Source of the DNA: Heloderma charlesbogerti
Lineage: Eukaryota; Chordata; Lepidosauria; Squamata; Helodermatidae
Direction: 5' to 3'
NCBI GenBank assembly: GCA_026122225.1
Contig: JANEZZ010002062.1
Coordinates: 716,851-780,850, forward strand
Length of the DNA stretch: 64,000 nt
Numbering within the stretch: position 1 is the first letter of the stretch; each line of letters starts with the position of its first letter. The position numbers were made by a program, and so were the translations under genes. The notes under the pieces were generated by a model. The model ran no database searches. It was not told where the DNA came from and saw nothing but the letters and a program-made list of their open reading frames with translations. Shown here piece by piece: positions 1 through 64,000 of this stretch.

Positions 1-68
1 TCCTGTGATGTCAGAGATTTAAAGGCGCAGTACACCTTTCCAGGGTCTCATGCGGCAACCCTATAAAG

Positions 69-204
69 CAGGGGTGGGCAACTTGTAGCCCTCCAGATAT
101 TTTGGCCTACAGCTCCCATCAGCCCTCACCACTGGCCATGCTGGCTAAGGCTGATGGGTGTTGCAGGCCCAAACATCTGGAGGGCCACAAGTTGTCTGTC
201 CCTG
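69..204. mobile_element. Palindromic hAT-type MITE
   Basis: The element begins CAGGGGTGGGCAAC and ends with an imperfect reverse complement (ttgtctgtccctg). The two halves around 'ggccatgctggctaaggctgatggg' are largely inverted copies. The flanks CTATAAAG (61-68) and CTATAAGA (205-212) look like an 8-bp target duplication with two changes. From memory this is a very common squamate MITE ('ccctccagatgttttggcc... ctcccatcagccc'). It is non-coding. Confidence 0.75.
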
Positions 205-212
205 CTATAAGA

Positions 213-579
213 CCATCAGCGCAGTTTTGCAAAATAAGAGACAAAAGTTGGAGAGTCAGTGGAAGGAAATTGGGGCTGGGGGGCCTGGAGTGGAGTGCTG
301 AGTGGAGGGGAGCTGGAGCTAGGTTGCAGATGGTTTTGTGAAAACAAAAGTTGGGCTACAATTTCTGGAAAGAGAGCTGCTGGGACTATAAACTTCTCAG
401 TTGGAGTGTGTGGTTTGGAGGGGTCCTAACTGCTTGTTGTTGTGGGGAAGCCTCTCTGCATATCCTCAGAGGCATTTTGATCCCTTTTTTTTAATGATTC
501 AGAATTCCCTGCTAAGGATTCAGCAACCTTGTTGCATCAGTCCCTTATTGCTGTGCCCCAGTGTTACCCAGCCAGGGGA
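213..579. other. No recognisable feature
   Basis: Ordinary AT/GC-mixed sequence. I see no coding signal, terminal repeat or RNA gene in it. Confidence 0.5.
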
Positions 580-800
580 AGAACATTTTATTCTCCCAGG
601 AATTTAAAGAACTGTTTTTAGTGCTTTTCGTATTTTATCCTGCTGCTGCTGGTTTTAATTTGCTTTTATGTGCTGAGATTGTTTCCTCTTGGTTGTATTC
701 TGGGTTAATTAATTGATTAATTTGTTTTAATGTTTCTATTTTATGTTTTAATCTTTTGTACGCTGCCCAGAGAACTTAGGCGGTTTAAAGGTACCCTTAA
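580..800 (+). mobile_element. LINE L2-like 3' tail, degraded
   Basis: T-rich sequence ends in 'tgtacgctgcccagagaacttaggcgg'. That resembles the 3' tails of L2-type LINEs elsewhere in this window (15255-15330 and 16035-16100: 'gaaccacccagagagctt...', 'cgcccagagtggctgg'). Only the non-coding tail is present and the reverse transcriptase portion is missing. Confidence 0.5.
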
Positions 801-1435
801 ACAACTGGAAAAAATGTATCAAGTGCATCTATGTGACTCCTACATATTTCGATGTGCCCTGAACTCCAGCTCGCTGCTTCTGCCTGGCTGCTTTTATCAC
901 CCGGGGCCATCTGTTTGCCTGCACATGCAGCTCTCACTGCTTTTGGCACCAGGCCCAGCTCCAAGGTTTGTGGGACCATGGGCAAGCAGTGCTCAGTGGG
1001 CCCCAAGCTAACGTGTGGGGCGGGCTGCATAGCTGGCCACCCATGATCCTGCTGACAGCAGCAGTAGCAGCACTGATGAGGGGTCTGGGCTGTCTGGGTG
1101 AAATTGGCAGCTCTGTCATATTCATTGCACTGACTTGGACCCTCATGTGCAAGCCCCGGGCTGGCATAATTGAAGCAGTGGCACTAGGGAAGTTGAACAT
1201 GCATTCTGCTAGAGGGTGATATATAAGTACAACCAGAAAGCATTCACAGCAGCAACATCACCTACCCTTCTGTAAATTTGCAGGGAATTTACATAGGAGC
1301 ACCTTTACCATATATATCATGTTTGCTGCCCATAAGAACCATTGGGGGATCCTTCTTTGTTCAACCCCCCAAACTTGAAAGGCTTCCCTCCCACAAAATC
1401 CCCTTGGTCTGATCCAGCAGGGTTTCTTCTGTTCT
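801..1435. other. No recognisable feature
   Basis: Short open frames overlap on both strands, but none has a recognisable domain. No repeat structure was noticed. Confidence 0.4.
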
Positions 1436-1752
1436 CATGCCTCTGATCATCAAGCTGCTTTCTACTGAGTCAGATCAGTATTCCCTCTAGTTTAGTGTTG
1501 TCTTCACCATCCTCCCTCAACCTGACATTCACTAGATGTATTGGACTTTAGCTGCCATAAGCCAATAGTCAGGAATGCTACGATTTGTAGTCCAAATACC
1601 AAACCATTGTGGGGAAGGGTAGTTCATAATTACTGGTGGTGACTCACTGGGGTTTCAGACATAGGCTTTTTCACCCCCTACCTGGAAATGCTGAGGACTG
1701 AAGCTGGGACCTTCTGCGTGCCATGCATGTGTCTACTGCTGGGCTACATATG
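1436..1752 (-). mobile_element. tRNA-derived SINE, antisense
   Basis: The segment runs from 'aagctgctttctactgagtcagatca' to 'gaagctgggaccttctgcgtgcc...ctgctgggcta'. Read on the minus strand, the right end resembles a decayed tRNA 5' half with a B-box-like 'gggtTCaaTccc' region. The body is a squamate SINE pattern I know from memory. About 80 bp near 1525-1600 look like a foreign piece ('actttagctgccataagcc') inside the SINE. Confidence 0.55.
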
Positions 1753-2080
1753 AACATCTCTTCTGGATCAGACCAACGTTCTGACTAGTCCAGCATCCTG
1801 TTTCCCTGACTGGCCAGCCAGTGTTTTCTGAGGAGCCCACCAGCAGGACATGAAGGCAACAGCCTTTTCTGAGGTTGCCCCCAGCAACTGGTATTGCACG
1901 GCATACTGACACCTGAACATAGAGGTTCCCTTTGGGTATCTGGAATCACGGCCATTGGCTATCCTTTCTTCTCTGATTTGGTCTATCTTCCACTGAAGCC
2001 ATCTAAGCTAGAGGCCATCACCATATCCTGCAACAGCATATTCCACAAAATCATTATGTGCCATGTGGAGAAGTATTGTC
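1753..2080. repeat. Common squamate interspersed repeat fragment
   Basis: Contains 'ctggatcagaccaacgttctgactagtccagcatcctgtttc', 'cccagcaactggtattgca' and 'gaggccatcaccatatcctg...ccacaaaatcattatgtg' in the order found in a very abundant squamate repeat (recalled, probably a LINE 3' part). It is heavily diverged, and I cannot state the family. Confidence 0.45.
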
Positions 2081-2339
2081 TGTCCTGAAACTACTGCCAA
2101 ACACATGAACCTGGACTGAGGAGAAAGCAATGATGAATGACCCCCCTTTTGGCAGAAGGACCAGGCCGATTTCCAAAATCTTGGTGCTGTGGAACAACCT
2201 TCCGTTTCCTAACAGAGTATATTCTCATTTTGGAGGGTAGAGACTGATGATACAGATGGGAGCCTGGATGTGTAAGTATAAGTAACTTCTGGCATAATGC
2301 CATTCTCCAGCTGAAAGCAAAAGAATGTAATAGATTTCC

Positions 2340-2572
2340 ATAAATTTATTATTATATTTATTTTTATTATTTTATTATTACATTTGGATTCCAGATTTTT
2401 TCCCCTTGGAAGGAACCCAAGGCACCTTCTCCTCTCCATTTTATCTTCACAACAATCCTGTGAGGTAGGTTAGACTGATAGTCAGTGACTGGCCCAAAGT
2501 CATCCAGTGAGGACTCAAACCCGAGCCTGCTGAGTCCCAGTCCAACACTCTAGCCACTACACCACACCAGAG
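2340..2572 (-). mobile_element. MIR-like tRNA-derived SINE, antisense
   Basis: An AT-rich tail (2340-2385) is followed by 'tcacaacaatcctgtgaggtaggttagactga', 'gactggcccaaagtcatccagtgag' and 'tccagtccaacactctagccactacacca'. On the minus strand the last part reads like a tRNA-like head (tgGTGTAGTGGcTAGAGTGTTGGACTgggact...). This is the usual order of vertebrate MIR/CORE-like SINEs. Confidence 0.6.
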
Positions 2573-2821
2573 TTCAGTGAAATAAATACTGTATTAGAAG
2601 AAACAAAGAAAAATTGTGGAAGGGGCTATCAGCTCAGTGGCAGTGACAGGGGAGGGGGAGAATTTTGTTTGGTCCACATTTATAAGTGCACTGACCTAAT
2701 TGGCACTCCTTGGTACAATATGGGGATTGGAGAGCATTTATCCTTCAGATTACACAGCACCCCAAATTTTGTGATGCAATTTTTGGATTAAACATTGCAT
2801 ACAAAAATGCATGTGTTAGAG

Positions 2822-2910
2822 CAGGGGTGGGGAATGTGTGGCTCTCCAGATGTTTTGGCCTACAACTCTCATCAGCCCTAGCCAGCATGGCCGGTGATGA
2901 GGGGTGATGG
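2822..2910. mobile_element. Truncated copy of the MITE at 69-204
   Basis: The left half (CAGGGGTGGGGAATGTGTGGC...ccagatgttttggcctaca) matches the MITE at the start of the window. The right half breaks off after 'gatgggagtt' and no right terminus is present. Confidence 0.65.
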
Positions 2911-3184
2911 GAGTTTAAGAATGTGCACAAAATGCTTAATGCATACACAAGGGAAAATGCACAAAAAAGGTACAAATTTCCATACAGATTTAATCATCAT
3001 CATCACCCCAAGCTCGTGAAGAAATGGGCCAGAAAGAGCTTGACCTCAAAAAACGGACAATCCCAGCGAGACCAAGATTGACAGTTCCGACCATCCCTAA
3101 TAACTCATCTCCTAATCATGCTGGAATATTCCCCCCACCCCATTACAAAATGGTTGCCTGGAATCACTGGAGGCACTCTGCTGC

Positions 3185-3679
3185 ATGATGTTCTCTAGTT
3201 CGACCTGTGTACAAAGTTGCACATGTTCTAATGAGACTCACACACCTGCTTATAAAGAATCTTTAGACATTGGCAATAGAGCGTCTATGGCTAAGAAGGC
3301 TCAGACACTGTTGGAGAGGATAACAACCACAATGGCACATTTATTGTGGTTTGCAAAGATTCAAATGCACAAGCCGGTCTTGGGGGAATTAGCTGAGCAA
3401 ATGGATTTAATACTTAGGACCAACTGGGGATGCTCCAACCTTCACCAAGTTATATATGCTTTGGTGGGGAAATTAGCTGCATTCTTGGTGAAGCTGAACT
3501 CCAGGCCTAAAAGTAGCTTTCAAGATTGTAGGAAGGAGTCTTCTCAAGGCTTGAAGCACACCCCCACCCCCCATACACACAGAAGGGAAAGAGGCTGGAG
3601 GCTACAATTTGTAGTAAGACCTTCCAAAAGCAATATACCTTTCCTTGGGCTGAAGCCCTTTCCTGCAGACAGGAACTAG
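3185..3679 (+). other. Unrecognised 164-codon open frame
   Basis: An open frame runs from ATG 3185 to TAG 3679. The translation is mixed in composition, with a His/Pro-rich stretch near residue 125. I recognise no domain, signal peptide or repeat. No promoter or splice pattern supports it, and it lies in a region without other features (2925-4431). It could be a decayed transposon frame or chance. Confidence 0.12.
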
Positions 3680-4431
3680 TGCATGTTGCAATTCCCGGTC
3701 TCAGGTGAAGAGGAAGGAAAGCAGAGAGCCTTGACTAGGGGAGGCCAAGCACCCACTATTGGCACCTTGCTCTGGCAAGCAAGGAGCTTAGCAATTTCAG
3801 CGATTTCAGCATGGAGCCTTTCCTCTGGGAAGAGACACTCTGAGCGATTTCAGCAGCAGTGTGGCATAACCATGCCCCTGGAGGGGTGAGGCACCTAGTG
3901 ATTTCAGCAGCATGGCCCCCCACCTCTGGGAAGAGGGGGACTGGGGACTGCCCCAACCTGAGGCTTCTGATACAGTTCAGAGAAAGGCAGTGACATCACA
4001 ACTCTGATGAGCCAGACACTGCTCATAGGCACTGGAAATGGTGCTGCTTGCTATGGGGTAAAGACTGAGTTGGCCTTCCATCCTGCATAACAGAAGAGGG
4101 TGCTTGGGGATGATGGCTATACTTGCCGGAAACAAAAGTCCTACTTACTATCTCTTAATCTTTTAACAAAAGATGACCTTGCATGTTAATGACTGTCTTA
4201 AAGACTGGTGTCACGGCTGGAGTGAGTTCAACAATGCGAGCATATTGCAGGGAGTTGACTAGGTAACTTACCAGATACCACCCTTGCTGTCCAGCACATT
4301 CATGTTTTGCTGAATTTTGACCCCCACCTTTGCCTTTGGGGAATGCATTTTAAGAAGTCTGTTAGAAACTGAATGGCTTGCTCTAGTCTTGCGTGATGCT
4401 CCCAACCCCATTCCTGTGCCTTTCTCCCACC

Positions 4432-5631
4432 TAGGGATGTCAGAGAATTTTGCCACGAATCTCGGGGAGGCCGAATGTCAGCGCATTCGGCCCTCCGAAA
4501 TCGGTGGCGAAACGGTCTGCCCCCCCGCCCCCCCCGGGATGGGACTTACCTTGTGTGAATGTCCGTGGCGGCGGCGGCAGCTCCGGTGACGGTTCGGTGG
4601 CGGTTCGGCGGCAGCGGCGGCTGCAGCGGCCAGTCTTCCGACCGGCTGCCGCCGCCGCCATTTCTAGTAAAAAAAACCCAAAAACCAAAAAAAGTGATAG
4701 GCTATGTAAACATTTACATAGCCTATCACGGCTAGATTAAAAAAAAAAAACCGTGATAGGCTACGTAAATGTTTACGTAGGGATGTCAGAGAATTTCTCC
4801 ACGAATCTCGGGGAGGCCGAATGACAGCGCATTCGGCCCCCCGAAATTGGTGGAGAAACAGTCTGCCCCCCGCCCCCCCTGGGACGGGACTTACCTCGTG
4901 CGAATGTCCCTGGCGGTGGCGGCTCTGGCGGCGGTTCGGCGGCGGTTCGGCGGTGGCAGTTTGGCGGCCGGTCTTCCGACCGGCCGCCGCCATTTCCAAG
5001 TTAAAAAACAAAACAAAACAAAAAAAGTGATAGGCTACGTAAAGATTTACATAGCCTATCATGGCTAGATTTAAAAAAAAATCCTCCTGTCCTGCCGGGA
5101 TGCAAATGGCGGCAGCCGTAGCCTCCGCCATTTGCGTCCCTGCAGTCAGCCGTGATAGGCTACGTAAATCTTTACGTAGCCTATCACGGCTGAGTGGGGG
5201 GAAAAAAAACCCATCGTACGCAAATGGCGGCGCCCATGGGCGCTGTCATTTGCATTCCTTATTTTGGCACGTCTAGTCTACGTAAACATTTACGTAGACT
5301 ACGGCGAAAATAAGGGGAACGCTATTTGCGTACGCGCTGTTTTTTTTTTTTTTTTTACTCAGCTGTGATAGGCTCCGTAAACATTTGCGTAGCCTATCAT
5401 GGCTGATTGCAGGGACGCAAACGGCGGCGGCTACCGTCGCCGCCATTTGCGTTCCCAGCCAGCCAGGATTTGCTGCGGGAGGGACAGGGCGCCTGCCCCC
5501 TGGCCAGAATTTCGGGGGGGGAGGGACGGGGCGCCTCCCCCCCAGCCAGAATTTCGGGGGGAGGGACGGAGCGCCTCCCCCCCACCGTGAATCAAATTTT
5601 GGGCAAGTTAAGTGACTTTCGTACATCCCTA
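4432..5631 (-). mobile_element. E1: palindrome-rich hAT-like element, double left end
   Basis: Starts TAGGGATGTCAGAGAATTT and ends GACTTTCGTACATCCCTA. The 8-bp target duplication CTCCCACC is perfect (4424-4431, 5632-5639). The left ('B') terminus is present twice: at 4432 and again at 4778, where the second TAGGGATGTC directly follows a half palindrome ending tttacg. The interior holds palindromes centred near 4710, 5046, 5170, 5288 and 5384 of the ataggctacgtaaa/tttacgtagcctat type, alternating with cgcaaatggcggc hairpins. Non-coding; strand is given as A-end to B-end. Confidence 0.9.
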
Positions 5632-5639
5632 CTCCCACC

Positions 5640-7148
5640 TTTGCTGAGGCTGGGGATGAAGACGCCTGGCTTTGTGGCTGTGCCTCAAAATGGAGTCAGT
5701 ACTGTTCACTCAAAAGAGAGCGACTTTGTAACAGGAGCCAGTAAATAATCAAAGAATTTAACTATGGAAAGTGGCATAGCTAATTCTATACCTGTAGGGA
5801 ACTTTGGCAAGAGGGGAGGATCTCAAATAAACAGAATCGTGGTGAACATGCTGTCACAGCATGTCTTGGCTACAGTGCTTGGCTAATTCTGACGTATGAT
5901 TGGGCTAATATGAACTTTTCCATAGCCAAGACTTTAATGTCAGGGATGTAAGGATGTTTACCAGGAAGAGCCTAGGGAAAAAGCAGTCTTAGCATACACA
6001 TTGGAATTGTTGATTTTAAGCTGGAATGGAAACAAAATAACCATCACTATGTCTGCCTTTGTGTGGCATCCTGGAAAATCCAGCACAAATCCAATCTCTA
6101 ATTAATAACTTTTAGTTAATGCTACCTTAACATTTTCCCCCAGATAATCTCCTTTCTGAGATCCACTGACTGATTTTAATCTCTTGTGTATACAAAAACC
6201 AGAAGGCAAACATCAAAACAGGACAGAAAGTGGAAAGAGATTGTATCTAAGATGCCAATGGGGAAAAAAGTATTTATTATCATTGCATCTCGGAACAAAG
6301 AGCTCTTTTGTCATGGACAGTCTAAATTACAGGATCAGGCAGAGCCAGCTTCCAAAATGGTGGCTATTTCTCTTCCACCAGTGCATTGATCTGGGGTCTT
6401 GATTCTGTTAGGGCCCAGTCAAAACAGATTCTTTTAGATGACCAGGATGAAACAAAGCCACTTGTGCAAAAGGATGACAGTTGGTTGATAGAAAATAGAT
6501 GCAGAATAAATATGCAAAGAAAGCTCACACCTCTCATGAGCCCATGAAGCTGTCACAGTGGGGTGTCTGTTTGGGTCCCTCAGACAGATGAGAAGTCATC
6601 CCTAGAGGCACAAGTTTATCCAGGCTGGTAATGTGCTTTCCCCCATGGAGTGAGAATGGAGGCCAAAACTAGACTGCTTGATTTTATAGGTTTCTCTCAG
6701 GAGCTGACAGGGAACACCTCTCCCCCTTCTCAGAAGAAGTGGGGGTGGCTGGGTGGGTGGCTTAGGCTTGCTTCTCACAGGAAATGCAACTTATCTCTGC
6801 TCAAGCAGGGTGAGGTAACCAGCTGGCAAGAACAGCTCGAAGGTGAGGCTGTAAATTACTGGCCTGTATGAGAGGCCCACTTAATCTACTATAAAGCTGC
6901 TGTTTAGGCCAAACTGTACAAGTCTCTAGGCGGCTACCAACAGCATATAGGAGTGTTGTGAAGTCCACCTTATTGCTCACCAACGAACTCACTACAACCC
7001 TCATGGTCAATTTTTGATTGGCACCTTTGAGAATATGTTCTCTTTTCACATGTATACACTGAACTGCCTCCAAACCAGGGGGTTCTATTCTGATGATAGT
7101 TCTGTACTCCATGAATGTTTCCTGTCCCCCTTTAAAGCAATCTAGCAG
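5640..7148. other. No recognisable feature
   Basis: About 1.5 kb of AT-rich sequence without a recognisable coding domain, terminal inverted repeat or known repeat. The stretch near 6480-6530 loosely resembles 18805-18840 (gaaaatagatgcagaataaa / gaaaatggatgcagagaaa), so an old LTR remnant is possible. Confidence 0.35.
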
Positions 7149-7231
7149 TGCAATCCTATGCATGCCTACTCAGAAGTATGTCCCATTGAGTTCAGTGAAC
7201 CTTGCTCCCAGGTAAGTGGGTATAGGCTTGC
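7149..7231. mobile_element. Short MITE ('gcaatcctatgcatgcctactcag')
   Basis: The element opens with gtgcaatcctatgcatg and closes with an inverted gtataggcttgcagcc. Between them lie the inverted motifs tactcagaagtatgtccc and tgctcccaggtaagt. This short palindromic repeat is very common in squamate genomes (from memory). No clear target duplication could be assigned. Confidence 0.55.
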
Positions 7232-7780
7232 AGCCTTGGCCATCTAAAACTACATACTGGGCCAGTGAATTCCAGTTCTGCCTTGTGTGAAAAACTCCTC
7301 CAAAGTTTGGTGAGGTAGGATGTCTCTCTTTGCAGAAACCATGCTGATTCATGCTCAGCCAGGCTTGTTCTTCAGTATGCTTAATAACACATTCCACTCA
7401 TTTACTTTGGACATAATTTAGGCAAACCTTCCTGTGTCTTCTCTGGATCCTTTTTAAAAATCAGCTCTGGTTTCTTTTCAGTCCTCTGGTGAGGAGGCCA
7501 ATTGTAGCAACAAGCTACATAATGTTGTTATAACAGTAGTTACTCATTGAAGTTCTTTAGGAGTTGCTAGGTGTATACTGGGAGTGTACACAAATGACCT
7601 CTTGAAATTCTCCACCCTACTTGTGGGCAGAGAAATTAGGGGGAAAATTTCACTGAGTTTCTCCAGTGGGAGGAGAAATTATCCAATGATTTCTCATAGG
7701 TAGGTCACACCACTAGCAAGAGGCCTCCCCTTGTCAGAGGCCCCTTCCTGGCTCTGCACATGTTTTACCAGAAGAGCCAG
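7232..7780. other. No recognisable feature
   Basis: Nothing supportable was seen beyond low-complexity T-rich patches. Confidence 0.35.
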
Positions 7781-7783
7781 TTA

Positions 7784-7919
7784 GGACACAATCTTATGCC
7801 TGCTTAGACAGAAAAAAAGCCCTACAACTCCCAGCATTTCACAGCCAGCATGCCTGGATGGGGCATGCTGGGAGATATAGGACTTTTTGTTCTGTCTAAA
7901 CATGCATAGGATTGTGCCC
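7784..7919. mobile_element. PIF/Harbinger-like MITE with TTA target duplication
   Basis: The terminal inverted repeats are GGACACAATCTTATGC at the left and GCATAGGATTGTGCCC at the right. The whole 136 bp folds back around 'catgcctggatggggcatg'. TTA lies on both sides (7781-7783, 7920-7922), matching the 3-bp TWA duplication of PIF/Harbinger elements. It has no coding capacity. Confidence 0.6.
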
Positions 7920-7945
7920 TTAGTATCCCAGGTACCTGGTGCCAT

Positions 7946-8842
7946 TAGGGATGTACGAAAGTCACTTACCTTTCCGCGGATTATGTTGATGGTGGGGGGG
8001 GGGAGGCGTTCTGTCCCTCCCACTGGAATCCTCGACGGGGGGGGAGGCGATCTGTTCCTCCCCCCCGGAATCCTCCATGGCCGGCTGTGCTCCGTGGCAG
8101 CTCCGCGGAGCAGCTGGCCAGGCCCAGCCCAGCCCAGAGCCGTCCGCAGCCAGATTTCCAGCCGCGGAGGGCTCTGGGGGGAAAAAAAACAACAACCCAC
8201 GTATGCAAATGGCAGTGGCTACGGCTGCCACCATTTGCGTTCCTTATTTTTGGCCGTCTTAATCTACGTAAATATTTATGTAGACTATGATGGCAAAAAT
8301 AAAGGGGAACGCAAATAGCGTAGCGGGCGCTATTTGCATCCCTTTTTGATTCACCGTTTTAGCGTACGTAAATATTTACGTAGGCTAAAACGGCAAATCA
8401 GGAAGGGACACAAATAGCGCCTGCTACGCTATTTGCGTTCCCCTTTATTTTCCCTGTCATAGTCTATGTAAATATTTACGTAGACTAAGACGGCCAAAAA
8501 TAAGGAACGCAAATGGCGGCTGTAGCCGCTGCCATTTCCGTAAGCGGTTTTTTTTTTTTTTAAACCCAGCCATGATAGGCTACGTAAATCTTTACGTAGC
8601 CTATCACATCTTTTTTTTTTTTTTACAAGACTGCAAATGGCAGTGGAGGCAGCCGGTCGGAAGACCAGCCGCCGCCGCCGCCGCTGCTGAAGCCGCCACT
8701 GGAGCCGCCGCCACTGGAGCCACCGCCACCTGGAAGATCCGCCCCAGGTAAGTCTCGTCCCGGGGGGGGGATCCGCAGGGGGGCGGGGGGTGGCAGGCCG
8801 TTCCACCACTGAGATCTGTGGCGGAATTCTCTGCCATCCCTA
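7946..8842 (+). mobile_element. E2: palindrome-rich hAT-like element (A to B)
   Basis: The A end is TAGGGATGTACGAAAGTCACTTACC and the B end is gcggaattctctgCCATCCCTA. The centre carries palindromes near 8272, 8373, 8476 and 8590, with caaatagcg-type hairpins between them. A GC-rich domain (8000-8190) follows the A end. Unlike its relatives, the flanks (GGTGCCAT, ATCATGGT) do not form a direct repeat. Confidence 0.85.
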
Positions 8843-8894
8843 ATCATGGTATAATTTTCCTGTGGGACCTGGGAACAAGCATGCCCCAACCCCG

Positions 8895-8990
8895 GACTGG
8901 GGAAAAAGCAGCAAGTCAGTGAGAAGAGTTGAAGAGGAAAAAGACTGGGGAAAAAGCAGCAAGTCAGTGAGAAGAGTTGAAGAGGAAAGT
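8895..8990. repeat. Two-copy 48-bp tandem repeat
   Basis: The unit beginning gactggggaaaaagcagc occurs at 8895 and again at 8943 with almost no change, so it is a recent local duplication just outside E2. Confidence 0.85.
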
Positions 8991-9189
8991 GGAGGTTAAA
9001 ATGAGCTAACCTGAGGTGGTTCCAATTCAAGAACAAATCAACATGTTTTGAGTGAGCTTCTTCTGAATTGTGCTTGGAAAAAATTGCCCATCATGGGAAA
9101 TGATCGAATTCCCCCCACTCACATCAGATTGGCTGGAAAATGGCTCGAACTATTTCCACAAAAGTTGGAAATAATTTGGCTTATTAAAT

Positions 9190-9790
9190 GAAATTAGGAA
9201 ATCGGGCCCTCCCTTGCAAACCACATCTTGCATGGGCCTCTGAGCTTTTCATTCATTGGGAAGGGTGGTTTGTGGATTGGGTATAACTGATGGAAGGTGG
9301 AAGTGAAGCTGATAATGTTTCTCAGGCTTGGATTTTAATCCCAGCTGAAGAAGAATTCAGGGAGTCATAAAGCTCACATCTTCTGAGATCATCATTATGA
9401 GCCCTTGAAACATGTACCCAAATCTGCATATGAGAAGTTTTGCCAGCATCTCTCCATATCTCCACTGAAGTCCAAAATCATGGGGATTGGGATCCACACA
9501 AAATATTAAGGATGATCGACGTGGGCGTCTTCAACAATTTAATTTAGGGTGGAAAGCAACATTTTTGTGAAATGGATTTTGCAGGAGAATCCCCCCTTTT
9601 CTGAAATAAAACATTGTATTCTTGATGGGATCCTAAGTATTGCACTTTGCTCTTCAGTAGTGTGGCAGGAAATTTCTGGTGAAATGCATCAAAATGGATT
9701 GATGATGACAGGGAAATTCTGGAACAAAGTACGATACAGAAAGTAGCCAGAATCTCACATCTTGGTTTGGTTCAGTCAATTTGGTCAGTC
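9190..9790 (+). repeat. Segmental copy paralogous to 46.44-46.74 kb (minus)
   Basis: Several blocks match the minus strand of 46440-46740 in order. They include 'gggccctcccttgcaaac', 'atggattttgca.gagaatcccccc', 'ctgaaataaaacattgtattcttgatgggatcc', 'gattgatgatgacaggga' and 'agaaagtagccagaatctcacatcttggtttgg'. In the 46-kb copy the block lies just upstream of a signal-peptide exon. No such exon was found downstream here because a LINE insertion begins at about 10.2 kb. Confidence 0.7.
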
Positions 9791-9794
9791 AATT

Positions 9795-9975
9795 CAGACA
9801 GGATTTATTTATTTATTTATTTTTTACCACCCAATGCTGAAGCTGTCCGGGCAGTTCACAAAATTAAAACTACAAAAATACATCAGAAAATACAACATAA
9901 AATATAATAGATTAAAACTACAGAATAAAAATACAAGCAGAGTAAAACCTAGCAGAAGTGCAGATATTTAAAATG
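9795..9975 (-). mobile_element. LINE 3' tail, antisense
   Basis: A (tatt)n run is followed by 'taccacccaatgctgaagctgtccgggcagttcacaaaattaaaa'. This is the reverse complement of the tail of the L2 copy at 15255-15330 ('gaaccacccagagagcttcagctattgggtggtat'). Only the tail is present. Confidence 0.6.
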
Positions 9976-10611
9976 CAAGAGGGACTTCCAGGGAAGATGG
10001 AAACAGAGTAGCAGTTTGTTTTAGAAGCTCCTTTTAAAATTCCTTTTAATTATGTTTTTTTTTTTTTAGCCATCTGGAACTTTTATCTTTTGAGTTTTAG
10101 TTAAGCTCTTATCAGGTGTTTTTAGTGCTCCCTGTTGGTTGTTTTGTCTCCTAAGAAATTTCCGTTGGTGTTGCTATCATGAGGCGGTTTTCATTCAGAG
10201 AAGCTTGCTGTATTTTCATTCATTATGAGGAAGGAACGACGAGTGAGAACAAGCCCAGACTTATATTCTCTGTCTAAACCTACCAAACAGGTATGTATTG
10301 ATGATTTGCTGCTACTGAAGGGTTTAGTAAGTGAACTCTCTGCCTTTGATTCTCCAAAAAAATATAAGGCCTTGGAATTAGACTCATAATTTCCACCTAC
10401 TCCTGGTCGTTATTCCCCCATAATTGATCAGTCTACTCTAGAGGGAGATCCTCCCAACACTCAACTTGCTCCTCCACTCTGTTTAGAAAGGAACCCCTCT
10501 GAGAATGTGAAAGACGGCCAAGGCTTTGCAAAAGAACTCTTACTGAATTTTATTGGCGATCACTGCCTCCTCACCAGAGATACAATTATGTCTGTCTTCC
10601 AACAACTTAAC

Positions 10612-11287
10612 TAGGGATGGCGGAGAATTCCGCCACAGATTTCAGTGAGGCCAAATGCACTGGCACTGGCTACGTAAGTATTTACGTAGCCTATCACGGC
10701 AAGCCAAGCACCCCCCCCAAAATGGCGTACGCAAATGGCGGCGTCTACGGCGGCCGCCATTTGCGTTCCCTATTTTTCGCCGTTTTAGCTAACGTAAATA
10801 TTTACATAGGCTATTACGGTGAGAAAAAAAAGGAACGCAAATAGTGCCCACTATGCTATTTGCATTCCCCTTTTTCCCCCACCGTAATAGCCTACGTAAA
10901 TATTTACGTAAGCTAAAATGTCGAAAAATAGGGAACTCAAATGGCGGCCGCCATAGCCACTGCCATTTGCATACACTGTTTTTTTTTTTTTGCCCAGCCA
11001 TGATAAGCTATGTAAATAATTACGTAGCCTATCACAGCTGCCTGGCTGGATGCAAATGGCGGCCGCTATGGCGGCCGCCATTTGTGTCCGCAGCAGCCCG
11101 TCCGCAGCTGGAGCTCCAGCTGCGGACGGGCCTGGCCGGCTGCAGAGCAAAGCCAGCCGGGCAGGATTCCAGGGGGGAGGACCGGATCGCCTCCCCCCCG
11201 TCGAGGATTCCGGGGGGAGGGATGGAGCGCCTCCCCCCCACCGCGAACACAATCCGCGAAGAGGTAAGTGACTTTCATACATCCCTA
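10612..11287 (-). mobile_element. E3: palindrome-rich hAT-like element (B to A)
   Basis: Starts TAGGGATGGCGGAGAATTCCG and ends GACTTTCATACATCCCTA. The target duplication AACTTAAC is perfect (10604-10611, 11288-11295). Palindromes lie near 10680, 10800, 10900 and 11018, alternating with cgcaaatggcggc and caaatagtgcc hairpins. A GC-rich A-end domain occupies 11090-11260. AGGTAAGT (about 11262) faces outward next to the A end. The element interrupts a LINE frame. Confidence 0.92.
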
Positions 11288-11631
11288 AACTTAACCTTAT
11301 CTCTAACAAACTTGATTTATTTAGACACAATTTTAATGTATTTAGTCAGAAGATTACGAACTTCATGCCTCCCTTGAATGTACATCAAGGTAGTATTGCG
11401 AATAACTCTCCTTTATCCAATCAGAAAAGTCCCAACTTTACATCTAGGGGGATGTGACTGCCGGAAGAGAAATACATCTGTGTTTGCATGCCGGCTGCAA
11501 AGTAACCAAATTGTGATTCATATTGTAACTAATCACTTGAACTGAGGCTGTTGGGTGTCCAGAAGAGCTCAAATACTATGCTTTGAAACATACCTTATCG
11601 ACTTAGATAAGGCTGAGAAGCTCTCAGAAAC

Positions 11632-12469
11632 TAGGGATGTACAAAAGTCACTTACCATTTCACGGATTTGCTTCGCGGTGGGGGGGGAGGTGCTCTGTCC
11701 CTCCCGCCGGAATCCTCGATGGGGGGGGGAGGCACTCCACCTCTCCCCCCAGAGTCCTGTCTGGCTGGCTCCGCTCCGCGGAGATTCCGCGGAGCCACTG
11801 GCCGGCTCCACCCGCAGCTGGACATCCGGCTGCTGGGCAGCAGGGACGCAAATGGCGGCGGCTGTAGCCACCACCGTTTGTGTCCCTGTACTTAACCGTG
11901 ATAGGCTACGTAAATATTTACGTAGCCTATCACGGCAAAGTAAAAAAAAACGCGTATACAAATGGCGGCGGCTATGGTGGCCGCCATTTGCGTTCACTAT
12001 TTTTCGCCGTTTTGCCTATGTAAAAATTTACGTAGGCTAGAACAGCGAAAAATAGCGAACGCAAATGGCAGCTGCTGTAGCTGCCGCCATTTGCGTACGC
12101 TGCGCCTGGCCGTGGCTGGCCAGGAGACAAGCCGCCGCTGCTGCACCTGCCGCCACCACAGTACCCGCCGCGGCTGCACCCGCCGCGGCCGCTGCACCTG
12201 CCACCGCTGTACCTGCCGCCGCACCCGCCGCTGAATCTACTGCTGCTGCCGCACCTGCCACCGCCACTGCACCTGCCGCCGCCAAATCCGCTGCCACCAC
12301 TGGAGCCGCCGCCACCACCGCATCTGCTGCATCCGCCCCAGGAAAGTGCCATCCCGGGGGATTCTGCGGGGGGGGGGGCAGGAGGCCATTCTGCCATGGA
12401 TTCCAGGGGGCCGGATTCTACAGAATTCAGCCTCACTGGAATCCATGGCGGAATCCTCTGCCATCCCTA
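11632..12469 (+). mobile_element. E4: palindrome-rich hAT-like element (A to B)
   Basis: Starts TAGGGATGTACAAAAGTCACTTACC and ends gcggaatcctctgCCATCCCTA. The target duplication TCAGAAAC is perfect (11624-11631, 12470-12477). Palindromes lie near 11917 and 12025. The B-side domain (12120-12330) is expanded into a GC-rich tract of gccgccgc/gctgcacct triplets. That tract gives long Ala- or Gly-rich open frames on both strands, which I regard as artefacts of composition. Confidence 0.92.
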
Positions 12470-13494
12470 TCAGAAACATCAGCTGGGATGAGTGTCCTCC
12501 TGTTCTTTGACCAGCCAACAATACCCCTGAAGTTAATAAGAATGTAGAGATTTCTCTCTTCTTTTGAAATCTCTGTAACGAGTTTTCTCTGATGAGCCTG
12601 TTAGACCAATAATGCCAAACAAAGCAGATATTACAGACTCTACAAATCTTGAGATTACAGATTCTGTTCGCACTAACATCCAACTGTGGGCCTCATCTCA
12701 AAATGTTGATAAAAGAGCAGCTGAACAGCAAACCATCTCTGGCAAGCCAAAGAACTCTTCTATACCAGTACAGAGAAGCTCCTTTAACCCTTTAGGAGTA
12801 CCCCTCCTGGGAGAACAAGTAAATATTTCTTCTACACTGGAGGACCTCAAGATTTCATTGCAGAGTTTATGTTCTATGGCTGAACCTCTCAAACTTTTCC
12901 TCCCTAAGGGAAAAATCTCTCAAGATGCATTACCCAAAGAAAAAAATTTGAATGTAGCTAGGCTCAATCCTAAGTATATATCAGGGACTGTTCCAACACA
13001 GTTCAGACATTTTACCAGGCCAGCTGCCAATCCTGTCTGACCAAGTGCTTTAAATGCTTGAGTTCAGACCCTGACACTCTCTCATAAAATTGTTGTTTCG
13101 GAGAGAAGAACTTCAATGAAAACTGGAAATACATTGGCAGAAGTTGATAAGAGAACTAATGCTGAGGCTACAGATGACTATTCAAGAGAACAATGCCAAC
13201 CCAATCTTATTCTGCACTCAATAGAATTAACGGACTTTACCTCATGTGGGAGGATTGAGAATGCTCCTAGAGGGAAGCCAATTGTTAGATACATTTGAAC
13301 TTGACTTCAAAATTTTTAGTGACCAGCTGATTCATCTTTGTTACTCCTCCACTCAGACTGATAATATTGCATCAGCCACTGAGAAGGCAATCTCATCGGA
13401 ATTCCAACAGTTTTAGCCAGTGCCTCCCCTCATCAGGAATATAGATCAGCCTATCCCCCTGGACGACACCGTGATGCCCAAGCTACTAGAAGAC

Positions 13495-15160
13495 TCTTTA
13501 GACCATCTTGAATGCTGGTGTTTCATTAAGGCCTGAGGATGTGGACAAGGTGCTTGGCCAAGTCTGGTTGACCACCTGTGTGCTCGACCCTTGCCCTTCA
13601 TGGCTTATGCGTATTACATCAAACAAAGAGGCTGGCTGGGTTCAGGAGGTTGTAAGTTCCTCCTTGAGAGAGGGAGTGGTGCCGGCTTCTTTAAAAGAGG
13701 CGGTAACAAGGCCATTCCTGAAAAAGCCTAACCTGTACCCGGAGGATATTAACAACTATAGGCTGGGGGCCAACATCCCCTTCCTGGCAAGGTTCTTGAG
13801 CGGGTAGTTGTAGGACAACTCCAGGCACTCTTGAATGAAAGGGATTATCTAGATCCATTTCAATTGGGCTTCAGGTCTGGTTTTGAAATGGAAACTGCCT
13901 TGGTTGCCCTGTGGGATGTGCTCTGCGAGGAGAGGGACAGGGGGAGTGCAACCCTGTTGATTCTCCTGGATCTCTCAGCGGCTTTCGATACCATTGACCA
14001 TGGTATCCTTCTGGATAGGTTGTCTGGGATGGGAGTTGGAGGTACTGCACTGCAGTGGTTCTGCTCCTACTTGGATGGCTGATTCCAGAAGGTGGTGCTG
14101 GGGGATTATAGCTCTGTGCCTTGGCAGTGATGCCATGGGGTTCCACAGGGCTCTATTTTATCCCCTATGCTGTTCAACATCTACATGAAACCGCTGGGGG
14201 AGGTTATCTGGAGTGGTGGGCTGAGGTGCCATCAATATGCGGTTGACATCCAGCTCTACCTCTCTTTTTTTCATCAAACCCAGGTGAGGCAGTGATGTCC
14301 TGAATCAGTGCCTGGCCATGGTAATGAACTGGATAAGGGCCAATAAACTGAAACTCAATCCAGACAAGATGGAGGTACTGTTAGTGGGTGGTTTGTCTGC
14401 CCGGCTAGGTGATGTTCAACCTGTTCTGGAGGGGGTTGCACTCTGCCTAAGGATCAGGTTCATAGTTTGGGGGTGCTCTTGGATCCAGAACTGTCACTTG
14501 AGGCACAGGTGAATTCAGTGGCATGGAACACATTTTATCAGCTTAGGCTGGTATACCAACTACGCCCTTATCTGGACAGAGATAGCCTAGCTACAGTTAT
14601 CCATGCTCCGATAACCTCTCATCTGGATTACTGGAATGCGTTATGTCTTATATGTGGGGCTGCCTTTGAAAATGGTCCGGAAACTTCAGCTAGTCCAAAA
14701 TAGGGCAGCAAGACTGTTGACAGGGACTGGTCAATGAGATCATATTATGCCAGTCCTTTTCGAACTGCACTGGCTGCCAGTCCATTTCCAAAGTGCTGGT
14801 ATTAACATTCAAAGCCCTTAACGGCTTGGGTCCAGGTTATCTGAAGGATTGCCTCCTCCCATACATGTCTGCCCAGACCCTAGGATCATCCTCAGTGGTC
14901 CTTCTCTGTGACCCCCTGCCAAAGGAAGTGAGGCGGGTGGCTACCCTGAAGAGGGCCTTTTCTGCTGTGGCACCCCGGCTGTGGAATGAGCTCCCTAGGT
15001 GCTCCCTGGCACCTACGTTGTACTCCTTCTGGTGCCAGGTGAAGACCTTTTTATTCTCCCAGTATTTTAGCATTTTAGCTTCCTTGTCTTTTAGCTTTGG
15101 TGTTTTGAATATGTATTTTAAATCTCTGCATTGCTGCCAGGTTTTATTCTGGTTGTCCTG

Positions 15161-15205
<45 letters not shown>

Positions 15206-15345
15206 GGTTTAAAGCTGTCTTATTTTATATTGTTTTATGCTGCATTTTGTGGTTTTAATTTTTGTGAACCACCCAGAGAGCTTCAGCTATTGGGTGGTAT
15301 AGAAATGAAATGAATAAATAAATACATAAATAATGCAAGGTGAAA
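13495..15345 (+). mobile_element. L2-clade LINE copy, 5'-truncated, frameshifted
   Basis: The translation in shifting frames shows a linker (LDPCPSWLM), then reverse-transcriptase blocks. These include DPFQLGFRSG (about 13850), an LLDLSAAFDTIDHGILLDRL block (about 13965), a degenerate 'SIL-SPMLFNIYMKPLGE' (about 14155) and a catalytic block where YVDD reads 'YAVD' (about 14235). The later 'WNELP' region (about 14980) and a 3' tail ending in a (aaata)n-like run follow. These blocks are typical of L2 elements. Several frameshifts and stops make it dead. It sits inside the older LINE whose pieces flank it. Confidence 0.8.
15162..15202. repeat. (TA)n microsatellite
   Basis: About 20 uninterrupted TA units in the 3' untranslated part of the L2 copy. 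Confidence 0.95.
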
Positions 15346-15637
15346 TAGATGAATCCTTCGGACTGACTCTTGGTGCCTCATGGCAGCATTAAACTACTTC
15401 CTTGGAATATTGCTGGTTGGGCATCTAAGAGGCATGGCATCCAGGGGGCTGTCTTCACAAGCAAATTGGTGTAAAGTTACAGCAGTCTGAGTTTGGTGGC
15501 AACGGATGATGTTGCCACCAATCTGCTGCCAACCAGCCACTTCCCTCTTGAAAAGCTGCATTTTCTGAAACTCCTTTTACTCTGATTTTTTTTATTTTAT
15601 TTACTGAAAGCAGCTCCTTGGTGGTGCCATGTCCCCC

Positions 15638-16256
15638 TAGGGATGTACGGATTCCCCACAGTCCATTCTGGTGGGAATCTGCTGGGGCGGGAGGAGGCGA
15701 TCCATTCCTCCCCCCCCCCCGCAGAATCCCCTGGAGCAGCTCTGCTCTGCGAGGATTCCTCAGAGCTGCCTGGCTTGAAGGGCACTTACCTGGTCCATCC
15801 TGGACCCATTCACCTCTGCGCCAATTGCCATGTTGCTTAAAAATGGGGGCCTTTTCTGTGGTGGCCCCCACTCTGTGGAACTCCCTCCCTAGGGAACTCC
15901 ACCATGCCCCCTCTTTAATGAGCTTCCACCGTGCATTAAAAACGTGGTTGTTCAGACAGGCATTTGGGGTGGGTTAGGGTATTTTAGAAAATGTTTTTAT
16001 TGTAGAATTTTATTGTTTAAAACTTTTTATTATATGCTGTACTTCGCCCAGAGTGGCTGGGTGACAAGCCAGATGGGTGATTAATAAATTTAATAAATAA
16101 AATAAAATAAAAATAAAAAATAAAAAATGGCAATCAGCAGGATGTGCCCACAGACTTATACGAAAAATAGAGCTGTGAATCTTGCGTATAAGTCTATGGA
16201 CACATTTTTTTTAAAAAAAATGGCGATTGGCACGGAGGCGAACGGCTCCGGTTAAG
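15638..16256 (+). mobile_element. E5: hAT-like element, E19 subfamily, 3'-truncated
   Basis: Starts TAGGGATGTACGGATTCCCC. It contains the 'gacttatacgaaaaatagagc...gaatcttgcgtataagtc' palindrome (16150-16195) and the 'attcacctctgcgccaat' and 'gcacggaggcgaacgg' segments shared with E19. No right terminus was found after about 16256, where LINE sequence resumes, so the right end is deleted. A LINE tail is inserted within it. Confidence 0.75.
15847..16122 (+). mobile_element. L2-like LINE 3' fragment inside E5
   Basis: Begins with the 'ccttttctgtggtggcccccactctgtggaactccctcc' coding end and closes with 'cgcccagagtggctgg...' plus an (aaataa)n tail. It matches the minus strand of 55080-55310. A short direct repeat resembling AAAAATGG flanks it, which is consistent with retrotransposition of a short 5'-truncated copy. 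Confidence 0.75.
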
Positions 16257-17297
16257 CAAGCAGCTGAGAGCTGTTCCGCACGGACACTCTGCTCCATCTA
16301 AAACTTGAGACTTGTCAGGATAGTGACCATCTGCCAGTCTCTCTGAAATTTAACGTAAGGCATCAAGTAATACACTTATCAGACAGGTTTGACATTGATC
16401 TAGCATCTGACTCTAAGCATACAAGAATCAGATGGTCCAGAAAGATGGATAAACAAAGTTCAGATTTCCTTAGCTCAGAGATAAAGTCTCCCAGGTCCGT
16501 AGTAAAAACTTTTCAGCCAAATTACTAGAGATAGTTATCCAACTTTATCGGGAGCTAGTTTCTGGGCTGCAACAGATGCTGCTAAAAGATATTCACATTA
16601 CCGATTCTCTTCTAGTAATACATAATTCAAAACCCTGGTTTGATCGTGAATGTGAGATCGCCAAGAATCAGCTTGTATGCCAATTTAAGCAGTACAGGAT
16701 GACCAATGCCGGAATAATCCTGCTTGCGTTACAACTCCAAAAATAACCTTACAAAATGCTCATTAGGAAGAAACAGAGAGAGGCGCTAACGGAAACTTGG
16801 GCACAGCTGATCCAGGTTGCCAGAACTAGTGATTCTTCCCTCTTCCGGAGCAATGTCACAGATGGACTTCAAATGGAAGCCCCTAGGATGACTCATCTTG
16901 CCCTCTCTGACTCTTGGAAAACCCATTTTCATGCACTTTATTCAGAGCATGCTGCCTCCCTGGATATTGACATGGCAAATCTCCCTCCTTGGTCCCCAGC
17001 CTCGATAACAGAGGTTAAAAAGCTGACTGCTCAATTAAAGCTGGGGAGTGCCCCAGCTGCCGATATGATTACATCAGAGTTGATTGAAAACAACAACAAC
17101 ATCGATTGGTGGGCCCTGGTGCTGGCCACACTTTTTTACATTTACTGACCAGTCACCACAGATACCTAGCTATTGGGGCCTCACTATTATTATCCCAGTA
17201 TCTAAAAAGGGAGATGAGAATGATCATCCAATTATCCTGCTCAATTTAGTAAGTAAACCCTTTGCCAGACACTTTTGCTGGAATCTTTGGGACTGCT

Positions 17298-18330
17298 GAG
17301 CGAAGGGAGACACCATGTGCTAGCTGCTTCCACAAAGAGGACAGCCAAGCACCTAGGGTCTCTTTAGGCAATTGGTGACTTTGCTTGGCTAGCTCCTGCA
17401 GTTCAGCTTGAGAAAAATTCCGCACAGTGCTTGTAGCTCCAAGGGGACCCTTAGCTTTCTGAAACAGTGGGTGAGCCGACGTAGCTGACTCTCCTGGCGA
17501 GCCTCGTCTTCCCCCTCGGCCAACTCTCCTTCCTCCAAGGAAGACTGCCAGACATTCCCATCCCACTTCCCAGGGTCCCAACTGGGCTGGGTAACAAATG
17601 CCCAGATTGTGGCTTGACTCAAATGCTGTGCCTGGCCATGACGGTTCTCTCTCTTAGCGATTCTCATCACTGGGCTCTCTGCTGTGATATCAGCTTCCTG
17701 ATCTCTCCTTTCAGCAGTCTCCAGAGGCAGAGTCCATTGTAACACTGCATTGCACTCTGTAACTTCCCACATCTCATCATTCAAAGCATGGATGGCATTC
17801 TCCTGCCTCTGGTTGACATCCCACAAGTCTCTTAAGAGCATCCAGCCCACCCCTGCAGCCTCAGATTCCCCCCCCCCATCTGTTCTAAGGTCTTGCATTC
17901 ACTGTGTCATGTTCCTTCGTCCTCTCCCTTCTCAATCAACACACTCCAGGAAACAAAGCTTCAGGCCAATACTACTTTATTAGTAAATGACTAGCTTCTT
18001 TACAAATGCAAGTTCTAGGAAACTCTCAGATTGCATAGAGCCAGATTGCACAGAACACATCTATGAATATTCATAGAGGATACAAAGTGGATGTTAGAGA
18101 ATTTTCCAGCAGACTGGGCATGAACTTCATGGCATGAACTTCATGTGCTTTGGAGGGATGCTCCCCCTTAGGGTGGCTCCCTCCTATGTTGGGTTCCACG
18201 AGCGGCTAACCTGGTGGACCATCTGAGCTCTGCCCCTAACTTTCCCTCCTTCACTCTGCAATGGACCCCAGCATCTCTCAAGTCATGCCCCTCACCCTCC
18301 TCCTCCTTCGAAACTTGAGTTCCCATGGTG
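17298..18330 (-). pseudogene. LTR-retrotransposon 5' fragment: LTR and gag-like frame
   Basis: A minus-strand open frame from 17898 to 17389 (169 codons, MQDLRTDGGGESEAAG...) is acidic and Gln/Glu-rich, like the N-terminus of a gypsy-type Gag. It lies just inside a probable LTR end at 17905 (TGTCATG on the plus strand). The LTR-like sequence to its right carries a minus-strand AATAAA signal (tttatt near 17977). The outer LTR boundary and any pol part were not found. The left edge abuts LINE sequence at about 17297. Confidence 0.35.
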
Positions 18331-18344
18331 GAGGAATGGGGGAG

Positions 18345-18990
18345 CTATGCAGCCTGGAACATCTGTGTGTCAAGGTCTTGGGAAGAAAGTCTCACTGTAT
18401 CAGGGCTCACTAAGAAGGGTGCCTCCCTCTGTTCTTGCAGTTCCCGTTCTGATTCCAAATCTGAGCTGCCAGATATCTCCACACACTCAGATTCATTCCT
18501 GTATTGCATCAAAATAGCTGGGATGAATCCTCTGTTCCACAAATCTGCATCCCAAGCTGTAGGGGGAATGACCCTACACAACAGTTGGGCCACTTCTCCC
18601 CAGGGTGACGTAGCAGGCCACCAAGGGATCCAACTGGCCCCTCGCCCCATAGCTTTCTTTGCCCACATATGGACTGGACCAACTGGTATCCTGCTAACTA
18701 TGTCAAATGTCTTAAACTGGGGCCTGGCCAGGGTCCACACACTAAACAGATTCGAGGATACCAATATGACTCAAGTCCAGTTGTGTGAAATAATGATTTA
18801 TTGACGGAAAATGGATGCAGAGAAAGCAAAAGAAAGCTTACACATTGTAAATTCAGTCCTGTTTAACCTCAGAACTTGCAGCAAATGGGTCTGAAGCACT
18901 CCGGTGGGTAACCAAGCTAATCCCGACAGACACACATCACTACAGACAAAATTGTTAATTGAAACCTATTTAAGGCTTTATTTCAGAAAA
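18345..18990 (-). repeat. Possible LTR of the adjoining retroviral remnant
   Basis: The sequence downstream (minus strand) of the env remnant contains two minus-strand AATAAA signals (tttatt near 18798 and 18973) and an open frame of 139 codons without a recognised domain. Position and polyadenylation signals suggest the 3' LTR or untranslated region of the retrovirus. TG...CA boundaries could not be set. Confidence 0.25.
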
Positions 18991-19040
18991 ATACAAAATA
19001 TAAAGAAAGTGGCATGGTGGTTATATGAATAGTGGCAAAT

Positions 19041-20697
19041 TCAGAAGTGCAGGGTCCCTTCATGCCAGTCACAGCCACGTCCCTGCACAGCCAAGCCCCC
19101 TTCTAAGAGTAACATAGTTACTACATACATGCAACCTTGTCTAATATCATACACATGAGTGTCATTACATGCTAAATTTTGCCATTCACATGCAGCAGAA
19201 CTGTAGTTTACATTACAGCCTTCTTCAGACCATGTAAGTGCTGGACAAACCCACTGATTTCTTTTCCATTGGTCACAATGTTCTTCTAATCTGACTAACA
19301 TATTATTTTCAGTAAACCATTTTGCTACCAAGTGAGGTTCTCACATGGAATTACCTACAATTCTGGGAATTGCTACTGTAGGTAAAACTAATTGTTCTTG
19401 GGGTGCTGGTTCAACAATCAAAAACTTGCAATTTTCTCAATAAGTATTGCTTATTCCAATTAAGTGAATCAATTTATACCACCCAAGCTTTCTTTTGTTC
19501 CATAATTGTATATTATCCCAGAACTCCTCAGGAAGTAAACCATTCCCCAAAAGACTTTCAGCTTGTTCAACCTTTTGAATTGCATATAATTGTATTGTAG
19601 CACACGCCAAGGCTATTCCAGTTTCATTCGCCAATCCTAGAACCTGTGACAGTGAAAAATTCATATGCTGTCCCAGCAATTGCCATGCATGCCATTGTAC
19701 CCAAATGTTTTTTTTTTCCATTTCATTCTGCAAGGTCCCAAAATTTTGTGTTAATGGGGTGTGATATTTTCCAAGTATCTCTCCCAATTTTGATAATTTA
19801 TTAGCTGTGACTTCAATATTATATGAATTTAAGATACCTGCTCCAGTTCCCATACCTCTTAGAATAGTGCTTAATAACTTTCACTTCCTTCTATGATGGA
19901 TCTTACTTGTAGCTTGATTCCACCATCTCTTAAATACAGGATCGGCTGAAAGTTTGCACTGTGGGTGAGTCCTAGTTACATCCACATTTTGCAAATGCTA
20001 TAATAGAGTGTCTTGGGAAATCCTAAGGGATTCCAAAATTCTTTGTTGTAACTCTGTTTTGTTAATTTAGGCTATATGGGGGACTTGTTTAAATATAGGA
20101 GATACTGGAGCTTTCAAGTAAAATATGTCCACATATATGGTACGCAAATTGAAAGATTTTTGCAGGTCATGTTTTTACTTTCTAATTTTAACCAAAAATA
20201 ATCTTTCCCACGAGTGATTATTATCTATATCATACTATTATTAACCCACTGTTGTTCAACAGGACTTTCACTGGTCTACTTTTCTAAGGACTTGTTCCAC
20301 ATTTGTATGAGGAAACTGAATTTGGATGGTAAAATTATACTACCTGTATACAGATTAAATCAATATGTTATGTTACTTTTTTCTCCATTTATATGTTTAT
20401 CACCATCTTTTGTCCACCATACACATCCCATTGGATCTGATACTTGCACAGTCATTATGGGATTTCAGGTTGTATTGTAGCCATCTTTCCACTTCCAGGT
20501 CACTGTGTTTCACCAATATCAAGCTAAGCCATGCTTTCTGTTGCTTACATACATCACCTTTTTGTGATGCCATAAATGGGGTTACATCATCATCATCATC
20601 ATATTCAGGTTCAAGATCTGCAGGGTCAAGAACATTAATTAAAAGAACACAGCACGCAAGCTGCCATCCATCTTTTCGTGGTCTCTGGAACTCCATG
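19041..20697 (-). pseudogene. Endogenous retrovirus env-like pseudogene
   Basis: Read on the minus strand, an ATG near 20695 opens a frame whose first 30 residues include a hydrophobic leader (residues about 10-22). A Cys-containing surface-like part follows. After several frame breaks a basic run precedes a 'GMGTGAGILNS'-type fusion-peptide-like segment (about 19850) and a helical ectodomain. A Cys-rich terminal part lies at 19041-19331. This order is that of a retroviral surface plus transmembrane Env. I found no gag or pol beside it. At least three frame interruptions make it non-functional. The viral group is unresolved. Confidence 0.5.
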
Positions 20698-21129
20698 ATT
20701 AAACACGAGCTCTTGCGATTAAAACTTTTTGTATTAAAAATTAGATACTTGTAACAAAAGACAGAAAAGACGGGAGGGGGAAGACAACAAAAATATGGGT
20801 CTCTACAGACCCCAGTTTCCATAAATACTTTAAATATATTAAATAGCCCATTGAAAGATGTCACCCTCATTCACTTTTCCATCTTCAGGATCCATTAGGT
20901 CCCAAAGAAGGCGATCAATGCGAGATGCATTCAACACATTTAATGGAAGGGTTTGTCTTGGCCTCTCACTCTTGGTTCAGTCACTCTGGTTCCCAAGTGA
21001 GTGATGGGGTGCCATTCCTCAGTACTGGTTATCTGAGCAGGTGGTGCACCTTCTCCCTCTCAGACGAGAACAGGTAATAGGCCAATTTGCTCAGGATTTT
21101 ATAGAGCAAGACTCACTAAGTTAGAAAAC

Positions 21130-21560
21130 TGTCAGAAAGTGCACATGCTGCTGGCCCCCACCCCCTTTACCAAGTCCCTTGTGTCAACCGCCTGAGTCAT
21201 CTCTGCATTCCACAGAACAACCTGGGCTTCAACAGGAGCACCAGCCATACCAGCAGGAAAATCCCCCAGGGCCCTCTGGAATCCATCGGAATCCAGTGGT
21301 CTCTGGGGGCGGACCATTTTAATAGGTTGTCCACCCCTGCAGAGAGGAAAGGCCACTAAACCTCAATAGGAAGTGATCTGACCATGACAAGGGGACAGAT
21401 GTTAATTCCCCCACTTTCAGATCACCATCCTCCTGCCCAGTCGAGCAAACCAGATCACGCGTGTGTCCTTTTACATGCATTGGGCCGATGACATGTTGAG
21501 ACAGCCCCATGGTTGCTGTCATGGTGGCCATGAAATCCTGAGTCACCCCGGGTGAAATAT
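21130..21560 (-). mobile_element. L2 LINE internal fragment, antisense
   Basis: The minus-strand translation contains 'LSWSDHFLLRF' and 'IKMVRPQRPLDSDGFQRALGDFP', matching the same segment of the L2 copies at 58140-58340 and 50015-50460. This is the end of the endonuclease and the following linker. Both ends are lost. Confidence 0.7.
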
Positions 21561-21764
21561 CAAGTCCGTGTGCGTGCACGCGCGTGCATGTGCATACCAT
21601 GCATTTCATGAGATAACAAGATATGTGGACATGGGAGCTCATTCATAAGGAAGGACGAGGAACAACAAGGGTTGTTTAAGTCTTTCTGCACTCATTGAAT
21701 CTCCCTCGGAAAGACCCCCATGCAGTTGCCTTGGCTATGCTTGCTTCCATTTTTGGATGCTGGC

Positions 21765-22493
21765 TAGGGATGTACGAAAGTTCCGCCACGGATCTCAGGG
21801 AGGCCGAATGCCAGCGCATTCGGCCCCCCGAAATCAGTGGTGGAATGGCCTGCCCCCCCCGGGATGGGACTTACCTTGGGCGGATCTTCCTGGTGGTGGC
21901 AGTTCGGCGGCGGCGGCTGCGGCGGCTGGTCTTCCAACCAGCTGCCGCCGCCGCCATTTCCAGGTTAAAAACACAAAAAACCCCCACAAAAAAAGTGATA
22001 GGCTACGTAAAGATTTACGTAGCCTATCACGGCTAGATTTAAAAAAAACACCGTGATAGGCTACGTAAATCTTTACGTAGCCTATCACGGCTGACTTAAA
22101 AAAACAAAAACAAAAACACGCATGTACGCAAATGGCAGCGGCCATGGCCGCCGCCATTTGCGTACGTGCATTTTTTTTAAAAAAATCAGCCATGATAGGC
22201 TATGTAAACATTTACGTAGCCTATCACGGCTGACTACAGGGACGCAAATGGCAGCGGCTACGGCCGCCGCCATTTGCGTCCCTGCTAGCCAGCGGCCGGA
22301 TGTCCGGCTGCTGGCGGAGCCGGCTGGCGGCTCCGCAGAATCGCTGCGGAGCACAGCCGGCTGGCCAGGATTCTGGGGGGGGGGAGGAACGGAGCGCCTC
22401 CCCCCCAGGCGAGGATTCCGGGGGGAGGGATGGAACGCCTCCCCCCCCCATCAGCATAATCCCCGAAAGGTAAGTGATTTTCGTACATCCCTA
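21765..22493 (-). mobile_element. E6: palindrome-rich hAT-like element with exchanged terminus
   Basis: Starts TAGGGATGTACGAAAGT, then switches at once to B-type sequence (tccgccacggatctcagg). Ends gattttcgtACATCCCTA. The target duplication ATGCTGGC is perfect (21757-21764, 22494-22501). Palindromes lie near 22014, 22070, 22157 (caaatggcagcgg type), 22210 and 22262. The terminal 17 bp are nearly perfect inverted repeats. Outward AGGTAAGT-type sites lie at both ends (acttacc at 21868, aggtaagt at 22469). Confidence 0.93.
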
Positions 22494-23051
22494 ATGCTGG
22501 CTGGCAAGAGAAACAATTAGAAATGGTCTACTGGGCATTTGTATGGGAGAATAGGTGATAGGGAAAGGGTGAGGAACTCTGCCTAGCCACTGACTCTCCC
22601 CTGCAAAAGCCTCTCAGCCCCAGCAGAAATGCTTTGAGGAAAATGCATTAAAAAACAGGGCTCAAAAGCAGGGCTTAAAACAAGTTGGGGGCACTCCAGT
22701 TCATCTGGAATCCAAACCCTTCTGTTCTGGAGGTCTTTGCCCAAACCCCACTTTTACTGGGACTCTCCATAATTGTTCAGTGGCTAAGAGAATGTACCCT
22801 CCACCTGCCCAACAGCATTTCTATCAAATCCTCCTTCATGGTTTCCAGTGTCAAGTTTTTGGATTAGAAGAAAGACGTTGGGGTTGTCACTGATGGGACA
22901 AAACAAAAATTTGGCAAGGAAAGCGTTTGGCCCTTTGGTGGTGTCTCCTCAGATGTCTCCTTTGTGAAGTTATTTCTGAAGTGGATGATCTCTCTTTAAT
23001 AAGCTGTCCTGTAATTCCTTCCTCACGGCCTACATCCCCCCAAGAGTTCTG

Positions 23052-23076
23052 ATTGGCCCTTGGTGCCTTTATAAAG
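23052..23076 (+). promoter_or_regulatory. CCAAT (inverted) and TATA boxes before a signal-peptide exon
   Basis: ATTGG (23052-23056) lies about 14 bp before TATAAAG (23070-23076). The ATG of the exon at 23179 is roughly 100 bp further on, leaving a leader of about 75 bp. The copy near 62465 (minus strand) keeps GATTGG and has TTTGTAAAC in place of the TATA box. Confidence 0.5.
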
Positions 23077-23178
23077 GGGCATGAAGCACCTGACTCAGCA
23101 GCACTTCCCATCAGTTCTCAGGCCACTCTTCGACCACCTGGAAGCCTGTGCTGCTGCCCTGCCTGGAACTCTGTTAAG

Positions 23179-23235
23179 ATGAAGCTGTGGGCCTCTCTCC
23201 TGCTATAGACTTTGCCCTCATTTTGGTGAATGCAG
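23179..23235 (+). pseudogene. First exon (signal peptide) of a small secreted protein, broken
   Basis: ATG 23179 opens MKLWASLLL and then meets TAG at codon 10. Shifting the frame by one base restores a hydrophobic tail (FALILVNA) up to the splice donor GCAG/GTATGT at 23235/23236. Against the copy at 46031-45974 (58 nt) this exon has 57 nt, so one base was lost near codon 10. The leader 'gaccacctggaagcct' is shared with the copy at 62.3 kb. The protein family is unknown because the later exons were not identified. Confidence 0.55.
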
Positions 23236-23240
23236 GTATG

Positions 23241-24499
23241 TCCCATTAGGATCACCTGGTCTCTGGATCCTCAGTCAAGAACAACCTCTCTGCTGTGCTG
23301 TGCTGGTTGTACTCATTCTCATGATTTAGAGTTCCAGCTGGGCAGTTTGGTTTCTGCTCCTTTGCTAAGTTTTTGTATGAACTTGTGAGTAGAAAAGAAA
23401 CTAGCTAACAAACAAAACATTGAAAGAAGGTGAGAATGAATGGGCTGAGTTTTTCAGGGAGTAGAAGGCTTCTCTGGCCAAGCAAGGGTGGTACAGTTGG
23501 TGGCTTTGAGGTTACTGGCCAAGAATTTTGATTACAGGTATGAGGGCCAAGGAGAGATAAAGGAAGACCAGAAAGAAGACTGCAGTAGAGAAGAGAGGGG
23601 ATCACATGATCATGCAGCAGAGTTTTAGAAAAGGGGATGGGCAATATGGGCAGACAGGAGCAATCCTAATAGAAGTATGGACCCCACCCCAACCCCATTT
23701 TCAGGAATCTATAATAGTCTGTGAAATCACTTGGCATCCCAGGCACCTGTGTAGCAGGTGACATCAACAGCCTCATCATGACTATGAGGCATCTGGCCAT
23801 GCCAACTGTGGTGAAACTGATGCTGACTGCTTTTTGTGGGGGTTGATTGTAGGGCTGTGCAGGGCCCCCTGATCCACCTCAGAGGCCACTTTGGGGCTTC
23901 TGAGCTGGGTCCCCTTTGCTTCAGGTTGCTTCGAGGGGCTGCTGACCCATTTTGCCCCTTCCCCACTGCAGGAGCCTCCAGCTGCTTACCTGAGGCCTTG
24001 GGACGCATGCCAGCAGCTGTCTTCCTGTTCCAGGGAGTTGTTGCCGCCATTGCTGCCTCTGCTGCCACCAGCTCCTGGGCCCTCAGGACATGTGCCAGCA
24101 GCCCTCTTCCTGCTCCAGGGAGCCGCCAGTATTAAAATGTGACTCCCTGCATTTCCGGAAATAGATCCTGCGCAATCCAGCCCCAATCCTAAACATAATG
24201 GCTAACCAGGAGTAAGTCCCACTGCACCCTGTGACATTTACTTACAAGAAAACATCCATTGGGAAAGACGGGATTCAGCTGAATTTTATAAATCCCCTGC
24301 TTGAGACTACACAGGAACTAGCTTTACTTTGTACTGGGGAGCAAAACTTACTTCTGAGTAAGCATGTACAGAAAGGGGTGGGGCTTCACAGAGACTCTCG
24401 GAGACTTACCTCTTACTGGTGGGAGCAAAGCTTACTTCTGAGTAAACATGTCCAGGGAGCCTTTGGACGCAGGCTCCCTTTCTCCTTTTTTTCTCCCCT
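23241..24499. other. Host sequence without identified exons
   Basis: If the exon at 23179 belonged to a gene, its next exons should lie here or beyond. I see no convincing acceptor plus cysteine-rich frame. GC-rich frames near 23830-24140 overlap on both strands and look like chance. Around 24180-24240 and 24330-24450 are fragments of the 'actcctgagtaagt/caatcctaa' MITE family. Confidence 0.3.
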
Positions 24500-24608
24500 T
24501 CCAATGATCCTGTCACAAATCATCTCCTGGATAGTAAGAAGCAAATGTTCAGCAAATACATTTTGGAAATTTCCAGATTTCTTAGACCGAACTTGTTTGT
24601 GTATCAGA
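24500..24608 (+). repeat. Duplicated host segment (paralogous to 62.53-62.65 kb, minus)
   Basis: 'cctgtcacaaatcatctcctggatagtaagaagcaaatgttcagcaaata' and 'gaacttgtttgtgtatcagat' match the minus strand of 62650-62530. In the 62-kb copy the sequence runs on into a signal-peptide exon. Here E7 begins exactly at the end of the match. Confidence 0.8.
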
Positions 24609-24701
24609 TAGGGGTGTACGAACCCCATTCACCCATCCGGTTGGGGCATCCGCTTGGGGGGGTGGGAGGTGATCCGTCCCTCCCCCCGGAATCCTCCCCG
24701 C

Positions 24702-25257
24702 TGCCGGGAGAGTCCTAGCTGCCTCTTACAGTCCCCTCCAATAGCCAACTCAAGACACAGATGAAAAGGATTCTTTTCAAGGCTTTATTCCTTTTACAAC
24801 TTAATGACTCTTTCAGATGCTAATCTCCAGCGACTAAGCAAGGAACAGCACTGGGGAAAGATAGCATAGTCGCCTATGCTCCAGGTTAGGCAGTTGGTCC
24901 CCGTTTGAAGGAGAATCACGGGAAGACTCTGAACTTATGGGCTAGGGAGAGATCCTCCCTCTTTCCCTTGGGTCCTCGGGACGTGACCGTTGCTTGTGTG
25001 CCAAATGAGTGCTACGCCTCCTTTCCGCGCCCTCCATCTGTCGTCGCTCCCTGTGTCGGCGCCGAGCATCCAGCAAGCTCCCCTCCAGCACTCTCTCACT
25101 GCCAGGGTCACTATCTCCCCCAGGAATGCTGGCAGGAGGAATCTCTGCCAGCTGCTGTGCCTGTGAGAGGTGAGCGCGCTCCTCTCCCACGGATTGCTGT
25201 TCCTCCTCAGAATCAGAACTGCTCTGGAGTTCTATCGGCTCAGTTTCCACCCTGACA
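24702..25257 (-). repeat. 3' LTR of the gypsy element
   Basis: 556 bp, matching 32225-32780. On the minus strand it starts TGTCAGGGTGG. It ends with a CTCTCCCGGCA that corresponds to CTCCTGACA in the partner. A minus-strand AATAAAG signal (ctttatt near 24783) lies in the shared part. Confidence 0.92.
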
Positions 25258-26292
25258 TCATTCCCGCTCCCATGAGGCCCCCCCTCATGCTCCTCCCCTG
25301 GGGCCCCGGGTTTGTGGGGGTACAGCTGGTGGAAGCAGCAGCAAAGGAGCATGCACATTTTCCGCGGGTTCCCAGGATCGCTCATCTGGCCCATACCCCT
25401 TCCAGCCCACCAGATATTGCAGGCAGTCGCGAGAAAGGCAGGAGTCCAGAATCTCCGTGACCTCAAACTCCTCCTGGCACTGGCAGCGGGAGGGAGCTGG
25501 CCAAGCGATGAGGGTCGCCAGAAACCAGGGGGATAGCAAGGACCAATGAAAAACAGGGTGGATCTTCATGGAGGGGGGGAGAGCCAGGTGGAAAGCAACA
25601 GGGTTAATCTGGGCAGTAACCTGGAAAGGCCCCGTGCAATGAGGTGTGAGCTTCCTTGCGGGCGAGTGAGAGGGGAGGTAGTGGGTGGACAACCAAACCT
25701 AGACTCCCGGTTGCAGAGATGGACCCGGCCCGCGCTGTCAGTCCGCAGAGGCCTTGTAGGCTGTCTTGGCTTGCTCAAGGGAGTCCTGTAAGAGGTGGTG
25801 TACCGCTCACAACTCCTCTAAAAAGTCATGGGCTGCCGGCACTGAAGAGGGAGCTAGGGTGGACGGGAAAGCCTTGGGGTGGTAACCAAAATTGGCAAAA
25901 AATGGAGTTTGGCAGGTGGAAGCATGGCAGGCATTGTTATAAGCAAATTCTGTGAGAGGCAGCAAGGAAAACCAGTCATCTTGTTGGTAATTGACATAAC
26001 AGCACAAATATTGCTCCAGAGTCGCATTGGTGCACTTGGTCTGACCGTCTGTCTGTGGATGGTGGGCGGAGGAAAGACGGAGCATCACATGGAGAAGCCC
26101 AAATAGCTCCCTCCAGAAATGGGCAGTGAATTGGGCCCCTCTATCTGAAATGAGACCCTCGGGCCATCCGTGGAGCCAGAAAACATGCGCCAAAAAAAGC
26201 TCTGCCATCTCCCTGGCCCAGAGCAGGGGATGAAATGGGCCATCTTAGAAAACAAATCCACCACCACCAGAATGGTGGTCTTACCATGTGAG

Positions 26293-27276
26293 TAGGGGTG
26301 GACGAAAGTCACTTACCTGTCCTCGAAGCTTGTTCGTGGTGGGGGGGAGGCGCTTTGCTGCTCCCCCCGCGAAGTTCAGGCCGGGTGGGGGAGGCTTCCC
26401 GCCTCGCCCGGCCGAAATTCAGGCCGGGGGGGAGGCTTCCCGCCTCGCCCGGCCAAAATTCAGGCCGGGGAGGAAGCGCCTCGCCTCGCCCGGCTGCGAA
26501 CTCAAAAGTTTTTTTTTTTTTTTAAATGCCCCCATGATAGGCTACGTGACGATTAACGTAGCCTATCATGGCTAGATCTGCACAGTCAGCCGTGATAGGC
26601 TACGTTAATCATCAGGTAGCCTATCACGGGTGACTTTAGGAAAAAAAAAAAGTGCGTACGTAAATGGCGGCCCCCATAGGGAGCCGCCATTCGTGTTCCT
26701 TATTTGGTCGCTGTAGTCTACGTAAATCTTTACGTAGACTACGGCGAAAATAAGGGCAACGCAAATAGCGTTGCCCTTATTTTCGCCGTAGTCTACGTAA
26801 AGATTTACGTAGACTACAGCGACCAAATAAGGAACGGGAATGGCGGCTCCCTATTGGGGCCGCCATTATCCGTACGCGCTTTTTAAATTTTTTTTTAAAG
26901 TCACCCGTGATAGGCTACGTGACGATTTACGTAGCCTATCACGGCTGACTGTGCAGATCTAGCCATGATAGGCTACGTTAATCGTCACGTAGCCTATCAT
27001 GGGGGCGTTTTTGTTTTTTTTTCTTTGATTGCAATGGCGGCGGCGGCAGCCGGTCGAAAGATCGGCTGCCACCCCCACCCCAGACGAACACCCGCCGAAC
27101 TGCCGGCCGGACCCGCCGCCGGGAGGGACATTCGGCAAAGGTAAGTCCCGTCCCGGGGGGGGGTGCGGGGGGCAGGGGGGGGTGCGGAGAATTTCTCCCC
27201 GAAACTTGTTCGGGGGGCCGAACACGTTGGCGCCCGCCCCCCCGAAGTTTCGGGGAGAAATTCTCCGCCATCCCTA
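26293..27276 (+). mobile_element. E8: hAT-like element whose core is one giant palindrome
   Basis: Starts TAGGGGTGGACGAAAGTCACTTACC and ends gagaaattctccgCCATCCCTA. The target duplication CATGTGAG is perfect (26285-26292, 27277-27284) and the element sits in the gypsy integrase frame. The A side (26340-26500) is a 60-bp GC-rich unit repeated about three times (cgcctcgcccggccaaaattcagg). The B side (27020-27276) ends in a hairpin of about 90 bp (gagaatttctcc...ggagaaattctc). Outward AGGTAAGT-type sites lie at about 26312 and 27138. Confidence 0.93.
26529..27001. repeat. 473-bp palindrome composed of smaller palindromes
   Basis: The centre is at about 26765 (gggcaacgc-aaata-gcgttgccc). Moving outward, each side carries in mirror order an agtctacgtaaa palindrome, a ggcggc hairpin, a ggctacgtgacga/ggctacgttaat palindrome, the spacer cagatctagc or its complement, and a second ataggctacg palindrome. 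Arm identity is high by eye. Confidence 0.9.
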
Positions 27277-27403
27277 CATGTGAGGGAAGCAAGTCAGTGA
27301 TGAAGTCAAGGGAGAGCAGTTTCCAAGGTCCTGAGGGGGTAGGCAGGGGGTGAAGCAAGCCTGTGGGCTTGCCTGAGGGGGCCTTCACCCACTGGCAGGT
27401 TGG

Positions 27404-28035
27404 TGTCAAGGGCTCCTTGGAGGCCTCTCTCAGTCAAATGCAGTAGCCAAGTCCAGACACAGACAAAGGGATTCCTTTCAAAGCTTTATTCTTCTTTTAC
27501 AACTTAACAACTCTACAGGTAGCAACTAGATCTGAGCAGCAGAGTACCTATGCCCTAAGTTGAAACAGTTGGTCTCCGTTTGAAAGGGAATTACTGGCAG
27601 ACCTCTGAACTTAAGGACTAGGGAGAGTCCCTCCCCTTTTCCCTTGGATCCTCGGGGCACAGCCGTTGTTTGCGCGACAACTGGGCATAGAATCATAGAA
27701 TAGTAGGGTTGGAAGGGGCTTACAAGGCCATCGAGTCCAACCCCCTGCTCAATGCAGGAATCCAAGTCAGAGCATCCCTGACAAATGCACTGTGCCTCCT
27801 TTCCGTGCCCTCCATCTGGCGCCGCTCTCTGCGTCTGCGTCGCGCATCCACCAAGTCTGCTATCTCTGCTCGGTCACTCCCTGGACTGCTTTCTAATCTA
27901 GGAATGCTGGTGGGAGGAATCTCCGTCAGCTGTGGGCCCTGGGAAAGAGGAGCACGCTCCTCTCCCAGGAGCGACTGCTCTTCCTCAGAATCAGAACTAC
28001 TCTGGGATTCTATGGGCTCAGTGTCCACCCTGACA
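27404..28035 (-). repeat. Solo LTR of a related gypsy element
   Basis: Begins TGTCAAGGG and ends CACCCTGACA. It aligns along its length with the 556-bp LTRs ('cagacacagacaaagggattcctttcaaagctttattc', 'cctccatctggcgccgctc', 'ggaggaatctccgtcagctg') but is clearly diverged. The 5-bp duplication GTTGG (27399-27403, 28036-28040) is perfect. It separates the integrase zinc-binding region from the catalytic core of the host gypsy element. The extra length comes from a CR1 fragment inside it. Confidence 0.9.
27686..27786. mobile_element. CR1 LINE 3'-region fragment
   Basis: 'tagaatcatagaatagtagggttggaaggggcttacaaggccatcgagtccaaccccctgctcaatgcagga' is the well-known reptile/bird CR1 3'-region signature (from memory). 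It is absent from the two related LTRs at the matching position. Confidence 0.75.
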
Positions 28036-31000
28036 GTTGGGCAGGAGGCGACATAGGCCTTGACGTCCCGACACACACGAGGCCACCAAAAATCCCGCGT
28101 CACTCTGTGCAGGGTCTTGGCGACGCCAAAATGCTCACTGGTGGGGGAGTCATGGCACTGATGGAGGACCTTCTCACGGAGGGGTCTAGAAGGCACATAG
28201 ACCTGGCCAGAATGGTAAAGCAGGCCACCTCACAAAGAGAAGGGGGTAGATTGGGGTGGCCAGAGGCTAGCCCCAATTCCTCCACTTTTGTGCAGACAAA
28301 AGCATCCTGAGCCTGTGCAGAGTGAAGGAGCTCCTCCCAAGAGCGAGGCACTGCAGCTGCCACCAGGCTCTGGGGGGGAAGAATCAGAGGGGGGGGATTT
28401 CCCTCACCCCCTGGTTGGAGGTCTGGCTTACGAGAAAGAGCATCTGCTTGTAGGTTGTTGGAGGCCTTCACATGGCAAATCTTAAGGTGGAACCAGGGGG
28501 AAAAAAGCGACCACCTAATCTGCTGCTGGTTTAAGGCACGGGCTGTCTGAAGATGTTCCAGTTTGCGATGGTCAGTTCTAACTTCAAGTGGGTGCTGTGC
28601 CCCCTCCAGAAGATGACGCCAGGTCTCCAAAGTGGACTTTATGGCCAACAGTTCCTTCTCCCAGATGGTATAATTCCTCTCAGACATGTTCAGCTTCCTG
28701 GAGTGGTAGGCGCAGGGTTGCAACCCGCCGTCTGCCTAGGGATGTCAGAGAATTCCGCCATGGATCTTGGTGAGGCCAAATGCCAGTGCATTTGGCCCCC
28801 TGAAATCCATGGTGGAACCAAGCCGCCCACCCCCCCACCCCACGAAAAGCGCGCAAAACGGGGCACTTACCTGCTGCCATCCATGCTGACTTGCGAATGG
28901 CGGCTGCATCTGCGGCTGCAATGCGCTTCCTCATTATAGCTGTGATAGGCTATGTAAATAATTACGTAGCCTTAGGGATGGCGGAGAATTCCGCCACGGA
29001 TTCCAGTGAGGCTGGATTCTTTAGAATCCGGCCCCCCGGAATCCGTGGCGAAACGGCCTCCTGCCCCCCCACCCCCCGCGGAATCCCCCTAGGATGGCAC
29101 TTACCTGGGGAGGATGCAGCGGATGTGGCAGATTCGGCGGTGGCAGCGGTTCCGGTGGCTGGTCTCCTGGCTGGCTGTGGCAGGGCTGCAGCCGCAGCCA
29201 TTGCTATCCTTCGACCATGATAGGCTGCGTAAGAATTTACGTAGCCTATCACAGCTAACCTAAACCCCCCCCGCAGCATGCGCAAATGGTGGTGGCTACG
29301 GCGGCCAACATTTGCGTTCCCTATTTTTCGCCGATTTATCTTACGTAAATATTTACATAAGCTAGAACAGCGAAATATAAAGGAACGCAAATAGCGTCTA
29401 CTACGCTATTTGCATTCCCCTTTTTTCCCGTCGTTTTATCTTACGTAAATATTTACGTAAGATAAATCTGCCAAAAATAGGGAACGTAGCCGCTGCCATT
29501 TGCGTACGCTGTGTGTGTTTTTTTTTTGAGGTTAGCTGTGATAGGCTACGTAAATTCTTACATAGCCTATCACAGCTGTCTGGCTGGATGCAAATGGTGG
29601 CCGCACCAGGCTGTCCGCAGCCGGAAATCCAGTCTGGCCACAGAGTGGATCCGGCTGTCGAGGATTCCGGGGGAAGGACTGGATTGCCTCCCCCCCCCAT
29701 CGAGGATTCCAGGGGGAGGGATGGAGCAAAGGTAAGTGAGTTTCGTATATCCCTATGCCCACCCGATCTGGCTGAAAAAGCACCACCCCCGCTGCAAAGT
29801 CAGAGGCATCAGTTTGCACTACAAAAGGCTTCCTTGGGTTGGGATGTAACAGGATCGGCTCAGAACTAAAAAGCTTCTTAAGTTCCTCGAAAGCCTGTTG
29901 GGCAGATGCCGTCCAATGAAAAGGAGATTTCCTGCCCTTAAGGTGGTCCATGAGAGGAGATGTCAGCCAAGCAAAGCTGGGCAGGAACTTTCTGTAAAAA
30001 TTAGCAAACCCCAGAAAGAGTTGCAAGTCCTTCTTGGTGGATGGAGCCTGCCAGGAGAGGACAGCCTGGACCTTTGCAGGATCCATCCTGATACTGTCAG
30101 CTGAGATAATGTAGCCAAGATAGTCCAAAGAGGTTAGGTCAAACTCACATTTCTCCAGCTTGGCATAAAGATGGTGCTCGCAGAGGTGCTGGAGGACAGT
30201 GGAGACATGGTGCTGATGGGCGTGGGGGTCCTCAGAAAATATAAGTAAATCATCGAGATACACAATGAGGAAAGTGTCCAAATAGTCCCAGAAGGTGGCA
30301 TTCATAAAACACAAAAACGTGTGTGGGGGGGTGCAGGCGAGCCCAAACGGCATCACTAGGTATTCATACGCTCCATATTCGGGTGCCGAAACAGGTCTTC
30401 CACTCATCCCCCTCCCAGATGCGAATCAGATTGTAGGTGCCACACAGGTCCAGCTTTGTGAAAATCTTGGCTCGCCCCAGGCGCTCCAGCATCTCAGGTA
30501 TGAGGGAGAGGGGGTACTTGTCGGGGATCGAGACCGAATTCAAGGTCTGTAATCGTGCACCGAGCAGAGTTCTCCTGATTTTTTGGATACAAAGATGGTA
30601 GGGGCGTAGGCGGGGGAGGAGGAGGGTTGAATGAAGCCACGTCTTGAGGTTTGTGTCCAAAAACTCCCGCAGAGCTCGAAATTCCAGCTCCAACACTGAA
30701 TACAGTCGTCCAGCAGGGATGGTTGCCCCAGGAATGAGGTTAATGGCACAGTCAAAAGGGTGGTGGTGGGGAAGTTGGTCAGCCTCCTTCTTGTTGAAAA
30801 CATCCTGAAAAGCCGCATACTTCTCTGGGAGGATCATGGTAGCTGAAGAACTGCCAGAAGCAGATGAGGAGGGAGAGGAAAGGGTTAAGGCCTGGACTGG
30901 GACTGGCACCTCATTCGGGAGGCAATGCTCCCAGCAGTAGGGAGATGCAAACTCCATGTGCTGAAGTCCCCAAGAAATCTGAGGATTATGCTTAGAGAGC

Positions 31001-31293
31001 CAGGAAACACCCAGCATGATTGGGTATTGGGGAACCTTGGCCAAGTGAAACTGAATCTGCTCAACGTGGGACTGGGCGTGCAGAGTGAGTGAAGCTGTAA
31101 TCTGGGTCACTGTGCCCAAAGAAAGAGGATGCCCATCGATGGTATCCACTGCCAAGGGGGCAGGAAGGGGCAGGGTAGGAATCTTGTGGAAGAGGGTGAA
31201 CGTTTCATCCATGAAACTGGTCGTAGCCCCAGAGTCCACTACAGCCAGGGCTTCCACCCCACCCCACTGGGAGGAGCGGAGGTGAACATGCAA
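28036..31293 (-). pseudogene. Gypsy protease, reverse transcriptase, RNase H, integrase zinc region
   Basis: From 31293 down: retropepsin with the DSGATTSF catalytic motif (about 31230), then 'YPIMLGVSWL'. Reverse transcriptase includes 'IFTKLDLCGTYNLIRI' (about 30440), 'EYLVMPFGLACTP' and the YLDD active site (about 30255). RNase H starts 'FVVQTDASDFAAG' (about 29820). E9 then interrupts, and 'PCAYHSRKLNMSERNYTIWEKELLAI' continues at about 28710. The integrase zinc region 'HQCHDSPTSEHFG...YVASCPT' ends at the solo LTR. Frameshifts occur between the protease and RT parts and inside RNase H. Confidence 0.88.
28737..29755 (-). mobile_element. E9: palindrome-rich hAT-like element with double B end
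   Basis: The outer B end TAGGGATGTCAGAGAATTCC at 28737 is followed 236 bp later by a second B end, TAGGGATGGCGGAGAATTCC, at 28973. The second one interrupts a palindrome right after ttacgtagcct. The A end reads gagtttcgtATATCCCTA. It interrupts the gypsy RNase H frame; joining the flanks leaves only TGCC repeated, not 8 bp. Palindromes lie near 28960, 29235, 29353, 29450 and 29555. Confidence 0.88.
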
Positions 31294-31389
31294 TAGCAGA
31301 TGGGAGGGTGGGGGGGTTGCGGAAGGTACCCACCTGGTGTGGAATTGACCCCCACACTGGAGACCCCCAACAGGCTTGGGGGGGGCAGC

Positions 31390-32161
31390 CTAGTCAGGCC
31401 TGGGGATGAGGAGGAGGAGGAGGAAGGAGAGGAGGGGGAGGCAGTTGGGCTGCGGATCTAGCACGGCAGGTTTTGGTGAAATGTCCCAGCTTTCCACACC
31501 GAAAGCAGGGAAATCTCGGCCCCCGGCGCCCTGCCGGGTCTGCTGGCACCCCTCCAGCTGATTATCTATCTGGAGGCAGGTCTGGATGAGGTCATCCAAA
31601 GTAGGCGGGGTAGGCGTGCATGCCAACTCATCCAAGATCTCGTCGTTCAAACCATACAAAAACTGAGCCACCAGCGCGGCATCATTCCACTGTAAATCCT
31701 GCATCAGCAAGCAAAAAGTTGTTGCGTAGCTGGAAACTGAGTCCTTGCCTTGCCTGAGGTGACGAATCTCCTGAGAAGCGATCTGCATGCGCAGGGGGTC
31801 ACCGAAAAATTTGGCCATCGCTGTCATGAAAGGGGGTCATTAGCGAGAAGAAGTCCCGAAGCCCATTTAGCCACCACGCCTGAAAGTAGGTTAATGATGA
31901 AGCCCACACGAACCTGTTGTGTCAGGAAATCCTCAGGTCGGAGGCGCATGTACAGCTCCGGTTGGGCCCAGAAAATCTGAAAAAGTCCTTTCTCACCAGA
32001 AAACTTCTCTGGCAGAGCCACCAGGCACTTGCGGCGGAGGGGAATCAGAGGTGGTAGGGGTTGAGCCGCAGCTTGTAGATTCTGTACAGCAGTCATCAGT
32101 TGAGCCACCTGATCCCGAAGAGCCTGGTTCTCTTGCGCGAGAGCTTGCACCGCCGGGTCCA
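31390..32161 (-). pseudogene. Gypsy Gag with one CCHC zinc knuckle
   Basis: The ATG at about 32161 starts MDPAVQALAQENQALRDQVAQL, a coiled-coil-like N-terminus. 'PEKFSGEKGLFQIFWAQPELYM' and 'QDLQWNDAALVAQFLYGLNDEI' follow, both typical of vertebrate gypsy Gag. A CFRCGKLGHFTKTC zinc knuckle is encoded at 31466-31507 but in a shifted frame. A frameshift near 31825 splits the matrix/capsid part. Confidence 0.85.
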
Positions 32162-32210
32162 TGGCAGCCTCCAGAGGCAGCAGGAGCAGAAAGAAGCAAA
32201 AAAAAAGAGG

Positions 32211-32222
32211 AATGGGGACCAA
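32211..32222 (-). other. Putative primer-binding site
   Basis: Two bases inside the 5' LTR the minus strand reads TTGGTCCCCATT. It starts with the TGG expected for pairing with a tRNA CCA end. The tRNA was not identified. Confidence 0.35.
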
Positions 32223-32224
32223 GC

Positions 32225-32780
32225 TGTCAGGAGCGCCCTAGCTGCCTCTTACAGTCCCCTCCAATAGCCAACTCAAGACACAGATGAAAAGGATTCTTTT
32301 CAAGGCTTTATTCCTTTTACAACTTAATGACTCTTTCAGATGCTAATCACCAGCGACTAAGCAAGGAACAGCACTGGGGAAAGATAGCATAGTGGCCTAT
32401 GCTCCAGGTTAGGCAGTTGGTCCCTGTTTGAAGGAGAATCATGGGAAGACCCTGAACCTATGGGCTAGGGAGAGATCGTCCCTCTTTCTCTTGGGTCCTC
32501 GGGACGCGACCGTTGTTTGTGCGCCAAACAAGCACTACGCCTCCTTTCTGCACCCTCCATCTGTCGTTGCTCCCTGAGTCTGTGCCGAGTGTGCAGCAAG
32601 CCCCCCTCCAGCGCTATCTCGCTGCCAGGGTCACTATCTCTCCCAGGAATGCTGGCAGGAGGAATCTCTGCCAGCTGCTGCGCCTGTGAGGGATTAGCTG
32701 GCTCCTCTCCCACGGATTGCTGTTCCTCCTCCAAATCAGAACTGTTCTGGGGTTCTTTTGGCTCAGTTTCCACCCTGACA
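32225..32780 (-). repeat. 5' LTR of the gypsy element
   Basis: 556 bp with perfect TGTCAGG...CCTGACA outer bases, partner of 24702-25257. The right border with E7 sequence (tccagctggctccactccg) is sharp. Confidence 0.93.
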
Positions 32781-33989
32781 TCCAGCTGGCTCCACTCCGT
32801 GGCGAGTCCACAGAGCCGCCGGCCAGGCCCATTCGCAGCTGAACTTCCGTCCGCTGCTGGTCTGCATCCGCAAATGGCGTTTGGTGTAGTGGACGCCATT
32901 TGCATCCCTGCTCTTTTCATGATAGCCTACATAAATCTTTACGTAGCCTATTATGAAAAGTGTAGCGATGCAAATGGTGTACCGGACGCCATTTGCATCC
33001 CTGCTCTTTGCTGTAATAGGCTATGTAAAGATTTATGTAGCCTATCACAGCTAAAGCAGGGACGCAAATGGCGTCCGCTATGCTGGATGCCATTTGCATC
33101 CACAGACTGGGGCAACGGACGAAATGAAATGAAAGCTTATTCATTTTAACTTCTGTATGATTATTCTGTTTTCTTGTGGCCTGGCCTTGTGTTTACTTCT
33201 GAGGCCTGGCCTTGTGTTTCCATACTTTATTTAAAGCCCAGTGGAAGACAGCAGGAGGTAACTCCTCCATAGGGCTTTTTCAGAGCAGGAAGTGTGGGCA
33301 GTCTTGGATGCGGCAGACCAATGGACTGATTTACAATAGAAAGAAAAAGAACACTTACGGTACCCTCTGCAACCTCACAGTGATTATTTAAGCTCAAAAA
33401 CGCCATCAGAAGTACTTCAAAATAAATTATAAAGCACCTGAGACAGAGGCAGAAAAATGGAAGCCATTACCCTAAAATGTTGGGGGTACTTGGAAGACAA
33501 ATTTTGGCACAATGCTCCCTCCCCTTCTTCCCCAGAGTTGGGCTGAACACTCCCCCCTCTCATAAGTGCTACAGTGCTTTCAGGGAAGGAGCAGTTATAG
33601 ACACATTTGCAACAGAGATAAGATGAATCCACAATCCCCCAGGTGTTGGAAAGCTCTTGGAGAAGGTGCTGAACTCTGCAGAAGGAAATTAGAGCTGATC
33701 CAATATTTCTCAAATGATGTTACTCTGAAAAAGATTCTGAGAGTTCTCTTTGTCTTACCACTGTGGAAAGGCCAATTTTTCTCCACCATTTGTTGTGGTG
33801 CCTCCTTCCCTCCCCATCACCAATTCCCCCCCACCCCCGGCATGGAATGATACTAGGTCTGGGGCATTGCAAAGGATGCCAAATGGTGGCCAGGAGGCTG
33901 TGCCATGCCAAAAATTTCTCCCACATTTTTTCCCAACCAATCTCATTCAATTTGATTGAACTGAAATTGGTTTCGAAAAGGAATTTAAA

Positions 33990-34380
33990 GAAGAACAGAA
34001 GACCTTTTTGGTGGCTGCACTCAGGCTCTGGAACTCCCATCTGAGGTGTTCCTATCTGACTCACTCATTAATGATCTTCCAGAAGCTCATAAAAACCTTT
34101 CTCTTTAGGAATCCATTTCATCTGTCATTTTAACCTGCTGTTTTAATCTCTCTCTGCTTTTCTGAATACTGTAAATATAATTATGGTTGCTGTGCTGTTG
34201 CATTTTTACTTCTGCTGCTTGCTTTCTTCATTTTTGCCCTTAATTAGGGTTTTTTGTTTTAAATTGTAATGAGGTTTCAAATGGCTACATTTAGGATTCC
34301 TGTCATTAGCTGCCTTGAGTCCCTAGGAAGAAATGATCAATAGAAATCTACAATATATAAATACTAAAATACATGGATTT
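33990..34380 (+). mobile_element. L2-like LINE 3' end
   Basis: 'cctttttggtggctgcactcaggctctggaactccc' is the conserved coding end of L2 ('...F.VAP.LWNSLP'). It is followed by a T-rich tail and 'ctgccttgagtccctaggaagaa'. The same tail occurs reversed at 47775-47900. Confidence 0.55.
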
Positions 34381-35392
34381 AATCTGAGCAGACATATGGA
34401 AAAAGTTAATAAATGCAGAAATATCAACAGGTAAGCAGCACAGAGCCCCTTTCTGTAAATTACTCTGAAAGCTAATTGAGGGTCAAACTAAGTGTTACAT
34501 TCATTGCATAGTGTATAGCTGAGCCGGATCATTTACTTTGCCTTGGAGACCAGCATGCACCAGGAGGAGGGGAAGGAAGGAAGAAACCGTGGCCACTCCC
34601 AGTGCTAAATTCAGAAGAAGAACTGGAGTTAATTAACTGCCTGATAAAGTGAAACCCATTTTGTCATAGCTGAATGGCTGTAGATGAAAATGCAGGGTGT
34701 TGTTACTTTTAGCCACTTCTGCAAATACCTATATATCCCTCTGCGGCAAAATCTGTGTTACCTGCTAATAAAATTGGAGAGTAATTAGTGTGACGCTCCC
34801 TGATTTTTTGCCTTTCTTCTTGAAGCACATGCACCCATTGTATAGCTGAAATCCATCTGGGAAGGAGTACCTGGAGGAAAGTCTCCTAGCTCATCTATTT
34901 ATGAAAAAGCTCCTCCTTGTCCTTGGGAGGTGGGGACAGGGAGATGTATAAGTACTGAATTAGGGCACTTGGGACTGATTATATGACTCCATTAAAATTC
35001 ACCTGCCAAACTGAAGTTGAACCCCATGCTTTTTCAAAATCCCCTGCCCAGTAGCCTGGCCCGGCAGACGGTGCTGGGTGTCGACACCGGCCACACTCAG
35101 ATCTGCCCCTGTCAGAAAGCAGGACCGAAAGGCGCCTGCAAGGAGATGGCTCCAAATGGCAAAATGCAACAAACCGCAGAGTTCAGGACACATCAAATGC
35201 ACAGGTTGGCGCATCACGCTAACCCACCCAGTGAATAAGCTATGCAGAACAAGCTATGCCGAACTGAAGAAAAAAGGGGTTGGTGAATGAGTGACAGCCC
35301 CTTCAAATAGCAGTTTGGGTGTCGTTGGAAGGGCAGTCACTGGTGAGGGAGGCTTGAGGTGGCAGAGGTGGGTGTGACCAGGAAGAGCAGCA

Positions 35393-36023
35393 TAGGGATG
35401 TTAGAGAATTCCACCACAGACTCCAGCGAGGCCAGATTCTAAAGAAGTTCTGCCATGGGCTCCCCTGGAGTCCATGGCGGAACAGAGCAATCCCCCCTGC
35501 CACCCCGCGGAATCCCCCTGGGACGGAGCCTACCTTTGTCAGCTGTCCGCTGCCCCATGAATGGCTGCCTCAGTCTGCAGCTGCCATTTCCTCCTCTCTA
35601 TTTTAGCTGTGATAGGCTACGTAAGTATTTACGTAGCCTATCACGGCTAATGCAGGGATGCCATTTGCGTCCATGCCTTTTTCCATGATAGGCTACATAA
35701 ATATTTACGTAGCCTATCATGGCTAACACAGGGATGCAAATGGCATAGCGGCCGCCATTTGTGTTCCTGCCTTTTGCTGTGATAGGCTATGTAAATATAT
35801 ACATAGCCTATCACGGCTACCGCAGGGACACAAATGGTGGCCGCTACAGTGCCACAGCCCAGCAGCAGACAGAAGTCCGACTGCGGGCGGCCTGGCCAGC
35901 AGCTCTGCGGGCTCCCAGTGGAGCAGAACTGGCTGGGGAGGATTCTGGGGGGGAGGAACGGATCGCCTCCCACCCCCAGCGGATGGCCCCAGTGGAACAG
36001 GGTAAGTAATCTGTACACCTGTA
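35393..36023 (-). mobile_element. E10: palindrome-rich hAT-like element (B to A)
   Basis: Starts TAGGGATGTTAGAGAATTCC and ends with a worn ctgtacacctGTA. Flanks GAGCAGCA (35385-35392) and GAGCAGAA (36024-36031) differ at one base. Palindromes lie near 35628, 35703, 35745, 35800 and 35840. This copy interrupts a duplicated host segment (compare 58.5-58.7 kb). Confidence 0.88.
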
Positions 36024-36830
36024 GAGCAGAATGGTTGCTGCCTTTGCCAAGCGGCTCTGTACAATGCTCACTTTTCCATGAAGAAGCCAAATTCTCCAAT
36101 TATCCAGTGCAGCATCTGAAGGCTCCCCATGAAAGCATCCTTCCACCCCAATTTTGTCCCATTCCAGCAAACTATCATGGAGTTATAGCTTCCAACCCCC
36201 CTTTCTCCTTCTCTGGCCACTTCTCCCTGCTCGCAATGACAGGCTTCTCTGGTCCCATGATCCTGAGACTGTGGTAGATCACTACTGCGATTCAGCCCTC
36301 ATGCACACAGAGTTCAGGAGACATTAACTATAGTGTGTGTGAAGATTTTAAAAATGCACGTAAAGCAAAATGAATGCACTCTCATTCACTTTACATTTTT
36401 TTAAACATGAAAAATATCTAAAAAACAAAAAGGTGTAGGCAACAAAAGTGGATGTCTTCATTTTTTGTGTTTCCCCTGTTTTACATTTGGGGCATGCTCT
36501 GCATGGGATACGTTGCCCAGACTGTGTTCATTTTGCACAAAGATGACAGAGAGGGAAGGAAGTGAGAGTGGTGTGACTCTGTCAAATTGGAGAGCTCTAT
36601 TTATTAAAAGATTTGCTGTCCAGGTCATTCAGAACACGGTTATGGGGTGGGGGTGGGGTGGGGGGAGCATGAGAGCGAAGTGAAGTTGACATTGGAAGGC
36701 TCTGTTTAGTTTAGATGGGGATCATGTTGATCTGGTTTGCATGATTTAAGCCATAGTGGCCTGGGTGTGGCTTGTTGTGATGTCTGAACTAAGGCGGCAT
36801 GGCTTGATTGAAAGTTAAACAACTCTCAGG

Positions 36831-37690
36831 TAGGGATGTACGAAAGGGACTTACCTTGTCCCGCAGCTTTTTTCGCGGTGGGGTGGAGGCGCTTCGCTTC
36901 TCCCCCTGAAGTTCCGGCGAGCGGGGGGTGTCTTCCCGCCTCGCCCGGCTGAAATTCAGGCCGGGGAGAAGCACCCCGTCTCCCCGGCCGCGAACCTCAA
37001 CAGAAAAGTAAAACAAAACAAAACAAAACACCCCGTGATAGGCTACGTGACAATTAACGTAGCCTATCACGGCTAGATTTGCAAAGTCAGCCATGATAGG
37101 CTACGTAAATCGTCACGTAGCCTATCACGGGTGACTTTTTTAAAAAAAGAAGCGCGTACGCAAATGGCAGCCCCCATAGGGAGCCGCCATTCGCGTTCCT
37201 TATTTGGTCGCTGTAGTCTACATAAAGATTTACGTAGACTACAGTGACCAAATAAGGAACGCGAATGGCGGCTCCCTATGGGGGCCGCCATTATCTGTAC
37301 GTGCTTTTTTTATTTTTTAAAGTCACCCGTGATAGGCTACGTGACAATTTACGTAGCCTATCACGGCTGACTTTGCAAATCTAGCATGATAGGCTATGTT
37401 AATCGTCATGTAGCCTATCATGGGGGCGTTGTTTTTTTTTAAACTTTTCTTGGAATGGCGGCGGCGGCAGCCGGTCGAAAGACAGGCTGCCGCCCCCGCC
37501 CCTGTCGAAGCCCTGCTGAACCGCCGCTGCGACCCGCCACTGGGAGTGACATTCGGGAAAGGTAAGTCCCATCCCAGGGGGGGGGGCGGGGGGCGGGGGG
37601 GAGAATTTCTCCCCGAAACTACTTCTGGGGGCCGAATACGTTGGCACTCGGCCCCCCGAAGTTTCGGCGAGAAATTCTCTGACACCCCTA
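36831..37690 (+). mobile_element. E11: hAT-like element of the E8 subfamily
   Basis: Starts TAGGGATGTACGAAAGGGACTTACC and ends gagaaattctctgACACCCCTA. The target duplication CTCTCAGG is perfect (36823-36830, 37691-37698). The core 37027-37427 is again one palindrome of about 400 bp made of smaller ones, centred at about 37227 (agtctacataaa-g-atttacgtagact). The outer palindromes are ataggctacgtgacaattaacgtagcctat. Outward AGGTAAGT-type sites lie at about 36850 and 37559. Confidence 0.93.
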
Positions 37691-37698
37691 CTCTCAGG

Positions 37699-38312
37699 AA
37701 GAGTTCGGATCTGATCCTAATGATACATTAAAGCATTCCCAAAGTAATCCCTTAATACATCTGGCATAATATACTACAATGAGGAGACGTTCAGGTCATC
37801 CTGATATACCTCTGGAACAATGAGCCCAGAAGTACAAGGCTTGGTGCAAAGTCCTCATGGGGATGTCGTTATAGCAGCCACCAAATTATAATTCTGATGT
37901 TGCCAGAGTGCTCTGAAGACATAGGATTAACAAGGGCTCCATGACTGCCCTCCCAGGTGCATTGGTGCTTCAGAAAAGAGGCTGCTTTGCCTCAGACCAC
38001 TTCGGCAATAGCCTTACTCTAGCTGATGCTTCAACTGTTTCCCCATTCAGTATAATGGGGATATGATAAAGTTATAGCCATTTGTCAATTCTTTGTCAGA
38101 ATTGGATGAGGTTAACAGGTACAGTGGCCCCTCCTGAGAGGAAAGAGCTTGCCAAACTCCCGAAAACTGGGTGCTGGGGATTTTGTGGAAGGGAAGCCTT
38201 TAACATGTAAAGGGTTAAAAATGGGCTCCCCTTGATGATTCTTGTGGGCAATGAACATGATTCATACAGTAGAGGTGGTCGTAGGTAAATTCAGGACAAA
38301 ATTACATTTGGA
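37699..38312. other. No recognisable feature
   Basis: I see no gene, terminal repeat or known interspersed repeat in this stretch. Confidence 0.35.
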
Positions 38313-38323
38313 TATGTAATTCA

Positions 38324-38657
38324 TCGCGGTGGCTTAGTGGTTAAGACGCTGAACTGCAGACTGGAAGGTCGGCAGGTCAGCAGTTCGAGACCCGAGTGCT
38401 GCGTGACGGAGTGAGCTCCCGTCTTCAGTCCCAGCTTCTGCCAACCTAGCAGTTCGAAAGCACGAAATTGCAAGTAGATAAATAGGTACCGCCTCGGCGG
38501 GAAAGGTAACAGCGTTCCGTGCACCTCGGTGTTCAGTCATGCCGGCCACATGGCCACGGAAGCGTCTTTGGACAGCGCTGGCTCTTTGGCTTAGAAACGG
38601 GGATGAGCACCGCACCCTAGAGTCGGACACGACTGGTTGGGGATACCTTTACCTTTT
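38324..38657 (+). mobile_element. Sauria-SINE-like tRNA-derived SINE
   Basis: The head 'gcggtggcttagtggttaaga' (A box) with 'cagttcgagacccg' (B box) is followed by the conserved body ('ctgccaacctagcagttcgaaagcac', 'aagtagataaataggtaccgc', 'catggccacggaag') and the 'agtcggacacgactgg...tacctttacctt' end. The perfect 11-bp target duplication TATGTAATTCA lies at 38313-38323 and 38658-38668. This architecture is that of squamate Sauria SINEs. Confidence 0.9.
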
Positions 38658-38668
38658 TATGTAATTCA

Positions 38669-39558
38669 GGAGTGAGGATGAGCTGAGAGGAGATAAGAGG
38701 CTTTTATAATATTATGTGAGGGAGGATTTTAAAGTGTGGAGTGTTTTTGAAAGGGATTCCTCCTCCTCCCTCCCTGTTTGTGGGCAATCTGCAGGGTTCT
38801 TCACTGAGTGTGGTGTGGATACTAGGGGTAGCACCTGGCACCTTGGGCAAACCATGCAATTGGTGCCCCCCCCCCAAGGGCAGATTTAGGTTGAGGTGTC
38901 TGATAAACTGGGAAACATGTTGCCCCTATTTTCTGTTTAATGAAGCGGCATCCCTGCCCACGTGCATCTTCAGAAGTAGAAATATTATCTTTTATAATAA
39001 AACATGCCCAGAATATGTGTGTGTGTGTGTGTGCGTTTTACTAAGTGCTGTATCAGCACAGAGGGTCTGATAAAACAGCAAAGGAGATGAACACAGCCCT
39101 AGAAGAAGGGTCCATGGAAGAGCGGTCCCAGTTGCATCCCCGGGGTGCCACCAGCCCCTAGACTCAGTCCTCTGAGGGCAAAGGAAGCAGCTGCTCTTGG
39201 GGGGGGGATGGGTAGGGCTTTCACTCCCTACCTCCAACTGGGAGTAGCAGCAGAGCAGGAGGATATCCCACACTGGCTGTCCTTAAATGAAGCATTTATC
39301 GTGGGCTTGTGCTTGGTCACTCATGGAAGTTTGCAGGTCATTTACATGATGTTGTCAACCTCCAGAGCACATCCAGCTGTATTTGATCTTTATCCCTCTT
39401 AACCTCCCCCCATGAGATAATCCAGTATTTAAATGTAAATCCGCTTTAAAGGCTGTGTGTAAATGTGTGGTTCTGCTATAACCACAGCCTGGGAAGAAGA
39501 AGCCATTGAGAAGAGCAGAAAAATCACAATTGCTCTCCCCACTCCACTCCTCCAGTGT
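38669..39558. other. No recognisable feature except a (GT)n run
   Basis: A short (TG)n run lies at 39016-39032. Otherwise nothing supportable was seen. Confidence 0.35.
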
Positions 39559-39566
39559 GTCTGCCT

Positions 39567-40827
39567 TAGGGATGTACGAAAGTCACTTACCTTTTCGCGG
39601 AATTGATTCGCGGTGGGGGGGAGGTGCTCCGTCCCTCCCCCTGGAATTCTCGATGGGGTGGGAGGCGATCCAGTCCTCCCCCCGGAATCCTTCCTGGCCA
39701 GCTCCGGACTTCTGACCGCGGATGGGCTGCTGCGGACGCAAATGGCAGCTGCCGTAGCGGCTGCCATTTGCGTCCAGCCAGGCTGCCATGATAGGCTACA
39801 TAGGTATTTATGTAGCCTATCACGGATGGGCAAAAAACAAACAAACAAACAGCGTACGCAAATGGCAGCGGCTACGGCAGCTGCCATTTGCATTCCCTAT
39901 TTTTTGTCGTTTTAGCCTATGTAAATATTTACGTAGGTTATTACTGCGAAAGAAAAGGGGGATGCAAATAGCGTAGTGGGCGCTATTTGCGTTCCTTTTC
40001 CCCCCGCCATTTTATCTTACATAAATATTTACGTAGGCTAAAATGGCGAAAAAAAGGAATGCAAATAGCGCCCACTACGCTATTTGCATCCCCCCTTTTT
40101 TTTCTGTAATAGCCTATGTAAATATTTACATAGGCTAAAACGGCGAAAAATTGGGAACTCAAATGGCGGCTGCTGTAGCCGCCGCCATTTGCGTACGCCG
40201 TTTTTGTTTGTTTGTTTGTTTGGCTTGCCGTGATAGACTACGTAAATACTTACGTAGCCTATCACGGCAAAGGTAAAATGGTAAAGGTGTTCCCAGCCAG
40301 TCGTGTCCGACTCTAGGGTGTGGTGCTCATCTCCATTTCTAAGCTGAAAAGCCAGCGCTGTCCAAAAACGCTTCCGTGGTCATGTGGCCGGCATGACTGA
40401 ACACCGAGGTGCACGGAACGCTGTTACCTTTCCCGCCAAAGCAGTACCTATTTATTTACTTGCAATTTCTTGCTTTCAAACTGCTAGGTTGGCAGGAGCT
40501 GGGACTGAAGATGGGAGCTCACTCCGTCACGCGGCACTCGGGTCTCGAACTGCTGTCCTGCCGACCTTCTGGTCTGCAGTTCAGCATCTTAACCACTAAG
40601 CCACCGCGGCAAAGACCAGGATGCAAATGGTGGTCTTGGCAGCCGGTCAAAAGACCAGCCACTGGAGCCGCTGCCGTCCGGAACATCTGCCCCAGGTAAG
40701 CTTTGTCCCAGGGGGAATCCGCGGGGGGACGGGGGGTGGCAGGCCATTCCGCCACAGATTTCAGGGGGCCGAATGCCAGTGCATTTGGCCTCACTGAAAT
40801 CCGTGGTGGAATTCTCTGCCATCCCTA
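39567..40827 (+). mobile_element. E12: palindrome-rich hAT-like element carrying a SINE
   Basis: Starts TAGGGATGTACGAAAGTCACTTACC and ends gtggaattctctgCCATCCCTA. The target duplication GTCTGCCT is perfect (39559-39566, 40828-40835). Palindromes lie near 39810, 39925, 40030, 40122 and 40245, alternating with cgcaaatggcagc and caaatagcgccc hairpins. A reversed SINE (40273-40607) sits between the last palindrome and the B-end domain. Longest member of the family here. Confidence 0.93.
40273..40607 (-). mobile_element. Sauria-SINE-like SINE inside E12, antisense
   Basis: Reverse complement of the SINE type at 38324-38657, from 'ggtaaaggtgttcccagccagtcgtgtccgactct' to 'cttaaccactaagccaccgc'. GGCAAAG occurs on both sides (40266-40272, 40608-40614) and is the likely target duplication. 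Confidence 0.88.
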
Positions 40828-40835
40828 GTCTGCCT

Positions 40836-43120
40836 GTTGATCTGGGCTGGGAGAAGAGTTTTCTTGACCGGGCTAGGAGAGGCTCAAAGTGAGCATGGAG
40901 CTGGCCAGGGGAGGAGGAGGAGGAGGAGGAGGAGGAAGAAGAGGGCGACTACCCATGTAAATGGCTGACAACAATGAAGGCCCCCCCTGCTTTGCAGAGA
41001 AAGAGCACGAGATACTTGAATCCCTCAGGAGACCCACTGATTCACCACTTGCTCTCTGCCCCGAGGCTGCAGAGAACTTGTCTGTGTAAAGAGCTGATCT
41101 TTATCTCACTTAGAATGTGGCAACAGAAGCCCCGATAAACTGCGAAATAAACAGCCTGGTTTGATGAACCCCATTGTCTGAGGGAGGACTGGGTCCCAAA
41201 GTTGGGCAGGTCAGGTGGTCTGACTTAGCCCCACCATCCTCCGTCAGTTCTTCGCTCACCTCCACAGCCTGAGTCACATTCCCTCTGATCGCACACGGGA
41301 AATGAAATAATGACATCTTTGTTATTTTGTTTGTTTCTTTATTGTACTTTCCCCCCTCGAATTTGGCACCCTGCTTAACTTGGTGCCCTAGGCGACCACC
41401 TAGTTTGCCTGTATGGACATACCACCCCTGGTGTACACACACACACACACACACACAGTGGTAAAGCCCTCAGAGGATACCGTTCCCTTGTTCTTTCCTG
41501 GAGAGTGTGTGTCCTCCTTGCTTTCTGTTTTAGAGAGAGAAGCCCAGCTCGTCCCTGTGGGAGAGGAGACATCAGAGACCAGTTCTCTTCACGCTCCCTC
41601 ATCCCCACACCCCACCTCTACTCCCTGGTTGCCTGGAACTCATAGCCTTGTATTCTAAGTTGCCAGCAGGCACCACATTTTTCTGGGTAGCCCTACTCTC
41701 TGTGTTCAAGCAGCCAGGGGACAGTGTTGGGGGAGCTTGAGGACTTGCAGGAATTCCACATGCCTGGTTGGGGCGTTGGTGTTAGCAGCCAGTCGATGGA
41801 ATGCTGCATCCACTGTTTGTCTAGCACCCCTGGCTTCTGATTCTTTCTGGTTCGAAAATCAAACTCCAGGAACTAGCACCTGCTTTCCAACTTCCTACCT
41901 CAATAAACAAAATTATGGTCTCAACAGCCATGGATTACCTCCTTCATGCTCATGGCCTTCTGTTGGTTCAGGCTGGTTATAAATGTTGACTGTGAATAGT
42001 TTTGGAACATTAGGAATACCATCCCCCTGGAACAGCATGGTGCTTGCAAATTAGCTGTACTGAAGCACCTTTGCATTTTTGAAGCTCTCAGAGCATCATG
42101 AGTGGGAAGAACAAGCTTGGCTGCCCTCTACAACAGAAAAAGAAAAGGAGAGGATGAGTGTGGCGTTCTAAAGAAGAACGGAAGCAAAATGACATTCCGG
42201 AGTTTTCGTCGTATTTTGTCGAGATTGTGGCAACCTACCATTGTCCAGCAGTGTTAAATGGAGAGAGACATATTTTCTGTGGTTTACGACCACAGCCCAT
42301 TGTTCAGTATTGTTAAGTAGAGCCTCTGTGTCCTTGAAAGCATTGTTGCCTGTGTCACGTATAATACATGTGCTTGACTACATGGGTGTGTATACACTCT
42401 ACATTTACTTGTAGTAATGGTCTACATCATTTGATTATAATCAAAAGTGATTATATATCTATGCACCTTTTGGTTTTGTTTTCAGTTGTTCTTCTCGTCC
42501 GTTGATTTGCACTGTTTGTATATACTGTAGTTTCTAGACTTTTATTTTGAGTGGTAGCAACCTTCCCTCTCTGTCTCTCTCCCCCACCCCCTATCTGGGA
42601 GATACTATGGGAGAATTTCCCAACTGAGTCTCTGTGTGTGCCAATATTCCAGCATCTTCTATGCTGCCCAGGGAACACAATGCAAAGCAGGGGGATGCAA
42701 AGATTGGCTGGTTGAGATGCTTGCAATCCCATGAAGGGCCTGGAAACCTTCACCTGCCCTCACCCAGCCCTCAGCTCTCTAGGAGAATTCAAGAGGATGG
42801 TACTTCTTAGGATGGCTGTGTGTCTTTCTGGACAGCCCTTTATTTGAAGCCTTCCTCTGTTTGAAGTGCTGACTCATCCAAGACCAGTTTAAAGATAAGG
42901 AACAAGAGTGTGGAGGTCCTTGAAGAGGCCTATCAACACCCAGCCCCTGGACAGCGGAATGAGGAGACACACAGGTTCCCTGGTCACAGTCTTCCCCACT
43001 ACGCTGAGATGGATTCTTTTTCTATTTCAGTTACAGTCATTATTTATACATTTGCATATATATATCTTTGGAAATCGCCTCTTTGGAAATGCGCATTTTC
43101 CAGGAGAAAACCACAGATGA
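40836..43120. other. No recognisable gene; two microsatellites
   Basis: A (GGA)n run at about 40911-40942 and a (CA)n run at 41435-41457 are the only clear features. Open frames here are short and overlap on both strands. No transposon termini were seen. Confidence 0.35.
41435..41457. repeat. (CA)n microsatellite
   Basis: Uninterrupted CA dinucleotides. Confidence 0.9.
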
Positions 43121-43128
43121 CCGCAAAG

Positions 43129-43841
43129 TAGGGATGTACGAAATATACTTACCTTTCTGCGGATTATGTTTATGGTGTGCGGGGGAGGCGTTCCGTCCCT
43201 CCCCCCGGAATCCTCGACGGGGGGGAGGCAACCTGTTCCTCCCCCCCGGAATCCTCGATGGCCGGCTGTGCTCCACGGCGGCTCTGCGGAGCAGCCGGCC
43301 AGGCCCGGGCCAGAGCCGTCTGCAGCCGGATTTCCGGCCGCGGAGGGCTCTGGGTAAAAAAAACCCCCAAAACCCAACCGTGTACACAAATGGCGGCGGC
43401 TACGGCCGCTACCATTTGCGTTCCTTATTTCTGGCCATCTTAGTCTACGTAAATATTTACGTAGACTATGACGGCAAAAATAAAGGGGAACGCAAATAGC
43501 GCCCACCACGCTATTTGTGTTCCCCTTTATTTTCACCGTAATAGTCTATATAAATATTTACATAGATTAAGACAGCCAAAAATATGGAACGTAAATGGCG
43601 GCGGCTGTAGCCGCCACCATTTGCATACGCGTTTTTTTTTTTAACCCAGCTGTGATAGGCTATGTAAATCTTTACGTAGCCTATCACGTCCCTGTAAAAA
43701 AAAAAAACCCTCCAGACTGCAAATGTAAGTCTCGTCCTGGGGGGGATCCACGGGGGGGCGTTCCACCACAGATTTCGGGGGGCCGAATGCACTGGCATTC
43801 GGCCTCACCGAGATCCATGGCAGAATTCTCTGACATCCCTA
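43129..43841 (+). mobile_element. E13: palindrome-rich hAT-like element (A to B)
   Basis: Starts TAGGGATGTACGAAATATACTTACC and ends gcagaattctctgACATCCCTA. Flanks CCGCAAAG (43121-43128) and CTGCAAAG (43842-43849) differ at one base. The core is symmetric about 43505 (caaatagcgcccaccacgctattt), with agtctacgtaaatatttacgtagact-type palindromes on either side and ggcggcggc hairpins further out. The B-side domain is shortened. Confidence 0.92.
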
Positions 43842-43860
43842 CTGCAAAGTGGCGACTGCA

Positions 43861-43926
43861 TCGTATGTCCCGAAGGACCTTGACTCACAGCTGCCCCAGA
43901 GTAAAAGGCTTGTGTAGATGGGGCCT
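43861..43926 (+). repeat. Short dispersed repeat (also at 60.69-60.76 kb, minus)
   Basis: 'aaggaccttgactcacagctgccccagagtaaaaggcttgtgtagatggggcc' matches the minus strand of 60762-60692. The relative orientation differs from the surrounding duplication, so this is probably an independent MITE-like repeat. Confidence 0.5.
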
Positions 43927-43949
43927 CCCTCTCTGTTTTTCTAGAAAGA

Positions 43950-45250
43950 AGTGCTTTCCTAAATAGGAGTTAGGAGATTTTCTTTCTAGTACTCTTTCCC
44001 AAATATATTTCAGTTTTGCTATTGACCATGTGCTTCAGGAAGAAAGAAGGCGGTGTACAACTAATTTCTGTCTAATTTTATTAGGAGTAGCCTACATTTT
44101 TCTGCAGAGTGATCTAATCGTATTATCTAATCATATTATCTGAACCAACTAAAAGTGACAACAGCACTGTATATTCTTCTCCAGCCGTTCCGCATTAACA
44201 AAATATGGTCATTGTGGATAGGGATGCCAGAGAATTCCGCTACGGACTCCAGTGAGAATTCTGCCCCGGAATCCATGGCGGAACGGGCCCCCACCCCCCC
44301 ATGGAATCCTCCCAGGATGGAGCTTACCTGGGGCGGATGCGGCGGTGGCTCTGGTGGCTCCGGCTGGTCTCCCGGCCGGCTGCTGCCGGGCTGCTGCGGC
44401 CGCAAATGGCGGCTGTCGTAGTGGCCACCATTTGCGCCCCTGCTCTTTGCTGTGATAGGCTACGTAAGTATTTATGTAGCCTATCACGGTAAAGGCAGCC
44501 ACACAAATAGCGGCCGCTACACCATTTGCGTGGTTACCTTTACTGTGATAGGCTACGTAAATACTTATATAGCCTATCACGGCAAAGAGCAGGGGTGCAA
44601 ATGTTGTAGCGGCCGCCATTTGCGTCCCTGCTCTTTGCCGTGATAAGCTATGTAAATACTTATGTAGCCTATCATGGCTGCCCGCAAGGACGCAAATGGT
44701 GGCCACTACGATGGTCGCCATTTGCAACCGCAGCAGCCTGGCCGCGGCCGGAACTCCAGCTGTGGCCGGCTGCAGCTGGTGGCTCTGCGGAGCCGACTGG
44801 GGAGGATTCTGGGGGGGGAGGGTCGGATTGCCTCCCCCTCCACCGTGGACTGCCGGCTGGAATGGGGTAAGTGTTTTGCACACCCCTAATTGTGGGTTTC
44901 ACTTTGGCTGGTTGCCAGTGAGGCCGGTGAGATCTCCAGAGTCAAAGAAGAATGTTGGTGTCCAGAAGTGCACTACCAGGAGAGATCGAAGTTCATTGGC
45001 ATAAAATTTGTGCAAAGGGATTCTTTGTAGAGGATTCACCACTTGTCTTGCCTGTTTCACAGAAGCCTTTGAACCTATAATGACACACAAAACCTCAAAA
45101 CTGTATTGGTTCAAAACTGAATTAACTCCAGTTCTTTTTTTGACCTTAGTGTAACTCATGCTTCACTTGTTCCCAGCATTGTCAAAAGAATGCCTGTGTT
45201 TGCTGGCACTGGGTGGGGTTATTACCCTTCCCCCCTTTCGTTCTAGAATC
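43950..45250 (-). repeat. Duplicated host segment S, distal part (paralogous to 59.64-60.2 kb)
   Basis: Blocks such as 'gattttctttctagtactctttccc', 'tctaattttattaggag', 'ccgttccgcattaacaa', 'ggttgccagtgaggccggtgagatctcca' and 'tgtattggttcaaaactgaatta' recur in the same order and orientation at 59640-60130. The last of them recurs again at 47340-47480. E14 interrupts this copy only. On the minus strand the segment follows the signal-peptide exon at 46.03 kb and contains AATAAAA (about 44082), so it may be the 3' part of an old gene copy. Confidence 0.65.
44219..44888 (-). mobile_element. E14: palindrome-rich hAT-like element (B to A)
   Basis: Starts TAGGGATGCCAGAGAATTCCG and ends gttttgcACACCCCTA. 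Flanks ATTGTGGA (44211-44218) and ATTGTGGG (44889-44896) differ at one base. The paralogous site at about 59930 (attattgtgagg) lacks the element. Palindromes lie near 44470, 44562 and 44660, alternating with caaatggcggc-type hairpins. Confidence 0.92.
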
Positions 45251-45350
45251 CCCTCTAGCTATTGGGGCATGCTCAGTAAGTACTCTTCTGAGTGGGCTTG
45301 CTTCTTTGAGAAGACTCCAGCCTTATCAAGAAGAGAAAGCTGCTCTAGAG

Positions 45351-45646
45351 TAGGGATGTACAAAACACTTACCTGGTTTTGTCCAGGGACATCCATGGTG
45401 GGGGAAGGCGTTCCGTCCCTCCCCCCAAAATCCTCCCTGGCCAGCCCTGCTCCGCAGCAACTCCACAGAGCCGCTGGCCGGGGCCTTCCGCAGCCGGAGA
45501 TCCGGCCACTGCTGGGCTGCGCAGGGACGCAAATGGCGGCCACCATAGCCGCTGCCATTTGCGTCCCTGTCTTTTGCCGTGATGGGCTACGTATATATTT
45601 ACATAGCCTATCATTGCAAAAGGCAGGAATGCAAATGGCGGCCGCG
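45351..45646 (+). mobile_element. E15: hAT-like element, only the A half
   Basis: Starts TAGGGATGTACAAAACACTTACC and has the usual GC-rich A domain, a caaatggcggccacc hairpin (45530-45570) and a palindrome near 45600. It stops abruptly inside the next hairpin at about 45646. No B end or target duplication was found, so the rest is deleted. Confidence 0.8.
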
Positions 45647-45973
45647 ACAATCACATGGGGCAGGAGGACCTACCCTAGCAGAATGTCTTGTGCCTCACCA
45701 GGATGAATTTCCTGGATGCATCCCTGCAGTCATAGCTACGCCTCTCTGTTCCCAGCCTATGCCCCTCTCCAGATACTGACCTGGTTGGCACAATTACAGG
45801 GTGGTTAACAAGCCATGATGGCTTGTTAACCATCTGCAATCATGAGAACCAAGTCACTGCCCAACTGAAACTCTAAATGATGAAAATTAGTACGGCCATC
45901 ACAGCAAAGCCAGGAATACCATGGCTGTTATCGACTGAGGAGCCAGAGATGAGTTGATCGCAACGGGACTCAC

Positions 45974-46031
45974 CTGCATTCCTCAAGAGGAAGGCAAAGC
46001 CTGTAAGGAAGAGAGAGGCCCACAGCTCCGT
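45974..46031 (-). pseudogene. First exon (signal peptide), start codon lost
   Basis: Minus-strand copy of the exon at 23179. The start codon reads ACG at 46031. The frame then stays open for 19 codons (TELWASLFLTGFAFLLRNA) to a phase-1 donor, GCAG/GTGAGT, at 45974/45973. The leader 'accgggaagcctctgtgctcctccactgcctgaccctctgctaag' matches the leaders of the other two copies. A missing ATG and a charged residue near the cleavage site suggest a dead copy. Confidence 0.5.
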
Positions 46032-46054
46032 CTTAGCAGAGGGTCAGGCAGTGG

Positions 46055-46745
46055 AGGAGCACAGAGGCTTCCCGGTGGTAGTGCAGTTGAGTGGGTAGAG
46101 TGTATACTCCCTTTCCCACTGATTAATTATGGAAAGTGCCAGTAAAATTGGGATTAGAGCAAAGACCAGGCTTGGGTAGCCTTTGCAGGGCAGAGTCAGT
46201 TCCAGAACAGAGTTCTTCCCTACCAGCGACTCTCCCAATAATTGGCTCAGCAGGCGGATTATTTCTTTTGCCAGGCAGGCTCCAAAAATGGAAGCAACAT
46301 GGCCAAGGCAACTGCATTCCAAGGAAGATTCAATGAGTGCAGAAAAGACATAAACAACCCTTGCTGTCCCTCGCCCTTCCTTCTGAATCAGCCACCATCC
46401 CCACATACCTGTTATCTCATGAAATGCATGCTATGCACACAGACACCCATTTGTTGTTTAATTCCATTTGAACTGAGTGATCCAAACCAAGATGTGAGAT
46501 TCATTCTGGCTACTTTCTGCATTCTGCTTTGTTCCACATATTCCCTGTCATCATCAGTCTATTTTTCATACACTTGACCTGACATTTTCTGCCAAACTAC
46601 TGAAGAGTGAAGTGTAATACTTCGGATCCCATCAAGAATACAGTGTTTTATTTCAGAAAGTGGGGGGGGGGATTCTCGTGCAAAATCCATGTGACACAAG
46701 TAGTTTGCAAGGGAGGGCCCTATTTCCTAATGTTGGATCAGCTGA
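46055..46745 (-). repeat. Duplicated host segment S, promoter-side part
   Basis: The minus strand matches segment R (21590-22800) from 46440 down to about 46100, and 9190-9790 from 46740 to 46450. It is the upstream flank of the exon at 46031. Confidence 0.7.
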
Positions 46746-47109
46746 GATGATAAGCATAAATTCTTTGTGGAAATAACTTCAGCCAGCCATTTGTACAAAC
46801 ATCAAGTTTGATGTTTATATCTTTGTACAATCTCTCTCTCTCTCTCTTTTTGTACCTAATATCTTCACTTATGGTTGTTATGTATTCATTCAGTAATTTG
46901 TTTTTTGTTTCTTTTAAGTGTCTGCACAATTACAAACTGATGGTTTCTTGTGATTCAGATTAATTTTCAGATGTGTGATCCATCAGCATTGCTGTTTTGA
47001 GGTTTTGTACAGCTGATGCCCTTTTTTGTTGCCACATAAAACTGTCATATGCCATAGCTACTCTCACTCTACATCTATAACATCAAAATGTGCTTTTATT
47101 AAAAAAAGA
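46746..47109. other. AT-rich, no gene; (CT)n run
   Basis: A (TC)n run lies at about 46829-46848. No coding or transposon signature was found. Confidence 0.35.
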
Positions 47110-47720
47110 TGGTCAGATCCTTACCATCTGGGACTGGGTGAGACGAATGGTGTTGCTTGGAGGCCTCTGAGAAAATGCCTTCAAACCATATCTGCTCTCT
47201 TGATTAGGTATGTTTTTGGTTCTGTGCTCTCGTTTAGTCACCCATAGGGGCACAGATGTCCTAGGATCCCATTCAATGAGAGGTGGCATATAAACCTGCT
47301 TTTTTGAGTACTTTTTTGTCCAGGCATAAGTTTTCAGAAGCCTGACAAGGGCCTCAGGAGTTTTGGGCTCAACAGCTCCTCTTGTCTGCTTTGCAGGAAC
47401 CTTTGAGCCAAAAACGGCACACTCAAACTTCAACTCTGTATTGGTTCAAAACTTAATTACTTCCAATTCTTTTTCTGTCTTTAGCATTGGGAATGGCTGC
47501 CATTTTTTCTGTCCTTCCTTCCTTCCTTCCTTCCTTCCTTCCTTCCTTCCTTCCTGGTGCATGCTGGTCTTCAGCCAAATTGGGATGGGGGTGGGTGGCG
47601 TGCAATTACACTAAAGAGAAGTCAACGATCAGGATCTGCTACATGCTATGCCAATAATGTAACATTTCATTTGACCCACAGTTAGCTTTCAGAGTAATTT
47701 ATGGAAAGGTCATTTACCCT
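47110..47720 (-). repeat. Duplicated host segment T (third copy of the distal part)
   Basis: Matches 45060-45160 and 60000-60345: 'gggcctcagga...cttgtctgctt.gcagaaac.tttgagcc', 'ctgtattggttcaaaactta', 'tagcattggga.tggc' and 'taacatttcat.tgaccc.cagttagctttcagagtaat'. It lies upstream (minus strand) of segment S, as expected for a tandem array. A (ttcc)n run at 47512-47555 is inside it. Confidence 0.65.
47512..47555. repeat. (TTCC)n microsatellite
   Basis: About eleven ttcc units. The paralogous place at 60175-60190 has only 'tctttcctcacc'. Confidence 0.92.
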
Positions 47721-47774
47721 GCTCATGTGTTGATATTCCTGCCTTTATTCACTTTTTCCACACTAAAATGCACG

Positions 47775-47990
47775 GATCTTAGTATTTATTTATTGTAGAA
47801 GATTTAAATTGATCTTTTCTTCCTAGGGACTCAAGGCAACTAATGACAGGAATCATAAATGTAACTTAAAGACCTCATTGCAATTTTAAACAAAACCACT
47901 AAAGATGAGAAAAAAGAAAATAGCACCAGAAAAAAACAGCAACAGCACCCAAAATTAAAATTCCAGTATTTATCAAAGCCTCCGGATCTG
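47775..47990 (-). mobile_element. L2-like LINE 3' tail, antisense
   Basis: 'cttcctagggactcaaggcaactaatgacaggaatcataaatgtaac' is the reverse complement of 34255-34335. Only the tail remains. Confidence 0.5.
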
Positions 47991-48158
47991 AAGAAGCCCC
48001 ATGGGAGGAGTTTCCTCATGATGTCTTTCTCTTGGCTTTAAATAAAGTATAGGGAGCCAAGGGGGCTACAGCCAGCCAGAGAGATGATTGTACAATGAAA
48101 GGCAGGACATTGGCACATGCTCCTCAGCCACCTCTCAAGAAAGCAGAAGAGTCCTGAA

Positions 48159-49100
48159 TAGGGATGTACGAAAGTGACTTACCTTTCTGTGGATTATGTT
48201 GATGGTGGGGGGGAGGCGTTCCGTCCCTCCCCCCAGAATCCTCGCCGGGGGGGGAGGTGCTCCATTCCTCCCCCCCGGAATCCTGGCCGGCCGGCTGTGC
48301 TCCGCAGTGATTCTGCAGAGCCACCGGCCGGCTCCGCCAGCAGCCGGACATCCGGCCACTGGCTAGCAGGGACGCAAATGGCGGTGGCCATAGCCTCCCC
48401 CGTTTGCATCCCTGCAGTCAGCTGTGATAGGCTACGTAAATGTTTACGTAGCCTATCACAGCTGATTTAAAAACAAAACAAAACGCGCGTACGCAAATGG
48501 CAGTGGCCATGGCCACCACCATTTGTGTTCTTTATTTTGGCACATCTTAGTCTACATAAACATTTACGTAGACTAAGACGGTGAAAATAAGGGGAACGCA
48601 AATAGCATAGTGTCTACACTATTTGCGTCCCCCTTATTTTCGCGATCTTAGTCTACGTAAACGTTTACGTAGACTAAGACGTGCCAAAATAAGGAACGCA
48701 AATGGCGGTGGCCATGGCCGCCGCCATTTGCGTACGCGCATTTTGTTTTGTTTTTTTAAGTCAGCCATGATAGGCTACGTAAAGATTTACGTAGCCTATC
48801 ATGGTTTTTTAAAAAAATCTAGCTGTGATAGGCTACGTAAATCTTTACGTAGCCTATCATGTTTTTTTGTTTTGTTTTTTTTAACCTGGAAATGGTGGCG
48901 GCGGCAGCTGGTTGGAAGACCGGCAGCCGCCGCCCCCCCCCCGCGGCCTCACCGCCAGAGCTGCCGCTGCCAGGAAGATCCGCCCAAGGTAAGTCCCATC
49001 CCAGGGGGGTGGCGGGCCGTTCCGCCACCAATTTCGGGGGGCCGAATGCCAGCGCATTCGGCCTCCCCTAGATCCGTGGTGGAACTTTCGTACATCCCTA
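48159..49100 (+). mobile_element. E16: palindrome-rich hAT-like element, matched termini
   Basis: Starts TAGGGATGTACGAAAGTGACTTACC and ends ccgtggtggaactttcgtACATCCCTA, so the last 17 bp at each end are perfect inverted repeats. The target duplication GTCCTGAA is perfect (48151-48158, 49101-49108). The core is symmetric about 48611 (caaatagcatagtg/cactatttgcg), with palindromes at about 48450, 48560, 48660, 48790 and 48842. The B end carries the gccgaatgccagcgcattcggc hairpin. Confidence 0.94.
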
Positions 49101-49310
49101 GTCCTGAACCCAGCCTATGAGAATTTCTCCAAAATTTTCTTCTCCTTTGAATTTCTTTTTGAAAGCAATTTTATTTTAGTCAGGTTGAATGAGAATGGTG
49201 AAGGAAAGAAACATGGAAGAAATTTTGGCACAGCCCTAGTTTGGGGGACATTCAAGAGGGCCTCTGAAGAGGATCTCAATAGGCAGGCCAGTAGGCAGCC
49301 TTATATGGGA

Positions 49311-49970
49311 CAAATCTGGGCACCTGGCAACCCCAGTGCAGGTGACTGACCTTGCCAAACCTAAGACAGGTTGGCCCAGCAGGTTTTGTGCTAGGAGCAG
49401 GTAAAATGTGCTGTTCTCACAAACTCAAACCAAAGGTAATAAAGGGATAATCAGAGAACTTAGGTGTTTAGGCTGTGATTAGGGGGAGTTCACTTTCCAT
49501 AATTTCTGGTGTAGGCTTCTTTGAAGTGCCAAATAACCTCTCTCCCCTAGTACTACTTTCCTATCACCTTCACAGTGGGTGACCTCAGGTTGTCCTTGGA
49601 TGAATGGAATACACATTACCTGGGAAAACAGTCTGGCAGGCAAGCTGGCCCAGTAGCCTTTGTGCTAGACACAGGTAAAATGTGCTTTTTTCAACAAAAA
49701 CTCTCAAAGCAAAGAACTATAACTTCCACTCTTTCCACAGAAGTGAATACAATCTGGACACCTGGAGGCCCCAATGCAGGTCATTTAAGCTGCCAGACTT
49801 CAAGACAGTTTGGCCCAGTAGCTTTTGTGCTACTTGCAGATAAAATATGCTGTTCCCAGAAACTCAAACCAAAGGTCAGAAAGGGATAATCAGAGAAGTT
49901 AGGTGTTTAAGAGGTGATTAGGAGGTGGGCACTATCCCTAATCTCTGGTGTAGGTTTTCTTGAGGTGACC
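49311..49970. repeat. Imperfect tandem duplication, unit about 440 bp, with a half copy
   Basis: The stretch 'tctgggcacctggcaaccccagtgcagg...ggataatcagagaacttaggtgttta...ctggtgtaggcttcttt' (49311-49530) recurs at 49750-49970. A partial third copy ('tctggcaggcaagctggcccagtagcctttgtgctag') lies at 49620-49715. No recognised element or frame. Confidence 0.8.
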
Positions 49971-50009
49971 AGGGCCCCATTTGCTGGGGCAAATGTTAAC
50001 AGCCCCTGG

Positions 50010-50480
50010 ATCACCTAAAAGAGCTCTGCTGGATGGCTCCTTGGGGATGCAATGGAGGCAGCAAAGTAAGCCTTCTTTGCTGCCTGCACCACCACCCAAT
50101 AGGCACGATTATGTTCTCTACAGCGTGCTTGGTCATCTTTGCTTTGAGATTTGCACTCTAGCCAAAGTCCAGCCTGTTTCATTACCCATAGCTCCCCCTT
50201 ATACTGGGAAGCAGAACAGGTTCCACAGAACCAGGGAGGGCACTCAGGTGCAATCGAGTCGATGGCTGTCCACATCTCACTTTTCCACGGTGAGGCTATG
50301 GCCTCAGCGGGATCACCAGCTTTCTCCACTAGGAAATCCCCAAGAGCATTCAAAAATCCATCAGACTCCATCAGTCTCCTGGGGTGGACCATTTGAATGG
50401 GTCCCCCCACCCCTGCAGGAGGGAAGTAATGCCATGAGCTCAAACTGGCCAGGAAATGATCTGATCATGACAGTGATTAG
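50010..50480 (-). mobile_element. L2 LINE internal fragment, antisense
   Basis: The minus-strand translation gives 'IQMVHPRRLMESDGFLNALGDFL' and 'VVVQAAKKAYFAASIASP', the same segments found in the L2 copy at 57900-58240. Both ends are lost. Confidence 0.75.
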
Positions 50481-50696
50481 TGGCTGTGAATGAGTGCGGT
50501 CTTATTGCAGAACAACCTGGCATTAAATAGCAGCACCGCAAGACAGGAGGCCTGAGTGGATGAGCTACCAGCTGGGGGAGTGTAGAAGGGGAACAGTGTA
50601 TAAACATCAGTAACCCATTCTGCTGTGATGTCCCAACACTCTCCTCCTACCATATCTCCTTCTGCTCCAAGCCACTGGGATAGAGGCACCATCTCA

Positions 50697-50795
50697 TAGA
50701 ATCACAGAATAGTAGGGTTGGAAGGGGCCTACAAGACCATCAGGTCCAACCCCCTGCTCAGTGCAGGAATCCAAGTCATTCTCCATGAATCCCTG
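50697..50795. mobile_element. CR1 LINE 3'-region fragment
   Basis: 'atagaatcacagaatagtagggttggaaggggcctacaagaccatcaggtccaaccccctgctcagtgcagga' is the same CR1 signature as at 27686. Confidence 0.75.
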
Positions 50796-50799
50796 TATT

Positions 50800-51715
50800 T
50801 TCTAAGCACATCCTTGCCACAATAAAGCTTCCCACACACTCTCAGCACCCACTCTCAACTCAAACATACCCACAATCATTCAGAACTCACATACTCCATT
50901 CATCCAGTCTATCACCCACACCAACCTAACACAGTCACAGATAATAGTTAGTGGAAATAACCAGCTACTGGTCACAAAAAGCACATCAGGCTTGCCAGCT
51001 CACCAGCAAACTATTTCCTAGTCATTCAGAGCTACTTCGGCAGGCTCATACGCACTCCATCTCTCACCTGGAGTGTTATAGTCACTTCTCCAACCTGTTG
51101 CACCCAGAGGGAGACCAGCTTCTAGCCACCACAGGATCTCACCCTGGGCGGAGGAAGCATTTGTGATACACAGCCTCCCTCACCCCTGTCTCTCACTCAG
51201 GGTGGGCAAGTGCTGAAAGAAGCTACTATTATAGGAGACCCCTGCTCTCACCCAGGGAACCTTCCCCACCCCCAACAGATATTAGATGGCACAAGCAGAC
51301 AGAGAGGTAAGGAATAGCCAAAAAAGAAAGTGGGGCGCCCCTGCCCTCATGGCATCCCAAAGGGGCAGATCAAAGGGGCACTCTCCCTTTGGTGTCACCC
51401 CCTTTGGGGATGGCCCTGCTGGGACAGCCCACCTGTGGCAGCCTGCTGCTGCACAGCTGGGCTCCCTTTATCTCTCTCAGAGGCCTGTGGATGACCAATG
51501 GCTGAGAGAGAGCATCTTGCCTTGGTGAGAAGACTTCCCAGCAGGTGTTTCCACTCTGTACCAGCAAAGATTGCTGGAGGAGGGGGTGGGCATTTCAGTT
51601 GCAGAGCAAAATGTTAAGGCAGCAGAGTTCTTAAAAGCCATAAAAGCCAGTCCTCTCCCCCCAGTTCCAACTCCAGCTCTTCTTCTCGCCAGTCACAAGC
51701 AGAGTGGCCAGTCCA
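50800..51715. other. No recognisable feature
   Basis: C-rich ordinary sequence. I see no coding domain or repeat boundary. Confidence 0.35.
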
Positions 51716-51719
51716 GTGT

Positions 51720-53260
51720 CTTGACTTTACAATGGATATCATCTGGATCTGGTGATTTATTAACTTTCAAATTTGACATTAACATTGAGACCTTCATCTT
51801 TTATCACCACTGTTTGCCTCGGTTCCAAATACTCCCTGAAAACAACAGGCACAGGTATCTGTCGTATATCTTCTGTAGTGAAGACAGATGAAAATAATTT
51901 GTTCAGGTCTCCACCATCTCCTTATCCTTCTTTAGTATTCTTTTGACTTCATTATTATCCAGTGCTGTCACTGCCTCCTTAGCATGCTTCCTGCTTCTGA
52001 TATATTTAAAGAATTCTTTCTGGTTGGCCTTGATACTGTTAGGGAGATGCTCCTCAAGATGCTTTTTTGCATCTCTTATTGTCTGCTTGCATCTCCTTTG
52101 GGTAAGCCTGTGTTCCCTGTTGTTTTCCTCACTTGGGCAAGACTTCCATTTTCTGAAGGAAGCCTTCTTAGGGCCAAGGCTTCTAATAGCTTCTTTGATG
52201 CTGCTCATTAACCATGTCAATGACCTCTTGGGCTTGGTGCTGCCTTTCCTAACCTGTGGTATACAGACTAGCCGAGTGTCTGTTATTGTGGTTTTGAGTA
52301 ACCTCCATGCATTTAACCCTCTTGACTCCCCCTTTCAACTTCCTTTTGACCAGTTCCCTCATTTTAAAGGAGTTTCCTGTTTTGAAATCAGATGTGACTG
52401 TGTTGGACTTCCTTGGCAATGTTCCACTTAAATATATACGTAATCTGAGAGCACTGTGGTCACTATTTCCAATTGGTTCAAGAACACTCATATTTCATCC
52501 TGGGTGACACCACTTAGGATTAAGCCCATTGTCACCTCCCCTCCGGTCAGTTCCCCGATGAACTCTTCTTGGGCACAGTCATTTACGGCATCGAGAAAAT
52601 TAACCTCTTTGTTATGATTGGAACATGCATTTATCCAGTCAATGTGGAGGTAATTGAAGTCATCCATTATCACAACGCTTCCTCACTGGAGGCCTCTCTG
52701 ATTTCACTTTCCATGTTAGGATCACCCTGAGAATTCTGCTCTAGGGGAGGATAGCATGTTCCTAGTATTAAATAATTTTGGAGCCTGGTATTTTCACCCA
52801 CAGCACTTCTGTGGAGGAGTCTGTCCCTTTAAGGTGTTCCAGTCTGCTCAGCACTATGCCCTGTCTCATGTACAGAGCAACATCTACTCCAATTTGACCT
52901 CCCCTGTCCTTCCTAGAGAGTTTATATCTAGAGATGATGGTATCCCACTGGTTCTCTCCATTCCACCAATTTTTTCATAATGCCCACTACATCTAGGTTC
53001 TCCTTTAAAACCAGGCACTCCAACTCTCCCATTCTGGCATGCAGCCTTGTAGCATTAGCATAGAAACACCAATAAATGGTGTCCCCCTCCAGGTGTCTCT
53101 GGTGTGTGCATCTTTTATTGTGGCACTTAGGCCTCTTTGACTGGCTATCCTGTTTCACCATATGCTCATGGCCTAATTCGTCCCCATCTACATTTGGGTA
53201 ATCAGAAACATTTTCATCTTCATCCCCTAAGGATGATTCATCCTGTTGGCTTTCCACCAG
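51720..53260 (-). pseudogene. CR1-like LINE, endonuclease and linker part
   Basis: From 53260 down the minus strand shows an acidic upstream part, then an endonuclease start (ANATRLHARMGELECLVLKENLDVVGI, about 53050), 'MDDFNYLHIDW' (about 52665) and 'IGNSDHSALRL' (about 52470), which is the endonuclease C-terminus. The Lys-rich linker 'NQKEFFKYIRSRKHAKEAV' (about 52010) and 'LFSSVFTTED' (about 51890) follow. These blocks are typical of CR1. The copy stops before the reverse-transcriptase catalytic region and has frameshifts. Confidence 0.75.
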
Positions 53261-54819
53261 GGTTCAGTTTAAAAGCTGCTCTGTGGCTGCCAATGTTTTT
53301 ACGTTTAGCACCAGCAGTCTGGTTCCATTTTGGTTTAAGTGGAGCCCATCCCTTTTGTACTGGCCTGGCTTGTCCCAAAATGTTCCCTAGTGTCTAACAA
53401 ATCTAACCCCTCCTCCCTACACCACCATCTCCTCCACACATTGAGACGCCTCAGTTTTGCCTGACTAGCTGGCCCTGCACATGGAGCAGGAAGTATTTTA
53501 GAGAAAGCCACATTGGTGGTCCTGGATTTCAGCAGCTTCCTAGCAACCTAAATCTGGCCTCCACAACCTTGCGACTGCATTACCATGACCACTGACTCTA
53601 CCCCAGCACTATCTACAAAGCTGTCTAGACAGCGAATGATATTCTCAACCTTCAGTTGTGTGTTACCCGAACAAGCCCATCACAAGCCCAGCTGTCTACA
53701 TGTCTAATGATCGAATCTCTTGTCACCACAAGCCCCTTGCCTCCTGGGGGCAGATCCTTTCTGTGAGATGATATTTGTTCATCTTCTGAGGAATGGGTTC
53801 CTTCTAAGCACTTAAAAATCATTTGTAAAGCTAGGTGCAATGGGATGCATATGACATTTTGTATCTGATAATGGAGAAGGGGGAATGGGGGGAAGAGAGA
53901 AAGTTTAGGATTGGGATAATTTGAATAGGGAAGAAACAATGGCCTTTGTGATGAGAGAATAGTGGGGATGGAAGCTGATGGGTAATCATTTTGCTTAGAT
54001 ACCTCTGGCTATCAAGGGTCCAGGTGAAAAATATACCGAGGGGATTTTGGTGACTGTCTTAATCCATGGGTACAAAAGTTTCATGCAGTCATATCTGCAT
54101 ACCCACAATTGAGTTTTAAGGGACTCACAGCTTTAAAAAGGTGTCAAATAATTAGTTTTTCCTTCCATCTGGCTGAAACAGGAAGGTCAGAACTCAGCAT
54201 AAGCTATTTCATGGTGGATGTCACCCCCAGGCAAAATCTAAATTTTGCAAGTGTTAATATGGAAGACCTAAGGCACTTGGAACAAGATGGCTGCCCAGAA
54301 AGCTGTTTGTAAGAAGCTGCATAACTAGTTTCACTTGAGATGTGCATAGCCTGAATTGTCCTGTGGAGCTGTTCTTTTGCCCTCCTCCCATACCAACCCG
54401 CCTCCTGACCCAGTCCCCTTCCAGATACAGGCCTCTTCTTCCCCAAATGGTAAAAATTGGCGGTGCTTTGTTACAGGGTGGTCATGAGGATGCTTACATA
54501 GAGAAGTGGAGATTGGATGCTGTGCTGTGGCTTCTTGATGCAGCGCCATCACGTGGATCTGGTGAATGATTTCTGGTGTTGGTCTTTGGGCCAGAGTCAC
54601 CGCCTGGTCCTTTGCTTTGCACTCCTGGGGTTAAAGTTAAACTTGCTTGCCTGCTTTCCATTTTCTGTGTGATATATATTGCTGCTGTACCAGACAAATG
54701 TGAGTGCAAAGGAATGCTTCAATGTATTGTTGGGATTATTTGAGAGTTGTTTAACCATCAAAGAAGCCATGTCTCCTTGGTTCGGATGACACAATAAGGC
54801 ACACCCAGGCGGTGGTTAT
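53261..54819. other. CR1 5' flank, then no recognisable feature
   Basis: 53261-53700 may be the 5' part of the CR1 copy, but I recognise no ORF1 domain in it. 53700-54819 holds no feature I can support. Confidence 0.3.
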
Positions 54820-55040
54820 TCAAATCACGCCTGGCATGTGCACAGCATGTTCCATGGCTTAAACAGGCCACTGTGGCTTAAACTGTGTGAACCAGATCAA
54901 CCCGATCCCTATCTAAACTAAGTAGATTTCCAATGTCAATTTCACTTCTCTCTCTCTGTTTCCCTCCTCCACATCCCCATCCCATACCTTTTCCTGAGTG
55001 ACTTGGACAGCAAATCTGTTATAAATAGGGGATTCCAATT
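54820..55040 (-). repeat. Duplicated host segment Q, end part (paralogous to 36.59-36.79 kb)
   Basis: The minus strand of 55040-54820 matches 36590-36785 ('ctgtcaaattgga', 'agatttgctgtcca.gtca.tcag', 'tagtttagat.gggatc..gttgatctggttt', 'taagcca.agtggcctg'). The L2 copy was inserted at its upper edge. Confidence 0.8.
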
Positions 55041-58000
55041 TGACAGATTTATTTATTTTTATTAGTTAATTAAATTTATTAATCGCCCATCTGGCTGGTT
55101 ACCCAGTCACTCTGGGCGATGTACAAAGTATATAATAAAACAGTTTAAAACAATAAAATTCTACAGTAAAAACATTTTCTAAAATACCCTAACCCACCCC
55201 AAATGCCTGCCTGAACAATCACATTTTTAATGCACAGTGGAAGCTCATTAAAGAGGGAGCATGGTGGAGTTCCTAGGGAGGGAGTTCCACAGAGTGGAGG
55301 CCACCACAGAAAAGGCCCTCTCCCTTGTCCCCACCAGTCTTGCTGTCCTGGCTGATGGGACAGAGAGAAGGCCATCCGAGGCTGATCTTGTTAAGCGGCC
55401 TGTCTGGTGTTGCTGGAGGCGCTCCTTGAGATAGGCTGGGCCGGAACTGCATAGGGTTTTAAAGATCAAAACCAACACCTTGAATTTGGCCCGGAAAACA
55501 ACTGGTAACTAGTGCAGCTCCTTCAGCACTGCAGTGATGTGATCTTGCTGGTGGCTGCCTTTAATCAGGTGAGCCACCCGTTCTGTACAAGCTGCAGCTT
55601 CCGAACCATCTTCAAGGGTAACCCCACGTAATGCGCATTACAGTAGTCTAAACGAGAGGAGGCCAGGGCATGTACTACCAGGGATGTACAAAAGTCACTT
55701 ACCTTTTCGCGGATTCTGTTTGGGGTGGGGGGGGCGCTCCATCCCTCCCCCCGGAATCCTCGATGGGGGGGAGGCGATCTGGTCCTTCCCCCCGGAATCC
55801 TGCCCAGCTGGCTCTGCTCTGCGGCAGCTCCGTGGAGCAGCTGGCCAGGGCCGTCCGCAGCTGGAATGGACGCAAATGGCGGCCGCTGTAGGGGCCACCA
55901 TTTGCATCCAGCCAGGCTGCCGTGATAGGCTACGTAAGTATTTACATAGCCTATCACGGCAAGCCAATAAAACCCCCCACAAAAAAATGGCGTACGCAAA
56001 TGGTGGCGGCTTCGGCGGCTGCCATTTGCGTTCCCTATTATTCACCGTTTTAGTCTACGTAAATATTTACGTAGGCTAAAACAGCAAAAAAAAAAAAAAA
56101 AGGAACGCAAACAGCGCCCACTACGCTATTTGCGTTCCCCTTTTTTTCACCATAATAGTCTATGTAAATATTTACGTAGACCAAAATGGCGAAAAATAGG
56201 GAACGCAAATGGAGGCCCCTGTAGCCGCCACCATTTGCGTATGCTGTTTTTGTTTTTTGTTTTGCTTGGCTTGCTGTGATTGGCTACGTAAATACTTATG
56301 TAGCCTATCACGGTAAAGACTAGGATGACAATGGCGGCTGTGGCAGCCGGTCGAAAGACCAGCCGCTGCCGCCGCCGGACCCGCCGCCGGACCTGCCGCT
56401 GCCCGGCACATCTGCCCCAGGTAAGCCTCGTCCCGGGGGGAATCCGCGGGGGGGCGGAGGGGCAGGCCGTTCCGCCACGGATTTCGTGGGGCTGAATGCC
56501 AGTGCATTCGGCCTCACTGAAATCCGTGGCGGAATTATCCGCCATCCCTATTTACTACCGATGGGAGCAGATGGTCCGGAAGGTAGGGGTGCAGCTGCTG
56601 TATCAGATGGAGTTGATACAGCACTGTCCCGCTCACAGCCGACACCTGAGCCACCATGGACAGCTGGGAGTCCAAAATGACCCCCAGGCTGCAGACCTGG
56701 TCTTTCAAGGGTAGCCATACCCCATTCAACACCAGGTCAACATCCCCCAACCTCCTCTTATCTCCCACCAAAAGTACCTCGGTCTTGTCAGCGTTCAGCT
56801 TCAGCTTATTCCTCCCCATCCAGCCACTCACCGTCTCCAGACATTTAGACAGGGATTCTATGGACAACCTTGGTGAAGATCTGAATGAGAGGTAGAGCTG
56901 CATGTCATCCACATATTGATGACACCGCACCCCAAACCTCCTGATGATAGCCCCCAGCGGCTTCACATAGATGTTAAATAGCATCAGGGAGAGGATGGAA
57001 CCCTGTGGCACCCCACAAGTGAGCGGGGTGTCATGAATATGTGACATTGCATCACATCAATATGTGACATTGTGAAACCCCATCTCCCAGTGCTACCCCC
57101 GGTACCTGCTGGAGAGGAAGGAATGGAACCACCGCAATACGGTGTCTCCAATGCCCAACCCCTCCAGGCGGTCCAGGAGGATGCCGTGGTCAATGGTATC
57201 AAAAGCCTCTGAGAGGTCAAGGAGAACAAGGAAGGAGCATTCACCCCTAACCAGAGCCCTCCTCATATCATCCACCAAGGTGACCAAGGCCATTTCTGTC
57301 CCATGCCCAGGCCTGAAGCCCAACTGAAATGGGTCTAGATAATCGGCTTCTTCCAAGTGTGCTTTCAACTGCATCGCCACCACCCGCTCAATCACCTTGC
57401 CCCAAAATGGCAGATTCAAGACTGGATGAAAGTTGTTCAGAACTTGGGGATCCAAGGAGGGCTTCTATAAGAGTGGTCTTATCACTGCCTCTTTGAGGGC
57501 TGATGGCATCACTCCCTCTTCAAGGGAGGCATTCACTACTGCCCTGATCCCCTTACCCAGTCTCTCTCTGCAGCCCATAATGAGCCAAGATGGGCAAGGA
57601 TCAAGTAAGCAGCTGGTTGGCCTTACAGATGACAGCACCTTGTCCACTTCATCAGAAGGAAGAAGCTGGAATCGATCCCACAAAACTGGTTTGCCACAGG
57701 CCGCCTTTTGCTCACTAACTGTATCCACAGCGCATGGAATAACACTCCTAATCTAATCAATTTTATCTGCAAAGCGCCTTGCCAAGGCCTCACAGGAAGC
57801 CTTAGAATGCTCCAGTGGTTCCGGAGCCACAGGACCGACCAGGCTCCGGACCACTTGGAACAGCCTCCTGGGACAGCACTCTGCAGACGCGATAGAGGCA
57901 GCATAATATTCCTTTTTTGCTGCCTTCACCGCCACGTGATAGGCTGATGATACAGCTCTAGCTTGCTTCCAATCATCTCCGGAGCAAGACTTCCGCCACT

Positions 58001-58330
58001 GGCGCTCTAGCCGTCTCACCTCCCGTTTCAGAGCTCGTAACTGCGGATTGAACCATGGTGCAGTCTGAGCCCTGTTCAGGGGGAAAGGGCGTTTTGGAGC
58101 CACCCGATCTAATGCCCCAGTAATTGCGGCATTCCAGCCACCCACCAGGGTCTCGACTGAGTGGCCGTTGGCATGCCCCAGAGAATCCCCAAGTGTGTTC
58201 AGGAATCCATTTGGATCCATAAGACGCCTGGGGTGGACCATTTTAATGGGTCCTCCACCCCTGTGGAGGGGTTGTGGAACCAAGAAGTCCAACGTCACCA
58301 GATAGTGATCTGACCATGACAAGGGAGTCA
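55041..58330 (-). mobile_element. L2-clade LINE copy, nearly 2.5 kb of ORF2, interrupted by E17
   Basis: Read on the minus strand from 58330: 'SWSDHYLVTLDFL' (endonuclease end), 'IKMVHPRRLMDPNGFLNTLGD', 'LDPCPSWLI', then reverse-transcriptase blocks. These are 'NLPFWGKVIERVV', 'DPFQLGFRPGHGTEMALV' (about 57330), 'LLDLSEAFDTIDHGILLDRLEGLG' (about 57210), 'GVPQGSILS' (about 57010) and 'YVDDMQLYLSF' with the YVDD active site (about 56910). After E17 come 'SSRLDYCNAHYVGLP' and 'LWNSLP' (about 55290), and the untranslated tail to 55041. Frameshifts and a stop disrupt it. Confidence 0.88.
55679..56550 (+). mobile_element. E17: palindrome-rich hAT-like element inside L2
   Basis: Starts CAGGGATGTACAAAAGTCACTTACC and ends gcggaattatccgCCATCCCTA. 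Flanks TGTACTAC (55671-55678) and TTTACTAC (56551-56558) differ at one base, and the L2 reading resumes directly after it. Palindromes lie near 55937, 56060, 56170 and 56290. A caaacagcgcccactacgctatttg hairpin sits at the centre (about 56125). Confidence 0.93.
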
Positions 58331-58339
58331 GATTGACAC

Positions 58340-58708
58340 CTCTCTCCCTTCCTTCCCTCTCTGTGATCTTTCTGTAAAATGAACAGCGTCTGGGCAAGGT
58401 ATCCCATACGAAGCATGTCCCAGTATAAAACAAACGTGAAACCAACCCCCCCCCCCCAAACACCCAGATTTGCTGCCAGCACTTTCTTTTTGGTTTTGGT
58501 TATTTTTCATGTTTTTTTTTTTAAACAGTAAACTGAATAAGGGTGAATTCATTTTGCCTTATATGCATTTTTTAAATCTTTGCACACTCTATATTTGATG
58601 TGTTCTGAGCTTTGTGGTTTGCCACACTTGGTTTTGCCATTTGGAGCCATCTTTCTGGAGGCGCGTTTATATCCTGATTTCTGAGTGGGGCAGGTCTGAG
58701 TGTGGATG
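58340..58708 (-). repeat. Duplicated host segment Q, middle part (paralogous to 35.08-36.6 kb)
   Basis: Matches listed under segment P. The E10 site of the other copy is empty here (no element between the parts matching 35205 and 36300). L2 and E18 are specific to this copy. Confidence 0.78.
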
Positions 58709-58716
58709 GTGTTGAC

Positions 58717-59399
58717 TAGGGATGTACAAAACACCTACCTTGCTCCGCGCTGGGCAATCTGCAGTGGGGGGGAGGTGCTCCGTCCCTCCCCCCAGAATCC
58801 TCGACGGGGGGGGGAGGCGATCCTGTCCTTCCCCCCAGAATCCTGCCCAGCCTGCTCCGCTCTGCGGCCAAGCCACGGAGCTGCCGGCTGGCTCCAGCTG
58901 CTGGACAGCCCTGCAGGGATGCAAATGGTGGCTGTCGTAGCCGCCGCCATTTGCGTCCCTGTATTGAGCCGTGATAGGCTACGTAAATATTTACGTAGTC
59001 TATCACGGCAGGGGGAAAAAACCCCAGCGTACACAAATGGCTGTAGCCGCCACCATTTGCGTATGCTGGGTTTTCCCCCCCTGCCGTGATAGGCTACGTA
59101 AATACTTACGTAGCCTATCACAGCCTCCGCAGGGACGCAAATGGCGTCCCTGCATTAGCCGTGATAGGCTACGTAAGTATTTACGTAGCCTATCACGGCT
59201 ATGAAGACGAAGTGAATGGCGGCCGCAGGACAGCTACCATTCGCAAAGCAGCGCAGACGGGAGCAGGTAAGTGCTCCATTTCGTGCACCTTCTGTGGGTT
59301 GGGGGGGCGGGGGCTTCGTTCCGTGATGGATTTCGGCGGGCCGAATTCACTGGCATTCGGCCTCACCGAGATCCATCGCGGAATTCTCTGATATCCCTA
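58717..59399 (+). mobile_element. E18: palindrome-rich hAT-like element (A to B)
   Basis: Starts TAGGGATGTACAAAACACCTACC and ends gcggaattctctgATATCCCTA. The target duplication GTGTTGAC is perfect (58709-58716, 59400-59407). Palindromes lie near 58990, 59105 and 59182, with caaatggcggc hairpins between. The B end keeps the hairpin ccgaattcactggcattcgg. Confidence 0.93.
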
Positions 59400-59639
59400 G
59401 TGTTGACACCCAGCCCTGTCTGCCAGGCCAGGCCAGGCCGCCAGGCAGGGGATTATGCCCTTCTAGCCCCAGCCAAGCGGGCTATGACTACATATGGCAG
59501 GATGGTGAAGGAAGATATATGAAGGCTCATAAGGAGGCTAGTGAAAAAGCGCAAGGTTCAGCTTCAGCTTGGCGGATGAATTTTACTGCAGTCATATTCA
59601 ATCCCAATGGCCCATTTTCAGTATTTACATTTTTTTTTG

Positions 59640-60690
59640 CCCCCTAAGAAGGAGGTGAAGATTTTTCTTAAATATGAGTGAGAAGACTTTCCTTCAGGTA
59701 CTCTCTTCCTAATGTATTTCTGCTATATAAAAGATCCATCTGCTTCAGGAACAAAGGGTAAGGCAGTGAATGTAAAACTAAATACTCTAATACCTAATTT
59801 TATTAGGAGGTACCACATTGCACTGTAGATAGATATGCAGGTACTAGCAGAAGTCACTGAAAGTAAAACCAACAAATTAAACTACAGTCTTCAGCCATTC
59901 CGCTATGAGAACAAGGGATTATTGTGAGGTTGATTCTGACTGGCTTCCAGTAAGGTCGGTGGGGTCTCCATTCAAGTAGAACCTCTGTGTCCAGGGGAAC
60001 ACTATCAGGAGCCTGGAAAGGGCCTCAGGACTCACTTCTTCTCTTGTCTGCTTAGTAGAAACGTTTGAGCCTAGAATATGACACACACAGTATTCAGACT
60101 CTGTATTGGTTCAAAACTTAGTTAATTCTGGTTCTTCTTCTGACTTTAGCATTGGGAGTGGCTATGGGTTCTTTCTTCTTTCCTCACCTCCTGGTGAATG
60201 CTGTTGTACAGCCAAATTTGGAGGGGGAGTGGTGTCGTGCAATTACACTACAGTAAAGTAAACCATGAGGCTCAGTGATACGCTACAGAATTAACGTAAC
60301 ATTTCATCTGACCCTCAGTTAGCTTTCAGAGTAATGTACACCATTTTGCATCCTTCACAACATCCCATAAATAGTGTTATCCCAGGGCATTGCAGGTGGT
60401 GGGAAGGGGAACCACAAAAATGGTGGAGGAAATTAGGGGAAATTAATGGAAATTGCCTTTACTAAAGTGGAAAGAAAAGAAAATCTCAGAACATTTCTCA
60501 GTGCACTGTCATCTGAGAAATATTGGCTCAGCTCCAGTTGTTGTATTTCAGAGATTAGCATCTTCCACAGCTACTTTCTAACATTAAATTTCTGATTGGC
60601 TGGGGGCGGGGGGGATTGTGGATACATCTTTTCTGTATTGCAAATGCTTCTGTAACTGCTCCTTCCCTGAAAGCATTGTAGTGCAAATGA
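59640..60690 (-). repeat. Duplicated host segment Q, upstream part
   Basis: Matches segments S (43950-45160), T (47320-47720) and P (33567-34650) as described there. On the minus strand it lies about 1.6 kb downstream of the signal-peptide exon at 62.3 kb. A minus-strand AATAAAA (about 59805) could be its polyadenylation signal. Confidence 0.7.
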
Positions 60691-60691
60691 C

Positions 60692-60762
60692 CAGGGCCCC
60701 ATCTACACCAGTCTTTTACCCCAGGGCGGGTGCAAGTCAAGGTCCCTTGTGATATATGACAC
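60692..60762 (-). repeat. Short dispersed repeat, partner of 43861-43926
   Basis: Contains 'ccccatctacaccagtcttttaccccagggcgggtgcaagtcaaggtcc'. It is probably a MITE-like repeat independent of the surrounding duplication. Confidence 0.45.
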
Positions 60763-60769
60763 AGTTGGG

Positions 60770-61224
60770 GCTTTGCAGCCATCCATGGTTTTCACCGGGA
60801 AAAAACAGAGTTCCGAGGAGTCGTTTTACTGCGATTTTTTGGGTTTGCTGAGGGTTCCCCCATGGTTGCGGACTGTCTGTTCCTTCCCCAAACTGACTTT
60901 GCATCTTACAGTGGGCATGTTGTGGGCATGCGTAGTGCCTGCGTCACTCTGTGATGCCCCTTTGCTCCTCCATCCCTTTGCAGCTGCGCAGTTACAGAGG
61001 CACAGAGGGACGTTATCATTTACTTAAACACACTTTCGCACATTTTTGCAGCTTCGTATCTTCGCAACGGTTGCTTTTGAACTCAGTACCCAAGGGCCGG
61101 GGGAGGGGGGTCTTGGGGGAGGAACAACATCGCTCCGGCCACCGTTTCGGAGCAATGGCTAGGCACATAGTGTTCATGCTTGTGAGTGCGAACCATCGCG
61201 AGAGTCTCGGGCTGGGGAGCTGAC
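60770..61224. other. GC/CpG-richer stretch, not recognised
   Basis: More CpG dinucleotides than its surroundings (ttcgcaacgg, catcgctccggcc, accatcgcgagagtctcgg). Open frames overlap on both strands and show no known domain. It may be a younger unclassified insertion within the duplicated host DNA, as no paralog was seen elsewhere. Confidence 0.3.
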
Positions 61225-61430
61225 AAACTGATGCTGCAGACAAACTGATGCTGCATTGTCTCCAGGCAATGGTTCAGGATCGTGCCAATGGAATGAGATG
61301 AAAGGGAGAGAGAGTTTGGCATTGTCAGCATATTAGTTATGCTGCTGAACCCCCAAACTCCAAATGACCTCCCCCAACAGTTTCACGGAAATGTTAAATA
61401 GCACTAGCGACAAGACAGAATCCTGCGGTC
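61225..61430 (-). mobile_element. L2 LINE reverse-transcriptase fragment, antisense
   Basis: 'cccccaacagtttcacggaaatgttaaatagcactagcgacaagacagaatcctgcgg' corresponds to the L2 'GVPQGSILS.LMLFNIYVKPLG' segment at 56960-57010. Strongly diverged. Confidence 0.55.
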
Positions 61431-62284
61431 AGTATGAAATGAAATATGCTAAGCAATCCTTATCACACAGGAGTCATAATCACCTGCAATGAGGTCAGCA
61501 CAGCCTGAGATACGGACAGCATTCAGAACATTGCCGTCAGATGAGTCTTCTCCACCATGTCTCAAAGAAGCTGCCAGAGGGGGGGAAAAACACATATTAG
61601 ATGTAATGGATCAGAATTTTGTTGTTGATAATGATGATGCTTTGTAGATATGGTGTTTGATGACATATTGCATATTTGTAAGATTCAAAGAGCAATTCTT
61701 TCTTTATCAAGTGCATCTACATACACAATTTTTGGTACAGCAAGTTTAGTAGAGCTGACCAAAAAAAGAAACAGAATCCCATGGTCCCACTTCTTCTGGA
61801 TGGAGCCACAAAGGACTACAAACCAGTGATTTTAGAGTCTTTCTGATGTAAGAAAAGGTTACTCTAGGATTGGAAAATAAGGGCTGCTTCATGCTGACAT
61901 GGCATCCCATCTTAATAATCACACTGTTCTCTTGTTTTTCCTTTTCCCATTGAAATATTTGCCCCTGCCCCTGAAATCCTGTGCCCTTAATTCCCATTTT
62001 TACTCTGCCCCTGACCTAGACATCTTCCAATTCTGCCACTCTCCAATTAATTAATAAATTAATCAACAATATAACAACTTTGCCACATCTTTCCTCTTCC
62101 TCCCTCTGGTTTTTCTTTTTCTTTTTTCGTTAAGTGGTCAGTAAAATGGTGTGAAGAGGAGGAGAAACTGAACTGCTGAACTTGAGCCATGTGTTATACT
62201 GGTGAAAGTGACCATCATCATAGCCAATCCAGGAGCTTAGAGATTCCTTTTGATCAGGAAGCTAGAGATCATAATGGAACTGAC
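61431..62284. other. No recognisable feature
   Basis: If the exon at 62345-62285 belongs to a gene, the first intron and perhaps a second exon lie here on the minus strand. I could not find a convincing acceptor followed by a cysteine-rich frame. Confidence 0.3.
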
Positions 62285-62345
62285 CTGCATTTGCCAAGAC
62301 CAAGGCAAAGCATGCAAGGGGCAGAGAGATGCACAGTGTCTTCAT
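62285..62345 (-). CDS. First exon (signal peptide) of a small secreted protein, open
   Basis: ATG at 62345 opens a 20-codon frame (MKTLCISLPL...ALVLANA) ending in a phase-1 donor, GCAG/GTCAGT, at 62285/62284. The peptide has a Lys after Met, a hydrophobic core with two Cys, and an A-N-A end typical of a signal-peptidase site. The leader 'cagtgaccacctggaagcc' and the GATTGG box upstream (about 62465) are shared with the copy at 23179. This is the only one of three copies without a break. The mature protein is unknown because later exons were not identified. It could also be a relic whose later exons are gone. Confidence 0.5.
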
Positions 62346-62529
62346 CTCCTCAGAGTTACAGGCCTTGGAGGCTTCCAGGTGGTCACTGCAGCTGGACAAC
62401 AGATGGGATGTGTCACTGAGCTCCTTGCTGCTCTTTGGAGTTTACAAAGTCAACAAGGACCAATCACAATGAATGAAAGTGTCAGGAACTCAGGAATGAA
62501 CTCAGAACATCCTAATTATGGAGGAATCA

Positions 62530-62650
62530 TCTGATACACAAACAAGTTCAGACAGAAAAATCTGGGAAATGTTTCTTTTTGGCATGTGCCAAAACATATT
62601 TGCTGAACATTTGCTTCTTACCATCCAGGATATGATTTGTGACTGGATCC
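62530..62650 (-). repeat. Duplicated host segment Q, distal flank (paralogous to 24.50-24.61 kb)
   Basis: The minus strand reads 'cagtcacaaatcatatcctggatggtaagaagcaaatgttcagcaaatatg' and 'gaacttgtttgtgtatcagatgattcc', matching 24510-24608, where E7 was inserted at '...gtatcaga'. Confidence 0.8.
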
Positions 62651-62815
62651 TTGAGGGTTCAGTACCTACATAATTTTTTCAAAGTGTGGAAACTTTTGAA
62701 ACGACGAAGGAGAACCCGCATGTGATGGGGATTGTGGAGGGAGATTCCAGCATAGAGGCCACTGGTTTCATAGGGACTGGAGGCTAGAGAGAGCACCTGA
62801 CTCCTTTGTTACAAC

Positions 62816-63409
62816 TAGGGATGTCAGATAAATCTGCTGTGGATTCAAATGAGGCCAGAGTCTTTGGAATCTGGCCTCCAGAATCTGCGGTGGGATGGCT
62901 CCACTTACCTCCACCCCAGGAGGATTCTGTCTGGAATGGCACTTGGCTTGAGGCCTTAACCGGACCTGTTCACCTCTGCGCCAATCGACATTTTTCTTTA
63001 AAAAATGGTGATCGGCAGGATGTGCCCATAGACTTATATGCAAAATAGAGCCGTGAATCTTGCATATAAGTCTACCTGTCCATAGATCGTTCCAGTCTCC
63101 CCTTCCCATTCCAGGCCAGCTACGTGGGGGCAGCAGCTTGACAAGACTCTTGACAAGACTCTTGATTCATGGCTCTATTTTGCGTATAAGTCTATGGGCA
63201 CATCCTGCCGATCACCATTTTTTAAAGAAAATGGCGATCAGTGCAGAGGTGAATGGGCTAGGTAAGCCTCCCTCATGCCAGGTGGCTCCATGGAATCCTT
63301 GTGGAGGGGATCCACTCCGGAGGATTCTGGGGGGGGGGGAGGAGGAACAGATCCCCCCCCCGGGCAGATTCCCGACCAGAATGGAAGGTGGGGAATCTGT
63401 ACATCCCTA
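62816..63409. mobile_element. E19: hAT-like element of a second palindrome type
   Basis: Starts TAGGGATGTCAGATAAATC and ends ggggaatctgtACATCCCTA. The target duplication GTTACAAC is perfect (62808-62815, 63410-63417). The core is an inverted repeat: 'aaaaatggtgatcggcaggatgtgcccatagacttatatgc' at about 63000-63040 returns reversed at 63180-63235. Each arm is linked to a hairpin of agacttata/tataagtct. It has the same GC-rich end domains and outward AGGTAAG-type sites (62907, 63262) as the other members but no tacgtaaa palindromes. Confidence 0.92.
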
Positions 63410-63417
63410 GTTACAAC

Positions 63418-63690
63418 AGCTTCACAGGCTACTGGTCTATTTGTGGGCAAAATTCAAATGCTAGTTATAACCTCTAAAGCCTTAAATGCCTACATGAAAG
63501 ACCACCTTCTCCCACGTGAGCCTGCCTGGGTCTTAAAGATCCAGAGAGGCCCTTCTTTTGACACGGCCACCTTCAGAGGCATGTTTGGTGGCAACGTGAG
63601 ATAGGGCTGCTTGGTGGCTGCTCCCAAGCTGTGGAATACCCAATTTTCTTCACTATATGGAATCTGTAACATGCATTCCCTTACGTGGCT
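63418..63690 (+). mobile_element. L2-like LINE coding-end fragment
   Basis: 'ctacatgaaagaccaccttctccc', 'gggctgcttggtggctgctcccaagctgtggaatacccaa' resemble the L2 end blocks ('YLKD.LLP', 'F.VV.P.LWN.LP'). E19 lies at its left edge. Short and diverged. Confidence 0.5.
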
Positions 63691-64000
63691 GAAAGGAAGG
63701 GATCACTCAAGGACAACATTGGGGTGGGGAAATAAGCTGATTAGATTTGATTAGACATTAATTTATATGGCAGCTTTCCACACAGGCAATTATGCTCAAA
63801 GTGACTCACAAAATACAAAGTAAGCAAACAATTGTAGCGATAAATGAATCAAGCCTCATTTCATTATTAATATTTCAGCAGTATCTTAATAACTATTCAC
63901 TGGAGACATTTTGCTAAAACTAATCAAGTTGAAAGATCTGCATAGATACCAAAACTGAATTGTGAAAAAGAAGTATCAACTATCAGCCCAGTAAGGGGAG
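63691..64000. other. No recognisable feature
   Basis: AT-rich; nothing supportable. Confidence 0.35.

What the first reader, a model, noticed from the sequence alone, without database searches (positions are those of the whole stretch)
4432..63409. A hAT-like non-autonomous family built from strings of palindromes (19 copies in 64 kb)
Nineteen elements share TAGGGATGT...ACATCCCTA ends. Twelve have perfect 8-bp target duplications and four have one mismatch (E10, E13, E14, E17). This supports hAT-type transposition. The interior is unusual: 4-9 tandem 35-60 bp palindromes of two alternating classes (TACGTAAATATTTACGTA-centred, and CAAATGGCGGC/CAAATAGCG hairpins) between two different GC-rich end domains. 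No copy encodes a transposase. I do not recall a named family with this architecture.
Basis: partly seen in the sequence, partly recalled or inferred. Interest (0 to 1): 0.88.

Follow-up and report, generated by a model that had tools for sequence, protein, structure and literature searches.

The report
Palindrome-of-palindromes hAT element with outward splice donors
This genome holds tens of thousands of copies of a jumping-DNA family whose core is a large mirror-image sequence built of small ones, with halves that have stayed alike from one branch of the family to the next, and whose two ends carry outward-pointing sequences that match splice-donor signals and would likely let the element splice into neighbouring DNA.

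Summary
Six empty sites, gap-free at the join, support precise insertion; target duplications favour T2 and A7, as in Hermes. An exact 15-base tip occurs 52,724 times genome-wide (control 10).

(1) The 35-65 bp palindromes lie inside a macro-palindrome of about 230-490 bp in 20 of 22 elements (65-93% identity to its own reverse complement). (2) Macro-arms evolve in concert: in a tree of 38 arms left and right mix (12 changes, at least 7 forced; AU p 6e-29 against one left clade). CpG decay inside small palindromes is independent between arms, so symmetry is set in source copies. (3) Ends carry a consensus 5' splice site pointing outward (49 of 66 ends at 8/9 or better; inward 1 of 66); 32,121 of 52,724 exact tips keep its 8-base core at fixed spacing.

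Arm-to-arm copying and splicing are inferred. The autonomous partner was not identified; no expression data existed; Repbase and Dfam could not be searched.

The parts
4432..5631 (-). element, TSD CTCCCACC perfect; looks compound (second B-type end inside at 4778)
7946..8842 (+). element with both ends, flanking 8-mers unlike; macro-palindrome 8183-8561 (85%)
10612..11287 (-). element, TSD AACTTAAC perfect
11632..12469 (+). element, TSD TCAGAAAC perfect
15638..16256 (+). partial copy of an older subfamily, interrupted; outward donor sequence 152 bp from tip
21765..22493 (-). element, TSD ATGCTGGC perfect; A-type tip on both ends
26293..27276 (+). element, TSD CATGTGAG perfect
26524..27010 (.). 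macro-palindrome of the 26293 element (491 aligned columns, 93.3% to its own reverse complement)
28737..29755 (-). compound copy inserted in a Gypsy-type pol gene; inner B-type end at 28973
32869..33105 (.). truncated core fragment
35393..36023 (-). copy with a degraded right end (3 mismatches), duplication GAGCAGCA/GAGCAGAA
36831..37690 (+). element, TSD CTCTCAGG perfect; macro-palindrome 37015-37440 (88%)
39567..40827 (+). element, TSD GTCTGCCT perfect; carries a nested SINE-like repeat at 40274-40608
39585..39593 (-). A-end 5' splice-site sequence AAG|GTAAGT, outward, boundary 24 bp from tip
39784..40269 (.). macro-palindrome of the 39567 element (85%)
40693..40701 (+). B-end 5' splice-site sequence CAG|GTAAGC, outward, boundary 132 bp from tip
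43129..43841 (+). element, TSD CCGCAAAG/CTGCAAAG
44219..44888 (-). element, TSD ATTGTGGA/ATTGTGGG
45351..45648 (+). partial copy, left end only; outward donor sequence 22 bp from tip
48159..49100 (+). element, TSD GTCCTGAA perfect; A-type tip on both ends; macro-palindrome 48425-48801 (88%)
55679..56550 (+). element, TSD TGTACTAC/TTTACTAC
58717..59399 (+). element, TSD GTGTTGAC perfect; no macro-palindrome match over 220 bp
62816..63409 (-). element of an older subfamily, TSD GTTACAAC perfect
62969..63253 (.). macro-palindrome of the 62816 element, with a core unlike the other elements' (75.8%)

Best explanation
It is a non-autonomous transposon family with hAT-type insertion marks, in tens of thousands of copies, whose palindromic core is likely re-made by copying one arm onto the other when new subfamilies arise, and whose two ends carry outward-facing 5' splice-site sequences that would let transcripts starting in or crossing the element splice into flanking DNA. 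SHOWN: 8-bp duplications, empty sites, copy number, the hierarchical palindrome, mixing of left and right macro-arms on their tree, and conservation of the outward donor sequence. INFERRED: a hAT transposase made elsewhere in the genome moves the element in trans; the core is copied by template switching between its arms (in gap repair after excision or at replication), which regenerates symmetry in a source copy; that copy then multiplies, and its dead descendants decay independently in the two arms. INFERRED: the donor sequences bind U1 in RNA, so that a transcript leaving the core in either direction ends its element-derived exon there, whichever way the element is inserted.
For: hAT-type: 10 perfect + 3 one-mismatch 8-bp duplications in the window; 6 of 8 spanning empty-site matches gap-free at the join, of 26 queries; nested copies in hAT genes with matching duplications (L045, L037); of 26 target duplications 24 have T2 or A7 (7 both) and none is nnnTAnnn (Hermes nTnnnnAn and TcBuster nnnTAnnn from passages of PMC10512250). 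Numbers: 15-base tip 52,724 vs 10 control; class-1 18-mer at 31,410 places vs 4. Macro-palindrome: 22 of 22 elements match their own reverse complement, 20 of 22 over more than 220 bp, 15 of those at 75% or more; 62816 keeps the form with an unlike core. Concert: arms tree, 12 changes, at least 7 forced by starred branches, 0% of 200 bootstrap trees with one, as mixed as shuffled labels (mean 13.0); AU p 6e-29; own arms 82% identical on average, other elements' arms 72%. Class-1 palindromes: same 3-mer in both arms in 79 of 103, shuffled mean 42, maximum 55 of 5000; without the GGC type 23 of 36, mean 13.8, maximum 23; CpG positions +2/+3 match no more than expected. Donor: 26 of 29 A ends, 21 of 31 B ends, 2 of 6 other ends at 8/9 or better outward; inward 0, 1 and 0; 32,121 of 52,724 exact tips carry ACTTACCT at fixed spacing; of 100 listed tips anchored on both sides (1,741 in all) 84 keep it while the three bases before it take at least 11 states (counted by eye).
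Against: No autonomous hAT with these ends was found: 150 of 871 PF05699 candidates were scored and the 3' side of 20 was read over 1.65 kb (0.7 kb for L041); none shows such an end of its own, only nested copies of the element in four. Class-2 palindromes (77) showed no arm covariation, though that test was poorly in register. In 12 of 19 elements the left arm is closer to some other element's arm than to its own partner (own closer in 6, one tie), so any homogenisation is at subfamily level, not per copy. The arm tree rests on 199 of 360 columns, 8 of 35 inner branches are starred, its bootstrap had not settled, and elements with different module numbers may align unlike modules. Five of the 20 macro-palindromes are weak (65-71%). 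No constant reading frame runs into the donor and no constant acceptor precedes it in the five elements scanned. CpGs decay faster than other sites between arms (21.5% vs 7.9% in 10 of the 22 elements), so there is no sign of protection from methylation.
Confidence: 0.6

Rival explanations
1. The conserved ACTTACCT box is a subterminal transposase (BED-domain) site and not a splice donor; it is kept because transposition needs it.
For: Hermes BED domains bind an AAGT-type quasi-palindrome within left-end positions 11-27 (PMC10368747, passages); the common A end has AAGTCACTT at positions 14-22, nearly the same place.
Against: The box is kept when the neighbouring AAGT is lost (states such as GGC, GGT, ATC before it); its boundary lies 22-25 bp from the tip in most A ends but 93-136 bp in B ends; by eye it occurs once per intact end in the elements printed; the exon-side bases stay A/C-A-G in most subtypes although the rest of the flank changes.
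Confidence: 0.25
2. The palindromes are an internal array of transposase binding sites that captures transposase multimers and explains the copy number.
For: hAT transposases use multiple subterminal sites, and a palindromic pair is bound cooperatively in Hermes (passages); the TACGTAA core is nearly invariant apart from CpG decay over 103 palindromes, which were chosen by that core.
Against: In the elements the macro-palindrome begins more than about 130 bp from the A tip; the 62816 subfamily has neither palindrome class yet has a perfect duplication.
Confidence: 0.2
3. The core is a two-way promoter: palindromic factor sites start transcripts both ways and the donors link them to flanking exons.
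For: CpG o/e averages 0.83 in 26 elements against 0.30 in their flanks; symmetric layout with donor sequences on both sides; CAAATGGCGGC resembles YY1 sites (recalled, no call).
Against: CpGs are decaying; no expression data; no gene context tested.
Confidence: 0.15
4. The palindromes are neutral by-products of repeated inverted duplication, kept only because hairpin-rich copies do no harm.
For: Palindromes are often fragile and rearranging (title and start of abstract of PMC7999016); sizes and module numbers vary between copies.
Against: Both arms share subfamily clades in several subfamilies, and 62816 has a palindromic core of unlike sequence, which suggests a drive or selection.
Confidence: 0.25

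Closest known systems
hAT-type MITEs (e.g. mar of Drosophila, PMC3517528, listing and start of abstract only; Ds of maize, recalled)
   Same: 8-bp duplications, short inverted tips, no transposase
   Different: internal hierarchical palindrome with concerted arms; two different GC-rich end domains; copy number far above what I recall for these
maize Ds / Ds1 splice-site-bearing ends (PMC5432752, passages incl. abstract)
   Same: hAT elements that bring splice donors near their termini (Ds1: all sites less than 35 bp from the ends)
   Different: [quoted passage not shown] here one donor sequence per end points outward, the B-end one 93-136 bp in, and no constant acceptor was found
foldback elements and Galileo (PMC4168063, listing and start of abstract only; features recalled)
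   Same: long inverted repeats that fold back
   Different: there the long repeats are the termini; here the palindrome is internal and the tips share only about 9-12 bp
Hermes left-end STR1-STR2 (PMC10368747, passages)
   Same: palindromic pair of short sites beside the tip
   Different: here the palindromes are long, many and internal

Membership tests
hAT superfamily | 8-bp target-site duplication | tested here: met
hAT superfamily | short terminal inverted repeats | tested here: met
   TAGGGATGT/ACATCCCTA
hAT superfamily | Hermes-type target preference nTnnnnAn | tested here: met
   as a preference: T2 60%, A7 60% symmetrised; 24 of 26 have T2 or A7, 7 of 26 both
hAT superfamily | autonomous relative with hAT transposase and the same ends | tested here: inconclusive
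   150 hAT matches scored, 8 with an open frame of exactly 879 aa; their element ends were not reached
MITE / non-autonomous element | short, non-coding, high copy number | tested here: met
   373-1261 bp, one 1764 bp (26 elements); 10 ORFs without Pfam match; 52,724 tips
foldback element | long terminal inverted repeats | tested here: not met
   macro-palindrome internal (e.g. 232-718 of 984), end domains A and B differ
splice-donor-bearing hAT (Ds1-like) | functional splice sites near termini | not testable with these tools
   sequence match only; no RNA data
named Repbase/Dfam family | consensus covering the core | not testable with these tools
   libraries not available

The most novel reading that the evidence does not exclude
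Tens of thousands of copies act as orientation-blind two-way first-exon cassettes: the palindromic core starts transcripts in both directions and the outward donors splice them into whatever lies next door, while arm-to-arm copying keeps the cassette symmetric because only a symmetric element works in either orientation.
Probability: 0.13. Interest if true: 0.88.

Novelty: new variant of a known kind. Interest (0 to 1): 0.62.

Why it matters
Long palindromes are usually unstable, yet here a very successful transposon family appears to keep re-making one. That gives a natural series of subfamilies in which to study how palindromic arms are homogenised. If the outward donors work, the family would offer tens of thousands of ready splice sites next to host sequence, a testable source of new transcripts.

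Tried and rejected
Coding exon ending at the donor: rejected, the open frame into the donor is not constant. Cassette exon with a constant acceptor: not supported in the five elements scanned. Protected CpG island: not supported, CpGs decay. Known structured RNA: no Rfam match in the window at gathering scores. 38325-38659 as a copy: rejected, a repeat also nested in the 39567 element. The conserved GTACATCCCTA...CTACACAC of the hAT genes as their tip: rejected, the same bases follow wherever it was matched exactly; the CATCCCTG about 1.03-1.11 kb into six of the 20 also has near-identical followers in five of the six. Class-2 arm test: no excess, register poor. Finding the autonomous partner: not achieved.

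Left out of counts: the set of 22 elements excludes 3896 (spurious), L013_4554, L016_9569, L028_8379 (short, other cores), L016_3486 and L017_2550 (large or compound) and adds 7946; the arm tree also excludes 62816 (unlike core), 21765 and 58717 (no match over 220 bp). The TSD tally (26) excludes 3896, L028_8379 and L018_5297 and adds two read. The donor scan covers all 29 A and 31 B ends plus 6 chosen of 271 'other' hits, many of which look like chance 8-mers. One search aligned only ends scoring 7 or more with GT required (25 of 31 and 23 of 31), so its constancy is biased upward. The 8-base control block is one subfamily's sequence, so its low count (1,741) is no fair general control. A patterned test of B-end donors genome-wide did not complete. 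In locally fetched DNA, 14 of 21 exact 15-mer tips had the box at fixed spacing, and of 14 B ends picked by a 12-base anchor 9 had CTTACC and 0 the reverse in the donor zone.
Full report
OBSERVATION. The window is the last 64 kb of contig C1837 of a 2.30-Gb assembly. End pairing with an 8-bp duplication test gives 13 complete elements, 10 with perfect and 3 with one-mismatch duplications, against 0.24 expected with shifted flanks (a 14th pair is spurious). Joined-flank queries of 26 elements found 8 with matches spanning the join in other fetched DNA; 6 are gap-free at the join (96.9%, 96.2%, 91.8%, and three at 74-78%), 2 are not. Two copies nested in hAT genes have TSDs AATGTGAG and TTGCTTTC on both sides. 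So these are precise insertions.

SIZE. TAGGGATGT occurs 241,731 times genome-wide against 42,152 for the reversed pattern. The A-type 15-mer TAGGGATGTACGAAA occurs 52,724 times against 10, and the class-1 palindrome TACGTAAATATTTACGTA at 31,410 places against 4. By the window holds 9 exact 15-mers, about one per 7 kb, against one per 44 kb in the genome, so it is a rich patch. Three 10-kb stretches from other contigs held no class-1 palindrome.

ANATOMY. Elements have an A end (TAGGGATGTACGAAAGTCACTTACC..., then G-rich blocks) and a B end (TAGGGATGKCRGAGAATTCC..., then a short palindrome and C-rich blocks); some carry A-type tips on both sides (21765, 48159). Between them lie mostly alternating palindromes: class 1 with an 18-bp TACGTAAANNTTTACGTA core and arm types GGC, GTC, GCC, TCT; class 2 GCAAATGGCGGC or GCAAATAGCG hairpins. 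The order is itself nearly mirror-symmetric in the fuller elements, e.g. 2a-1a-2a-1b-2b-1b-2a-1a-1a. Aligned to their own reverse complement, all 22 elements tested give a match, 20 of them over 220 bp (15 at 75-93%, 5 at 65-71%), the best 93.3% over 491 columns. Folded as RNA, three elements lie 49, 32 and 19 standard deviations below shuffles (20, 20 and 100 shuffles). Element 62816, of an older subfamily with an unlike core, keeps the same form at 75.8%.

CONCERTED ARMS. In 103 class-1 palindromes the 3-mer beside the core is the same in both arms in 79 (shuffled mean 42, maximum 55 of 5000), while CpG positions inside the core agree no more than expected (0.70 vs 0.70; 0.81 vs 0.82). Symmetry is therefore a property of source copies, and dead copies lose it. 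A maximum-likelihood tree of 38 macro-arms from 19 elements mixes left and right (12 changes, at least 7 forced by well-supported branches, as mixed as shuffled labels); holding left arms together costs 274 log-likelihood units (AU p 6e-29). Own arms average 82% identity, other elements' arms 72%; yet in 12 of 19 elements the left arm is closer to some other element's arm than to its own partner, so homogenisation must have happened in subfamily founders. Limits: 199 of 360 columns kept, 8 of 35 inner branches starred, bootstrap not settled, and elements with different module numbers may align unlike modules. The class-2 test showed no excess but was poorly in register. Arm-to-arm copying, by template switching or hairpin-guided repair, is my inference.

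OUTWARD DONORS. Most ends carry a match to MAG|GTRAGT reading out of the element: at 8/9 or better in 26 of 29 A ends, 21 of 31 B ends and 2 of 6 other ends; inward 0, 1 and 0. The boundary lies 22-25 bp from the tip in 23 of those 26 A ends, 110-128 bp in the other three (A-type tip on a B-type end), and 93-136 bp in the 21 B ends. Across aligned ends donor positions -1, +3 and +5 are 91-100% constant (+1 and +2 were required), against 39-87% at the upstream flanking positions -17 to -4; alignment needed a score of 7, so this is biased. Without that bias, 32,121 of 52,724 exact tips carry ACTTACCT at the fixed spacing, and of the 100 listed tips anchored on both sides 84 carry it while the three bases before it take at least 11 states (by eye). 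No constant acceptor (five elements) and no constant reading frame was found, so a coding cassette exon is unlikely. Splicing itself is untested. A transposase site is the main rival: the common A end has AAGTCACTT where Hermes has its STR1-STR2 pair (PMC10368747, passages), but the box persists when AAGT is lost.

PARTNER. PF05699 gives 150 scored matches of 871 candidates, 8 with an open frame of exactly 879 aa, so hAT transposase genes are present. The 3' side of 20 was read: 17 belong to one large family that continues past the fetched part, four of these carry nested copies of our element, and none shows A or B ends of its own.

KNOWN KINDS. It is a hAT-type non-autonomous family by its duplications, tips and target preference (target motifs from PMC10512250, passages). 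Ds1 of maize is the precedent for splice donors near hAT termini (PMC5432752, passages), with a different layout. Nothing in the listings of ten searches points to this family; I read passages of four papers. Subscription papers, Repbase and Dfam were not seen. I rate it a new variant of a known kind.

Noticed in passing
window 28100-31800, - strand: Gypsy-type pol (protease, RT and RNase H pieces by Pfam) interrupted by the compound element at 28737-29755; described only.
   Followed up: partly
window 56535-57464, - strand: LINE-like reverse transcriptase fragments (Pfam RVT_1; 'LINE' is my reading).
   Followed up: partly
window 38325-38659 and 40274-40608: Two copies of a SINE-like repeat (92.5% identical, opposite strands), one nested inside the 39567 element; from memory it resembles a squamate SINE.
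   Followed up: partly
L033, L034, L037, L045: Four of 20 hAT transposase gene copies sampled carry a nested copy of this element in the 3' region; whether the element prefers such genes is untested.
   Followed up: partly
L035, L038, L039, L044, L049, 3' portions: The large hAT family has a long conserved region downstream of the transposase that by eye could encode a second protein on the opposite strand.
   Followed up: no
window 24942-25565, 27720-28229, 32465-32926, - strand: Three ORFs share a peptide of the form V-D/E-TEP...SSD-EEEQ, perhaps pieces of one repeated retroelement.
   Followed up: no
window 4778 and 28973: Internal B-type ends sit directly against a class-1 palindrome half, suggesting joins made at palindrome centres.
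   Followed up: no
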